A stretch of 64,000 nucleotides of DNA from Hericium rajendrae (taxonomy: Eukaryota > Basidiomycota > Agaricomycetes > Russulales > Hericiaceae): positions 2,852,001-2,916,000 of the forward strand of contig CM065880.1 in assembly GCA_033439255.1 (NCBI GenBank), given 5' to 3'. Below the pieces are notes generated by a model. That model saw nothing but the letters and a program-made list of their open reading frames with translations, was not told where the DNA came from and made no database searches. The position numbers and the translations under genes are program-made. Below, one piece after another: positions 1 through 64,000 of this stretch. The stretch's first letter is position 1, and each line of letters opens with the position of its first letter.

Positions 1-651
1 GCTTCGAGGGCGAGCTGAGCGGGCTGAAGGGGGTGCGTGCTTCCTGCGACAGCTTACTGTTGAGGGGATCTGACTGTCGGTGCAGTTCGACTCGCTGATG
101 CAGGCGTACAGCGGCATGAACGCGGAGGAGGCAGATGCGTACCGCGAATACGTGCAGGCGACGGGGGGCGACGTGTCTGCACTGCCTCCATACCGCGCGA
201 CGCCCATGCAGGCGCTCGACCATGCCGCGGGCTATCTCCTGGCATACGGCATCATCACCGCCCTGTCCAAAACCATCACCGTGAGCCATCCCCACAAGAT
301 GTTCTCTGCTTGCGATACTGACTCTGCGTCTAGGAAGGCGGCAGCTGGGAAGTGAACGTCTCGCTCGCGAGCACGATGTACTGGCTGCGCTCATTACAGG
401 GCCTCGGGGCCGTTGAGGCCTTCAGCGAGGGCAAACCCATTCCGTCGCGCGACCTACCGTGGAGCCCCGAGCTTGAGGCGCTGACGATGGAGATTGAGGA
501 GGCGGTCCCTGATGGCGCGAAAGGGCCGCCAAGACGCATGCGCGTAGTGCGGCATGCGGCGACGCTGTCAGGGACGCCGGTGAAGGAGGGAAAGGCGCCG
601 ATGCGCTTGGATGCGAACCGGCCGGAGTGGTTGCCCCGGGCGTCGCGATGA
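1..651 (+). CDS. CoA-transferase family III (CaiB/BaiF-like), C-terminal part
   Basis: The 3' part of a gene that begins outside the window. Exons 3-32 (frame starts at base 3), 86-280 and 334-651 are joined by two 53-bp GT-AG introns, phase 0 at both junctions, ending in TGA. The product contains FDSLMQAYSGMN, a proline/tyrosine-rich loop, ALDHAAGYLLAYGI and EGGSWEVNVSLASTMYWLRS, an arrangement typical of the C-terminal half of fungal CaiB/BaiF (alpha-methylacyl-CoA racemase/formyl-CoA transferase) proteins. Such enzymes move CoA between carboxylic acids. The catalytic aspartate and the N-terminal half lie upstream, so the substrate cannot be judged. The family call rests on recognised motifs. 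Confidence 0.8.
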
Positions 652-974
652 GCTCGAGCTCGAGGACTCCCTGCTAGTTAGATTTCGTTTCATGGACGCA
701 TGGACGTTGTATGTATGATACCTAGACATTTTTGTGAACATTTATGTCGCATTTTCGGAACATCACAATGCCGTGGGGGTTATGAAGTGGGATTCTTGCA
801 AGAGCTGCGCGACCGCCGGTGACTGTAGTACCCGGAGGGCGCCTATTTCGGGCGCTAGACTGCTCGACTTTACCCCACACTTGACTTCGGCCGACGTCGA
901 CTCTACAGCTCCTTCAAGTACTCTTGGTTCCTACGTAGCTCTACAGAACAAGTGAAGGCCAGTCCATTGCAACG
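652..974. other. intergenic, no gene seen
   Basis: Short spacer between the CoA-transferase stop and the ETF beta start, both on the plus strand. It should hold the 3' UTR of the first and the promoter of the second. No TATA box or gene was recognised. Confidence 0.5.
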
Positions 975-2103
975 ATGAGACCCACCGCAGCGCGTTTGCT
1001 TAACATCCTGGTGCCCGTGAAGCGGTAGGCACCCCACGAAGTGCTGTATCGTATAGTCTACTCATTTATTTGTGGTTTTTATGACAGGTGCGTGGACTAT
1101 GCAGTCAAGATTCGTGTCAACCCGCAACAGACGGGCATTGACACCAACGTCAAGCACTCCATGGTGAGCGCGCCCCGCCTTTCCCCAACACCTGCTCACC
1201 CACCCGCCCCCAGAACCCCTTCGACGAGATCGGTACGTGTACCCCCTCCGCATCGCACGCGCGACGCAACCGACACTAACACCCCCCAGCCGTCGAAGAA
1301 GCCGTCCGCCTGCGCGAGCGCCTGAAGGACGCCGTCAAGTCCATAAAGGTCGTCACCATCGGCCCGCCCAAAGCCTCCGAGACGCTGCGCACCGCGCTCG
1401 CAATGGGCGCCGACGCCGCCATCCACATCGAGCTGCCCGACGCCGCGCCCAGCCCCGAGCCGCTCGGCGTCGCGCGCGCGCTGCGCGCCGTCATCGAGCG
1501 CCAGAAGACGGCGGGCGGCGTGGATCTGGTGATCATGGGCAAGCAGGCGATCGACGACGACCTCGGGCAGACGGGGCAGATGCTTGCGGCGATGATGGGC
1601 TGGGGGCAGGCGGCGCAGGCGAGCAAGGTCGAGGTGGACGTCGCGGGGAAGGCGGTGAGCGTTACGACGGAGATTGATGGCGGGTCGGAGGAGCTGCGGT
1701 GTCGGTTGCCGCTGGTCATCACTACGGATCTGCGGTGCGTTCCTTATTCTGCGTGTGGGGTTTTCTAGACTTATGCAGTGTTGATATGACAGGCTGAATG
1801 GTGAGGGATTTGTTTTATGGTGGAGGTTGATCTGACTATTTTGCAGAGCCGCGATACGCGTCCCTGCCCAATATCATGAAGGCGAAGAAAAAGCCCATTG
1901 AGAAGCTCACTCCTGTAGACCTCGGTGTCGACCTCACACCCATACTCGAGACCATCAAAGTCACAGAACCGGCCAAGCGCGTCGGCGGAGGAAAGGTTCG
2001 TGGAGTGCATGAATTTATCCCATAGCCAAGCTCACGCACCTTTCAGGTCGAAAATGTGGACGAGCTCGTCGCGAAGCTCAAGGAAGCAGGCTTCACTGCG
2101 TAG
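975..2103 (+). CDS. ETFB: electron transfer flavoprotein beta subunit
   Basis: Seven exons: 975-1024, 1088-1163, 1214-1232, 1290-1734, 1793-1800, 1847-1995, 2047-2103, giving 267 aa, the usual length for ETF beta. The protein aligns from end to end in memory with eukaryotic ETFB: ILVPVKRCVDYAVKIRV at the start, VKHSMNPFDEIAVEEAVRL, LRTALAMGADAAIHIE, VIMGKQAIDDDLGQTGQM, then the family signature region TDLRLNEPRYASLPNIMKAK and VDLGVDLTP. With ETF alpha it carries electrons from mitochondrial acyl-CoA dehydrogenases to ETF-ubiquinone oxidoreductase in the matrix. Exon 5 is a micro-exon of only 8 nt (codes most of LNE) and exon 3 is 19 nt; both are needed to restore conserved residues, so I trust them. 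The start Met lies 11 codons before the conserved VPVKR. Confidence 0.93.
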
Positions 2104-2529
2104 TTTACCTCACTTCGCATTATCCACATTCGCATAAGCGTACGGTGCTAGTCAAAGAAGCGGAAACTTCATTCTGGACATACTTTTACATAGTACAACG
2201 GAGTAGACAAGCCGAGACCAGTCTATAGCGAATGCGACACGAGTGACCAGAGTGATTAACGAAAAGAGACCAGAAGCTGAATTCATCCGACAATGTGCGT
2301 CAGATGAAACGATAGAGGAGAAGTACGGTAGAGCAAGCGAACAGCGAGTGCACTAACAATTGAACGAGGGATGGAGCGTGCGATTTGGCGATGCGAGTAA
2401 CAAGAATACAAAAAGCTAGTGAGTATGGATGAGTCGAGTCTTCAAAAGTTGGAACAGAGCGGTAGGTAGGTGTCCATGTAGATGGCAAAAATTGATACAA
2501 GTATTTTATACTCAAGGTGAGCATGGTGA
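2104..2529. other. convergent 3' spacer
   Basis: Lies between the tail-to-tail ETFB and RING genes and holds both 3' UTRs. No coding signal seen. Confidence 0.5.
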
Positions 2530-5500
2530 TCAGACAGCCGTCGCAACGCCCTGTAAAGATTCTCGTTTAGCAATGCGACGAGTTGGCGGAAGGAATGAAG
2601 CGCACCTGTGATCGACATGCAGGACAGTTGTTGCGTCCTGTCTCGAGCCATTGGTCGACGCATCCCTTGTGGAACCCATGTCGACACGTCAAGAGTCGGA
2701 GCTCGTCTTCCGGCACGTAGTCCTCCAAGCAGATTAGACACTACACACATCTCGTCAGCCGAGGCACTACACTACGAATGACAATCAATAACTCACCCTG
2801 TCGACGCAGTTCGAAGACACGCGATTGTCCTTCTCATACTCTGCCAGATCAGAAGCATGGAAGACTTCGAGCCCTGACTTTGCGATCTCCTCTTTCGTCA
2901 CGGTCGGCGGCTTCACCTGCCCAAGCAGCTCCGCGAGCTCCCACAGCGCCTCGAACGAGCCCAGGGGATCATTACCCGTGACCAGATGATGGTTGGGCGG
3001 ATAATAACCTAAAAAAAGGAAAAGACACATCAGTATTTGAGAACCATGCGAGGGATAAGCACACAGACCTCCGATGACATAGATGAAGAACGTCGTAGAC
3101 CCACTGCCGTCCGCCGTCCTCGACCCATCCGAAGCACCGCTCCGCCGCCCAGGCCTCAACCCGCGAATCGCCTCCGCCGCGCGCGAGCGCCACGGCCGAC
3201 CCCGCGGCGTCCCCGGCCGCCCGCCCGACACATCGTTCTCCTGCGCATCCATGCCGTCCTCCGCAAGGCTCGCGGCGTTGCTGCCCGCCTCTGGCTCAGT
3301 ATCGTCCTGCTCTGGCCCGGTTTGTCGTGCCTGTGGGAAATTGCGGCCGGCGACTGACTGCAGACCGACGACGATGACGGGGACGATGACGTTGTCCGCT
3401 GGAGCGTCAGCGGTCGCAGAGGTACTTGTAGCCGTGTCCGCGGTGGTTGGCGTAGTTGGCTCTGCAGCGGTGTCTAGTTGTGGGGGCGTGGTCAAGGGTG
3501 CTGTACTTGGGGAGACGAAAGAAGCAGGAGCACCTGTGCGTGGTGCTAATGGAGACGCGGGCGCGTGGCCGGGAGGTGCTGTCATGGGTGGGAAGCGGTA
3601 CATTCTCCACCAGTTGATGTCACTGCCCCGGCGCTGGGCGCCGGATGTCGCGCGTGGTGGAAGCTCGTGCGTACCAGCCGGCTCAGACGGAGAAGGTCCG
3701 CTCGCCGGTACGGGAGTAGCTTCGTCATCGTCGGGGCCGGGCAAACCGGTATCTGAGAGGATTTCTTCATCGTCGTCCTCATCCTCCGAATCAGAGTTGG
3801 AGACGTCTTCCAGGGAGGGCATACTGCCATGCGACCGAGTGGCTGGAAGATCGGTAGGCGAAACAGCAGGAGGACCGCCCGCAATCGCCGTCTCGTCTTC
3901 CTCGAAAAGGTCCTCCACAGGTACAGGCCAAGGAAGCAAGTCCGCTGGATCCTCACTCGCAGGAGAGGGCGCATTCAGTTCCGAGCGTGGACCCTCCGCC
4001 AAAGTGCGCCTGAGATCGACCTGAAGGTCCATCAAGAATCGCTCAAAGCTGTTTTCCGCAGGAAGAGGCTGATTCGGGTCTGGGTTTCCAGTCAAGAGCG
4101 CCAAGTTCTGCGGCCACGGCTGGATAGTCAAGGGATCTGAGCTCCCGGAGTTGCCAGAGGGCGGGCTGTTGTCCGCGGGAGGAGAGCTATCCTGATTGTC
4201 AAGCCCCATGCCCAGATGGAACGCCCTCGCCATCTCGGCGAGCAGCTGCGCTCGTGGATCTGCACTGCTCGAGGGTGCAGTTGAAGGCGTGGAGGACGCA
4301 GGGCTCGCAGCGTTCGCCGTGCCGCGGCCCGCATTCAGGCCGAGGCGATCCCGAATGTTTCCCCATGCATTGCGCACCCGGTTCCCGTTCCGGTTCGAGG
4401 ATTGCAGGCCGGGGGCACCGCCTAGACCATCTAACCCAACCGAAGGAGGCGCGGACGATGGAAGGGCCGCCGAGCCTGGTGCTGCGAGACCCGAGCCAAA
4501 GAGAGGGTCAGACGTGCCGGAGACTAGTGAGGCAGCCGTTGCTGCTGTGGCCACGCTGAAGTCGCAAGGTCAGCGATACATTCTTCATTCAGATAAAAGA
4601 TGTAATAAACATACCTGAGCAATGTTCCGAGAACATCGATGCTGCTGGGAGATAGACTGCTGTTGCCGCGATTGTTGTTTTGCGGCTCTGAGGGACGGTC
4701 TGCGGAGGCTTCGTCTGCGAGGCCGTCGCCGCCCGTAGCACTGGTAGCGCTCGTCGAACTTCGCGCAGACGCCTCGGCGGCAGAGTCCGAGACGCCTGAG
4801 GACGGCGAGGTTCTGTCTGGCGAGACGTATGACGATCGCCGCGACGCCATTGGGCCGGGGTTGATCGATGAAAGGCGCCTGTTTCTGCCGTTTGCAGGCG
4901 CGGAGGGACGGGCAGGAAGGGGAGTGGAGCTCGAGGGAGGAGGCGAGTGGGCGGCCGACACATCTGTTGTGTGGACGACACCTTGGACGACGACTAATGT
5001 ACCTGCAGGGGGAAGCGGCGATCGGCGGGCGATGCTTGCGACGCGGGCTCGACGGGCGGTCGTGGTGGATCCGACGGAGGGGACGACGGCGGTGGTGGTG
5101 GCGTGCTCTCCCGGTGCGGTTCTGCAGAGTCATCAGGAGATTCTTTGGCGGCATCTTCGGAATTCCCAAGGAAGTCGCGGACGGAGGATGATACCTCCTC
5201 ATTGGGTGCGTCAGCGTTGGGAGTACTTGATGTCCTGTCGACACCAGACCCACTCGACGCTGATTCTGCTAGCGTATCATGTGTGGGCTCGGGCATAGTC
5301 CGCTCCTTACCTTTCCCTACATCGGAAGAGGCAGGGGGTGACCTCGAGTTGGCCTCTGCGTCCTGCTCTGCCTGAGCCTCAGGGACTATCTGCGTGATCG
5401 GAGTCTCCTCTCTCCGTTGCCTCTCCCACTCGGCTTCGATGACCTCTGGCTCCTTCTTCCTTCTTGATAATCGCCACGGACGCCGAGACGTCGAGGCATC

Positions 5501-5749
5501 GGACGCGGTGTGCGGTCTCACGCGCTCCTGCGCACCAGTTTGAACGACGTCCTTCGTGTCAAGCGACTGTCGCCGTCCTAGAGTATGAATAATGCTGCGT
5601 CGGGCAGCTGAACGTATGCTGCGGCGATTTGTGTTTGCAGACGGTTGTTGCGGGGTACGGGGAGATGGACTGGCGCTGTTTGACGTCGAAGGCCCAGCGG
5701 CATTCGAGTTGTTGCCCTCTCGCGACGATCGAGACGTGCTTTGGCCCAT
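2530..5749 (-). CDS. large RING-H2 protein, probable E3 ubiquitin ligase
   Basis: Minus-strand exons, 3' to 5': 2530-2550, 2606-2740, 2797-3008, 3069-4555, one starting at 4615, and 5003-5749. The junction between the last two (about 4880-5003) is unresolved: the obvious donor after 5003 is phase 0, but the nearby acceptors do not restore the downstream frame, so a non-canonical intron or a missed exon is likely. The product is roughly 970 aa, mostly Ser/Pro/Asp-rich and predicted disordered. Its C-terminus carries CLICLEDYVPEDELRLLTC, then CRHGFH, HKGC and NNCPACRSQ, a complete C3H2C3 RING-H2 finger split by an intron right before its first cysteine. The start MGQSTS fits an N-myristoylation signal, which suggests membrane attachment. 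Function as a ubiquitin ligase is inferred from the RING only. Confidence 0.75.
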
Positions 5750-6659
5750 ATTGAACAAGTTCGAGCTCAAGATGTGAAGATGTGTAATCCTGCTCAAGAC
5801 CAGAATGTGTAGCCACAAAGACTGCCCGAGTACAGGGGAGAATGAAAGACGGAGTTTTGATGACTAAGACTAGCTCTGGATTGCGAGTGTGAACGAGAGG
5901 AAGTTGACGGTTGTTTAGCAGAGCTAGTTGCTGTACTTTCGGGGCTGGCGAGGTCGTGAGGGTATGTGGTGGGGAATGTGGTGGTGGGCGTCGAGGATGA
6001 AGGGGTGAAGCGCCACTGAAGCGCCAAGTGACGGACTTGTCTCTGCCGCCACTGTGGCTGTCCCACTGACATATCTCATTTCGACCGTCATCCCTCTCGG
6101 ACTGCCCATTGCCCATGCACACGGCGGACTACGAAAAACACTGTCTGCACGGTATCTACTAGCGCTCTGGGAATTCTGAAAAAGCGTTAAAACGGTATAT
6201 CGGGACTTCATCAACTTCGGCTCTAAATACAGGACCCAATATCCGACAAAGTAAGCCTGGCGCAGCATATCAGTCTCGCAGGGTCCGTATACGTGCCTCG
6301 ATGCTGCGATCCAGGCTGGAATCGTGAGGATTAGAGGGAGGAAGCGTGGACATATACGAGTGCGTGTGATTAGATCTCGAAGATGGGAAGACACCATTCT
6401 CGGTCATATTGCGTCTGCTGGTCCGAGGAGGAGCGCGTGGGTCGATTGATACTTTTCATCTAAGCGGGGGTTGTAGTGGTAGTCCTGAATCTGAGATAGT
6501 AAAACAAGGTGAGAAAGCAAAACCATGGCTACTTTCGTGTCCTTACCGTGAGCTGACTTGGGATTGGCGCATAACATATCGGGGTAAGCCTTGCAGACCT
6601 TGACAGCACTGATCAGTTAATCTGTCGAGCCAAGTCAACTTGAATGAGCTTTACCTTCC
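5750..6659. other. intergenic, no supported gene
   Basis: Spacer between two minus-strand genes: 3' UTR of the FIST gene and promoter of the RING gene. An open frame on the minus strand around 5924-6397 has no recognisable domain, intron signals or codon pattern that I would trust. Confidence 0.45.
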
Positions 6660-8179
6660 TCAATCCGACCACGCGAGGCGTGCGAGGCCTCCTGGAGCGG
6701 TGCACTTCCACGTAGGTTCCGCGATGCCATCCTCACATCGACTCAAAAGGAAGCCGTTCTCACTAGAAGCCACGAATGTGCCTTCGATCACCTGGACCTC
6801 GTCGCTGCCTGGCTGCGGCACAGCAGTCACTGGATAGTCCATGGACGACGCTATGAAGGTCATGGATTTGTGACCGTCTTGCGGCTCCAGGTAGGACTTC
6901 GGCACGTCGATAGCGCCGGGCGCCGGGCCATGGAAGAGCTGGGGGAGGTGTTAGAGGAAAATATATCTGATGCCTGCACACCGCACCTGTACGATGGCGC
7001 CTGTCGCAGGAGCAACTTCAGAATCTAGAGCGATAGTGCCGCGCGAAGGGTCGCCCGACATTATGTGGTAGACCTGCGCTGGCTAAGCGAGTCCAAGTTA
7101 GAATTCCGGTTCCATTCCGTTCTGCTCAGCCTTACCGCGCCGTCTTGCATAACACCGATATAGAAATCGTGGTCCTTGGCAGAGTTTCCGTCTAGCCCGC
7201 TCTTCTGAATCGCGTCCAGCAGCAGTTGGGACGGATTTTTGTCATTTAGTTCTTGAACCAAGTTGCCCTCCGAACTAGAAATATGGCTTGAATCATGGAG
7301 CCAAGTCGTCTCCAGCAAAGTGCACGCACCGTGTCACTGTCAGATCGCCAGTGATTGCCCTAAGTCCAGGAAAAGCGGTGCTAGCAGATGGACGGGCGGG
7401 CGAGGATAATGCCACTCCAACGGCTCCAGACGAGTACGACGAGCCATTATGGAACAGTGTGAAGGGCCTTCCAGTCACGAATGGCGTAGACGACGCGACG
7501 AGGCCGAGCTTATCATGGCGGCAGCCCTGTCATCGTCGAAACACAACACAGAGCATCTCGAGCACTGACTTTCGTAGCATGCGGGAACGCGCCCAGCGCG
7601 CTCAGGAATCCCTGAGGCGCGTTGTCCGTGAGGCTGATGATTGAATGAACTGCATCTTTGCGGCTGCATGAAGAGACTAACTGGTTAATTACATAGAACA
7701 TGTCTGGTCCTCGTCACTCACCTTATACCCTCAAGTTCCTTCGGAAGCTCGTACTGCCCCGCACTGCGATTCCATATATCCTCCCATTCTATACTATCTG
7801 ACAAGCCACTCTGAGCTCCCGGCGCCTGCACATTGCTCATCCTGGCCCCGGGCGATCTGCCAACCTGCGTATCCGACCTACCGGGTATCTCGCTTCTGAA
7901 CACCCGCGACGAGCTCGCGTCGAAGAACGCCATGGAGCTCACGATGAGGCCCTGCATAGCTGGGCTTGGAATCTCGGATGAAAGGCATCCGACGCTGTCC
8001 TTTGCAGACAGGTTGTTCAGGTCATCGAGCAGCGCTGAGGCCAGGTTTTCGTCGTGGTGGAAGGCATTGGTGGAGAGGGTCCAGAGTACTGGGTGTGCAG
8101 AGAGGCTTTTTGGCAGACGCTGAAGGTAGCGTGATATGGCCGCTGGGCTGCGTGCTAGGAGCGTGTTTGCGAACAACAT
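6660..8179 (-). CDS. FIST-domain protein (FIST N and FIST C)
   Basis: Six exons, 3' to 5': 6660-6938, 6987-7082, 7136-7274, 7330-7526, 7570-7663, 7722-8179, total 420 aa; all phases agree. The N-terminal part (ANTLLARSPAAISRYL, PVLWTLSTNAF, SVGCLSSEIP) matches the fungal FIST N domain; the C-terminal part (SSTPFVTGRPFTLFHNG, GAVGVALSS, VYHIMSGDPSRGTIAL, LFHGP) matches FIST C. FIST domains are proposed small-ligand sensor domains and in animals occur in the F-box protein FBXO22; no F-box is visible here. The acceptor at 7083 could instead lie 9 nt further on (in frame). Start chosen at the first Met upstream of the conserved domain; a further upstream exon is possible. Confidence 0.8.
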
Positions 8180-9095
8180 GCAAGGGCAATATCGAGGTCA
8201 GCGTCGCTGTGAAGTTGGCAAAGAAGATGGTAGAGTCGCCGACGCGTGCAGTTCTCAGTTCGGCGTCATCTCGACAAGTTGTCAATAACGCGATGTGGTC
8301 ACAAAGCATAACGCTCGCCCCTCCATACTCTTTCCACTTGACCATCATAGACTCATCCTGATATAACTTCGTCATACGCATGGTTTGAAGAGAGTATTAA
8401 CATTCTCCTCGCTTCCGCCAACATGTCATAGCATACGGTCATAATCTTCACGTCAATCTGCAATGCCATATGATTCTTCAAGTAAAATCAGCTCCTTCTG
8501 GTCCAATCCCGTTTCAAATGCGGAAAGGTCCTAATAGCATCTCAACGGTAAGCATCCTGATATTATTGCTCTAAAGTGGGGACAAGCCGATCTGACCGGC
8601 AATAGTAGGCGACTCCATCGAAGTCATTTCCGGTCTCATATCTTCTCATTCACCCTGGGAATGCTTCTGGAACGACTTCAAGTCCTCCCCAATATGACGC
8701 CTCCGTACTTCGGTACACCTTTTGCGAATAATGTGGCGGGACGTTCCAAACGGGAGAAGAGTTGCACATCCGGCCCGCCAAATTTCATTCATGATGCATT
8801 GATGCCCTAGTATGTCTTCGGCGGCCTCTACCACGTTTTCATTTGCCTTTATAGCGACCGTCATCCCCATGGGCGTGCCATTCATCTTGGCTAACACCAT
8901 CGTCAGCCTCACACGGATCCTCGTCATCCACATCTGAACTTAGCGTTCCCCTGAACTTCCCATGACGAATACCAGCACCTCGTAACGAGGGTCAGAACAC
9001 AGCACGCTCCGCTGAATTCTTCTCTCACACTGCAGATATATAAATCCCTCTGACCTACCAGGATCGACGGTCGCGCGGTCACACAGACATCAGCG
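8180..9095. other. divergent promoter region
   Basis: Lies between the FIST gene (minus) and the PEBP gene (plus). An uninterrupted minus-strand frame at 8646-8933 (95 codons) has no family I recognise and no start context of note; I leave it as unsupported. Confidence 0.4.
9034..9044 (+). promoter_or_regulatory. TATA box of the PEBP-like gene
   Basis: GATATATAAAT about 55 bp before the start codon of the secreted PEBP-like gene. The close spacing implies a short 5' UTR. Confidence 0.6.
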
Positions 9096-9935
9096 ATGAT
9101 TCCGTCCATTGTGCTCGTCCTTGCTTCAGTCGCCCACGCGTTCGCGGGCAGCCCTGGGGACACCAGTCTCGCTACAGTGCAGAGCGCCTTCGACACTGCG
9201 AATGTGCGTGTACCACACCTCTGGCATAGTCTTCCATTTTTCCAAGACGAGCTTTCATCGCCACCCCTTCTAGATACCTGCTGATGCCCAGTTGACATTT
9301 AACCCAACCACCCTCCTCGAAGTGACCTTCCCCGAGCCCGCCGCACCCGCCATCGACGTATCCGCAGGCGTCCAGCTCCCTCGAAACTGTCCGTCATACC
9401 CCCATACCTCCCCTAGCCCTCCCTGACCCACTCGATACCACAGCTACAGCCGGCCCTCCGACCTTCGGCATCCTCACCGCCGGCAGCACCGCCGATCCGG
9501 GCACGGGGCCCTTCGTCGTCGCGATGGTCGATCTCGACGCGCCCACGCCGCAGGACCCCACGAGCGCACAGATCCGCCATTTCCTCGGCGGCGACTTCTT
9601 CGCGGGCACAGCAGGCACGGATGGCGTCGCGCCGCTGACGAACTCGACGCCCGCGGTGTCGCAGTTCCTGCAGCCCACACCGCCTGCTGGGTCCGACCCG
9701 CACCGGTGAGTGCGACGGCTGCGAACTGCGTTTGAGTGGATGGTTGACTGGCGGACTGTTTAGATATGTGTTTTTGCTGTTCGCCCAGCCTGCGGGGTTT
9801 GATAACCAGACGTTCGTGACCCCGTCGACGTCGATCAGCAACTTCAACATCAGCCTGTTCGCGCAGGAGGTCGGCCTGGGCGATCCGCTCGGCGGGACGT
9901 TCATCCTCGTTGGACCCGACCCGACCGCAGCCTGA
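9096..9935 (+). CDS. secreted phosphatidylethanolamine-binding (PEBP) family protein
   Basis: Exons 9096-9203, 9274-9388, 9444-9705 and 9764-9935 give 218 aa. The first 18 or so residues (MIPSIVLVLASVAHAFAG) form a signal peptide. The fold signature is visible: FVVAMVDLDAPTPQDPTSAQ (the DPDxP-like ligand-site strand, here DLDAP), IRHFLGG and PPAGSDPHRYVFLLFAQP (the GxxxHRYxF motif). PEBP proteins bind phospholipid head groups or act as protease/kinase inhibitors; secreted fungal members are of unknown role. Several NxS/T sites fit extracellular glycosylation. It is preceded by a good TATA box. Confidence 0.85.
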
Positions 9936-10127
9936 ACGTCCGAACGAAGCCTATATCTTAGTCTTGTATGCCAGTCATCGAGGGAATGAATATTTCAGGT
10001 GCCATTAGGAAGGGGTTTCCGTTATCGGTGTACATACGAGACTGTACAATAGCTTTACGCCGTGGCTATGGTGAATAGGCTACAATAAGCAAGATATAAA
10101 TACGAACCACACAGCACGTATCCAAGG

Positions 10128-11361
10128 CTACGACGGGGGCAGCGCCGTCTCGTACGTGGACGAGTCGAACGACTTGCACAGCGCCTCGAACAGCTTCCGC
10201 GCGTCCTCGGCGCCGAACTCGCCGCACGCCATCGCGTTCGTGAGCGAGCGCAGCTTCACGCTGATCACGGGCACCTGGAGCACTTCGCGTGAGCCCGCGT
10301 CCAGGTCCGAAACGAGAGCGAAAGTGGGCGACGCACGTCTCCGAACAGGCGCACGAGCATCTTGCCGCAGTCCTGCACGTCCTTCTGGAACGCGGCGCCG
10401 CGTAGCGACGCGTCGGGTGGCAGACGCTGTGCGCGCGCGAAGTTGATGCGGTAGTAGCGCACGGGGTAGCGGCTGCGGTCGAACTTGTCGGTCGAGGAGT
10501 GGCCGATGTCCATCATGACGCCGCGCGGGTCGCCGAATGCGGAATGCACGACGCGCTGTTCGTGCAGGAATGCAAGACCCTGAGGCGCAGAGGAAGCGTG
10601 AGTTTAAAGGCTGATATGGAAAGGCGCGGTGGGATACCTCGAGCGTCTGCCGGACGTAGTCTACGACGTCATGAATCGTCTGGAACGGGGGCTGGTCGTA
10701 TTCGAATAGGCGTTCGAGGCACAGCACGGTCTCGTCTTCTCGCTGCGCAACATGCAGAAGACGCGGCGCGGGGTTCCACGGGTCCCGTCGGACTTCTTCT
10801 GCGTTGAGGTGCTGCAGGATCGACAGCTCGGTGCTGCCGGTGGGGACACTTCGGATGATCAGAGAGGGTATGTTCGGAGAAGACTCGTCGGGCTCGGGCT
10901 GTACGAAGACCTATGCTCAGACAGAACTGCGAGTCAGGTGGAGTCGCGAGGACACGAGAGTCGGGATGAACGGACCAGATCTTGTGGTTCTGCGTCTGTG
11001 TATTGCGCACGATATTCGTCCACTATCGCTTCAAAATCGCTGCAGACATATGTCTCGTCTCATACACCAAAACTCGAACTCAAACAACTCACACGAAGTA
11101 CGCTTGCGACGACGTCGACGAGGTTCCCGAGACCGGCATCTTGTACAGAGCGTGATTGCCCAAGAATTCCTCGCTTCTGGAGTCCAATGTTTCTAAATGC
11201 ACCATCCTCTGCAAGGGATGGCCGAATCCAATGTCATCGTCGTCTGCCTGAAATGCGTCGCTCGGGTCGCTCTCTGTGCTGGGCGTCTCATCTCCAGCAG
11301 AGCTCGACCCGTCCAATGACGCCGGCGAAGCAGAGCTGGCTGGCGAGCGCGACAACATCAT
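10128..11361 (-). CDS. protein kinase-like protein, probably a pseudokinase
   Basis: Five exons, 3' to 5': 10128-10274, 10337-10579, 10638-10910, 10976-11039, 11093-11361, giving 331 aa with consistent phases. The C-terminal two thirds resemble the basidiomycete kinase-like family: ELSILQHL, RLLHVAQREDETVLCLERLF, PPFQTIHDVVDYVRQTLEGL, FLHEQRVVHS, and YYRINFARA. At the catalytic loop the usual HRD reads HSA (residues 214-216) and the expected DFG-type motif reads INFA (247-250), so both catalytic aspartates are missing. No glycine-rich loop is evident. It is therefore likely inactive as a kinase. The N-terminal 75 residues are acidic and Ser-rich. The start is the first of two adjacent Met codons. 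Confidence 0.7.
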
Positions 11362-11993
11362 CTGGGGCTACGAAGCAGCAGACGGGCAGTGTCGTCATGG
11401 GGTGGAAAGGCAGAGAATATGAGGAATCGGGCTTGGACCGGCGCATGGCCTCTTATGTCGGTCTCCACCCGGACCCTAATATCGCTAACGCCCAAGGAAA
11501 TAAAATAGATCGGGCTGATGTCATGCGGGTCTCCAAAGCAAACCTACAGCCAAGCCGCTTCCAGCGAACTATTGATCATACATGACAGATTACGGCTGTA
11601 CATGTGCAGTGTCAGTCCTATTTTGTTCCACAGATAACGAAGAACATGGACAACTCTGGCAACTGAGGCACTTGCTTCACTGGAGCATGGTCGCGTACGC
11701 CGTGTTTTGGGTCCAATCGCCCAGAGATGACGAAGACCAAGATAAGATTAGACAAAATGGACGGCCTATGGACGGCCTGAAAATTTTCTGTGAGCCCGAG
11801 TGGTGGTCAGGTGAGGGAGGAACCGGAGCGTCGACGGCGGGGTGATGGCGACATGCAAATGAAAACATTGGGAGGAACAAATGATACGGAGGTCATGTGA
11901 TCGTGGAAATGGCATACCTTCTGTGGACGCCTGCTCCTCGTCGAAACTTTGCGGGCGCTTACTCAGTGCGTCCACCGCGTTCCTCCTGCCAGA
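11362..11993. other. divergent promoter region
   Basis: Between the pseudokinase (minus) and RRP6 (plus) starts. No further gene seen. Confidence 0.45.
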
Positions 11994-14918
11994 ATGGCGT
12001 CCACCCATAGACCCCCCGCGCTCTCCAAAACTGAATTTGAGGCATACAACGCGCGTATCCAAGCTGCTGCGCTCACCGCCACTAGAAGTTCCGCTGGGTT
12101 ACCGTCCGATATAGCCTTTCACCGCTCGGTTGACCGAGACTTTGCCAAAGAGCTGGATGCATGCTCTGAAAGAGTGCTCTCAGTCACCAATAAGCTCCTG
12201 AGTCTGGTTTCAACAGCAGGAAGCTCCAAAATCGCCAGCGGGAAGGGAAAAGCGAAATTGGAGGACCAGGATGACTTCACAGATAGATTCGAGTCTGTGA
12301 TTGTGGAATCTATGGACCAATTGCTCGAGCGAGCAGTGCGTTTTCATTTTGAATGTTCTGTGCATAAAAATCTTCATGTCATGTATAGGATATCTGTTTG
12401 GATCAGTTCTCAGGACGCTCGAAAGCGCCTGCTATTGCTATACACCCATCGCTTCCCGAAAAGCCCAAAAGACCTGCAGCCACGAGTGGTCGCTTAGAAC
12501 CAGTCATTCAGCATGCGTATTACCTGCCCAAACCACAATTCAAGTTCAAGCGAAAGATTGATAATGCGAATGGCCTCGTTTGGTATCCAACGCTGAAGCA
12601 CAAGTATAACGCTCAGGTACCTTTAGGCTATAACCTGCATCCCAATGACATTGAATCCGAGTCGTCACTGTACGTTGCGTCATGCTTTCTACCCTGCTGG
12701 TATAACTCACCCCACCTCCCAGTCCACCTCATCCATACCGACATGAAATATCGAACATATCACATCCCCCGCACATGTTCAAATCGCATGATCCCATACC
12801 CCCCAATTCCTTCTCCGAAACACCGTTTACATGGGTGTCTACACCGAGTGACCTTGCTGCTATGCTAGACAGGTTACGGACATCGCAAGAAATTGCGATT
12901 GATCTTGAGTATCACAGCTATCGAACGTTTAGCGGATTCGTCTGCCTCATGCAAATCAGCAATCGAGAGGAGGATTGGATCGTAGACACGCTCGAATTGC
13001 GAGACGAGCTAGAAGACCTGAACGAAGTTTTCTCAAACCCGAATATTGTGAAGGTACGATGTGTTTCGACTTCATCAGCTGGTCATAAATCAATTATGGA
13101 TACGTTAGGTGCTTCACGGCGCTGAAAGCGATATAGTATGGCTTCAACAAGACTTCAATCTCTACATCGTTAATCTCTTCGACACATTCCACGCATCGAA
13201 GGTGCTCGACTTCCCCCGGCATGGTCTTGCGACGCTTCTCGAGATGTACTGCGACTTTACAGCCGACAAACGCTACCAGCTTGCCGACTGGCGAATCAGG
13301 TATGAACACCCCTCTCTGTCCGATTCTCAGTGTGGAACTAAGCTCGCCCCTACAGACCTCTCCCCGAGGAAATGCTGAAGTACGCGCGCTCCGACACCCA
13401 TTTTCTCCTCTACATCTATGACAATCTGCGCAACGCGCTCCTCGACCGCTCGCTCTCTCGCGCCCAATCCCCTTCCGCCGCATCTACTAGCCGCCCCCAG
13501 TCCCCTACTGCCGACGGCCCCGAGAGCCTCCTGCGCGAGGTGCTCGCGCGCTCTGCTGAGACGGCGCTACGCGTCTACGAGCGCGAGTTCTACGACGCGG
13601 CGGGCGGCGGGCCGAGTGGGTGGGACACGATGGCGAAGAAGTGGAACAAGCTCGCGCTGATGGCTGAGGGGCCCGGTGGCGAGAAGCTGGAGGTGTACAA
13701 GGCGGTGCATGGTTGGCGGGATCGCATTGCGCGCGAAGAGGACGAGAGCACACGGTGAGTCCTTTGTCATCAGGCCGTATCTTCAAGTACTGAAGGGTTC
13801 TGGACAGATATGTTCTGTCGAACCACTTCCTCTTCCGCTTGGCCGAGCAGCCTCCTGCAGACATGGCTGCGCTGCTGGGCACCTTCCAATCTGTCCCTCC
13901 GATCATACGGCGCCGGGCGAAGGACCTCCTTGACGATATCCGGAACGCAATCAGGCGCGCGGCGAAGAGCGTCGCAGAAGCTCCCAAAGCTATCGCGGCT
14001 GAAGTCGAAGTCGAGACTAGCATTCAAAGCGAAACCATGGATGTCGACGAGCAGCCTGCTTTCGTACCCGATATGACCGTGAAGTCTAGTCTCTGGTCGC
14101 GCAGCGTCACTTCGTACACAGCTTCGTCGTCGACATTGCTGGGCCCGTCGGTCTCGCGGGTGTCCGAGTCAAAAGCAGCGTCTTACACTGCAGTCAAAAG
14201 TGTTCTCTTTGGTCACCATCGGACGTCTATTACGACTGTGACAAGTTCCACTAGCATTTCGTCGTTCCAAGATGTGATGAAGCAGATCCACAGCGCGCTC
14301 AATGTTGCTCCTAAGATACCCCAGGTATGATTCATACTTGCCGTGCTGTTGACAAGGCATTCTAAAAACAGAGGCTCAGATCCCCGACATCAAAGAGGCC
14401 GTTGGGATGCCCGAAACTCCCGCCGCGGCAGCAACACCCGCGACCAGCGAGCCCTCAGCTCCTGGCGCAGAGGAGCTCGCCTTCGTCCCCGCGTCCCAGC
14501 GCCAGCCAGTTCCCATTGACGCCGTCGACGACTCTATCGTCGTCGTGGGCCAGCGGCAGAAGAAGCGCAAGCGCAGCAAGAAGGCCGACGCTGACGACAT
14601 GGCGCCGTCAAAACCTGCCGACGCGAGTGCCGGCAAGAAAGCGAAAAAGGGCAAGACAGCGGCGGAAGACGTCGCCCCGTACGATTATTCTACGGCACCG
14701 AATATCTTGGATGATCAGCCTGTCACTGAGGGCGCCAAGGCTCCCCGGAAGAAGCAGAAAAAGACCAGAGGTACGTGTTTATATGTGACCGGCCGAGAGG
14801 AATGGATGTTGATATTGGCGTTTGCGTAGGTGGTGGGATTGATTTGGGCAATTTCCCTGCTCCGCCTCGCGATCGTACGCAGGTCAAGAGCGGAAACCAG
14901 TCTCAGACTTTCCGATAA
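11994..14918 (+). CDS. RRP6: nuclear exosome 3'-5' exoribonuclease RRP6/EXOSC10
   Basis: Eight exons: 11994-12335, 12389-12669, 12723-13053, 13109-13299, 13356-13754, 13808-14324, 14374-14770, 14830-14918, total 848 aa. Residues about 20-120 form the PMC2NT-type N-terminal domain that pairs with the RRP47 cofactor. The DEDD-Y nuclease starts near residue 255 ([20 protein letters not shown], Asp and Glu ligands in DLE), continues through [16 protein letters not shown] and ends with [20 protein letters not shown] holding the Tyr and last Asp. An HRDC domain follows ([20 protein letters not shown], residues about 517-570). The C-terminal 250 residues are Ser/Lys-rich and disordered, with KKRKRSKK as a likely nuclear localisation signal. 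RRP6 trims rRNA, snoRNA and aberrant transcripts with the nuclear exosome. Confidence 0.94.
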
Positions 14919-15122
14919 TGCAAGCGCCCTTTCGGTTGTATTCACTGAGCGTTGACTCCGTTGACTCTCGCGACGTGAAACTGTGCTCCCTCATGTACTA
15001 GTCATATCTGTAACCAACTCGCTTTCATTGTTCTCTCGCGAGACCACATGAAACATGGCAGAAGTGTTCCTAGAAATGATAAAAAGTACTATAATATACA
15101 ATGCAGCTCACAGCATTCCCTC

Positions 15123-18100
15123 CTATTCAACATGCTTGCTCCGCCTGGACTTGTGCACAGTACCGTTCCTCTCCAATGCAGCCTTCAGACTCTTGATCGT
15201 CTGCACGATCTCCGCTGCATCCAGCATGTTCAGACATCAAACTGATCAGCAACATCAAGATAGGAAGGACGCACCTGCACACTTAGCATTCTCCGCCTCG
15301 AAGTCGTACCGCTTGTTGCCTCCGTCGCGGTGCACGACAAAGCGAAAGGTGGAGGGCTGCTTCGTCGACTGCTGACATGCCACGACACTCTTGATGTGAT
15401 ACGACGAGGTCTTCCCGCTGTCGAAGACGGCTTTAGCCCTGTTGGAGGACGGCATGACCTGCAGACATAGTTAAGAAAAATACAAAACACGGGTGGTACT
15501 CTGGGCGTACGTGGATGTAGGCGCCGTCGATGGCGAGGACACGTTCGTGACGGCCGACAAGCATAGGCAACTTTCGGAAGACCGTGTATTTCTAGATTTT
15601 AGAGGGCTTCAACGAAATGTCCAAGACACATGAGCTTAAAATATTGCTGACCTTGTATGCGGCGGTGTAGTCGCCAGCCGCACTATACTGCGTCTCTGGA
15701 ATATCCGAAATCCTCTTGAAGATCGAGGCTAGAAAGCAGGAAAGTTCAGCGTTGTGCATAGCGATACCAACCGAAAGAGCATACCATTGGGATCGGTCGT
15801 CCTCCCAGTAGGCCGTCCGACGTCCACGCCCAGATGCGGCAGCATAGACCGCTTCACCAACATGAGATCGGACTTGCCCTGCAGACTCGCGACCGTGCGG
15901 TCAAGCGGAATCAGGATACTCATATCGCCCAGCAGGAGCGCGTATTCCTTTGGCTGGAGCTTCCGCTTGCGACAGACGAGCTCCAGTGCTTCCTGCATGT
16001 ACATCGTCGCAGACCTACGCATACTCAAGTCAATGCCAAAGTGTGGTATATGTAAAGGCCGCTTACACGGGGATCGTGGTCGAGATGTGCACTGCGTCGG
16101 CTGTGTCTTGGACCCTGATACGCAGGAACATCTGCGGACCATACCCAGGCGACGGCCCGAATGATGACGGGAATATCGATGAGTTGACGAGTGTGGATCC
16201 CAGTATAGCGCTTCCGCTGGTCGCCGGTGTCGTGCTTGGTGCGGCGAGCATGTCGGGTTTCTTCGCGGCGACGCTTGGTGTGGTTTTGGTGACACGAGAT
16301 GGCGAACGCTGGATCTTGGACTCGAGCAGCTTGTTTTGCTGGACTGTTGAAAGTGTCACCTTGGAACTATAAAGGAGCGAGTGGGAAATGAATGCTGACC
16401 TTGGGCAGAAGAAGCTTCCAACACAGCGTACGCTTCGAAGTTGAACTTGGAGATCTTACCAGTCCTATCAGGCGCTGTACAGGCATCCAAGAGATGCCAC
16501 ATCAGCATTTGGCGGCGGAAAAAGAGAAGACCTGCTTACGCGGGAAGTCTTCGTCCACTTCTCCATCATCTTCTGCTATCCTGAGCACCCAGCCCACGGC
16601 ACTTAACAATTCTTGTTCCCTCTCCTCCTTACCGTCGCTCTTCTCCCTCGCAAGGTCATCGAGCCTTGGTTCCCAGCCCTCCTCCCAATAACTCCATAGC
16701 GCAAATCCAAGCACTTCTTCCATCGTCGCATCGCGTCGCACCGTCAATTGCATCTCCTTCCCGTCCGGGTTCGTGGCATGCGGGAAGAACACCGAGATCG
16801 TGATCGCGGCACCAGATGCAGCACCGCGTCCAGAAATGGCGGAATACAGATCCGAGAACGGATTTGACGTCGAAGTCGTTGCGAGCATGGCCGACAGCGC
16901 AGATTTAGCGGGCTTGCTGGGAGGCACGGGCTGGCGCGCGAATAAATCTTCCTCTTCGGGCTGCGAGGAGGTATGAGCAGGTGGACGGGGCCGGCTGCTC
17001 TGTTTCTGAGGTGTAGCTTGCGTGGGCTGCTCAAGCGTCTTCGGCGGAGGCGGGGTGACAATTTCGAAGTAGGAATCTACGAGCCGGCCTTTGGAGGTGT
17101 TGGCGGTATTTGGGGCGCCTTCGTTGACGGGGCTGAGGCGTGGACGGCTTCGACCGGGGTATGGCAGGGAGTTAGAGAGGATGGAACTGCCGCTCCCACT
17201 AAGAATTGAGGCGGAAAGTGAGAGGACATCGGAGGTGGAAGCGAGGGAGGCGCCGGGCGGACGGGTTGTCGTAAACTCACTGTAGAGACGTTAGGAACAA
17301 GGATGATAAGGGAGGAGGAAGACGCACGGGTCGAAATCATCCTCTTCGATATCCATCTCCATACTGTCGTCGACATCCAACACATCATCGAACTCATCCG
17401 CCTCGGGCTCATCCTCTTCATCTGGTGAGGACCCCTCCTCATCAGATGACGACAAATCTGAGTTGATGAGTTTCTCCGGTGTCCCAGATCTCTGCGCAAT
17501 TGGTGCCGCGGTAGTTCCATGGCGCGCAAGCATTCGTTGTCGGCGGCGCTTGTCCATCTCTTCCGCACCTTTGAACTTTGGAATGAAAGGAGCTGGATGT
17601 GTAGGATGGCCATTGACCTGTTGCTGCTGATTTGCCGGCTCGTCGCCCGATTTAGTGGAGCTGACCTGTGAGGCTGCCGATGACTTCCGCGACTGCGACG
17701 GTGGGGTGGACTGTGATTGTGGTCCAGAGACAGGCTCCTCCTTTGAAGGGGCCTGCAAGGCAGGCACCTCTCCGTTCGCCTGCTGCTGAGCGTCTGCATC
17801 TCCGTTCGCCTCCAACTCGGCTATCCTCGCGGCTCGTTTCCCGGACCTCCTCATCTCAGACCTCCGACGCCCACTTACTCCCATACCGATCGCGCCCGTC
17901 CTATTCGGTCCGAGAATAGTCTGCGAGTATTTCAGCCCATTGGCACCCGGAAACCCAGATATGCTCCTTGGGCGTGCAGAAGTGGATGAACCCTCGCCAG
18001 CTTCGGCTTCATCGTGCGAGATTGGAGGCGAGGATGGTGCAGTGAGCTCGGGCCAACGATCGAGGTCGGCTAGAGATGCGGTGACAATATAAGGATTGGA

Positions 18101-18259
18101 AGAAAAGGAGGGCGGGAGGGAGATAAGGCGGGGTCCATAGGGATCGTGAATGGTGCGCAAATAGTTAAGACGGAGACTGTGGATGAGGAAGCTGGAAGGG
18201 TGTTAGCTGTGTAGATGAGGAACAGGTACGACTTACTCGGGGTCACTCAGAAGTGACAT
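15123..18259 (-). CDS. SIN1: TORC2 subunit SIN1/AVO1 with CRIM and PH domains
   Basis: Ten exons, 3' to 5': 15123-15214, 15275-15458, 15511-15591, 15652-15728, 15785-16014, 16067-16343, 16400-16474, 16540-17279, 17328-18191, 18237-18259, giving 880 aa, all phases consistent. The start MSLLSDPDFLIHSLRLNYLR matches fungal SIN1. The middle holds the CRIM domain (DATMEEVLGFALW, GWVLRIAEDDGEVDEDFP, about residues 450-570), which recruits AKT/Ypk substrates to TORC2, followed by a Ras-binding-like region (MFLRIRVQDT) and a C-terminal SIN1-type PH domain (KYTVFRKLPMLVGRHERVLA, SYHIKSVVACQQS, FRFVVHRDG). The N-terminal third is acidic and disordered. Acts at the plasma membrane in growth and actin control. 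Confidence 0.93.
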
Positions 18260-18763
18260 AGTTTCGATATGCCTTCGGAGCCGGTTCTCGTGGCGATGCT
18301 ATTTGGGTTCCTGTGAGAAATATCAGGACCTAGCAATTGTATATACTGTGCGAATGAGGACGACAAGAGCAACACCATCGCTGGCTGCGCCCATATAGCT
18401 CGCATCAGCCATACAAAGCGACAACCAACTGTTCAGATGGTGATGACCTTGGTTGTTCACTTCTTGGACACACTCACGACTCACCTGCCTACACTTAAGG
18501 ATGACCAACAAGTATTGCCCCGACTCACTTGCAAGGCCAATATGTGCTCCCTATCTCAAGAGTGCGGTGGACGATGTGTAAGGCGGTTGGTGGATCTACA
18601 TGCAAATCAGTGCACTTAGCATCAATTCTACTCGTTATATGACATCTTTCGGCGATTCAATATTTACCGTTGTCTTTTCCAGTACCGCCAATGGTGAAAG
18701 GGAGTGCGCCGTGGCTGTCGTCGTCGTCCGTTGTCGATGTCGACGACAAGGTTGTCCGAGAGG

Positions 18764-19348
18764 GCTAGGGTGGCGGAAGAATGGGAGGGTAAATTTACCT
18801 CGTGCTAATTTACAGGGTAAATTACCCGGTAATTACGGTAATTTCTGACGAGGTCGAGATATCGGGTGTTAGAATGGGTAAATCTCAGATGTTCTCTTTG
18901 GCTTCTCTGTCTGATATATGCGGCTCAAGACTCAGTAATTGAAGCTCTTGCACACAACTGTGATCGAGAACTCGGACGACAAAGAAGTCGGGTGGATTAA
19001 TAACAACAGTGACAGTGGGTGTGCGCTAAGAATGGCGGCCAGCAATCATTACGCTTGACAGTTGATATTGAGGACACCTAGGCTTAGCCTCTAACACTCT
19101 CGAGTCTTCCTTTGATGCTGTTGAGGTAGAACCAGATGATCGAGGTATCCTATTCGACTCTGAGGTCAGTCATGCTAGGCGTAAATTAGCAACTTCACCC
19201 GTTATTACCCACTGTTACTCGTAGATTTACACTACTTTCATTCAGGGTAATTTACTGTTATTTTCAAGGGTAAAAATGGCCTTGTGCATGGCCTACGGTA
19301 AATTAGCGGTAATTATTGGCTCGGGTTTCAAATTACCGCCACCCTAGC
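18764..19348. mobile_element. candidate MITE-like element with terminal inverted repeats
   Basis: The ends are GCTAGGGTGGCGG at 18764 and its reverse complement CCGCCACCCTAGC ending at 19348, enclosing 585 bp. Inside each end lie AT-rich palindromic pieces built on GGTAAATTTACC and GGTAATTAC. No transposase frame is visible. The flanking 8-mers (CGAGAGGG-like on the left, TCAGAGGG on the right) agree at about six of eight positions, so a hAT-type 8-bp target duplication is possible but not proven. Confidence 0.5.
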
Positions 19349-20320
19349 TCAGAGGGCTGAATATAGCAGCCACGTGACCGTTAATTGATCACATTTGTGA
19401 CGTTACGATTCTTGCAAGTTGAACAACAGAACAGCCCTTGAATCCTCTTTTTCTAACGGAACATCTTGCAGAACACCGGGAATCGTCATCGCTGCGGCAG
19501 CGCTGCTCACCAGGCTGAGCGAACCCGAGCATGTACCCGAGCGCTGCGTGACCCTGTCAGTCAGTCGCACGCCGTCAGACGCTGTCCCAAACCTTTTGTG
19601 GAAGATCCCCATGCCATCATCTAACTTGGGCGCGTTGACGAATCTGCCTTGGGACGGAATCCAGTGTGCTATCGAAGTGCCCAAAAGTAGGCACGACAAC
19701 TAACACGATCACTCTCGCATGCGCTGGAGGACGTCCTGTAACCTGACAGCCTGGACCACCACATCCACCTTTCATAAGTTCCTGCACTACCTCTAGATTC
19801 CTTCAGTGACCGCACAATAAGGCAGGATGCGATTACCTTCGGATTCGAAGGTGCAGCCCTTTTCGCTGCTCTCATTTGTTGGTAAATGTTGTGAATGCCT
19901 TATTGTTATGTTGACCTGAGCGCCTGAGTTCCTGAGCTGTGCTAGATGGATCACGACGAACGAACGTACTCTTTCTTATTTCTGTTGAAAACAAAAGCTT
20001 ATTTACAAATATCCCTCAGGCTTGCAATTGTCACCTTTCGCGCCAGGAGCAACCTGGCTATGCGGGAGAGAAGGTCGACTTCGAGTTTGCAACACAAGTC
20101 TAGTCTCACGCGTCATTATTGTTTGGAAACAATGATCTCGACGAGTACTTGCCGGAGCGCTGGGCCTCCATGTGTTGCGACTCCGTACCCCCTGTTGCTC
20201 TGACTTGTCGCTACAACATCCATAATTGTGAGTCGTCTTCCCGTTTCCATCTGCTCACAATATGATCTTCAAAGTTGCCGTTATTGTCTTTCCAACATAC
20301 TTGCTACAAGATACTGGCGG

Positions 20321-20346
20321 TTAAATACCAAGGTCCAAGTCTGAGG
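20321..20346 (+). promoter_or_regulatory. conserved core promoter of pair-A gene A1
   Basis: TTAAATACCAAGGTCCAAG followed by TCTGAGG, 188 bp before the start codon. The same block stands 200-212 bp before A2, A3 and A5, and its first bases look like a TATA element. Confidence 0.5.
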
Positions 20347-20508
20347 TTCAGTTACAATCCTCATACTCTCTACTGCCCATCAGTCTACTGGGACGTCCGG
20401 CGCTGGAACGCCTCTAATCTTTGATTCTTCACGTACTGGTTCTCATCTTACCGCCTACGTGACCTTGCGATCTCAACAATCAATTCACGCCTATAGTCAC
20501 GATCAACA

Positions 20509-21956
20509 ATGTCTCCACGTTTAACACGCACACCGCCAGCACCTGACTACGACGCATATAATGGATTTAGTAACAATGCATATTCTTCGTGAGTTCCAAC
20601 GATATTCATTGCCTAGCCGTGACGTTAAGCCCCGTTTTCTCCCAAGGCTCAACTCATCATATATCCCAGCAACGTCCCATTACAGCTCGCATAATAATAG
20701 ACTGTCCTCGATACCCGACAGCAATCATCCCTCATATTGGGGTGCATACGGCAATTTCACGCAGCCAGGCTCCCAGCATCTCGGATGGGCCACTGACCCG
20801 GTGACGGGGACTCAAGGCTCTGCACAACCGTATCATTATCATGCTTCATACCAGAGCATTCCCACTGCCGAAGCCACCCAGACATCGACCCCGTACTATG
20901 CACACGATTCATCGCACGAAAACTACACGAACTCTTCTTATACCAGTGCAGTCGCCCAGTCCGCGGGATATTCGAGCGGATCTGCCCCGCGGATGGGCCC
21001 TAGTCGTCCCGGTCACGAAGCGCCTGCAACGAATGCGGCGATCCTGCAACCCAGCTCTCATCCCTCAGGTCATGCAATGCCCTACATCGACGCGCACGTG
21101 CGATCATCGAAGCCTGTCTCTTCGGTCGCTATCTCTCCACAGGAAGGAAGCTCTAGTCATAAGACCTCCTCTCGAATGCATGCGCGTGTCCCATCTCCTC
21201 AAGTTCTTCCGAAGGAATGGTACCAAGCACCAACGCAGCCAGGCTCTTCTTCTTCCTATTACCCCTCCCAGCCTTCGGCGCAGGACATGGGATCTTCCAC
21301 TCAGGTGTCCGGCAAGGAACAGCACAAGCCTCGAAAGTCAACGAGGAGCTCGGAACTGGACGGCATTCCTAAGAATCAGATGCAACGATTCCGCGTTGTG
21401 GACTCAGGGCCCGGTCCGAGCTCTTTTGGAACGAAACGGACAAGATCGCCGGGCAGTGACGCCCTTCCTCCTGCGAGAAAAGGCAAGAGCAAAGCTGCCT
21501 TATCCGTCCATGAGAAGGAAGTAGCTGCGAAGCGGAAAAAAGAGGCCAATAGAGTGCAGGCTTACCGTGATCAGCTCGATGATGTCTATGCCGAGCTTCG
21601 TGCATTGTTATATCCTGACGAGGAAAATTCCAAGCTGGCGCCGCCTAACCATGGAAAGATCCAATGCATTCGGGATGGTGAGCTAATACCCATTATACAG
21701 GTATCTCATAACTCATTACACCAATCGCACCCTCATAGCCTTAGAACGACTCAAGAGCTCGGATTCTGTTTGGCAGCAAAAGGAGGCTAGGCTCGAGGCT
21801 GAAATCAGGAGATTGAAGACGCTAGTCACGAGATATCAGGAAAAGGAGCATGAGTGGGATGCCGAAAGAAGTGGCTATAGGCAGGAGATCAGTGCAACAA
21901 ACGAGTTGGTGGGCTATCTGCAAAGATGTTTAGAGGCCAAGCACAACCAGACCTGA
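20509..21956 (+). CDS. pair-A gene A1 (subtype I): bHLH-zip-like protein of unknown function
   Basis: Exons 20509-20588, 20647-21677 and 21739-21956 give 442 aa. I recognise no named family. Residues 1-300 are Ser/Pro/Tyr/Gln-rich and look disordered. From about 265 the paralogues share KLDGIPKNQMQRFRVVDSG and KRTRSPGSDALP. Residues about 318-370 read as a basic helix-loop-helix: KRKKEANRVQAYRDQLDDVY, AELRALLYP, a loop, then NHGKIQCIRDALERLK; the last intron interrupts helix 2. The remaining 70 residues (QQKEARLEAEIRRLKTLV onward) are a coiled coil. This suggests a DNA-binding dimer, by inference. It converges on B1, 92 bp between stops. Confidence 0.75.
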
Positions 21957-22048
21957 AAGCTTGAAGACATAATTTATATACGCAATTTCTACCATACAGT
22001 AACTCGTATACTACAGTACACATCACAAATCGTGACCTGTCTTACTTC

Positions 22049-22762
22049 TCAGTGACCGGATGCCCTCCTTAATTCTGCGTTTCGTCGATTCTTGTAATGT
22101 ACGTTCAAAACGTTCTGGCATGCTTGTCGGAACTCTTCATTCGGGGACATTTGAAGTAGACGTAGCAAGACAGGTTCCATGCTGCGATGGTCCTGGCGCA
22201 CCATCCCCACATGTTCGTCTAGCCGTTGATCCAAATTCACCATCGACTCGGAGAGCGACATGACTTCACGCTCTGCCTCCGTAGTGAAGCCTATGTGATG
22301 TTCTTGTTCTTTCAGGCGGTCGACCACTGATGGAGAAGAATTCAATACTTCATCTCCCGCAAACTCCAAGCGCAGTGACATACCTGCACGCATCGTGACC
22401 GTGGCTTCCTCCCGTGAGGTCGGACGAGCGTCGGGAGGGAATGGCGTCCACATGGTCTGACCTTGTCTGAAGGATGCATCGTCTCTCAGCGAGCGCTTCC
22501 GTCCAGAAGAAGCTGCCGCTGCCTCGCGCGGGTCTCTCCAAGGAGCGGAAGAGCCTGTATGCTCGTTCTTCCTGCTCTGGTGTCGCCCGGCCTTTGGGCT
22601 TTTGAGCAAAGCTTTCTGAGGTTGAGATGCAGACGGGTGGTATGACGATCTTGCGACAGAACCAGGGCCGGCCTGGTTTATTTGAAGGGAGGACATCCCC
22701 GAGTACAGACTCGGGGGTAGCCCGGGGCTTGAAGGGACAGGCATTCGGTGGGGATGTGACAT
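22049..22762 (-). CDS. pair-B gene B1 (subtype a): basic/coiled-coil protein of unknown function
   Basis: Two exons, 22384-22762 and 22049-22326, giving 218 aa. The intron is 57 bp and lacks in-frame stops, so its retention would simply add 19 residues. The N-terminal half holds motifs shared by all pair-B genes: LYSGMSSLQINQAGPG, QKALLKSPK, APWRDPREAAAASSGRKRSL and FPPDARPT; it is basic and may carry a nuclear localisation signal. The C-terminal half (VVDRLKEQEHHIGFTTEAER onward) is a coiled coil that ends in SPNEEFRQACQNVLNVHYK. I recognise no known domain. Convergent with A1. A conserved AAGCTCTATAAC (plus strand) about 140 bp upstream of the start is a TATA box read on the minus strand. 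Confidence 0.72.
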   Translation of the reverse strand: MSHPHRMPVPSSPGLPPSLYSGMSSLQINQAGPGSVARSSYHPSASQPQKALLKSPKAGRHQSRKNEHTGSSAPWRDPREAAAASSGRKRSLRDDASFRQGQTMWTPFPPDARPTSREEATVTMRAGMSLRLEFAGDEVLNSSPSVVDRLKEQEHHIGFTTEAEREVMSLSESMVNLDQRLDEHVGMVRQDHRSMEPVLLRLLQMSPNEEFRQACQNVLNVHYKNRRNAELRRASGH

Positions 22763-23557
22763 GGCGGAGATGAACAGACAGGGCGCTGCTAGATAACAAA
22801 CGAGGTCACGTCATCGAGGCGTAAGTAAAGTAAACAAGATAGACTTACTGTGCTCGCCGGGAGCTAGAATTGAATAGCATCGGTCACAGATGTCGAAGCT
22901 CTATAACCGGCGGCAGCCGTCGACGAGCAAGGATGGAACAAGGAGAACAAGAACAATGCATTCACCGCTCATACACTTCACTTTGTTATCATTCTAGTCA
23001 GTCAACTGACGGCGCAGCCAGCCACCCGCATTTGACGGTAATATTTCTCCGGCATCGAGGGACACCTGCCTCAATGAGGACAAGGAAGTTGAAGGAGTGA
23101 CCGAACGCTATCACTGGTCTAGGCAAGGTCAGATTGGACTAGCTACATTCGAGCTCAGTACAAGGCCATTGCCTAAACCATATGCATTAAGCACTACACA
23201 CGGCAGAATAGAGGCGAGCGTGCACTACCTTTGTTCCCGACACGGCAGTACGGTGTCAACCGAGTCATAGCTGGAGAAATTCGAGTGAAGTTAGTACGGG
23301 TGGAACTCGAACGGAACCTGCAACAGTTCCCACAGAGAATTGTCTCTGTAATTCTGCCACTGTAGAATTTATTCATGAGCTTGGAATCGGTAAAATAACA
23401 TGGAAACAGATGAAATCGACTTGTCGCAACCCGAAGACTTAGCGCGCATAGAAGCTATGCAGCCGGGGCGGTCCGGGACCGTGGACGCACCACTGGTCCA
23501 GCAGGGTCCAGCCAGGCTGAGCCACTACGGTTCAACTCGTTGAAAGCGTTCAACTTA

Positions 23558-24405
23558 CAGTGCCTTGCATACGAAACTGCAGTCGACGCGCCGAGATCCT
23601 TGTTTGTTCGGACCAAAGCGTGACATTTGGCGCTCTGATCCTATTTGCGAGTCCACACCACACGTCTTCGTACATATGCTTTGCAGCACTCAGATTTCCG
23701 TTAAGATAAACAGATAAACATCCTACGGAGAATGTAATGTAAAGAGATTCAAGTCCGAACGGTTGCGGCCCAACCAGAACAGACCAGAACCCGCACGCCG
23801 CATCTGCTGCCCAGGACCTCCGGGTGCCATCCACCAAGATGCTATCCCCTTGCTGCACCCAAAGAGGTACGTCGGACACACACTGAATATCCTCTGCATC
23901 GCCATGGTGAGCGCATGGGGGCAGATGGGGGTCGTGATTCAGACTGTACGTGCCCTACCTGCATACACACAGTGTCTGGAGTACAGTTGTGGTGCCTGAG
24001 GCGCGTGGACATGTAGACTTTTACAGAACACGTCGGCGAATTTGGAGTTTTCATGCACCGTAAACCAGCACGGTCTTTTGTCTACTTACTCTCAGTGTTA
24101 GAAGCACGAGTACGAGAGCTATGGCTGCTACGCTCGGGTGCTGGCTGAGAAACGTGCCTCGGTGCGAGCTTCGAGCGCCCGGGCTGTACATAGCTTGCAG
24201 AGGCAGCTATGGCCGAGCGAGGTCCTCGTGGCTTTTTAGCTACTTTCATTGGTTTAGTTAGAGACTTACAGAAAAAAAATTGTTAATGCGGATCATCGGG
24301 GACGGCAGGAGCAGTCGTCAATTGACGTGTGACATAGCGTGACTATTTGGCGACTACAAACAAAAATCTCGACGCGTCGACTGCAGTTTCGTATGCAAGG
24401 CACTG
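23558..24405. mobile_element. non-autonomous TIR element with TA target duplication (Tc1/mariner-type)
   Basis: 848 bp bounded by about 40-bp inverted repeats, CAGTGCCTTGCATACGAAAC at the left and its reverse complement at the right, near-perfect over the outer 35 bp. It is flanked by TA on both sides (23556-23557 and 24406-24407). The paralogous spacer near 44,875 reads GTTCAACTTAGAAACG with a single TA, which is the empty site. No transposase frame is visible inside, so it must have been moved in trans. TA duplication points to the Tc1/mariner (IS630) superfamily. Confidence 0.85.
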
Positions 24406-25309
24406 TAGAAACGAACACAACATAGCTCAGTTGTCTTCATTTTTATGCAGATACATGGTCCACTTCAAAATGTTGTCCAAGGCACCTGCATGATCAAGCG
24501 CCGCGCGAACTCCTCTGCACATTGCACAACAAATGCCCACCAGCTATAGACACCCGACGCCCGACGCCCGACGCCTGATGTTGGCACAAGCTGGCACTGG
24601 CAGCTCATGCGAGTTATGTCGCGATTGATGCGTCTCATTTTAGAGGAAATATATGATGTTTGTCGTCTCTCTGTCTTCTGCACTCAATGTAATCTTCTTG
24701 TAGCGTCTTGCCGTTCTGTAGTCAGTGCATCGCGGGAGGCTGATCAACGAGGATTGTCGTCGCTGACATACTCGGCCTGCACATGCTTAGCTCCCCGGTC
24801 TGGTATCGATTCTCAAGTGATAAGTTAACTAAAGGTCGGTGGTTGTGTAGTCGCGTGCTTTTGTTGGTCAATTGCGATGGCTTTATTGTTACGTTGGTCC
24901 AAGCACCTGGGCTGCACAGCTGTGCCCAGTCAACGAACGTACGTCTTCTTGATGCTGATGATAATAAGAGTAAGAATTGACAATTGATTCACAGTGGTCA
25001 ATTGTCTACTTAGTAGCCTTGTCATTGTCACTTTCACCCAAGTACCCAACATCAGTCTTAGGCTATGCAGGACGGAAGCTCGATTTCGAGTTCGCGACAC
25101 GAAACCAAGTCTTACCGAGACCGTAATTGTTGAGACATCGCGATGTCAACGACTACATGTTCAGGCGCGCGGCCCTGGTGCATTTTGGACGCGTAACTGT
25201 CGCTCTGCTATCTCGACACTAATTGTGAGTCGTCGTTTCCACTCGTTACCTCTGGAACCGAAAGCCTGCTTTTTGTCTCTCCAGGACGCAGGCTATGCGA
25301 CGTTGGCTA

Positions 25310-25335
25310 TTAAATGCCGAGGTCCAAGCCTGAGG
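25310..25335 (+). promoter_or_regulatory. conserved core promoter of pair-A gene A2
   Basis: TTAAATGCCGAGGTCCAAG followed by CCTGAGG, 207 bp before the A2 start; the same block precedes A1, A3 and A5. Confidence 0.5.
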
Positions 25336-25516
25336 CTCCGTACCATCGTACACATCCGCTCTCCCTCCGGTTATTCTATTCTACGACAAACATCGGCGCT
25401 GGCTCGCCTCTATTCTACGACACGACAACACTATTACACAGACCGGCTCTGATCACCTCAGCTACGACTTCTAACGACCTCAATAATTGAATTACGCGTA
25501 TTCTCAACGACCGAAG

Positions 25517-26977
25517 ATGTCACAACGTTCTATCCGCACGACACCTATCTATAACACATATAATCCGAGCAGTAATGTTCAGCTTTCGTAAGTCGCAAAT
25601 TAATTGAATCCGGGACGAGTATGCAGGAACTGACCATCTGAAAGACGAAACTCAACATATGCCCCAGCAACGAACCACTATAATCAGCCTCGTGTCGCCA
25701 AATCAGTATCACCAGCAGACACGAACCCAGACGACATTGACCTGAACCATCCCGCAAATTGGGGTATCTTCGACGACCCTTCTCAGCCGCCGCGACGGCC
25801 TCAGTGGGAACGAAAGCCATCTGCGGCGACTCAATCGTACCCAATCAATAATTACGACTCTTCCCGTCAAACGACACCAACCGCCTCCGGCGCTGGACTG
25901 CCGACCCCACACTCCTCATACCAACCAACGTTCAGCAAGCACGCAAGCAGCTTGTACCCCGGGGCGCCTTTGCAGCCCTCTCCATACTCGTCAATCGGTC
26001 CTCTCCCTCTTCCCCAAGAAAGCTATACCTATACTGCGCATGGAGCGCCTTTCGTGGCTGGGAATGCTGTCCCTGCTCGTACACAATCGCACAATCAGAG
26101 TTTCTTGGACCCCTACGTTGGTGATGCACACACGTACCCACCGAGGAGCGCCGCATCTACAAGCGTCCCTCTAGAAAGGATCTCCAGGCATGTGACTCCT
26201 TCTAGCGTCCCCGCCTCTGCCCAGTCCCGTCCGCCTATTCCAAGTGAATGGCACCAATCCTCGTCGCAGGTGGCGCCAGCCGAGCCGCGTGACAAAGAGC
26301 GGCACAAATCAAGAAAACCTGCTAGACATTCGAAACTGGACGGGATTCCTCAGGACCAGATGCAACGCTTCCGAATTGTGGACATGGGGCCGGCACCGAG
26401 CTCGTCTTCTGGATCAAAGAGGACAAGATCGCCGGGCAGCGACGCCCTCCCTGACGCGAAGGTGAGGGCTACTGTCCAGGGCAGCGCTGATGGCGGGCCG
26501 AAGGGCAAGGACAAAGCCAAACTATCTGTTGAGGAACAAAAATTGCTCGAGAAGCGGAAGAAAGAGGCGGACAGAGTGAAAGCTTACCGCAACACTGTCG
26601 ATGGTGCCTACGACGAACTACGTGCGGCATTGTATCCTGACGAAGAAAACTATCCGTCCGTGCGATCTGATCACGGAAAGCGGAAATGTATGCAAGATGG
26701 TGAGTTGCTCTCCCTTTACGGCCGACCATGATCTAACCTATTGACTATAGCTGCGAGGCGGATCAGGACCTCGACATCGAATGACGTCTGCCAACAAAAG
26801 GAGGCTATCTTGTATGCCAGGATAAGAGAGTTGGAAGCAATCATTTCCAGCCAAGAATTTTCAGAGGAAATCAGTGCCCGTGCGCAACTTCAGGAGAGCA
26901 AGCAAGAGATAACAATACTACAAGGGAGAAATGCCAGATTGCAGAGGAAACTTGCGGAAAAAGAAAGACAAAAATAA
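25517..26977 (+). CDS. pair-A gene A2 (subtype II): bHLH-zip-like protein of unknown function
   Basis: Exons 25517-25587, 25645-26699, 26751-26977 give 450 aa. Subtype II differs from A1/A3 in its N-terminal half (SPADTNPDDIDLNHPANWGI, FDDPSQPPRRPQWERKP) and shares that with A5. The C-terminal half is common to all A proteins: KLDGIPQDQMQRFRIVDMG, KRTRSPGSDALPD, a basic helix KRKKEADRVKAYRNTVDGAY, DELRAALYPDEEN, then a second helix start DHGKRKCMQD, and a coiled coil IRELEAIISSQEFSEEISAR to the end. Compared with A1 it has an insert after ALPDAK. It is convergent with B2 (92 bp between stops). Confidence 0.75.
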
Positions 26978-27069
26978 TCGATTGACTACAGCCACGTTAA
27001 TTTTATTTATTGCGTGTCTGAAGTACTGAAGAGCTAAGCGAGCTAAGACTTATGAATGTAGCAGGTTAG

Positions 27070-27825
27070 TCAAAACCGCGAAGCTGATTGCCCTGCAGCG
27101 ACTCGTGCCGCACGTCGTTCGTCCTCTAGCTCATCGTCTCTCTTCCGTCTGCGGTAGTACTCCAGGAGCTTCAAGTTGTCTTGTCGGATCTCCTCGTCTG
27201 GTGCCGTTGCAATCAGTTCAAGCAGTTCACCTGACATGTAGCTCTCCCGTTCTCGACGCATGTCTGCGATAATTTGTGCCGACTCCTGCCGCACAGCCAC
27301 AATAGCCTCCAGCTTAGAAACTCGCCGATCAGCGTTGCCCCATTTCTCCTCGTACATCTGATTACCCAGCGCTTCCGTCTGTCGGATGTGGTTGGCCGCT
27401 AGTAAACAGAGTCAGTATCTTCCTTATTCTGCAGATTCAGAGACTAGCGTACCCGCACGGACCATGACGTCGTCTTCCTTGCGCGTGGTCGCTCGAGCAT
27501 CGGGAGGGAAGGGGCACCAGCATGCTTGAATCTGCCTGTAAGACACATCATCCTTCAATGTGCGCTTGTGTCCAGAAGACGCTGCGGCCGCCTCGCGCGG
27601 ATCCTTCCAAGGTGCGAATGAGCTCTGGTGCTCGCCCTTCCTGCTCTGATGCCGCGCGCTCTTGGGCCCTTTGAGTAATGCTTTTTGGGATCGAGACGTG
27701 TGTGGATTGGGAGATGCTCGTGCGACAGAGCCAGGTCCAGCCTGGCTTATCTGAAGCGACGACATCCCGGAATACAAGGTCGGAGGTAAACCGGGGCTCG
27801 GAGGGAAGGGTGTTCGGTGCGACAT
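27070..27825 (-). CDS. pair-B gene B2 (subtype b): basic/coiled-coil protein of unknown function
   Basis: Exons 27453-27825 and 27070-27398 give 233 aa. It starts MSHRTPFPPSPGLPPTLYSG and carries the common pair-B motifs SSLQISQAGPG, QKALLKGPKSARHQSRK, APWKDPREAAAASSGHKRTL and FPPDARATTRK. The C-terminal half, ANHIRQTEALGNQMYEEK onward, is a strongly charged coiled coil. Subtype b shares ANHIRQT and HKRTLKDDVSYRQ with the orphan B gene at 36.7-37.4 kb. Its TATA-like AAGCTTTATAC (plus strand) is about 140 bp upstream. An in-frame upstream Met exists but lacks conservation. Confidence 0.72.
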
Positions 27826-28517
27826 GTTGGAAATGAATGGGCAGTCACTGCGAGACGATAAACGAGACCGCGTCAAGATATGTTTACGAAGCAAGAAGGA
27901 TGACTGACCTTGCTCTCCAGGAGCTAGAATTCAATGGATGCGGTCAAAACAAGCCTCAAAGCTTTATACTCTGTGGCGACTTCATCGAGGAAGATATAGA
28001 ACAAGAGCGACCTAGAACGTAGTGCATTTACCTCGTTCCAAATCGAGCCTTGTTCTTTGAAAGACGGCTTGACAAAGTAGTCCATACTCGACAGTGATTT
28101 TCCTCTTACACGACGATAAAGCGCCTGCCCGATCGAGTACAAGGAAAAGCGCTGGAGCTTCCGAGTCATCAAAGCAGACTTCCCACGTTCGTGGATGTTT
28201 GAAATCACTGTGCAAGGTGGAAGGTGCCATGTATGGCGAGATGGAGGCAGATGTACGTTACCTTGGTCCCCGAGATGGTAGTATGGCAAGTATCGAAGCT
28301 GATCACGGTCCCAGTCAATAAACAACAGAAGGGCAAAACTCGACGATACCTTCAATGTGAGGCACGACATATACATCCATACATTATTTCCCTGGGTGAA
28401 CTAGATATGCAGCATTCAGTGAGGAGACGAAGCCACCGAGCAAGCTGTAAGGACATGCGACGAGTCGGAGAAGACAAGGCCGGCCCAAATCAACCTAACT
28501 GAGTTCGAAATAGAAGC
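27826..28517. other. pair-B upstream region
   Basis: Upstream sequence of B2, resembling the upstream sequence of other B genes (CTCCAGGAGCTAGAATTCAA, then AAGCTTTATA). No gene seen. Confidence 0.45.
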
Positions 28518-29045
28518 ATGACGGACTTCGAACTTCGCCAGCAGCTCGCGAGACTTGCCATCTCGCCTGAGGCCCGCCACCACGACGCGGGGTGCCACGC
28601 GGCCACGTCCAAGGCGTTGAAGGATACGCTCATGCGCGACCGCCGCCGTCTCACAGACATGTACATGCTCGTAAGTGCCCGGGCTTGGCCCAGACACATG
28701 TTCGTGGTCGAAACCAACACGCCGCGCGCACAGCTTGGGCCCGCTGTGATCCTTGATCCTACGTGGACGGTCGACACCGTCTACTTCCATCGTTCGAAGG
28801 CCTTTTCGCGCGTTCTGGACGGGCTCCGCGATAGCATGCCCCCGGCTTTCACGGGGCACGCGCCTGTCGTCGTGTGCGCTGCTCTTGGCCGTCACCTCAG
28901 CGGGCGACGTTTTTGCGGACTATCATGCGCGCTTCTTGCAGACGATACCCTGTTTTGTGTGATGCGCGGTTGCCGCGATCCGGAAAGATGTGGGACGTCC
29001 GTGTCTGTATCAATAGCTGCTTCCTTACAAAAATGTACAATATAA
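28518..29045 (+). CDS. hypothetical protein, 175 aa, GC-rich open frame
   Basis: An uninterrupted frame in a markedly GC-richer island than its surroundings. The translation reads like protein (VILDPTWTVDTVYFHRSKAF, FTGHAPVVVCAALGRHLSGR), but I recognise no family. A good donor (GTAAGT) lies within it near 28671, so the true gene may be spliced or decayed. The tail after about residue 145 falls in AT-richer sequence and may not belong. Low certainty. Confidence 0.3.
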   Translation: MTDFELRQQLARLAISPEARHHDAGCHAATSKALKDTLMRDRRRLTDMYMLVSARAWPRHMFVVETNTPRAQLGPAVILDPTWTVDTVYFHRSKAFSRVLDGLRDSMPPAFTGHAPVVVCAALGRHLSGRRFCGLSCALLADDTLFCVMRGCRDPERCGTSVSVSIAASLQKCTI

Positions 29046-29706
29046 TCGGCTATGAAATTCAAATCTTGGTGTTCCAGTCGAGCTTTTTTGGGTTACGCTA
29101 TTGCGGCAAACCGATTGAATGTCAACGTGCTAGGGCAACATACCATCCACCTCTTGCCGCTTGGGATGGGCACCAGCATCTCGATAGCGAGAATTGCATG
29201 TGTCCGAGAGGTGAGCGCTTGAGCGCTTGAGCGGAATCGATTTCTCTCCGCGAGGCACGGTCCAAGAAATGTGCGGTCATGAATAACGGGACCCGAGACA
29301 GTGGAACAATGACAATAAAGTCCTGTTTTCAGAGTAGTCGATCGAAGAGATTAATACTGCTTCAGTTCAAAGAGTGCTTCCGACACTGGCCCAAACTCAC
29401 CTGCAGTTTTCAGTGCAAAACAGTGTCAATAGGACCAAGTTTGCGCGAGGCGAGACCAACGCGCGTGCTTGGACCTGTTTCACTCTGAACAAGGCGGCGC
29501 GCATCCTTCGTACGGTCATTGTTCCATGCATGGGCCCTACGCGCGACCCATATATAAAGGGCCTCTTCACGCTTCGGCAGAGCCTCTTTATCCTGTGCAG
29601 CCCCTGGAAACCAAGTAAGCAAATCAGTCCAGACGTATTTGACCTTTCATCCATCGACGAACCATTAGAAACTTGACTACCTTCTTACCTGCATTACCAC
29701 TACACC
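29046..29706. other. upstream region of pair-C gene C1, with leader intron
   Basis: Contains a module (TCGATCGAAGAG ... CTTCAGTTCAAAG, about 29336-29380) that recurs twice upstream of C2, a TATA box, and a probable 54-bp 5'-UTR intron at 29615-29668 (AAGTAAGC donor, ATTAG acceptor). Confidence 0.5.
29551..29560 (+). promoter_or_regulatory. TATA box of C1
   Basis: TATATAAAGG, identical to the TATA box of C2 and at the same distance (156 bp) from the start codon. Confidence 0.7.
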
Positions 29707-30406
29707 ATGCCCCCTCGAGCCCCACCAGCAAACCGACCAATCACACTTGAATCTCATGCGGCGGCCATAATTCCCAACTGCGTCATGCCCTTGCGAGCAC
29801 TACTGACAGACCAACCAATCGCACCTGCCCCTCGCCCGATGCACAGAGACGAGCTTCCCCGCGGGCCTTTTCCACAGCCTCCCCGCGGGCCGTTTCCACA
29901 GCCTCCCCGCGGGCCGTTTCCACAGCCTCAGTACGATGCTGTGGCGCACGGTCCTGCGGGCGCCACGGGCCGAATGAGATACACGCTTGGGGCGGATAGC
30001 CGGCCTTGGGCCATCCTGCCGGACATACGAAGGTACTGCAGGGAAGAGGGAGGGCGCGAGCTCCCTAAGGAGGAAGACCGTGGTTTTAGGTTCTGCCGTA
30101 GGCATGTCAAGGACGAGTGTAGCCTCTGCAGGGCGGAGAACGGGTGTCCATGGGCCGAGCAGGAGGAAGAGCGCGAGCGGCCCAAGGAGGAGGGAGGGCG
30201 TGCGCCGCAAGGCCCCTCACTCGCTACACATGCGCAGATTCTGCTCGAGTCTGCGGTGGATGAAGATCGCCTACCGGCTTCGCTGGAAGAGAGCATCCGC
30301 ATGAGCCAGGCCTGTAAGTCTCCTCGTACATCCGACGCAGATGTGGATATAGTCTTACGTGTTTGTTGTAGTGCGTGAAAAGCTCGAGAAAGACGAATAC
30401 ATCTGA
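29707..30406 (+). CDS. pair-C gene C1, unknown function, C-terminus truncated relative to C2
   Basis: Exons 29707-30313 and 30372-30406 give 213 aa. It is paralogous to C2: shared start MP(P/Q)xAP, the ASLEESIRMSQ block, an intron at the same phase directly after it, and LREKLEK as the first residues of exon 2. C1 also has three PRGPFPQP octapeptide repeats and a cysteine/histidine motif FCRRHVKDECSLCRAENGC that looks like the short zinc-binding C-x2-H-x4-C-x2-C motif common in fungal MYND-like proteins; C2 lacks both. After the stop, another frame (TEQAERNFGTITRLIQQVAR) continues as a coiled coil resembling the end of C2, so the present stop probably reflects a frameshift. Function unknown. 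Confidence 0.6.
29857..29928 (+). repeat. three tandem 24-bp coding repeats
   Basis: Three copies of a 24-bp unit inside C1, each coding PRGPFPQP; units at 29857, 29881 and 29905. The last two are identical and the first differs by one base. Confidence 0.9.
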
Positions 30407-31469
30407 CGGCGCGTCGTTGCACTGAACAAGCCGAGCGGAACTTCGGCACAATCACGAGACTGATTCAACAAGTTGCGAGGGAGTATGAGCATGCGAAAGC
30501 GGCGTCGGCCAGGGAGACGATGTCAATTAGTCCCGAGTGCCGACAAGTTAGAAAAGAAGAGATGAACTCACAATGTTTATTATCTTGACGAGATCACGAC
30601 CCTGTAGATCGCTTCCGCTGTAATCCAGGAAGCTAGGAATAAAAGTCGATGGCATCAGCATCTCGATGGTGAAGTGCACAAGGGCTGAGCGAAACCAATG
30701 TCTCTTTGCAGGGCACCACTAAGCACGCGGCCGGTTGATTTACGCCTTCGAGAATGAATACGGTCAGGAGCGACGGCGCTTGAGACTCGGTACCGATATA
30801 CTTCAACTATTAGAGCAATCGATCGAAGAGATCACTTCAGTTCAAATTTCAAGCTCACCTGTGCATTCCCATGGGATCGTCGAAGGATCGAGAATTGCAT
30901 GTCTTCATGAGTGAAGGCGCCATGGACTATGTCACAATAACGTCGAATGTCTGAGCAGCCCGTTGAAGAGATTGCTTCAGTTCAAAGCACTTCAGACACC
31001 GGTACACCTTGACCTTTCGTTGCAAATTGGTGCCAGCAGGACCAAGCATGCAGCGGCTGAGTCAATAGAGAGTTTTCGCAACTGACCGACTCCCGACTAG
31101 GACTCGACTGGTGGAGCGCCGAGTCCGACTGGTATGCAACTGTGGGTGGCAAGGTGGAGCGACCAACGGAGCGTAGGGTTCAACTGGCTGGGGTCGAGTC
31201 GGAGGGCTGCGAAAACCCTCCAATGCGCGTGCTTCGACCTGTTTCAGTCCGAACAAAGCGACGGGCGCACGTCATTGTTCCAACGTATATGGCGGGACCA
31301 TCCGCGCGAACCATATATAAAGGGTCTCTTCATGCGTCAACAGAGTCCCTCATCCGTGTGCAGCTCCTAAAAACCAAGTAAGCAATTCCGTCCGGACCAA
31401 TTTAGTGACCCGCCTACTAACGCATCTTCAGGAACTTCACTACCTTCTTACCTGCCTTACCAGCATAGC
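30407..31469. other. C1-C2 intergenic with duplicated promoter modules
   Basis: Holds two more copies of the module seen upstream of C1 (GATCGAAGAGATC...CTTCAGTTCAAA near 30818 and GTTGAAGAGATTGCTTCAGT near 30962), the C2 TATA box and a probable 54-bp 5'-UTR intron at 31378-31431. Confidence 0.5.
31314..31323 (+). promoter_or_regulatory. TATA box of C2
   Basis: TATATAAAGG, 156 bp before the C2 start, as in C1. The surrounding sequence GTCATTGTTCCA upstream and AAACCAAGTAAGCAA downstream is also shared with C1. Confidence 0.7.
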
Positions 31470-32274
31470 ATGCCCCAACAAGCTCCATCAGCAGACCCAC
31501 CAATCTCGCCTGCGCCTTGCCCAGTGCCGAACATGCCCGAGGACAAGCCTCCTCACCGCCGCGTCCCAGATCCAATAGTAGACCGTCCCCTGTATAGAGA
31601 GAGGCGTCCACCCAGGATGGAGGACCAGCTCCAGATGGTGATTGGGTGGGGTGGCCTGATCGGGTGGGAGCGCAGCAATATGGGGGATGAGCGCGGCCCC
31701 CCAGAGGAGGGCAGCGAGCGCTGGCGCCGCGAGGAAGAGTACAAGCGTGCTCGCGTTGCGGAGTGGGAGCGCCGGCGCCGCGGGGAGGAAGGGCGTGCGC
31801 ACAGCGAAGAGAGGGGAGAACCAGGGCGCCGCAAGGAGGGTCGTGTACTCCGCCATGGGGAGAGAGTAATTGGATCGCAGTTTGGTAGGAAGAAAGAGCG
31901 TGTACGCCCCCGGGAGGCAAAGCGCGAGGTGGGCGGTCTGGTGGCCGTGTGTGCGGGACCTCCGCTTCAGGCCGCGGTGGGTCAGGATCGCCAGCCAGCC
32001 ACGCTAGAAGAGAGCCTCCGCATGCTCAAGGACCGTAAGTCTCCCCCTTCTCAACAAACACGGACGTGGTCTGATGCGATTTCTTCTGGTAGTGCGCCAA
32101 CAGCTCGAGAAAGAAAAAAGGAAGTCTAAAGTCGCGACGAGTGCTTTGACCGAAGCTAAGCGGGACCTCGGCAAGTTGGAGATGCTGCTCAGGGAGGCTT
32201 TGAGCGACTGTAAGGACGCAAAGCAAGAGGCGGCGAATGAGTTGATAAGTCTCGAAAGGATGAAGGGTGCCTGA
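31470..32274 (+). CDS. pair-C gene C2, unknown function, charged/coiled-coil protein
   Basis: Exons 31470-32034 and 32093-32274 give 248 aa. The middle is rich in Arg and Glu (WRREEEYKRARVAEWERRRR), followed by DRQPATLEESLRMLKD and, after the intron, a clear coiled coil LRQQLEKEKRKSKVATSALT to ISLERMKGA. It is paralogous to C1 but much diverged in the central part, and has the longer C-terminus. No known domain recognised. Confidence 0.62.
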
Positions 32275-33728
32275 CTTGCCTGTTAATAACTTGTATACTC
32301 TACACTTGTTACGGCTCGTACTTGCCAGACATAAGCTCTGTTTGCCTTCGTAGCAGTCAATTACACAACTGACCATTGGCATTGGACACCGTGTGCGGCC
32401 AGCTCGTAGGCTCATAAACGTGCATGCCATAGCTCTTGAATGCCACGACTAGTGAGGGTTGAACCAATGCCGAAATACACGCTAAGGCGCTTGACGGAGA
32501 ACATGCCATGACAGACGAATGACGCACTGGTCTCAAACTGCAAGTGCTGCTGCTTCAGACGCGGCATTTGCTGGGGCTTGTGCATCAAAAGACTATGTCA
32601 GGCAGGGGGATTACATGTAAGGCTCTCTTGGATTCTCTGGGCCGATTCGCGTGGAAGATCCAGACGCCGCATCCATGAGGTTGGAGTAGATCGGTTTTGC
32701 GCCCGCGGCTTCCCAAACGCCGTCGATTTCCTGAAGGCGCTGCCAAGCAGCCCAGCGTATTAGCATGTTATGTCAGTAATGGGTCAGAATTGACAGGGCT
32801 GGAATAATGCGGTGGAAGGATACTCAGAGATCTTTCGTCTTGGCTGCTGCTACAGGTTAGACTTAGATCCAGTGTATGTCAATCCTGACTCCTGAGGCCT
32901 GGCCGTAAGACACGAAGATCGGTGATGAGGACTTTAGGAAACTGCTGCAAGGGCCGAAATACGGCTCGAAGGTGCACATGCCCACGTCCGATGAGTAAGT
33001 AGAAGGCACGTTGCCGGATTCAGGGCACAGTGCCGAGCGTTCGACAGGTTTTGTTCACTGCTCAACACCGTCCATTTGCCACCTCTCTTGCTTTCGCAAG
33101 CTATGTAAACCTGGAAGGATCATACGTGACTGACAATGTAGGCACAATGCTCGCTGAGTCGAAACATTGCTACGAAAAGGGGGCCACTCACGAAGCAGGG
33201 TAATAGACCGATTGAGTGGATGTGACCTCATCATCCGGTGATGAACGTTTGAACAGACGAAGAACAGACCCCAGATCGCGATACTGAAACAAACTCTGCG
33301 CCGTTGCCTAGTTGGCTCCAAATACGCGAAAATGACGACAGAAATCGAATGCTTTGACGCTGCTTTCCGGTCAGTCGTTTACCCCCTCACTGCGGACGGA
33401 CGTCACCGGTCTAGGTCCTTCGTCCTGTTGGGGGAACGTTCTGAACACACGCAATGCCGAGCGGCGATGCAGTCCGGAATATGGAAAGACGAGAACAGCG
33501 CTCCAGCAGCCGTCTGAGAAAAGGAGCGTCACAAGGCAACCACGCTGCCGCCAGCGTCCACGATGGTCGCCTCGAGGGCCGTATATAAGTTGGCAAGCCG
33601 CCGAAGCGTGATTGCCTGTTAACATTCCGCCACAACACCATCCCGGGCCCCTCTCCCTCGTCTCTCACGACGTCTGCCACTCTCATTCTTATTCCTGTAC
33701 TACCACCACTAGACGCCTCACGACCACC
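32275..33728. other. intergenic with possible gene remnants
   Basis: Short stretches look like old coding sequence: on the minus strand 32,600-32,760 (EIDGVWEAAGAKPIYSNLMD in one frame) and on the plus strand 32,910-32,997 (GDEDFRKLLQGPKYGSKVHM), the latter ending in a GTAAGT donor. I cannot connect them into a gene or name a family. The rest is the SDR promoter. Confidence 0.3.
33582..33588 (+). promoter_or_regulatory. TATA box of the SDR gene
   Basis: TATATAA about 145 bp before the start codon of the SDR gene. Confidence 0.55.
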
Positions 33729-34993
33729 ATGCCGATCTCAGACCGCGGTCCGTCTCCTTTGCGTCCCCCCACGACGCCGTTCCGGCTCGACTCGCAGATG
33801 TCGCCGATCGACAAGGACCTCCACCCCGTCTTCCACCGCGGGCGCGTCGCGGTCATCACCGGCGCCGCGAGCGGGATCGGGCGCGCGGCAGCGCACGAGC
33901 TAGCAAAGTGCGTGGCATCTGCGGGCGTCTGCCGTCTCCGTGCTGAGCGATCGCTGTATACAGGCTCGGCCTGAAGGTCGCGATCGCGGACGTGAACGCG
34001 GAGCAGCTGGGCGCGGTCGCGAAGGCGCTCGCGGCGAGCGCGGGCGAGGGCAACGTGCTCGCCGTGCCGACGGACGTGAGCAACATCGACGAGGTCGTGC
34101 GGCTGCGCGAGCGGGTGTACGAGGCCTGGGGCGAGGTAAGAGCGGGCGGCGGGCGGTGCGGCGCGGGGGCGGTGTTGTCGTCGCCTGCGGCTGCGTCTGT
34201 TGGGGTGGTGCCTCACGCGGATTTCACAGGTCGCGGTGCTGATGAACAACGCCGGGATCGGGCTCAAGGGCACGTCCTGGGAGGGCCTTGACAACTGGCG
34301 CAAGGTTATCGACGTCAACCTCTTTGGGTGCGCGCGCCTCCGTGCTTCCCTGTCTCATGCTGATTCGCCGCGCGCAGGATCGTCAATGTGCAGCATACGT
34401 TCGTGCCGTATATGCTCGCCCAGGAGAACCCGTCCGTGATCATCAACACGGGCTCGAAGCAGGGCATCACCAACCCGCCGTGAGTGCCCCGCACCGCACA
34501 CCGCACCTACGCGCGCTGATCCTCCCTCCCAGCGGCAACGCAGCGTACAACGCGTCCAAGGCCGCCGTCAAGAGCCTGACGGAAGGTCTGTCTTGGGAGC
34601 TGCGCCAGCGCCCGAATGGCAACGTCACCGCCCACCTCTTCATGTAAGCCCGTTCCGTTCCCCTCCTCTTCCCCTCTTCTTCACTTATCAACGCGCCGCA
34701 GCCCCGGCTGGACGTGGACGGGCATGACGGGCGGCGCCGCCGAGGGCGCGCAGAAGCCGGACGGCGCGTGGACGGCCGAGGAGACGGTCGGCTACATGCT
34801 CGAGCGCGTGCGCAGCGGCGACTTCTACATCATCGTGCCGGACAACGAGACGCGGCGCGAGGTCGACCAGCTGCGCATCCTCTGGGCCGCGGGCGACGTC
34901 GCCGAGGGCCGCCCCGCGCTCAGCCGCTGGCACCCGAACTATGCGAGCTTGTACGAGGAGTATATGAAGGAGGGGCTTGCGCAGATCGATTAG
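33729..34993 (+). CDS. short-chain dehydrogenase/reductase (SDR)
   Basis: Six exons: 33729-33907, 33964-34135, 34230-34327, 34378-34479, 34533-34643, 34702-34993, total 317 aa, phases consistent. Classical SDR features: TGAASGIG cofactor loop (44-51), a DVNAEQ acidic residue after strand 2 that favours NAD(H), NNAG (123-126), catalytic Ser near 176 (INTGSKQG), and YNASK with Tyr189 and Lys193. An N-terminal extension of about 35 residues precedes the Rossmann fold. Substrate unknown. GC content is much higher than in the surrounding repeat genes, so it looks like an ordinary gene enclosed by the array. Confidence 0.9.
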
Positions 34994-35441
34994 GCGCGGG
35001 AGAGAAGGGTGGGGAGACGGAGTAATGAAGGGAAGATAAAGTGAACTGTGCTTGTATGAGTATGGGCGTCGAACTGTTTTCGTGCTGTGCAGAATGACTG
35101 ATTGCTACGTAGTACTTGTGTGCGTGTCGTACGCTGTTCGTTACAGATGAAGTATGTGCAATATATTTCTATGAACCAGCTTCAGATTCGAACGGAGAGC
35201 ATGTGGCCTGGATGAGACGCAACGCCACGTATTCAACACCGAACTTCAAGTCCCCCCAACATCCTCACAATCCCGACAGCTTTTGCCTGTCTCGCCTCGT
35301 CTCATCGATACCCACACTGTTCGCCACAGATGCATTATATGTCTAAATATTTCTGTGTAGCCAGCGAAAGCCAGTCCCACTGACTGCCTACATCCAACTA
35401 CGTTCTCGCCCAGACGAGAACCCAGTACATCGTCAAAGCCC
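34994..35441. other. intergenic, 3' ends of SDR and B3
   Basis: Convergent 3' spacer between the SDR gene and the damaged B3. No pair-A gene or remnant was found here, so B3 lacks a partner. Confidence 0.45.
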
Positions 35442-36004
35442 TCAAATCGGTTCGAGTCGCTCTACAATTCTCAGCGCCTCCGCCACTCTCACCTCCTCGT
35501 CTCTTCGGTGCTTATAATACGCATGCAACGCGCCCTGGCACGCCCGCCGAATCTCCGCATCCGGCGCCCTATGCACCAGCTCCACCAGCTGCGCCTCCAC
35601 GTCTCCGCCCGCGATCCAGGCTACGGACTCCCGGCTGCGGGCGTGCACGATGCGCGCGCGGAGGGCCGCGATGTTGCGGGTCTGCTCCGCGAGGAAGCGT
35701 TCGTGCGCGTTGATCGCTTTTACCTGGTCTGCCACTGGAACATTGTGTGCGGGCGTGACGTGCTAAAAGGTAGGCACGTTCTGGTGCGCATGACGGCGGT
35801 GCCTTCTTCGAAGGTCGTCGGGCGTGCGTTCGGGCGGAAGACGTCCCACATGCGCTCGGTGTCCATAAGGATTGCTTCGCGCTCGCGCTCTGCAGAGGAG
35901 CGGGGGTCGTTCCTGCAAGCGGGGGCCGGGCAGGCGTGATTGGTCTGAGGTGGTGTTCCCGAGTACCAGCTCGGGATCGAGGGGTAGGGCGGTCGGTAGG
36001 ACAT
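35442..36004 (-). pseudogene. pair-B gene B3, divergent, probably broken
   Basis: Exon-like parts 35778-36004 and 35442-35734. The start MSYRPPYPSIPSWYSGTPP and DVFRPNARPTTFEEGTAVMR match pair-B, as does the end (APDAEIRRACQGALHAYYKH). The central block with KALLKGPK and PWKDPREAAAAS is absent. Joining the only good donor (after AGAAC at 35778) with the only good acceptor (35735) puts the C-terminal coiled coil out of frame by one base, so it is either a pseudogene or has a splice form I cannot see. Confidence 0.5.
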
Positions 36005-36357
36005 GGTTAGTTTGACTGCACGGCGGTATTGCGGGAGCTGGACTTGGATGAGTATGGTCAGTGTGGATCTCAAAGCTTTCTTATACCCAATAGCAAACAT
36101 CGCCAGCAAACTTGGTACAAGGACTTCTGGTCTTGTTCGATGAACGGCGTACCATGCGTTTAGTTTGTTCCTTGTTGTGTGGGCCTCCAAGCCATGCTTC
36201 ATCAGTTACAAGGATGAAAACGGTGTGCCTACCCTTTGTCGTTGTTCTGAGACGAATATAAACCATCCGCTCGAAGGTGAGCCCTGCTGGATCGGAGGAG
36301 ATCTTCGAGTTCGCGAGGTTGAACGTTCAGGGAACAGCTCAATGAAACCTCGCAGAT

Positions 36358-36522
36358 GCAACCTCGTACGCCAGGATAAAAGAGCTTGAAGCCGATCAAG
36401 GGCTTGCAATGGGCAATTTGCCTCGGGTAGGTCATAAACAGTGCAATCGCGGGATCGAAAACTTGCGCCAGATAGTGGCCGTATTGCATTCGAGGCTTGG
36501 GGACAACAGAAAGCAGAACTAA
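36358..36522 (+). pseudogene. pair-A remnant (last exon only)
   Basis: The frame ATSYARIKELEADQGLAMGN to the stop at 36520-36522 resembles the last exon of A2 (AILYARIRELEAI...). It stands where the A partner of the following B gene should be and in the right (convergent) orientation, 130 bp from the B stop. No bHLH part is present upstream, so most of the A gene has been lost. Confidence 0.55.
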
Positions 36523-36652
36523 GAGCTGATTTATCACGAAATCGTCATGACATTATATTGCACCATTTGTTGAGAAAGTGGGATCTAAATGGTATATGTA
36601 GGTTGTTACATTGTCAAAACCCCGAAGCTAGGTGTCCCGGTAGACTCGAATC

Positions 36653-37393
36653 TCATTGGGTGCGCAACTGTCTTGCGTCCTCCCTATCCCATCCGCGGTA
36701 TTCTTCTAGGTTTTTCTGGTATATCTGTCGCATCTCCTCGTCTGGTGCTGTCTCGATGCACCAGAGCGTGAAGCGTTCTCGACGATCACGATGGACCTTG
36801 TCATTATATTGAGCAATACGCTTCTCTTCGGCCGCAGCGGCCTCGAGCGCATCAAGTCGCCGCTCAGCGTCGCCATAGATCTCCTCGTACATCCTGTCAC
36901 CCAGCGCTCTCGTCTGTCGGATATGGTTAGCCACTAGTAAAGGAAAGTCATAGTCATTGGGTTTCCTGCTCTGTGGATTCAGGGACAATAACTTACCCGC
37001 ACGGACCATGACGTCGTCGTCGTTGCGCGTGGTCGCTCGAGCATCGGGAGGGAAGGGACTCCAGGACGTTTGGACCTGCCTGTAAGAGACGTCGTCCTTC
37101 AGCGTGCGCTTGTGTCCAGAAGAAGCTGCCGCCGCCTGGCGTGGATCCTTCCAAGGAGTGGATGAGCTCGGATGCTCGCCCTTGCTGCTCGGGTGCCGCG
37201 CCGTCTTGGGCCCTTTGAGTAAGGCTTTCCGGTGTTGAGACGTATGCGCATGGGACGATGCTCCTGCGACAAAGCCAGTGCCTGTCTGGCTTATCTGCAA
37301 AGATGACATCCCGGAGTACAAGGTCGGAGGTAGACTGGGACTCGGAGGGACGGGCGGCTGACCGAGCCTATACAAGGAGCGGACAAGCGCCAT
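36653..37393 (-). CDS. pair-B gene B4 (subtype b, orphan): basic/coiled-coil protein
   Basis: Exons 36997-37393 and 36653-36933 give 225 aa; the 63-bp intron has no in-frame stop. It carries LYSGMSSLQISQTGTG, RKALLKGPKTARHPSSK, TPWKDPRQAAAASSGHKRTL and FPPDARATTRN, then a coiled coil VANHIRQTRALGDRMYEEIY. The first 15 residues (MALVRSLYRLGQPPV) replace the usual MSHRTPFPP start; the DNA there resembles the TACAAGG.GCGGAC.AGCGCC block found about 320 bp upstream of other B genes, so a small deletion has fused upstream sequence to the gene. Its A partner survives only as a remnant. Confidence 0.6.
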   Translation of the reverse strand: MALVRSLYRLGQPPVPPSPSLPPTLYSGMSSLQISQTGTGFVAGASSHAHTSQHRKALLKGPKTARHPSSKGEHPSSSTPWKDPRQAAAASSGHKRTLKDDVSYRQVQTSWSPFPPDARATTRNDDDVMVRAGKLLSLNPQSRKPNDYDFPLLVANHIRQTRALGDRMYEEIYGDAERRLDALEAAAAEEKRIAQYNDKVHRDRRERFTLWCIETAPDEEMRQIYQKNLEEYRGWDREDARQLRTQ

Positions 37394-38921
37394 ACGTCTT
37401 GAGCCATAATCATCTCATCAAAGCAGACCTGCCACCTTCGTGCTACACGGCCAATGTCCTCTTGAACGCGATGAGAACCATCTACAGCAAAGCAGACGTG
37501 CATTACCTTCATTTCCGGGATGCTAGTGGCGGTCACCGTCGCACGGATGATCTGGTGATACTAAAAGACATACCAGTGATGATTGACAAAAGATGATGCA
37601 TGATTCATTCTTTCTAGATGTTATATTGTTGAACTTACGCTCGCTGTGTCCGTGAGCTAGAGGTCTAGTCAACCGCCATGATGGGAGAGACAAGGTCGAC
37701 TTTGGGAGAGGCACGGTCGAACTCTAGCGGCGGGCCGGTGGCGGGCCGACAACGAAGGCGCCGAAAAATTGAGAGCACTTCAACGTTCCAATTTCCTCGA
37801 CGCAAACCATTGAATGACTCCTGACCGTATGACACGGTTGACCACTGCGACTCTGTCAATGTCGAGACTGAGCTTGGATGATCGTCCCCACCGCTTTCAC
37901 TCAACCTGAACTGCATCTTCGTCACGCATTCCATGCTACAGCGCGGCTCTAGCAGGTTTCGTGTGCCTCAGTCAGAATTGCTGCTCGGCGCAGCGAGAAG
38001 CTTCTCTTGTGAGTGCTATGACACTCGTACCTACGGGGACCTTGTCCATAAAGCCCTTAGCCATGTATCTGTGGTCGCAGCTCGAACGAGGGCACTGATA
38101 CTCCTACTAGCGCTTTTCGTTGACATCCACATATTACACGTTCTCATTGACTGCACGTGGCCACTCACTCTCTAATACAGCGTATGTTTAATAGAAACAG
38201 AAGTTAACTTGCAGCCTGCAACTTGGCAATGTAGTTGTCTTCCCAAAGTTCTGCTCGCCCCGTCAACGGTCTGTATTGTTGTTGTACTGGCCCGAGCGCC
38301 CAAGCTCCCGGGCTGTGCCCAGCGAACGTATCCTTCCTGATGCTGATGAAAACAAGAGCTTCCTGACAATTGATTTCCAGAGACATCCTTCGTCTTGCCG
38401 GTCTTGCAATTGTCACCACGCTGGGAGCAACTCGCCATCATCTGTGGCTATTCGGGTGGATTTCGAGTTTGCGACACGAAATCATATCTCATCGACATCG
38501 CAATTGTTCAAACATGACGACGCCGACAATTTCTTGCCGATGCACTGCTGGGCTTTGTTGTCTCACAACACCTCACTCGTTGCTCTGAGTCTTGAAATGC
38601 CTCGAGGCTATAATGGTTTTAATTGTGAGTCTTCCTCCCGTTGCCGTTCTATGACCTTCAAGGCTGACTTTTATTGTCTATCCAGGATGCTAGTCAGTGC
38701 TAGCCACGGGATGCTGGCCTTTAAATACCAAGATCCAAGCCTGAGGCTCCGTTGCACCTCAAGGACCCGCTACTACTCATCAATCTACTGGAACGTACGG
38801 CGCCGGACGCCTCTAATCCACGATACCCTTCACGCGCAGACTGGTTCTCATCTCCTCTGCTACACTACCCTACAATCTTCACGATCACGTCACACAGCAC
38901 GCCTGTCTTTCACGCCTAATA
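37394..38921. other. pair-B/pair-A intergenic spacer
   Basis: Upstream sequ of B4 and, from about 38,270, the repeated upstream sequence of A3. No gene seen. Confidence 0.45.
38721..38746 (+). promoter_or_regulatory. conserved core promoter of pair-A gene A3
   Basis: TTAAATACCAAGATCCAAG followed by CCTGAGG, 201 bp before the A3 start codon. Confidence 0.5.
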
Positions 38922-40342
38922 ATGTCTCAACGTTTGACGCACACGCCGCCAGTGGCCGGGTACGGCGCATATAATGGTCAAATAAATAACGCCTATACCT
39001 CGTGAGCGCAATATATTCACTTCTCGCCCAACGACATAAGTCTGAGTGTTCTCAAGGAGTAGCTCCTCGTACATCCCAGCAACGAACCATCACGGCTCAT
39101 ATCATGACAATCAGCCCGCCTCGGTAACTTATGGACAAGCCGGTGCGCAGCACTGGGGATACGACAATCCCGTACAGACAGGCTCGGAACGAGGGGCGTA
39201 CAACCCGTTGTCGGCGACTCAGGACTATCATTACGATACCTCACACCATACCGTTCCCCCTGTCGAGGCCACGCAGGCGTCGACCCCATATCATGCATAC
39301 AACCCTTCATTCGAACAGTATTCGAACCATCCTTACACCAGCACCGTCACGCAGTCCGCGGAATATTCGAGCGGATGTCTACCGCGGGTGATCCCTGGTC
39401 ACCCCGGTCACGGAATGCCTTCAACGAATGCGGCGATCCTGCAACCCAGTCCCCATCCCGCAGCTCCGCTGCCTTACGTCGATCCACACGCGCGGCCGTC
39501 GAAACCCGTCTCTTCGGCCTCCTCTCCGCAAGAAGGAAGCTCCAGGCACGCGACCTCTTCCGGGACGCGCGCACCCGTTCCTTCTCCTCAGCGTCTCCCG
39601 AGGGAATGGTACCAGCCGTCAGCGCAGCCCGGCTCGTCTTCTGCCCAACATTCCCAATCTGCAGCAAAGAACTTGGGGCCGTCCGCCAAGGAACAGCACA
39701 AGTCTCGAAAGTCAAGCAGGAGCTCTAAACTGGACGGCATTCCTAAAGATCAGATGCAGCGATTTCGCGTCGCGGACATGGGCCCGGGACCGAGCTCGTC
39801 TGGAACGAAACGGACAAGATCGCCGGGCAGCGATGCCCTGCCTGACCCGAGGAAAGAAAAGAGCAAGGCTGGCTCATCACCCGAGGAAAAGGAGATAGCC
39901 ACGAAGCGGAAAAAGGAGGCCGACAGAGTGCAGGCTTACCGTGATCAGCTCGACAATGTCTATGCTGAGCTCCGCGCATTGTTATACCCTGACGAAGAAA
40001 ATTCCAAGTTGGCGCCATCTAATCATGGGAAGATCAAATGCATTCAAGACGGTGAGCTAGTATCTAGGACGTGTGCCATGGCCGTCATAGCTGATCGGAT
40101 TTTTTGGACCTCTGATAGCTATAGAACGACTTACGAACTCAACGCCGCATTCTGTTTGGAAGTGTGAGGAGGCTAAGCTGAAAGCTGAAATTAGCGCACT
40201 GCAAGAGAGAGACAGAAGACACCAGGAAGAGCGGCGTGAATTTGTTGCTACAACCAACGCTTATATGCAGCAAATCAGCGTATTACTTAGGATGGTGGAA
40301 GACCTGAAAAGAAGTTCAGCGAGCAATGGCAATCAGGGCTAA
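38922..40342 (+). CDS. pair-A gene A3 (subtype I): bHLH-zip-like protein
   Basis: Exons 38922-39001, 39057-40051, 40119-40342 give 432 aa. Close to A1 through most of its length: SSSYIPATNHHGSYH, QASTPYHAYNPS, SAEYSSGCLPRV, LPREWYQPSAQPGSSS. It has the common KLDGIPKDQMQRFRVADMG, KRTRSPGSDALPDP, basic helix KRKKEADRVQAYRDQLDNVY, AELRALLYPDEEN, NHGKIKCIQDAIERLTNS and a coiled coil to the end. Convergent with B5, 87 bp between stops. Confidence 0.75.
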
Positions 40343-40429
40343 TGTCTTTGGCCATAATCTACAAATATGATATCTTGCCTAGACGTGTCCCCGCAGCACG
40401 TATATATAGTCCTACATAGAACCTAACTG

Positions 40430-41146
40430 TCAAACACCGTCCCTCTGTCTGGCTGCCCTCCTATACTCCATGTCTCGTTGCATCTTGTAATGGAGGTTCA
40501 AGAGTTTTTGGCATTCGTGTCGAAACTCTTCGTTCGGGGAATTCTGGAGTGCGTCTAGCACGACAGATTCCATTTCACAATGACGCCTGTACACCATTTC
40601 CCCAATGTCGTGGAGCTGTTGCCCGTCGTTCTTGACCATCTCCCTGACGGGAGCAAGTTCACGCTTTGCCTCCCTAAAGCATGAATCCTCTTGTGCTTTC
40701 AAACCGTCAACGACTGTTAGGAAAGTGGATCAGCACTTCATCATCACGAAAATTATGGGCTGTGACATACATGTACGCATCACGACTATGCCCTCCTCGC
40801 TCGTGGTCGGACGAGCATCGGGAGGAAGTGGAGTCCACATCGTCTGACCTTGTCTGAATGACGCATCGTCTTTCAAGGAGCGCTTACGCACAGCAGACGC
40901 TGCCGCCACCTCTCGTGGATCTCTCCAAGGAGCGGAAGAGCCTGGATGCTCGTTCTTCCTGCTCTGGTGTCGCGCGGCCTTCGGGCCTTTGAGCAAAGCT
41001 TTCTGGGGTTGAGATGCAGATGGGTGGTATGATGATCCTGCGACAGCGCCAGGGCCGGCCTGGTTTATTTGCAGAGAGGACATCCCCGAGTACAGACTCG
41101 GGGACAATGCGGGACTCGGAGGAGGGAAATGCGTTCGGTGCGACAT
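40430..41146 (-). CDS. pair-B gene B5 (subtype c): basic/coiled-coil protein
   Basis: Exons 40771-41146 and 40430-40713 give 219 aa. It starts MSHRTHFPPPSPALSPSLYS and carries SSLQINQAGPGAVAGSSYHP, QKALLKGPKAARHQSRK and APWRDPREVAAASAVRKRSL. The C-terminal half, FVDGLKAQEDSCFREAKREL to SPNEEFRHECQKLLNLHYK, is a coiled coil. Subtype c is shared with B7 at 47.5-48.2 kb. Its upstream region enters the perfectly duplicated 759-bp block. Confidence 0.72.
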
Positions 41147-41218
41147 GAAGCAGAAAAGGCGGTCTCTGATGGATGGAACCAATTAATGAAGTAATGAACG
41201 GAATACACAGGTCAAGCT

Positions 41219-41977
41219 TACCTAGCTCTCCAGGAGCTCAAACTGAATGACTGCCGTCAAAGTAAGTCTCGAAGCTTTATTGCCGATGGCGAACTTCATC
41301 GAGCAATAAACAGAACAAGGCTTACCTACAATATGAATATATTTTCCTCGTTATGGATTGGGCGGCCTTGTTCTCCGAAGGCTGCTATACCAAAGCGGTC
41401 CGCATTCGATTGGTGATATTGCCACTGTAGAAACATCCTACCTCATAGAGTACAAGGGGCGGACGAGCGCCGCCACTTCAGTTGACTTCTCGTTAGCAAA
41501 GCATCCGGCTTCCTACATATGACATGTGCAGCGCAAGAAACGCCATACACGGCACAATGTACATTACTACTTTTGTTTACTGAAGTAGTCCGGGGTCGAC
41601 AGCGCCAGATGAAGCTATGAAGCCTGGTGGAACAGAGATACCAAGGAAAAGCCACAGAAACGAGCCATAATTCATCATTCACAGGATTTATCTAGTATCA
41701 CAGAAGACAAAAGAGCCATGAATCGACCGGCGTGAATCTTGGAATTGTGAACACTGGAAAGACATGCTTGAGCTCGAAGATGAAAATTGACGAAATAATT
41801 ACTTATGTGAAGTACGCAACCCGTGGGAATAACGTACATAGTGGTCGCGGTTGTCGCGGCCCGGGCAAGCTTGGCGGCTTCGTCGATAACTAGAAGTCAA
41901 TTGTTAACTTGAACTTGTTGCTTATCGCCAGACTAACTTACGATGTCTGTCAACTCACGACCATTATTTCTCGCAGA
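41219..41977. repeat. 759-bp perfect direct duplication, copy 1
   Basis: Read line by line, every base equals 48317-49075 (offset 7098). It covers the upstream region of the subtype-c B gene and reaches 35 bp into the 2OG oxygenase first exon. Beyond 41977 the two copies differ at several percent of positions. Confidence 0.9.
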
Positions 41978-42608
41978 CGCACGGACCGATAGCACTTTTG
42001 AAGAGATCCCCGTTATGTGAGCAGAACCTTTCACGCCATAACCACGCTACTGGCCTCGCGCAGGCCCAAGAATGCGCTATAATATTGATGTTCCCACCAG
42101 AGATCTTCTAGGAGCGAGCAACACTGATCCTGCCATTCGAAGGCAGCTCGCAGACGAGATTCGCGATGCGTGGGCTTCTTCTATGGCATTTGCTCACCGA
42201 TCGACATGATGCCGAGCTAGTAAAGGCTGACCAAGTTCCTAGTGAAGAATCACGGTATTCCTCCGCCGACGACCGAAGGGGCTCTGCATGCTGCGAAGCA
42301 GTTTTTCTTTCTTCCGTTAAATTCCAAAGCCAAGGTCAGACTTGACGCATTTCTTGGCCTACGAGTGGCTGAACCTGTTATCGGCAGTTAGATATCCATA
42401 AATCCTCGAATTTCAAGGGTTAAACTGCGCTTCTCGGTGAGAACACAGATCCACAGAATCGGGGAGATCTACATAAAGACTTCGACCTCGGTTGGGAAAT
42501 CACTCGGTGCAGACGCGCAAGATCGGGACGATGGTATCATGAGCGGCGAAAACGTGTGGCCTCCGGAAAGCGAGCTGCCTGGATTCCGTCGGGCAGCGCT
42601 GGAATACT
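41943..42608 (+). pseudogene. 2-oxoglutarate/Fe(II) oxygenase pseudogene (5' half)
   Basis: Matches exons 1-4 of the intact oxygenase gene at 49041. It has a 10-bp deletion near 42170 (the sequence coding CINV before GFF is lost), which shifts the frame, and homology stops at about 42605 in the codon for AALEY. After that point the DNA is pair-A sequence. It therefore lacks the whole catalytic domain. Confidence 0.85.
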
Positions 42609-43312
42609 GTACTCCTCCCAGCCTACGGCGCGGGACTTGGGGCCGTCTATCAGGGTGCACGACAAGGCAAAGCACAAGTCTCGAAAGCCCTCTAGGAGCT
42701 CGAAACTAGATGGCATTCCTAAAGACCAGATGCAAAGGTTTCGTATCACGGAGTTAGGGCCGGGGCTGAGTTCGTCTGGAACGAAAAGGACACGATCGCC
42801 GGGCAGCGACGCCCTTCCTGACGCAAGGAAAGGCAAGAGCAAAGCTGGCTTATCGCCCGAGGAGAAGGAAGTGGCCGCGAAGCGGAAAAAGGAGGCCAAC
42901 AGAGTGCAGGCTTACCGTGATCAGTTCGACGATGTCTACGCTGAACTCCGCGCATTATTGTACCCCGACGAGGAGAATTCCAAGCTAGCGCCGTCTAACC
43001 ACGGAAAGCTGAAATGCATTCAGGACGGTAAGCCAACTCCACATACACAATTGGTTCGCCAGCTCATCGAGCCGTCCTGATTTCTTAGCGGTAGAGCGAA
43101 TTAAAAATTCTGTACCCCATTCTATTTGGCAGCAAGAGGAGGCTAGGCTATATGCAGAAATCAGAGCACTGCGTGCGGAAGCCAATGCGCGCGAGGCAAG
43201 GGAACGTGAATTGGTCGTCAAGAACAACGCGTATATGCAGGCTGCGAATGCGTTACAAGGGACGGTCGACCGTCTGCAGAGACGTTTGGCGGCCATGGGC
43301 CAGTTCGATTGA
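42609..43312 (+). pseudogene. pair-A gene A4 (subtype I), 5' half missing
   Basis: Exon parts 42609-43027 and 43089-43312. From YSSQPTARDLGPS onward it follows A1 and A3: KSRKPSRSSKLDGIPKDQMQ, KRTRSPGSDALPDARK, basic helix KRKKEANRVQAYRDQFDDVY, AELRALLYPDEEN, NHGKLKCIQDAVERIKNS and a full coiled coil to TGA. The promoter, exon 1 and about 200 N-terminal codons are replaced by the oxygenase fragment, whose frame differs. An in-frame ATG at 42556 lies in the oxygenase part, so a short bHLH-zip protein of about 230 aa could still be made. Convergent with B6. Confidence 0.7.
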
Positions 43313-43401
43313 CAGTATTCACAGATAATTTATGAGTAAAGTCTTCTGTCTAGGCGAGACACGTCAGTAATATGTATGCAGTAATGCTCGTCATAAGGTT
43401 A

Positions 43402-44104
43402 TCAAAGGCCCATGTCTCGCCCCATCTTGTAGTAAGTATTCAAATTGTTTTGACATTCTTGTCGAAACTCTTCGTCCGGGGACATTTGAAGCAATTTCAG
43501 CCAGATAGCTTCCAGATCACGATAGTTCTGATCCATGACTTCCCCGCATTTCTGCTGGCGCCGGCCCTGGCTCACGAGCCTCTCCCTGGCAATAGCAAGT
43601 TCACGATTCACCTCCGTGATGAAGCGCGCATGTGCTTCTTCTTCCTTCAAATGGTCGACCACTGAGAGATAAATATTTCAATGCTCTGTCTTTCGCAAAA
43701 TCGGAACCCGATTGAGTCGACGTACTCTTACGCATCACCATCGTGCCTTCCTCGCGTGTGGTTGGACGAGTGTCGGGGGGGAGCGGAGTCCACATAGTCT
43801 GACCTTGTCTGAAAAGCGCATCGTCTTTCACCGAGTGCCTGCGTCCAGCAGAAGTTGCCGCCGCCTCGCGCTGATCCTTCCAAGGAGTGGACGAGCTAGA
43901 GTGCTCATTCCTCCTGCTCTGGTGCCGCGCAGCCTTGGGACCTTTGAGCAAGGCTTTCTGGGGTTGAGATGAAGACGGGTGGTACGATGATCCTGCGACA
44001 GAACCAGGGCCGGCCTGGTTTATCTGAAGGGAGGACATCCCCGAGTACAAACTCGGGGGTAGCCCGGGGCTTGACGGGACAGGCATTCGGTGGGAATATG
44101 ACAT
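43402..44104 (-). CDS. pair-B gene B6 (subtype a): basic/coiled-coil protein
   Basis: Exons 43726-44104 and 43402-43661 give 212 aa. Very like B1: MSYSHRMPVPSSPGLPPSLY, SSLQINQAGPGSVAGSSYHP, QKALLKGPKAARHQSRR, TPWKDQREAAATSAGRRHSV. The coiled-coil half is VDHLKEEEAHARFITEVNRE to SPDEEFRQECQNNLNTYYK. A TATA-like AAAGCTTTATAAC (plus strand) lies about 135 bp upstream. Confidence 0.72.
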
Positions 44105-45975
44105 GGTGATGAAAAGACAGGGGGCTGCTAGATGATCAAACGAGGTCACGTCACCGAGGCGTAAGTAAAGTAAAGAAGATAGGCTTACTGTGCTCGCCAG
44201 GAGCTAGAATGAAATAGCATCGGTGATAGATGTCAAAGCTTTATAACCGGCGGCAACCATCGACGAGCAAGGATGGAACAAAGAGAACAAGAACAGCGCA
44301 TTCGCCGTCCATACACTTCACTCTGTTATCAATCTAGTCAGTCGATTGATGGCGCGACCCAGCCACCCGCATGCGATGGTAATATTTCTCCGGCATAGAG
44401 GGAGAGCTGCCTCAAGAAGAACAAGGAGCGACCGCCGAACGCGTCACCGCTCTTGACAATGTCAGATTGGACCAGCTACATTCGAGTTCAGTACAAGGCC
44501 ATTGCCTAAACTGTATGCATTAAGCACCACACATGGTAGAAGAGAGACGAGCGTGCATTACCTTTATTCCCGACTCGGACACGGCAGTGCGCTATCATCC
44601 TAGTCAAAGCTGGAGAAATTCAGGTGAGGTTAGTACGGGTGAAACTCGAACTGGAATCCTGCAATAATTTCCAGAGAGACATATATCTGTAGCTCTGCTA
44701 ATGCAGAATTTATCCATGAGCTTGGAATCAGCAAAATGACACGGAGGCAGACGACTGGAAAGCGACTTTTCGGAACTCAAATACTTAGCGCGCATAGAAG
44801 CTATGCAGCCGGAGCGGTCCGGGACCGCGGATGCACCACTTTCCACTGCCAGTTCAACTTGTTGAAAACGTTCAACTTAGAAACGTGTCAGAACATGACC
44901 ACACAGCTCAGTTGTCTCCAAATTTTATGCAGGTTCATGGTCCGCTTCAAAAGGTTGTCCAAAGCACCTGCATGATCATCGATCAACGACCAAGCACTGC
45001 GCGGACTCTAATGCCCATCAGGTTTTGACACCCGACACCCGATGTTGGCACAAATTGGCACAGGGAGTTCATGCGAGTTATGTCGCGACTAGTGTGTCTC
45101 ATGCTAGAGCAGATCATATGCCCTATGTCATCTCTCTTTCTTCTGCATTTAATTGAGTCTTTTTGTAGCGTCTTACCGTTCTGTAGTCAGTGCACCGCGG
45201 GAGGATGACGAGGATTGTCGTCGCTGACATACTCGGCCTGCACATGCTTAGCTCTCTCATCTAGGATCTCAAACGATAAGTTAACTCAAGGTCGGCGGTT
45301 ACGTAGTCGCGTGCTTTTGTCGGTCCATTGCGATGCTCTTATTGTTATGCTGGTCCAAGCGCCTGGGCTACAGAGCTGTGCTCAGTCAACGAACGTATGT
45401 CTTCTCGATGCTGACGATAACAAGAATGAGAACTGACAATTGATTTACAGCGGGACCTGTCTCTAATAGTCTCGCAATTGTCGCTTTCCATAGAGACAAA
45501 CCATCAGTCTTTGGCTATGCAGGACAAAAGCTCGATCTCGAGTCCAGGACGCAAAATCAAGTTTTATCGACATTATAATTGTTTAGACATCATGATGTCG
45601 ACGACTCTGCGAGCCGCTCGCTGCCCTGGTGTATTATGATCCCTCATACTGTCCCGACGCTACAATAACCATAATTGTGAGCCGTCGTTTCCACTGGTTT
45701 CCTCTGTGAAACCGAAAGCTTGCCTTTTGTTTCTCCAGGACGCAGGCTATGGCACGTTGGCTATTAAATGCCGAGGTCCAAGTCTGAGGCTCCGTACCAT
45801 CCCACACATCCGCTTTCACTCGGTTCATTCTATCTTACGACAAACGTCGGCGCTGGCACGCCTCTATTTCTACGACACGGATAAGATCACTATTACACAG
45901 ACAGGCTCTAATCATTTCAGCTACGACATCTAACGACCTCGATAATTTTATCACGTCCATTCTCAACGACCGAAG
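44105..45975. other. pair-B/pair-A intergenic spacer (copy of 22.8-25.5 kb)
   Basis: Diverged copy of the spacer between B1 and A2, lacking the mobile element. Upstream sequences of B6 and A5. No gene seen. Confidence 0.6.
45764..45789 (+). promoter_or_regulatory. conserved core promoter of pair-A gene A5
   Basis: TTAAATGCCGAGGTCCAAG followed by TCTGAGG, 212 bp before the A5 start codon. Confidence 0.5.
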
Positions 45976-47446
45976 ATGTCGCAACATTCTATTCACATGA
46001 CGCCCGCGTCCGTCTATACCACGTATAATCCAAGTAGTAATGTTCAATCCTCGTGAGTTGCAAATGAATTGAATCTGGCTTGATTACGCAGAGCTAACAA
46101 TTTGGAAGACCAAACTCAACATACGCCCCAGCAACGAACCACTATAATCAGCATCTTGCTGCTCAATCAGTGTCGCCTGCGGACATAAACCCCGACGATA
46201 TTGACCTGAACCATCCCGCGAACTGGGGAATATTCGACGACCCTTCTCAGCCGCCGCGACGGCCCAAGTGGGAACGGAAGCCATCTGCGGCGACTCAACC
46301 GTACCCAGTCAAGAATCACGACACCTCACGTCAAACTATACATACCACGTCCGGCGCTGGAAAGCCGGCTTCATATTCTTCATACCAACCAACATTCAAC
46401 AGGCACGTGAGCGGCGTATACGGCGATGCATCCCTACAATCCTCTCCATATTCATCAAACGGTCCTCTGCCGCAAGGTAACTATAGCCATCCTGCACATG
46501 GAGCATCTTTCATGGCCGGGAATGTCATCGCTGCTAGTACACAGATCCCGAACCATGGTTTTCCAGCTCTCTACGCTGGTATGCACCCATTACCAGCAGC
46601 ACCAGCGAGCATCCCTCCACAAGGAAGCTCTGTGCATGTTTCTCCTTCCAGAGTCCCTACCTCTGCCTCTGCCTCTGCCCAGCCTCGTCCGCTCAGTCCG
46701 AGTGAATTCCATCAACCGTTGTCGCAGGCGCCACACATGAATGCTTCGTCAGTCGAGCCGCATGACAAGGACCGGTACAAATCAAGAAAGCCTGCTAGAC
46801 ATTCGAAGCTGGACGGGATTCCGAGGGACCAAATGAAGCGTTTTCGGATCGTCGACATGGGGCCGGGACCAAGTTCGTCTTCTGGATCGAAGAGGACGAG
46901 GTATCCGGGAAGCGAGGCTCTTCCTGACGCGAAGGTGAGGGCTACTGTCCGGGGCGACGCCAATGGCGGGTCAAAGGGAAAAGCCAAAGCCAACCTGTCC
47001 CTTGAGGACAAGCGATTGCTAGAGAAGCGGAAAAAGGAGGCCAACAGAGTGCAGACTTATCGCGACAGCCTCGAAGATGCCTACGCCGAACTCCGCGCGT
47101 TACTATATTCTGGTGGGGAAAGTCCTACATCCGTGTCATCCAACCACGGAAAGCAGAGATGTATTTGGGATGGTGAGCCAATCCATCGCACGAGTCACCA
47201 GGGCTGTCTTTGCTCATCGGAGTATCTTATTTCACAGCCATAAAATGCGTCAGGAATTGGCAGCAAAAAGAGATAAGGTTAGAAGCTCACATCAGGGCAC
47301 TCGAGGCGGAGCGCAGGACAGAAGTGGCAGAACGACATGCCTTGATCGCCGAAAACAATGCGCATAAGCAATTTATCAGCGAACTGCGTGAAACGGTGGA
47401 CTATCTGCAAACTTGCTTGACCTCAGTGAAGGGCGATCAGACCTAA
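45976..47446 (+). CDS. pair-A gene A5 (subtype II): bHLH-zip-like protein
   Basis: Exons 45976-46052, 46109-47172, 47238-47446 give 449 aa. N-terminal half as in A2 (DDIDLNHPANWGIFDDPSQP, PRRPKWERKPSAATQPYP). Common C-terminal half: KLDGIPRDQMKRFRIVDMG, KRTRYPGSEALPDAK, basic helix KRKKEANRVQTYRDSLEDAY, AELRALLY, NHGKQRCIWDAIKCVRN and coiled coil EIRLEAHIRALEAERRTEVA. The loop between the helices has lost the acidic DEEN seen in the others (SGGES instead). Convergent with B7, 93 bp between stops. Confidence 0.75.
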
Positions 47447-47539
47447 AACTTGACGATAATAGATGGTATAGAGTTTCTTGTCAAGACGAGATGCAGCAGC
47501 CAGATGTATGCACTGTCGCACACTACTAGTACATGGTTG

Positions 47540-48244
47540 TCACAGTCCCCTTCTCGTCTCCATGTCCCGTCGAATCTTGTAATAATTATCCAGCTTTTTC
47601 TGGCAAAACTCTCGAAACTTTTCGTTTGGGGACATCCGAAGCATCTTTAACAAGACAGGTTCTATGTCACGAACCTCCTCGAGTAACGTCTGCGAGAATT
47701 CCCGTCGGTGTTGCTTGCTGTCCGCGGACATCTCTTCGAGGGCAGCAACTCTGCATTCTGCCTCGGAGAACCAGGGTGCACGAGCCTCTTGTTCCCTTAT
47801 GTGATCAATCACTGACGAAGGAAAGTAGTCAGTCCAAGTTGATGTTTCGTGAAATTCATGCGACATACTTGTACGGACCACCACAGTGCCTTCCTCGCGT
47901 GTGGTTGGACGAGCATCGCGAGGGACTGGAATCCACGGTATCTGATCCTGTCTGAAGAGCACATCGTCTTTCAGCGAGCGCTTGCGTCCAGCAGAAGCAG
48001 CCGCCGCCTCGCGCGGGTCCTTCCAAGGAGTCAACGCGCTAGGGTGCTCGCTCCTCCTGTTCTGGTACCGCGCAGCCTTGGGACCTTTGAGCAAGGCTTT
48101 CTGGTGCTGGGACGCAGACGGGTGGTACGACGATCCTGCGACAGGCCCAGGGCCCGCCTGGTTTATTTGCAGAGAGGACATCCCCGAGTATAGACTCGGG
48201 GATAATGCAGGACTCGGAGGAGGGAAGGGCGTTCGGTGCGACAT
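47540..48244 (-). CDS. pair-B gene B7 (subtype c): basic/coiled-coil protein
   Basis: Exons 47869-48244 and 47540-47811 give 215 aa; the 57-bp intron is free of in-frame stops. MSHRTPFPPPSPALSPSLYS, SSLQINQAGPGPVAGSSYHP, QKALLKGPKAARYQNRR, TPWKDPREAAAASAGRKRSL, then coiled coil MIDHIREQEARAPWFSEAEC to SPNEKFREFCQKKLDNYYK. Nearly the same N-terminal half as B5 at 40.4 kb but a very different C-terminal half. Confidence 0.72.
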   Translation of the reverse strand: MSHRTPFPPPSPALSPSLYSGMSSLQINQAGPGPVAGSSYHPSASQHQKALLKGPKAARYQNRRSEHPSALTPWKDPREAAAASAGRKRSLKDDVLFRQDQIPWIPVPRDARPTTREEGTVVVRTSMSHEFHETSTWTDYFPSSVIDHIREQEARAPWFSEAECRVAALEEMSADSKQHRREFSQTLLEEVRDIEPVLLKMLRMSPNEKFREFCQKKLDNYYKIRRDMETRRGL

Positions 48245-48316
48245 AGAACAGAAAAGACGGCCTCTGATAGATGGAACCAGTTAATGAAGTAGTGAACTGG
48301 ATACATGGGTCAAGCG

Positions 48317-49075
48317 TACCTAGCTCTCCAGGAGCTCAAACTGAATGACTGCCGTCAAAGTAAGTCTCGAAGCTTTATTGCCGATGGCGAACTTCATCGA
48401 GCAATAAACAGAACAAGGCTTACCTACAATATGAATATATTTTCCTCGTTATGGATTGGGCGGCCTTGTTCTCCGAAGGCTGCTATACCAAAGCGGTCCG
48501 CATTCGATTGGTGATATTGCCACTGTAGAAACATCCTACCTCATAGAGTACAAGGGGCGGACGAGCGCCGCCACTTCAGTTGACTTCTCGTTAGCAAAGC
48601 ATCCGGCTTCCTACATATGACATGTGCAGCGCAAGAAACGCCATACACGGCACAATGTACATTACTACTTTTGTTTACTGAAGTAGTCCGGGGTCGACAG
48701 CGCCAGATGAAGCTATGAAGCCTGGTGGAACAGAGATACCAAGGAAAAGCCACAGAAACGAGCCATAATTCATCATTCACAGGATTTATCTAGTATCACA
48801 GAAGACAAAAGAGCCATGAATCGACCGGCGTGAATCTTGGAATTGTGAACACTGGAAAGACATGCTTGAGCTCGAAGATGAAAATTGACGAAATAATTAC
48901 TTATGTGAAGTACGCAACCCGTGGGAATAACGTACATAGTGGTCGCGGTTGTCGCGGCCCGGGCAAGCTTGGCGGCTTCGTCGATAACTAGAAGTCAATT
49001 GTTAACTTGAACTTGTTGCTTATCGCCAGACTAACTTACGATGTCTGTCAACTCACGACCATTATTTCTCGCAGA
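48317..49075. repeat. 759-bp perfect direct duplication, copy 2
   Basis: Identical to 41219-41977 by direct reading. It links the upstream region of B7 to the start of the intact oxygenase gene. The rest of the 48245-49040 spacer shows nothing else. Confidence 0.9.
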
Positions 49076-50695
49076 TGCACGGACCAATAGCACTTTTGAA
49101 GAGATCCCCGTTATGTGAGCAGAACCTGTCACGCCATAACCACGCTACTGGCCATGCGCATGGACCAGGAATGCATTATAATATTGATGTCCCCACCAGA
49201 GATCTTCTAGGAGCGAGCAGCACTGATCCTACCATTCGAAGGCGGTTCGCAGACGAGATCCGCGACGCGTGCATCAATGTGGGCTTCTTCTATGGTATTT
49301 GCTGCCCTATCGACGTGATGCAGAGCTAGCAAAGGCTGACCGAGCTTTTAGTGAAGAATCATGGTATTCCTCCGCCGACAACCGAAGGAGCTCTGCGTGC
49401 TGCGAAGCAGTTCTTCACTCTTCCGTTGGATTCCAAAGCCAAGGTCAGATTTGAAACATTTATCGGCCTATGAGTAGCTGAACCTGTTATCGGCAGTTGG
49501 ATATCCATAAATCCCCGAATTTCAAGGGCTATACTGCACTTCTCGGTGAGAACACAGATCCAGAGAATCGGGGAGACCTACACGAAGGCTTCGACCTCGG
49601 TTGGGAGTCCCTCGGCACGGACGCGCAAGATCGGGATGATGGTGTCATGAGCGGCGAAAACGTGTGGCCTTCGGAAAGCGAGTTGCCTGGGTTCCGGCGG
49701 GCAGCGCTGGAGTACTAGTGAGCATGACGCCCTCTATAGTCTGAGTGTTACGATAAAAGAAATTGACTTTGGCGTGTCGGACAGTCATGCCGCAGTACAC
49801 CTCGGAGAATACCTGTTTCCTCTCTTTGCACTAGCTTTGGACCTTCCGGAGACCTTTTTCGACGATAAGGTAATTGACCCCACCCTGAATACTGCTAGCT
49901 CAAGCTCATGTGCGCATGCAGATTACGAAGCCAGCAGCAATCATGCGGCTGTTGTATTACCCCCCGCAGACTGGGACTGTCGACGATCGAACCATTGGCA
50001 TTGGCGCGCACACGGAGTAAGTGATTCTGTATTTTCGGCCGCCAGAACATGTATCCTGACTTGCTGAAGTTATGAGGTTTAGCGCGGTAACCTCTTATCG
50101 GCTATCTTCCTGCTGACATCACATGTAGTGCTTCACCATCCTCTGGCAGCAGGAAGACATCCGAGCGCTACAAGTCCTGAACGCTAGCGGCAAATGGATC
50201 GATGCCGTGCCGATTCCCGGCTCTCTCGTCGTCAAGTTGCGTCCTCGATATCCCGATTTGCCGTTTTGCTGACTTTCATATGGTGCAGCCTCGGGGATCA
50301 ATTTGCAAGATGGACGAGTATGTGCCTTGCCCCTACATGTGGTTTTTTCATCAAGGAACGGCTTTTCCTTGCCTGAGACTAACAAGGCAATTATGTGTCT
50401 TTAGATGATGTCTTCAAATCCACTTGTCACAGAGCCGTAAACCGTTCGGGGGCAGAAAGATACTCGATACCGCTCTTCTTCGGTACGGACTACAACGTCC
50501 GACTCGAGGTGGGTTGTTGCGATATTTCTACGCATCCTATGCCGTTATTCGTCAATCTCCCCGCAAGCTTCTTACCTCTTATTCCAGGCGTTGCCCAGTT
50601 GCGTATCAGAAGATGCACCGGCCAAGTATGAGGTGGTCACAGCGGGCGACTATGTGAAAGCCCGCCTAGAAGCGACATACGCGCACTCGAAATGA
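49041..50695 (+). CDS. 2-oxoglutarate/Fe(II)-dependent oxygenase (isopenicillin N synthase-like)
   Basis: Eleven exons: 49041-49114, 49200-49294, 49352-49443, 49497-49717, 49785-49869, 49922-50016, 50070-50076, 50129-50235, 50289-50317, 50405-50508, 50588-50695, total 338 aa with consistent phases. The DIOX_N half has EEIPVIDLLGASS, DEIRDACINVGFFYVKNHGI. The catalytic half has GIGAHTDYECFTILWQQ (iron ligands His219 and Asp221), distal His277 (CHRAVNRSG) and the 2-oxoglutarate-binding Arg287-x-Ser289 (ERYSIP). The HTD motif exists only if a 7-nt micro-exon (TTATGAG) is spliced in. Such enzymes hydroxylate or cyclise small molecules; substrate unknown. No biosynthetic core gene is nearby. Confidence 0.88.
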
Positions 50696-51042
50696 GTTTG
50701 ATGACTGTCCATTATGCTTTGCGGAGTACCCATGACCATTCCATTACCCTGTATGAATACCCCAGACCTCGATCCCGATTTATTGGTGGTTCCACTTGGC
50801 CTCGCATCGCGCCGGCACATTCATTGTAGAATAAATTGTAGCGGATTTGTGGTGGGTCGTCCGCTTTCTCAACGGTACCTTGGGTGCCTCGCCATTAGCC
50901 TGACTTTAAGCTTCATATCAGCAGCGTGATTCTAATGCATTGAAATTACGACATGATTTAATATCATACGGACCAACTGCGTCTGGCATAGGCCTAGGTG
51001 ACTTTGAAATTATAGTTCTACGGCCAGGTCCGATTGTGCATT
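50696..51042. other. convergent 3' spacer
   Basis: Between the oxygenase and the SDR stop codons. Nothing seen. Confidence 0.45.
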
Positions 51043-52068
51043 CTAATATGTGGACGAGAAAGAGGATAGCCTCCCGCCGTCGAGGAGATGGACCGTGCCG
51101 TTCACATACGCGCCCGCGCGGCTGGCCAGGTACACCACGGTCCCGGCGACGTCCTCTTGGCTCCCAGGACGCTCCAGCGGGACGTCCTTCATGATATCTG
51201 CGCTGGTGACGATTTCCTGCGTCATATCTGCAACAAACACCAGAGGTGGCATCAGTCCCGCTCAGCAGCGCCTAGCCAAAAGCGCTCACCCGAGGGGAAT
51301 ATCCCCGGGGCGACGACGTTGCTCCGGATCTTCCACTCGCGGAGGAGATTGACCCACGCCTTGCCCATATGCGTGCACGCAACCTTGCTCAGCGTGTACG
51401 GGATGCTGTACGAGCGCTCGTCGCGCCGGAAGGACGCGATGCTCGACACGGCGAGCACCTGGCTCGTGACGCCCGTCGCGGACGCGGTGCGCAGGTTGCC
51501 CTCGTGCAGCAGGTCGAGGAACGCGACGGTGCAGTAGTACGCCCCCGTGACGTTGATCCCGAAGCAGCGCTCGAAGTCGCCCGGCGCGGCGTCGTCCCAG
51601 AGCGCGGCCTGCAGCGCGCGGATGTCGCCGCGGTAGTCCTGCGGGCGACGGTTGCCGAGCGCTACTCCCGCGTTGTTGACGAGAAGGTTGATGTAGCCGT
51701 GCTTCTCGCGGAGAGTTTGTGCGGCCGCAAGGAGCGAGTCGCGGTCGGCGACGTCGCCTTGCAAGGGTATGATTCGGCCGTGTTTCTGGTGTGATGGTGA
51801 GAATTTGGTGATGCATTGGACGCTTGGCGCGACGTACACTTGATTCGTTCGCCGCGGCCTCCAGCACGTTTTTCCGCCGGCCTACGATGTACACCGTAGC
51901 ACCCTTGTCCTCCAGTGCGGTGGCCATCATCAGGCCGATACCTGTCATGTTAAGAACTGCATGAGCTGCTGTTTCGTTCGAGACATCGACGGTACCGTAC
52001 TCACCACTCCCTCCACCGGTAACCACCGCGATCATGCCCTTCAAGCTAAAGAGGTCGTTCGTGTCCAT
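51043..52068 (-). CDS. short-chain dehydrogenase/reductase (SDR)
   Basis: Four exons, 3' to 5': 51043-51227, 51290-51785, 51838-51941, 52005-52068, giving 282 aa. TGGGSGIG (17-24), NNAG (93-96), catalytic Ser near 170 (LAVSSIASF), Tyr186 and Lys190 in YTLSK, and a C-terminal SQEDVAGTVVYLASRAGAYV-type block followed by HLLDGG as in classical SDRs. After strand 2 it has VGRRKNV, whose basic residues suggest NADP(H). Start chosen at MDTNDLFSLKG; an in-frame upstream Met (10 codons earlier) is less like the family. No close similarity to the SDR at 33.7 kb. Confidence 0.9.
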
Positions 52069-52786
52069 GGCGTTATCGTCGCGTCTAACGGGGCACAAGC
52101 TAAGGGATGAAGACGACTGGCGGCTATGGCATCGTTTCGTTTAAATAAACGAGGGCTCCCTCATATGTCAGCTCGGGCCCCTGTCTCGTGCACCTTCATC
52201 ATGTAAAGGACAGCCAAAGGACAGGTGGAAACCGTGCCGGGCAGGAGGCTCGCTGCTGAGCAGTGCTGGATGTGGCCCTACGATCGCCGATTAGTCCGCC
52301 GGCAATTTACCATCATACAGGAGGCCAGGACGGACGCAAATGCTACAGAGTCGGCAAAGAAGGACGGCGAAGGAAGGTAGAATGTCCGAGGCGGCCGGTC
52401 GTAGACTAAACCAAAATGGCTGCTGCCTTCCGGGTCCGCCAGCGTTTGCTCGCCGAATCGCTGCACGGCGCTGCGCTGCGTTCTTGCGTATTCCGCTGAG
52501 CGATCACTTTGCCTTACTACACATGCAGATGCGGGGGTGTGGCGCTGCCCAGCGCGTTCCTTGCGACAAATGCCGTTTCATATATAACACGACGATCACG
52601 ACGAGGCATGCGCCATCTTGTCAGCATCTGGGCATATTATTAACTCGAGAGCATCCGATGAGCGGTATATACAAGGTCATTCTCATCTAGCGGTGCAGAA
52701 CGGATGATGATGGTGATGCAGTCCAGGTAACTTTGTAAGCAGGTATATCGCGTCCGGTATAAGTGACTGTGAGGGTCCTGCCCCAT
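52069..52786. other. intergenic, SDR promoter and GH16 3' UTR
   Basis: No gene seen on either strand. Confidence 0.45.
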
Positions 52787-54379
52787 CTACAAAATCGTCA
52801 CGAGACATGCTCCGACGAACAGCAGCCCGAGCTGCGTCGCGACGCCGCCGAGGCGTGCGCCCACAGACGATGCGGCGCTGGTCGGCGCAATGTCGACGGA
52901 CTGCGAGGTGCCGAACACCTTGACGGAGCTCACTTCAAAGTACGCGTTGTCGTAGTTGGACGGCGAGCCGATCACGTAGTCGTTGTAGCATACGCCAGTG
53001 CACGTTTGCGCGAACGTCGCGGCGTTGCCAGCTGTCGGAAAGACGGATCGGCCGTCAGCGAGGCTTATCAGATACGAATGGAGCACAACGGAGCATACCG
53101 AAATCTGCAAAATGGAGGAGCGCAAGCCAAGGTGCAACACGTCGATCAGTCAGTACTTGCAGTGCAGAATGATGTGCGGAGCGGCGTACCTCCGCAGAGC
53201 GTGATGTCAAAGATCAGGTGTTGGGGCTCGAAAAATTTGTCGACCGAGCAGCTCGACGAGGGGAAGTTTCCGACTGGCGTGCCAAGCGTGGACGTATCGA
53301 GCGAGCTGCTATTGCCCTGAAGCGAACTGGGAACATCCGCGCGCTAAATCCAGAGTCAATCAAGGCTTGTATGACAGGCTGCACAGCCGCAAGGTCATGC
53401 ACTCACAGAGAAGAACCAGATCCTGCGATGATGGAGACAGGGTCATTAGCGAAGCTTCTTCAGCGTTTGAGGATTGACTACATACGATACACCTTTTTCA
53501 GCAAACTCAGTTACCCACAGACCGCCTCCTGCGGACGCGAAGGGAGCGCCGTACGAGTTGGTGCTGGGGTTCGTCACCACGCAGCCCTGGTTGTTGTTCG
53601 CCTGGAACGAGCAGTCGGTTGAGTTCTGGAGCGTGCTGCTCTGGACTGGGTTCGACACGGTACATCCCTACGTTGTTGTCAATCGGTCAGCATTTCAGAA
53701 AACAATTTCTGGAGAAGCAGTCATACGGGCTCGGTGTGAAGGGCCATTTGATTCCGGGTAACAAGGTTGACAGCTTCGAAGGTGTCGATCTCGCCTCCGG
53801 TCGGCCAGTCTGGGGCTTGCGACCAAAAGGCAGGCCACACGGAGCACTATAACGAAAATTAGGCCCTTGCACGTACAAACCTCGGAGTACAACTCACGCC
53901 AAAGGGAACATGGAGCATGTCTGCAACCCAGACGCTGCCGACAGCAAAGCGGTCCTTCGACGAGATGCGAACCGTGTTGCGCTTCTGGTTAAACGCCACT
54001 TGGCTCGTGTTGTCGACCTTCATGATAGCATTGCCCGCACCGTTGACGAACGCGAGCTGGTCCTGCGACGCCTGCTGCGCGCTCACGAATCTGCAACAAA
54101 ACCGCCTCAGCCTCACACGCACAACGCACAAATCACCGCACGCACATCGCATCGCCGTTCGTGAGATTGTCGACTGTGAATGCGAAACACTGATGTGAGC
54201 GCTGCGACCTGGAGGCAGCACGCGGAGATAGCAGCAGACGCAGACGCACAGTTGTTGTAGAAGTCCCAGTCATCAAAGAACGACGACCCTTGATACTGCT
54301 TGACGAGGTTATATTGCGCTGAGGCGATGGTCGGGAGCAGCGCGAGGACGAGCGCACACGCTGATTTGGCGGCCACCAT
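52787..54379 (-). CDS. GPI-anchored GH16 beta-glucanase-like protein
   Basis: Nine exons, 3' to 5': 52787-53031, 53099-53104, 53190-53343, 53407-53422, 53486-53667, 53727-53846, 53898-54090, 54146-54173, 54250-54379, total 357 aa. Signal peptide ([20 protein letters not shown]), then [60 protein letters not shown] with the GH16 catalytic pattern ExDxxE in GEIDTFE (about 135-141), and a C-terminal hydrophobic tail ([13 protein letters not shown]) after small residues that fits GPI attachment. It should act on cell-wall beta-1,3(4)-glucan. Exons of 6 nt (ATTTCG) and 16 nt are needed to give LCGDFAGNAA and SIWFFSR; both are supported by conserved sequence. Confidence 0.9.
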
Positions 54380-55533
54380 GACAAACTTGAATGGATATGC
54401 GTATGGATGGGGATGGGCTAGAGCGCAGCGACTGCTTGCGTGCTGTGCGTTTAAAGGCAAAAAGTGTGGGTATGGACGACCTCCAAAGACGCCTGTAGGG
54501 CCGATCTAGCAGAATAGGTCCTTGTCCTGGGCGGCAAATCGAGAATACGAACGTCCGAGCGTGCGAAGAAAACGGGCAAAGTTAGTGAAACTTGACGTGC
54601 GCGGGAGGAGAAAGGGCGGACGAGTCAGAGAGAACAGGAACGTCAAGGAACAATGATGCAGATGAATCCGATATAAACCCGGCTTGCAGGTCTGGTTGCA
54701 CCTTTATAACCCTTGCCACGGGCAGGGGAGTCGTCACCGGGAGGCTGTGGGCTGCGGAAAGCAAGATGGAGCAGAGCCAATCTTTGTGGCGACCTTACAT
54801 ACTGTATGTAGCGTCACGACGGCTTTGGCTCGGCATGTGGAGCAGAAGTCCTTTATTTTTACTGGAGGACGACGAAGGCGTGTCCATGGCATTGGTCAAA
54901 AATGGTTGATTGATTTACCCCGCGCGTCTATCGCGGTAGCGCTCGTACACAGCGCTCATATTGTACAACTGTTGTCATTGACCAGCCCATACACAAGAAG
55001 ACCGCACATTGAGAGCAAACATGGGGTAGACAGTGAAAAAGAAAGGGCTCGATCGAGGTGGTGGGACGAGAGAGTCAAGTGTCAGGGAATGGTTGTACGT
55101 TCGAGTGCTTATATAATGTCGTTCGAGCGAGACGCCGAGCAAGTCCCGTCTAAAAAAAAACGAGATGGAGAACAAAAGGAGTGGATTATAATAAATAGAT
55201 GGTGAAAAAATAGAACATCTGTACACCGACAACGAACTCATGATTTACTGATAGACTACATACATACACGCCGGAGACACATGCCGCGCCACACTGTACG
55301 ATGTAGCATACTCGCCATTCCGGATTGCCGTCGAGGGAAACGAGAAAGAACAGTCAAGGAGAGTGCATAGATAGGTGAAGCCACGACGCCCCGAATCCGA
55401 CCAGTCCGCACGACATGGCTATTAGACGTAAATAGGAACCACTTCAGGATGTGCTGAGAAAAAAAAAGATCCAAACGTTGCGTATCAAGAGATAGATGTC
55501 TCCCAGCGCGAAAGAACGAGATGCGCAGCGGTT
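54380..55533. other. intergenic, GH16 promoter and VTS1 3' UTR
   Basis: No gene seen. Several A- and T-runs near 55,150-55,210 and 55,460 may mark the VTS1 polyadenylation region. Confidence 0.45.
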
Positions 55534-57829
55534 TTAAGCCGACCCGGGCGCAGAGCCCGCCGACCCGGGCTCGTCGATGCCCATCTTCTTGCGCACGATC
55601 TCGAACGTCTTGAGCATCTTGCGCCGCGCCCCCAGGGCCGCGACGCCCTTCGCCTCGAGCGCCGCCTCGTCCATCGCGACCATGTCGCGCCAGTTCATCG
55701 TCTCGAAGTTCGGCGTGTACTTGTGCAGGCGCAGCGAGCGCAGCCACGCGGGCACGTCGTTCAGCACCGCGGGGTCGAAGTCCTCCTCGTTCATCTTCTC
55801 ACGCCCGCTCACGCTCGACTTGTTCGGCGAGCGCCCGCTCAGCCGCCCGCTCCCGCGCCCGCTGCCCGACGCCGCCGACGCGGGCGACATGCCCATGCCG
55901 GGGAACCCGCCGAGCCCAGGCTGCCCGAACCCGCTCGCGGCCATCTGCGCGGCGAGCAGCTGCTCGGGCGTGATCCCCATTGCGCTCAGGTTCGCCATGT
56001 TGAGCATGTTCATGTTCATCAGCGGGTTCATGCCTGCGAGGCCCGCCATGCCAAGTCCGTTTGCGCTCGGCAGCCCCATTCCCAGGCCGGGGCTGCCCAG
56101 TCCCAGATTGAAGCCTCCCATGCCCAGGCCCGCCATGCCGTTATCGTCGCCGAACCTGCCGGCTGGCCCGGGACTGCGCCCACCATTCCAGCCTCCTCCT
56201 CCTCCTCCTCCGTATCCGCTGTTGCTGCCACCCCCGTTGATCCGCGGGTTGCGCTGCGACTGCTGCTGGCCATTGTTGTTCTGCATCTGCTGCTGCTGCT
56301 GCTGTTGGCCGTGGAGGAGGTTCCCATCATCGCCATAAATACCATTGCTCTGGCCGACATCGCTGCCGCCGGTCTTGGACACGCGGCGGAACTTCTTGGG
56401 GTCGTCCATGAGCGGGACGCGCCCGCCACTCCAATCGGCGAGCTTGTTGTTCGCGGCGTCGAGCGCCTGCCCGTTGACGCTCCCGTTGTTGTTGTTCTTG
56501 AACATCGGGATGAGCGGCGTGTTGACCATGCTCGCCCAGCTGTCGCCGGGGAGGGGCGAGTGCACGTCCATGCCGCCTTCAGGCCGGGGAGAGCGCATAG
56601 CCGCGCTGGCTGCGATGCCGGAGAAGTCCGTGCTCTGGGGTCTCGAGCCCTTGGTCGTGTGGTCGGGCATGGTGACTTCCTGGGTGGGCGAGCCTGAGCG
56701 CTCTGCGACTTGGCCCAGAGAGCTGGAAGCGCTGCCCCAGACACCGCGCCCGTCGCCGCTAGAGGCGAGGGCTGGCGCAGAGATGCGGTGGGCGGCGTTG
56801 CTCGCCTTGAGCTTCGCGCGCTGCTGAGCAAGCGTCGCGGCGGCTTCGGCGGAGCTTCCGACGTTGGCCGCGGTATCGGGCGACAAGTAGGTAGAGCCTG
56901 AGGACTCAAATGCGAGGCTCTGGCGGTTGGCCGCCGCGCCAGCACTGAAGTTGCGAGCAGAAGGGGAGCCCGGCATGTTCGACATGAGACCAGGAGACTT
57001 GAGGTTCATGCTGGCAAGCTTGGCCTCCATCTGACTCTGCATGGAGCCACTCATGGCGGGGCTGAGTAGTGCGGTCATGGGGTCCGACCTGGCCATCTGC
57101 TGCAAGACGGTAATAAAGAATCGAATCTGAACTTGTGTAGAATGTTGCAAAAGACTGTAAAGAGCGGCTGTGCGCTCTGCTTCGGAGAGAACTTTGAACC
57201 CTGGAGACGTCGTGAGAGACTGCATGCACGCCTAGAGAATACCACGTACATTGCTCGATGGCACTTAGTTCCTCTTTGAAATTGACGTCGAGAGAGGCTG
57301 CAGCCATCTCTTCCTGCATCGAGGCATCAGCGACTAGCGCAAAAAGGAAAAGGGTGCAAGTGTACATACCAGCGTGACTTCGTAATTTTGAAGGTTCTCG
57401 AACCACTGATCAATGGCCTCCGCTGGGAAAACATGTCAGCAAACTGAGCTGCACGATAACATGACAGAGCAGAAGGGTGGCACGGCGGCTATCAATAGTG
57501 ATGGCTCTCACAACAGACAGTCTGCGCATAGCAACACATAGCGAGCCAAGCACTATATCTTGCGCTCTGACCGACACAGATACACTGCTTCAAGAATGCT
57601 CACCTTCGGGAGTTTGAAACATACCAGCGCTGCCTAGCAGCTCGCTCGTGGGCCTGCCTCCACCGACATTACCACCGGGTCGAGGTGAGGGCATACCATT
57701 GAAGGCCTGGGCGGCACCGGTGGGGCGAGCAGATGGACCCATAGACGCACGGGCGTTCGCAGGCTTCCCACCTGAAGGGGCCGGGGAGGGGCTGGGGCTG
57801 GGGCTAGAAGGAGGACGAAGAGATGCCAT
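55534..57829 (-). CDS. VTS1: SAM-domain RNA-binding protein VTS1 (Smaug-like)
   Basis: Four exons, 3' to 5': 55534-57200, 57250-57313, 57370-57422, 57604-57829, giving 669 aa. The N-terminus MASLRPPSSPSPSPSP leads to the conserved N-terminal helical region (AEAIDQWFENLQNYEVTLEE, FKEELSAIEQWFKVLSEAER, VQIRFFITVLQQMA). A long Ser/Gly/Asn/Gln-rich linker follows with a polyglutamine run, and the C-terminal SAM domain (VPAWLRSLRLHKYTPNFETM, about residues 594-655) ends in RKMLKTFEIVRKKMG. VTS1 binds hairpin Smaug-recognition elements in mRNA and promotes deadenylation and decay in the cytoplasm. An in-frame Met 17 codons upstream (57880) is an alternative start. Confidence 0.92.
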
Positions 57830-59460
57830 TGGTTGTGACGTGGTGTGGAAAGTAGATAGAAATGCTGTCGACGGTTTCAACCTTCAGCGGTGGTATGCGC
57901 GGGTATGGCGTATAGGCACAAAGAAGTTCCTTCAAGGTAACGGTCGGTGTAGCGACGACGTCGAGTCGGGAAGCTGGCTAGGATGAAGAAGACCCTGGAG
58001 GGGCTACTGCAACTAGACAAGACCAGCGGAGCCTGCCGGTCTAGGAGAAGACAAAGGATGGACGGCGACGAGGCAGGGCGGCGGCGGCAGCGACGACGAC
58101 GACGAGCAGGACGACGGAGACGACGAAGAGATGGACAACAAGCAGCCACCGCCACCGAATACTTCAGCAACAAAAGATAGCTTATGTCAGCTCTCAGCCA
58201 CTTCCCTTAGCCTCAGGCTGTCCTCCTCCATCAAAACATGATCGTACCGTCCGCCCACGACCCTCCAATTCATCGTTTTTTGATATGATGAGCTCTCTCT
58301 GTTCATCATTTTTCACCAACGAGCACGTACATGAATAGCCCTCAGCGGCGACCACTGGCTGTCCCGTGGTGCCTCACCCTTACGATCGTCATGCAGTCTA
58401 ATTATATTGTTACAGCGCTCCCTACTATATCACATTCAGGTATTGCCGCCCATGGCACTGTTCTTGAGCTCTGACTGATGATGGTCGATTTTTATCGCGA
58501 GCCGTGCGGTGAGTTTCTCGACTGACGCCCCGACTCCGCACGACCCTGAAATGTCAACTTGATGATCATGGACATATCATAATGGCTTTATATCAACGAT
58601 CCAATCTCTGTCACGCACCCAGACCTGTTCCCGCTGATCAATTGCATTTGACATATCGGGTCAGTTTCAAGAACTTTGCGAAATCGGATTCCACCCTAAC
58701 TCGCCACGACGACCTTTCAGGTTGTCAACCAGCAGAATTTCACTTGAAGCTCTTCGGCGTATATCTGCACATACGAATTCGACTTGTCAGAAGCAGCTGC
58801 CTCTTGTTCGGCATCCCACAGCCTTATATCAAGCCTCGCGTTTGATTGGACCTTGTACCTTCATTTAACCATGCTTATCCCCTCTTAAGCTGACGATTGC
58901 CCGCTCAGTCCAATGGAGCAAGTGATGCGAGAAGATAACCTTTAACAAGTGGAATTTATCACTTACCGCATATCTACTCCACCGCCGTCTGGCCATGAAT
59001 CAAGAGTCCACATTGTATCGTCTCCGGGACAAAGGTTAAGGTAGTGCACGTCTGCATCCTGATATTGTGTGTGGTGCTCAAGTTATCGCACAGTCCAAAT
59101 ATCAGCTATAAGCGTATGTAACTATTCGGCTTTGATGAGATGATCAAGAGATACGGCACTCGCTCGCTCCTTGTACTCCATGAGGCAGGTGCTCGATGCA
59201 CCACGGAACATCACCTTTAAGTGCGAATATGAGTATGTACAACTGGGGGAAAACAAGTACTTCTTGTTCTATTTCTTGTCCGGTGATGTTTAGCACCGGG
59301 TACAAAGCCCCGCGAATTCGATCTACGTTGACCGTATTGAACATCAACGTCTAGCTCCTGGCGAGCAAGGCAAGTCTATCCTATTTTTCTTTTTCGCTCA
59401 CTGCTGAGCTGACGCGATTTCGTCTAGTATCTAACAGCCTCTCGCCTGTCCAACAGCACC
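57830..59460. other. intergenic, no gene supported
   Basis: VTS1 promoter and about 1.4 kb of AT-richer sequence without a recognisable gene. A TTTCTTTTTCG-like pyrimidine-rich stretch lies before the B8 start. Confidence 0.4.
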
Positions 59461-60063
59461 ATGTCCCATCGACTGCCCGCATTTTCAAGCCATGGCCCAA
59501 CTCCGGGTCTGTCACAGTCCTCAGGACCGCCCTCCGTTCATCCAAATCAACCAGGCCCCGCCTCCACTATAGGCGCAACGTATCATACATTTACGGTGCA
59601 ACCCCAGAAACCCTTGCTCAAGGGTCCCAAGGCCGCGCATCATCAGAACAGGAAGAGCGAGGTCCCGAGCACGTCTGCTCCTTGGAAGGATCCGCGCGAG
59701 GCGGCGGCAGCTTCTGCTGGACACAAGCGTTCGCTGCAAGACGGCGTGCTCTCCCGACAAAGCCAGAGCATGGGGCTTCCACCCCCTCCGTCCGACCGTC
59801 CGACCAGACGCAAAGAAGGCATAATCGCAAGGCGTCAAGGTACGTCGCTCTGCTCGAGGTTGCGGAGGATAGAGCGCTGAATTGCCTATTTGGCAGCGAT
59901 TCAGGACTTCGATCCAGCAGAGCAGAACCGTGCATGGTTCCGCGAGTCGATGTCTCAACTCGATCTCATCAGAGAGGAGGACAAAGACCAGCAACAGCTC
60001 ATGCAGAAACTCTCGGCGGACGTGGACTCTATCTCACGAATGCTGGATCGGCGGGGCCTCTGA
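59461..60063 (+). CDS. pair-B gene B8, outside the array, plus strand
   Basis: Exons 59461-59839 and 59897-60063 give 181 aa. Clear pair-B member: PQKPLLKGPKAAHHQNRK, SAPWKDPREAAAASAGHKRS and an intron at the same place and phase, after RRKEGIIARRQ. The N-terminus has lost the LYSGMSSLQI motif (SSGPPSVHPNQPGPAS instead), and the C-terminal coiled coil is shorter and different (AIQDFDPAEQNRAWFRESMS to SISRMLDRRGL). No pair-A gene faces it. It lies 11 kb from the array among ordinary genes. Confidence 0.7.
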
Positions 60064-60644
60064 CAATTCCATGATATACGATGATGAAGCTGTGTCCCGT
60101 CTAGACAAGAGTGTATCTATAGATCATTGTTAAGCGTTGTTAGGCTTAATTTCCTTCTCCTTGTAAAGGCACTATGCGTGATATGACAGATTCGAAAGGT
60201 AAAAAGGTAAAACAAAATGCGCCAGCTAGCGTAGTCTTCCAGAGACAGAGTAAACGGGAGTCAATGCTTCATTAGTCTTCATACCGTTTTCTTTATCCAA
60301 ACGCTGTTCTCTTTACCGTCTCAAAAGTGAAGTCAACGTGCTCATACCCAAGATAAAATCAGCAACAGGACAAGTTATCGCATTGTCTAGGGACGATGTA
60401 CATCGACAAAAATTACCAACGACGACAAGATGACAACCGCCCTACTAGAACTTCCGATCTAAATCCTCCTCAAAAACTCGCACTGCAAAACGTCTCGCAG
60501 ACTTGCTGTCGAGATTTCGCATTGCTCATGAAAGACGCCAATCCTTGAAATCAACCATCAAACCCATCAGATATAAGCTAGCAACCTTGACAGAGAAGCA
60601 TATTACCTACGGCGGTGCTGCGAATCGACTTCGGGCTTGGCCCC
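60064..60644. other. convergent 3' spacer, no pair-A partner
   Basis: I looked on the minus strand for a pair-A C-terminal coil or bHLH segment and saw none. Confidence 0.45.
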
Positions 60645-61183
60645 TCAGCCGAGAGCGGCGACCTGAGCTCCGAACGTCGTGGATGCCTGGGGGCATCCAA
60701 CGCCGGGACCGTGCAGGTTCTGCAGGGTCACCGTCGCGGCATTCAGGCAGGCGCGCTTGTCGCCGGCAGTGCACGAGACCGCGATACCGGGGTTGTTGAT
60801 TGCATGACCAGCGTTAATGTTCGCGTTGAACGCCTGACGGGGTTTCCAGTTAGACGGGCTCAGGCAGAGAGGGGGAAGCGCGGCGAACCTGGTTGAACTG
60901 GTCCTGTGGCGGCGGGCAGCTGCAGGGAATCTTGATAGGCTGACCGTCGGGCCCGTTGACGGAACCGTCACAGTCGCCGGTACCTGATAGCAATGGATCA
61001 CATTTAGCACAGCCCGGAGCGACGCTAATAGACGAAACCGCACGTACCAGTAGGGTTCTTGCCGGCCGTGAAGCCCAACGAAGGGATCAGGCTAGGGTCC
61101 ACGTCTCTGGTCTTGAGCGGCGCAGAGGAGACGGACGCAGCAAAGATGGCCGCAAGGGTAAGGAAAGCAGTAGCGTACTTCAT
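60645..61183 (-). CDS. small secreted cysteine-containing protein, conserved in basidiomycetes
   Basis: Exons, 3' to 5': 60645-60833, 60889-60983, 61048-61183, giving 139 aa. Signal peptide of about 21 residues (MKYATAFLTLAAIFAASVSS), then GDCDGSVNGPDGQPIKIPCS, CPPPQDQF, a helix-like NANINAGHAINNPGIAVSC, ACLNAATVTLQNLHGPGVGC; six cysteines in the mature part. I recall this pattern from small secreted proteins of polypores and agarics, but no function is known to me. A TATA box lies about 170 bp upstream, as expected for a strongly expressed secreted protein. Confidence 0.8.
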
Positions 61184-63173
61184 GATTGACGTAGTAAGGA
61201 TGGATGGGTAGATGTAGAAAGGAAGTGAGTGTTAGAACAAAGGATAACCGTCGAGACGTCCGGCGCTGAGCAAAGAAGGAATGGCGTTACCGACACAGTC
61301 GGGAAGAAAATGAGAGAGAAGAGGGATGGAGAGCAGCTCCTGATCATGGCCTGCTTTTATACGATGGCGAGTCGAGCACCGGGTCCGGGTCCTCATGACA
61401 ACATCAGCTCCACGGTCTTTCGACCTCGACGGCGTCCGGTAATGATCAATATGATCTGCTTTCGGTCTAGCCGAAGGCAATTTCATGTTGCATGCGGTAT
61501 ACGCTGGCCGCCGTCGGCATGTACAAGAGCTGAGGACATCCCTATACAATTCAGCAACGATATTAAAGACGATTCATACCATTAAGAGACTGAGATTTGA
61601 GCTGACGGGGCCAGGAGAAGTTGGTCCACTTGGCCCCTGCATTTCCTTCCTGAGAATTTTCAGAAAGGACGCGGTGCGGGCTTGACAGCATGATGAGTGG
61701 GCGTCTCGGTTGGTCGACACCAAGAGGTTTCACCTGTCAGTTCTTCAGAGTTGTACTGCGCGTCTACGGCATCACTGCATCAGATTTTGATTGCTATGTC
61801 AATGCATGATGCGCCCCGGAATATGAGAAAATGACAGTGATATCTGTGCGCGGCTCTTCGCCAAATCTTCTTGATATATACGTCCAACATCAGCCTAACG
61901 TTAACGTGAACATGATGAGTAGGATCGGAGATATAGGATGCGACTTGCCTGCGCCTCGAGCTCAGTGGTCGTCACAGATCCATATCTGCACACACGGTGT
62001 CGACAGAGCATAAGTATGGGAGGTGAAAGGAACGACTCGGTGTCGGAACCGGGAACCCCACATCGTCGTGATATCAAGGATAAACAAACGCTTCGAACAC
62101 TTTGTATAAATTATAGCCCAGCTTTTGTGCCGCCGGATCCGGCGATATCCAATCTTTTTAAACTTAATTGACATTTCGGTCGACTGTCGACCGCACTCGC
62201 ATCAAGCCGCATGGTGGGTCCTCCCATGTGCATTCTGTCACACACTGTGGAGAACGAGCATGCTGCTATCGACTGCAACCATGCCGCTGGTCTGAAACAC
62301 GGCTGGATGAAATGCCGAAGCCGTCCACTACGGCATACTGGGCGGAGCATTCGCGGAACAGATAGAGGAAGCGACACGGTCACTGCTTCTAGTGCCATGG
62401 AGTGGAAGCAAGGCATAGAGATATCTCTGACGCGGTTGCGCGTCGGTCGCGGTATTCCGAGCAACGACGATAGCCGAAGTAAAAGGAGTATCTGAGCTCG
62501 ATATCTGGGAATTCAGGGAATGAGCCACCAATAAGAGCGATCACCGCCTATTTCTTGAAGTATAATCTCGGATGCTCTTGAGGCCGGCGTGCGAGACTAG
62601 TATCCAGACATCAGAGCCAGACGGCATCTGCCCCCTCGCGACATGGCGATGCATTGATGGAGCTGATGCGGCCAAGCAGGAGGATTGCAAGTAGATGCAG
62701 TGTAAGGGCTCAAGTGTGGTCTTTACCCATCATTGAGCCACCATACGTTCCCGTGATGACTGAGGCTGGCCCGGATGCGACAAAGACGGCATCGACAGAT
62801 AGAACAACAAAAATCCTGCCACATTATGCGCGAAGCTGTTCGGCATGGCATGATGGCTGTCGTCTCGAGGCAGCTAGGCGGATGACCTTGGCCCAACTCG
62901 TAGCATTGAGAGTCAGCGATGCGATGCGATCATCGGTGATGAAAGTGGCTACTCATCTCTGGAGATTCCTGAGCGTCTGGTCGCGTTCGCGTCGCCGCTT
63001 CGCAAGGTGCTGCTCTAGTACATGGACGTGAGCCAGGTAGCTGTACATGGTATAATGCGACAGTAGCTTACAAAGATCCTGAAGCCGAAGACGGTCAAAG
63101 TCGAGTGGTCGCGAATTTAGATACCACAGACCTTAGTCTTGACTGCTGTCGCAGTGCCGACAAAGATCATTAC
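61184..63173. other. intergenic, no gene supported
   Basis: About 2 kb. Open frames exist but none has intron logic or a domain. A minus-strand stretch near 62,730-62,820 (VLSVDAVFVASGPASVITGT in one frame) resembles membrane-protein coding sequence and may be a decayed gene. Confidence 0.35.
61354..61361 (-). promoter_or_regulatory. TATA box of the small secreted protein gene
   Basis: TATAAAAG on the minus strand, about 170 bp upstream of the start codon. Confidence 0.55.
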
Positions 63174-63465
63174 CTATACACGCGCCGAGACTTCCCATGA
63201 TAGGGCAATGATCGGCCAAACCTGAGGTTCTAGAATAAGAACAGGCACTCGGTTGGTCTGGCGCACTTCATTGACGGTTGAAATCGCTAGAAGGCGATGA
63301 AGCCTACGGTCAGCAAGCGGAGAAGGTAGAGTTTCCAGACGAGACAGAAAAACGATTGCCTTCTTCCAGGCGAGGCAGCTGAAAAGACTTGATGTTATAG
63401 AAATTGCTATGTTAAGAGGTCACGTACCACCAAAGTAAGAGAATAACGAAGAGGTAAGAACCCAT
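63174..63465 (-). CDS. hypothetical short spliced gene
   Basis: Exons 63428-63465 and 63174-63378 would give 80 aa (MGSYLFVILLLWCCLAWKKA, then HRLLAISTVNEVRQTNRVPV). The donor GTACGT and acceptor TTTTCAG are good, and the phase is consistent. The product starts with a hydrophobic stretch. No family recognised; it could be the remnant of a larger membrane-protein gene continuing on both sides. Confidence 0.2.
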
Positions 63466-64000
63466 GTCAACGTCGCGGACGACATCGACGACTCATCGAC
63501 GTCGTTTGGAAGAAATCAAGTTGAGCGAATCCGGCGGGCCGAGCGGATACTGAGCGGACCGGCCTTGATCTTACAGCGTCTGCTGTCGGTTGCAGCTCCG
63601 AGTTTTTCAGCACCTTGTTCCCTTCCTGCAAAATGTGACATCGATATTAGCTTCGATGCCCCATCCATTCGTTAACTTCCCGTTGCTATGGTGATCTTGC
63701 GCTTCGCAACTTGCAATCGAAGTAAGTAAGTATTCCATGATATTTTCTAGACCCCCACTCGAGTTTTCAGCACGATCGACGGTCACGCACGAAGGTTGAA
63801 ATCGCCAGCTTTCGTGATACTGAATACAGTGTATGATTGTAGAAAGGAAAGAGATCGCGGTCAATGCTCCAGACCAGTGTCCGACCACGCTTCGATGCTT
63901 TGTCCCCGAATCGGGAAGCCTATCTGAGAGCGTGCGTACCCACTTTGTACCCTTTCAAGTAAGTTCAAAGCTCGGGCATGGAGGCAACAGTGATCCAATG
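63466..64000. other. window end, nothing supported
   Basis: A minus-strand frame at 63607-63888 begins with a hydrophobic segment (SGALTAISFLSTIIHCIQY) but has no further support. Confidence 0.3.

Follow-up and report, generated by a model that had tools for sequence, protein, structure and literature searches.

Contig 3 (C3) of Hericium rajendrae contains an array of convergent gene pairs, in each of which a gene (A) faces an unrelated gene (B), and the A tail and the B tail tend to move jointly between pairs. The facing C-terminal exons (A exon 3 and B exon 2) are the variable part of the pair. These sequences may be explained, with moderate confidence, as an array of paired nuclear genes, in which A would be a bHLH-like regulator and B its partner, and in which pair-specific tails would permit discrimination between matched and unmatched partners. 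We infer the nuclear location, the contact between A and B, the pair specificity and the recognition role from the sequences.

Array of convergent A/B pairs

The window, which is the whole 64,000-nucleotide stretch of DNA analysed, contains five convergent A/B pairs, a sixth unit with an A remnant, and an orphan B. The features are as follows.

20509..21956, + strand: pair 1 gene A, 442 aa (exons 20509-20588, 20647-21677 and 21739-21956)
21678..22383, no strand: pair 1 variable centre, an identity trough comprising A intron 2, A exon 3, spacer (97 bp), B exon 2 and B intron
22049..22762, - strand: pair 1 gene B, 218 aa (2 exons, intron 22327-22383)
25517..26977, + strand: pair 2 gene A (splice-aware model)
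27070..27825, - strand: pair 2 gene B (intron 27372-27452)
35475..35735, - strand: isolated B exon-2 fragment
36346..36519, + strand: degraded A exon-3 remnant of the sixth unit
36653..37354, - strand: homologous part of the sixth-unit B (B14); frame open, usual promoter and start not conserved
38922..40342, + strand: pair 3 gene A (splice-aware model)
40430..41146, - strand: pair 3 gene B (intron 40714-40770)
42571..43312, left edge approximate, + strand: pair 4 gene A without its 5' part (exon 3 retained, as are the core and the bHLH-like part)
43402..44104, - strand: pair 4 gene B (intron 43662-43725)
45976..47446, + strand: pair 5 gene A, chimeric (subfamily II front, subfamily I exon 3)
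47540..48244, - strand: pair 5 gene B (intron 47812-47868)
59461..60063, + strand: orphan B (B17), no recognisable adjoining A

The gene models are splice-aware, and the intron counts come from models fitted to the pair-1 proteins. The units described in the earlier note are all present in these models (20.5-22.8, 25.5-27.8, 38.9-41.1, ~42.6-44.1 and 46.0-48.2 kb), including the pair at ~42.6-44.1 kb whose A was said to be truncated and indeed lacks its 5' part, and the unit said to retain only a remnant of A, in which B lies at 36.7-37.4 kb and the A exon-3 remnant at ~36.35-36.52 kb. The proposal that A and B are unrelated and occur as convergent pairs is also supported, because the modelled pairs (P1-P10) are convergent in 10 of 10 cases. 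The stops are close together as claimed, but the gap in the five in-window pairs is 92-98 bp, a narrower range than the 87-130 bp given before. The array is also wider than first described, with the orphan B at 59.46-60.06 kb, the B exon-2 fragment at ~35.5-35.7 kb and units outside the window. At least 11 A/B pairs lie within ~375 kb of C3, in both orientations. The exon-level matches in the genome, 12 for A and 22 for B, all lie on C3, and no A/B copies were found outside the C3 array in searches of this genome. When the pair-1 unit is used as a query, other whole units are matched at E=0, far above chance. The repeat families in the window have 5-6 copies each, and Rfam gives no match within the window. 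The sample is one genome, from a dikaryon.

Gene A consists of three exons and gene B of two exons, and the introns are conserved. A's last intron is present in all 12 A models, and all 16 B models contain the B intron. For pairwise comparisons with dS<2, dN/dS has a median of 0.28 in the B N-part (101 of 120) and of 0.22 in the A bHLH-like part (27 of 55). The tail medians, 0.49 for A and 0.59 for B, are above those of the core, bHLH-like and B N-parts. Both A and B are under purifying selection, and they look like genes rather than chance frames, because the introns are kept across the models and dN/dS is low; the B ratio is far from the value near 1 that the earlier note had named as evidence against its proposal. 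The upstream region of most B copies contains a TATAAAGC box and a GCTCCTGG motif, whereas that of A, in the 7 copies aligned, contains a TTAAAT...CCAAG...CTGAGG block. No clear promoter element common to A and B was seen in this upstream comparison.

The A protein has a long Ser/Pro/Tyr-rich N-terminus, a basic stretch ahead of putative helix 1 and a putative helical tail past helix 2, and B is a small basic protein. PF00010 is matched by 3 of 10 A members among the matches listed (best E 0.0025); the best score is reckoned at ~18 bits from that of member 1 (E 0.41, 10.9 bits). A is below the PF00010 gathering cut-off (20.7 bits) wherever a score is shown. When A is aligned by hhalign with 7 bHLH stretches of the same genome, the probability is 60% over helix 1 (19 columns). 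The basic region of canonical bHLH proteins has the usual Glu/Arg pattern, which is not kept in A as read by eye. A resembles a canonical bHLH-zip protein in its weak HLH match, its basic stretch and its putative helical tail, but differs from it in its score, its basic pattern, its hypervariable tail and its dedicated partner gene. It may be called an atypical bHLH-like protein with a weak, sub-threshold match. The earlier description of A as bHLH-zip-like is not established: the HLH match is weak, and heptad periodicity by a simple scan is mostly non-significant. It reaches p<0.05 in 1 of 11 A tails and 2 of 16 B tails, so that coiled-coil ends of both proteins, also claimed, are only weakly supported. 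A PDB profile search gives weak matches, many of them to coiled coils (best E 0.034). The net charges of the A and B tails show no complementary pattern by eye.

B has no Pfam match above the cut-off in the B sequences scanned, including 7 B models. The absence of homeodomains noted earlier is borne out in the A and B sequences scanned, in which no homeobox match is listed for 3 A and 3 B ORFs or for 7 B models, nor for 10 A C-terminal parts among the matches listed (25 of 55 families). The few weak Pfam matches in A and B are of many kinds, are below the cut-offs where shown, and look like chance.

Variable centre and exchange of tails

DNA identity falls at A intron 2 and rises again near the B intron. 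Among P1-P10, A exon 3 is less identical than the bHLH-like part in 45 of 45 comparisons. Apart from P2/P7, the B C-part is likewise less identical than the B N-part (44 of 45). The A-tail types share 12-54% identity within the genome. dS is mostly raised in the centre too, though not in every comparison, and the tail types therefore look old rather than fast-drifting. The A-tail distance correlates with the B C-part distance (Mantel r 0.83), also when the A core, the bHLH-like part and the B N-part are held (partial r 0.60, p 0.003). A correlation with the A tail is seen for the B N-part as well (Mantel r 0.82), and it persists when the B C-part is held (partial r 0.52, p 0.017).

P7, which lies outside the window, consists of a P8-like A front joined to the tails of P2, and the centres of P2 and P7 are 95-99% identical. 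Inside positions 1139-2145, 409 of 421 informative sites of P7 are P2-like rather than P8-like, as against 114 of 273 outside them. The exchange scan score is 16.5, as compared with a maximum of 5.4 in 200 permutations. The flank of P7 is P8-like on the A side only, and the N-part of its B is nearer to P2. In P5, 361 of 440 sites up to position 1048 are P2-like rather than P3-like, as against 173 of 538 in the remainder. P5 and one protein of Hericium alpestre (P0008) are chimeric near the same joint as P7. The N-parts of B16 and B18 are 90% identical (dS 0.24), and their C-parts 42%, with dS saturated. The joints on the A side are located up to ~150 bp before intron 2, not exactly at introns, so that the tract exchanged extends beyond the variable centre, and much of B moved as well in the P7 and P5 exchanges. 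Co-inheritance of the two tails is not a proof of their contact, because adjacency alone would move both.

Relatives in H. alpestre

A search for homologues, as suggested in the earlier note, was run against 5.8 billion proteins with a single protein each of A and B and with an A profile of 8 rows. Two A homologues were found, both from H. alpestre (P0007 and P0008); the A protein and the profile detected no A relatives beyond this species, and the B protein detected no B homologue. In H. alpestre, B probably lacks an annotation or has a length beyond the range searched, because a B as close as the paralogues should have been found. The two A homologues are named 'BHLH domain-containing' in UniRef. 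P0007 scores 12.1 bits against PF00010, and in the Pfam scan this family is listed neither for P0008 nor for the divergent A. Both gene families look new, because B has no Pfam match above the cut-off and the protein searches found relatives of A in H. alpestre alone.

P0007 and P6 are alike at 66 of 67 tail residues and at 240 of 304 front residues (p 2e-5). In P0008 the front resembles that of P6 (107/120) and the back that of P1 (119/125). A second A-tail type likewise gives 65/70 in the tail and 88/118 in the front across species (p 0.002). Thus, two A-tail types recur in H. alpestre with 93-99% identity. The paralogues P1 and P6, in contrast, are less conserved in the tail (35/65) than in the front (243/317; p 4e-4). 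The conservation of tails across species, together with their divergence within the genome, argues for tail types that represent distinct specificities, not decay.

Proposed role and rival explanations

The joint movement of the tails strengthens the earlier suggestion of a regulator with its partner, or of a recognition pair, and the array looks so. The C-terminal helical tails would be pair-specific interaction surfaces, and each A would work with, or be restrained by, its own B. The convergent order sets the putative specificity exons side by side, usually ~95 bp apart, so that one tract of recombination or gene conversion could transfer both matched tails at once to another unit. The promoters, the A front and the B N-terminus, which form the outer parts, would be shared and partly homogenised, and the centre would diversify into old, discrete types. 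The likely use would be to tell matched from unmatched partners, as in homeodomain mating pairs. Intact B without intact A is present in P4, P9, B13, B15, B17 and perhaps B14, and A without B is less frequent (A11 and A12). This surplus of B argues against a strict two-partner device, which does not predict it.

Ordinary birth-and-death of a duplicated pair, in which loosely constrained C-terminal exons drift and gene conversion homogenises the rest, is rather unlikely. It fits the direct and inverted duplications evident in a self-BLAST of C3:2712001-2976000 (E<=1e-20, matches >=250 bp), the recently shared stretches upstream of B in P3/P5 (identical across ~700 bp) and upstream of A in P1/P6 (windows 89-99% identical), the remnants in the array, and the higher dN/dS of the tails. 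However, decay cannot easily give both tails that are more conserved than the front across species and a less conserved tail in the paralogues P1/P6, and the mostly raised dS of the centre, with types that look old, speaks against it as well.

A killer-and-antidote array like those of meiotic drive or toxin-antitoxin systems, in which a harmful A would be neutralised by its matched B and new matched pairs would arise by recombination, is less probable still. The surplus of intact B would suit it, since loss of the poison would be tolerated and loss of the antidote would not, as would a clustered, fast-turning family, and recombination of wtf genes is described as able to make new driver specificities (PMC13160552). 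The orphan counts are, however, small, orphan As occur, and no toxin- or enzyme-like Pfam domain is found above the cut-off in the A and B sequences scanned. Segregation-distortion regions are reported on a map of H. erinaceus (PMC7005679), and this map counts neither way for the array.

It is very improbable that two dikaryon nuclei were joined in one contig, so that some 'paralogues' are alleles. The strain sequenced is presumably a dikaryon, with a heterozygosity of 3.61% (PMC10608310), and the P6-P7 block is the inverted counterpart of the P1-P2 block, with the similar P1/P6 upstream windows. However, the matching (>=250 bp) of these blocks ends ~1-1.5 kb outside the pairs, so that the match includes no single-copy neighbour, the mean identity of the matching blocks is 74-85%, and the tail pattern would hold even with some units allelic. 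A mobile element carrying both genes is scarcely credible, because the copies, though many and in both orientations, are found confined to one stretch of C3, their block ends vary, and 24 scanned of the 39 other long window frames contain no Pfam transposase or polymerase.

A mating locus was considered and rejected, because the array on C3 is apart from the homeobox-KN matches of the genome (C1:2085043 and C3:1187854), from the STE3 cluster (C2:4.2 Mb), and from matA and matB, which are assigned to Chr1 (presumably C1) and Chr2 (PMC10608310). HD1/HD2 partner genes are described as kept together in several sub-loci; their DNA-binding-type part is mostly conserved, and the part that determines compatibility is highly variable (PMC5100862). 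The A/B pairs likewise consist of two co-kept partner genes, with a conserved bHLH-like part and a hypervariable part, and the variable ends would face each other across a spacer in both layouts. HD pairs, however, are divergent with variable N-termini, whereas A/B pairs are convergent with variable C-termini, have no homeodomain in the sequences scanned, and lie away from matA. The best reading is that the A/B pairs may be functionally like HD1/HD2 pairs, but mirror-image in layout and unrelated.

In bacterial CDI/Rhs polymorphic toxin/immunity cassettes, a variable C-terminal part adjoins its matched partner and is exchanged together with it, as in the array; these cassettes are same-strand toxin-immunity systems, and homology to A/B is not claimed. 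In the Schizosaccharomyces wtf family, which also diversifies fast and can gain matched specificities by recombination, a single gene encodes both poison and antidote, whereas the array has two unrelated convergent genes. No description of convergent bHLH-like/partner arrays was found in the literature at the level of titles and abstract openings.

Basidiomycete somatic recognition 'remains poorly understood', and no basidiomycete gene is named in the relevant part of that source (PMC8229728). The array has several marks expected of a somatic recognition locus: discrete and apparently old types common to two species, matched partners, and exchange of specificity. Tentatively, it might represent an undescribed mushroom recognition system unlinked to both mating loci, in which matched old tail types, common to different species and reshuffled in linked blocks, would distinguish nuclei or mycelia of self from those of non-self (somatic or post-mating incompatibility). 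Whatever the role, the array suggests that two unrelated genes in convergent order can have their specificity halves inherited and moved jointly, and it supplies named genes for a binding assay of partner tails.

Extent and setting of the array

The genome searched consists of 46,767,965 bases on 19 contigs. The H. rajendrae NPCB A08 genome is described as 46.77 Mb in fifteen pseudochromosomes and four contigs, with matA on Chr1 and matB on Chr2 (PMC10608310); a homeobox match on C1 and an STE3 cluster on C2 agree with these positions. A six-frame search of the whole genome detects at least 12 matches to A (the three-exon bHLH-like gene) and at least 22 matches to exons of B (its two-exon partner), every one at 2.57-2.945 Mb of C3, the contig whose positions 2852001-2916000 make up the window. 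These counts are lower bounds, because the search scored best candidates only. When a divergent A is used as query, extra matches are obtained, on C3 only, reaching 2.955 Mb.

Ten convergent pairs (P1-P10) were modelled, with P1-P5 within the window. An eleventh is formed by B16, a further B copy, and a divergent A that faces it; a related divergent A lies on the side of another B copy, B18, at a greater distance. P1-P5 and P7 have stop-to-stop gaps of 92-98 bp; the gaps of P6, P8, P9 and P10 are 135, 252, 165 and 48 bp, respectively. Window frames outside the pairs match ordinary genes, indicating that the array sits among these.

C3, left of the window: P6-P8, in inverted orientation
C3, 2.572 Mb: P9
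C3, 2.941 Mb: P10
Window 11901-12494, + strand: PMC2NT-domain frame, left of the array
Window 16505-17290, - strand: Sin1/CRIM-domain frame, left of the array
Window 55534-57225, - strand: Vts1-like RNA-binding protein with a SAM domain (Pfam E 1.9e-19)
C3:2954692-2954847, - strand: lone A bHLH-like exon just past the array end (E 3e-4)

A second local family (L026, L009) occupies C3:2733502-2750646 as direct and inverted copies of ~2.3-2.5 kb blocks with 72-79% identity, and no A or B matches are found within it. C3:2770283-2771118 (L011) contains internal tandem repeats, spaced by roughly 65-70 bp and 72-77% alike. Between P8 and P7, a 380-bp segment is duplicated with 99.5% identity (C3:2816504-2816883 and C3:2821869-2822248); this duplication is recent.

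A and B genes and their products

Twelve A and 16 B copies were modelled by a splice-aware aligner with the pair-1 proteins as query. Seven of the 12 A models (P1, P2, P3, P5, P6, P7, P8) run unbroken from the usual ATG to the stop; P9 contains one stop, P4 is without its 5' end, and P10 and the unpaired copies A11 and A12 gave no clean model. All 16 B models are free of internal stops and frameshifts; in B14 the usual start region is lost. Of the two A introns, that following residue ~27 is present in 8/12 models and that at ~371 in all 12, and the B intron at ~120-127 is present in all 16. Most B copies keep a TATA-like box upstream, together with a short motif. A and B look like genes rather than chance frames.

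Pairwise dN/dS (Nei-Gojobori, comparisons with dS <2; A12 omitted throughout, P4 omitted from A front). Values for the tails (A exon 3, B C-part) are rough, because most tail comparisons are saturated.
Part: median; comparisons used; largest
A front: 0.42; 29/45; 0.60
A core: 0.18; 34/55; 0.31
A bHLH-like part: 0.22; 27/55; 0.41
A exon 3: 0.49; 11/55; 0.89
B N-part: 0.28; 101/120; 0.54
B C-part: 0.59; 31/120; 0.96

The P4 model is spurious in the A front, where its inclusion gives values of 1.00 and 1.39.

PF00010 is listed for three of ten A members (best E 0.0025), below the Pfam cut-off wherever a score is given, and is not listed for P0008, an H. alpestre A homologue, or for the divergent A. 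Against seven bHLH stretches of the H. rajendrae genome, A gives an hhalign probability of 60% over 19 columns; the H. alpestre homologues are named 'BHLH domain-containing' in UniRef. In our reading, the canonical bHLH basic-region pattern is probably not kept in A. The 14 HLH matches of the genome are all outside C3. For B, no Pfam family exceeds the cut-off and no relative is found among solved structures (best E 0.28); B looks like a new family. Conserved basic stretches in both A and B could be nuclear signals. The tails are charged and, for the most part, contain little Pro or Gly; heptad scans of them are mostly not significant.

Variable centre and joint exchange of tails

For every one of the 45 comparisons within P1-P10, the bHLH-like part is more similar than A exon 3, and for 44/45 the B N-part is more similar than the B C-part. 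In subfamily I (P1, P3, P4, P6), identities are 40-54% for A exon 3 vs 75-89% for the bHLH-like part, and 43-49% for the B C-part vs 79-82% for the B N-part. Exon-3 identity is 12-54% across P1-P10, except for P2/P7 (90%). Sliding DNA identity shows a trough that extends from A intron 2 across the spacer as far as the B intron, with recovery outside. Synonymous divergence is also raised in this centre, mostly but not in every comparison, suggesting that the centres are older than the flanks. Outside the centre, stretches shared recently include ~700 bp upstream of B, identical in P3/P5, and the region upstream of A in P1/P6, with 89-99% identity. Judged from these sequences, the centres look like discrete types within partly homogenised frames.

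Similar A fronts occur in P2, P7 and P8, that of P7 being closest to P8 (81%, dS 0.23; vs P2 75%, dS 0.50). In its centre, by contrast, P7 shares 95-99% identity with P2, and its identity to P8 is near background (~40-50%). Informative sites of P7 are P2-like at 409/421 within positions 1139-2145 and at 114/273 outside, and the exchange-tract score is 16.5, with 5.4 the highest value among 200 permutations. As the P7 introns are located at 1182-1233 (A intron 2) and 1852-1941 (B intron), the tract begins ~45 bp before the former and ends ~200 bp beyond the latter; the B N-part of P7 is 91% identical to P2 vs 73% to P8. P5 has a subfamily II front joined to a subfamily I back: dN is 0.20 to subfamily II and 0.65-0.69 to subfamily I for its A front, 0.50-0.51 to subfamily I and 0.60-0.77 to P2, P7 and P8 for exon 3, and 0.49-0.58 to subfamily I and 0.77-0.83 to subfamily II for the B C-part. 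Its bHLH-like part is equally distant from both, and the switch point is near position 1050, ~150 bp ahead of its intron 2. The contrast between the N-parts (90% identical, dS 0.24) and C-parts (42%, dS saturated) of B16 and B18 marks the B-side boundary. The left joint is therefore a recurrent one close to the bHLH-like part, whereas the right joint is less well defined.

Distances in A exon 3 correlate with those in the B C-part (Mantel r 0.83; when A core, bHLH part and B N-part are controlled for, partial r is 0.60 and p 0.003). A correlation is also seen between A exon 3 and the B N-part (r 0.82; with B C controlled for, partial 0.52, p 0.017), and linkage is expected from adjacency alone; the result shows co-inheritance, not contact.

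Tail types in H. alpestre and possible roles

The comparative base is thin and is the main limit: it consists of one genome, inferred to be that of a dikaryon, and two A homologues, the only ones detected, which are H. alpestre proteins. These bear two tail types of the H. rajendrae array; types other than P1-like and P6-like are not found in these two proteins. The P0007 tail matches P6 at 66/67 residues (next best 55%), and the P0008 tail matches P1 at 65/70 (next best in the H. rajendrae genome 52%). Tails are better kept than fronts for P0007/P6 (front 240/304, p 2e-5) and P0008/P1 (front 88/118, p 0.002), and the paralogues P1/P6 show the opposite trend (tail 35/65, front 243/317, p 4e-4). 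P0008 itself is chimeric, its front being closer to P6 (107/120) than to P1 (88/118) and its back closer to P1 (119/125) than to P6 (78/120). The segment tree groups P1 with P0008 (bootstrap/SH-aLRT 96/97), P6 with P0007 (94/93) and P2 with P7 (87/86), and its remaining forks are mostly open. The sharing, compared from proteins alone, may reflect recent introgression of a block, which would likewise be a sharing of types.

A may be a DNA-associated regulator and B its dedicated partner or restrainer. The two adjacent tails would decide which A pairs with which B, and the convergent order would hold matched tails together through recombination moves. Such type-specific binding between the tails has about an even chance of being correct; that it serves self/non-self recognition is a tentative proposal, and rather doubtful. 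Plain birth-and-death with drifting tails is unlikely, being hard to reconcile with the tail conservation across species. A killer-antidote device, hinted at mainly by the larger number of intact Bs without an intact A, is more improbable still.

Literature searches gave no description of convergent arrays of bHLH-like and partner genes. An A/B pair resembles the layout of an HD1/HD2 mating-type pair in mirror image. However, HD1/HD2 pairs encode homeodomains, are divergent and are sited at matA, whereas no homeodomain appears in the A and B sequences scanned, the modelled A/B pairs are convergent, and their array is not at the reported matA position. A Homeobox-KN match also occurs on the array's own contig, at C3:1187854-1187970; it lies ~1.4 Mb from the closest pair and is not the published matA.
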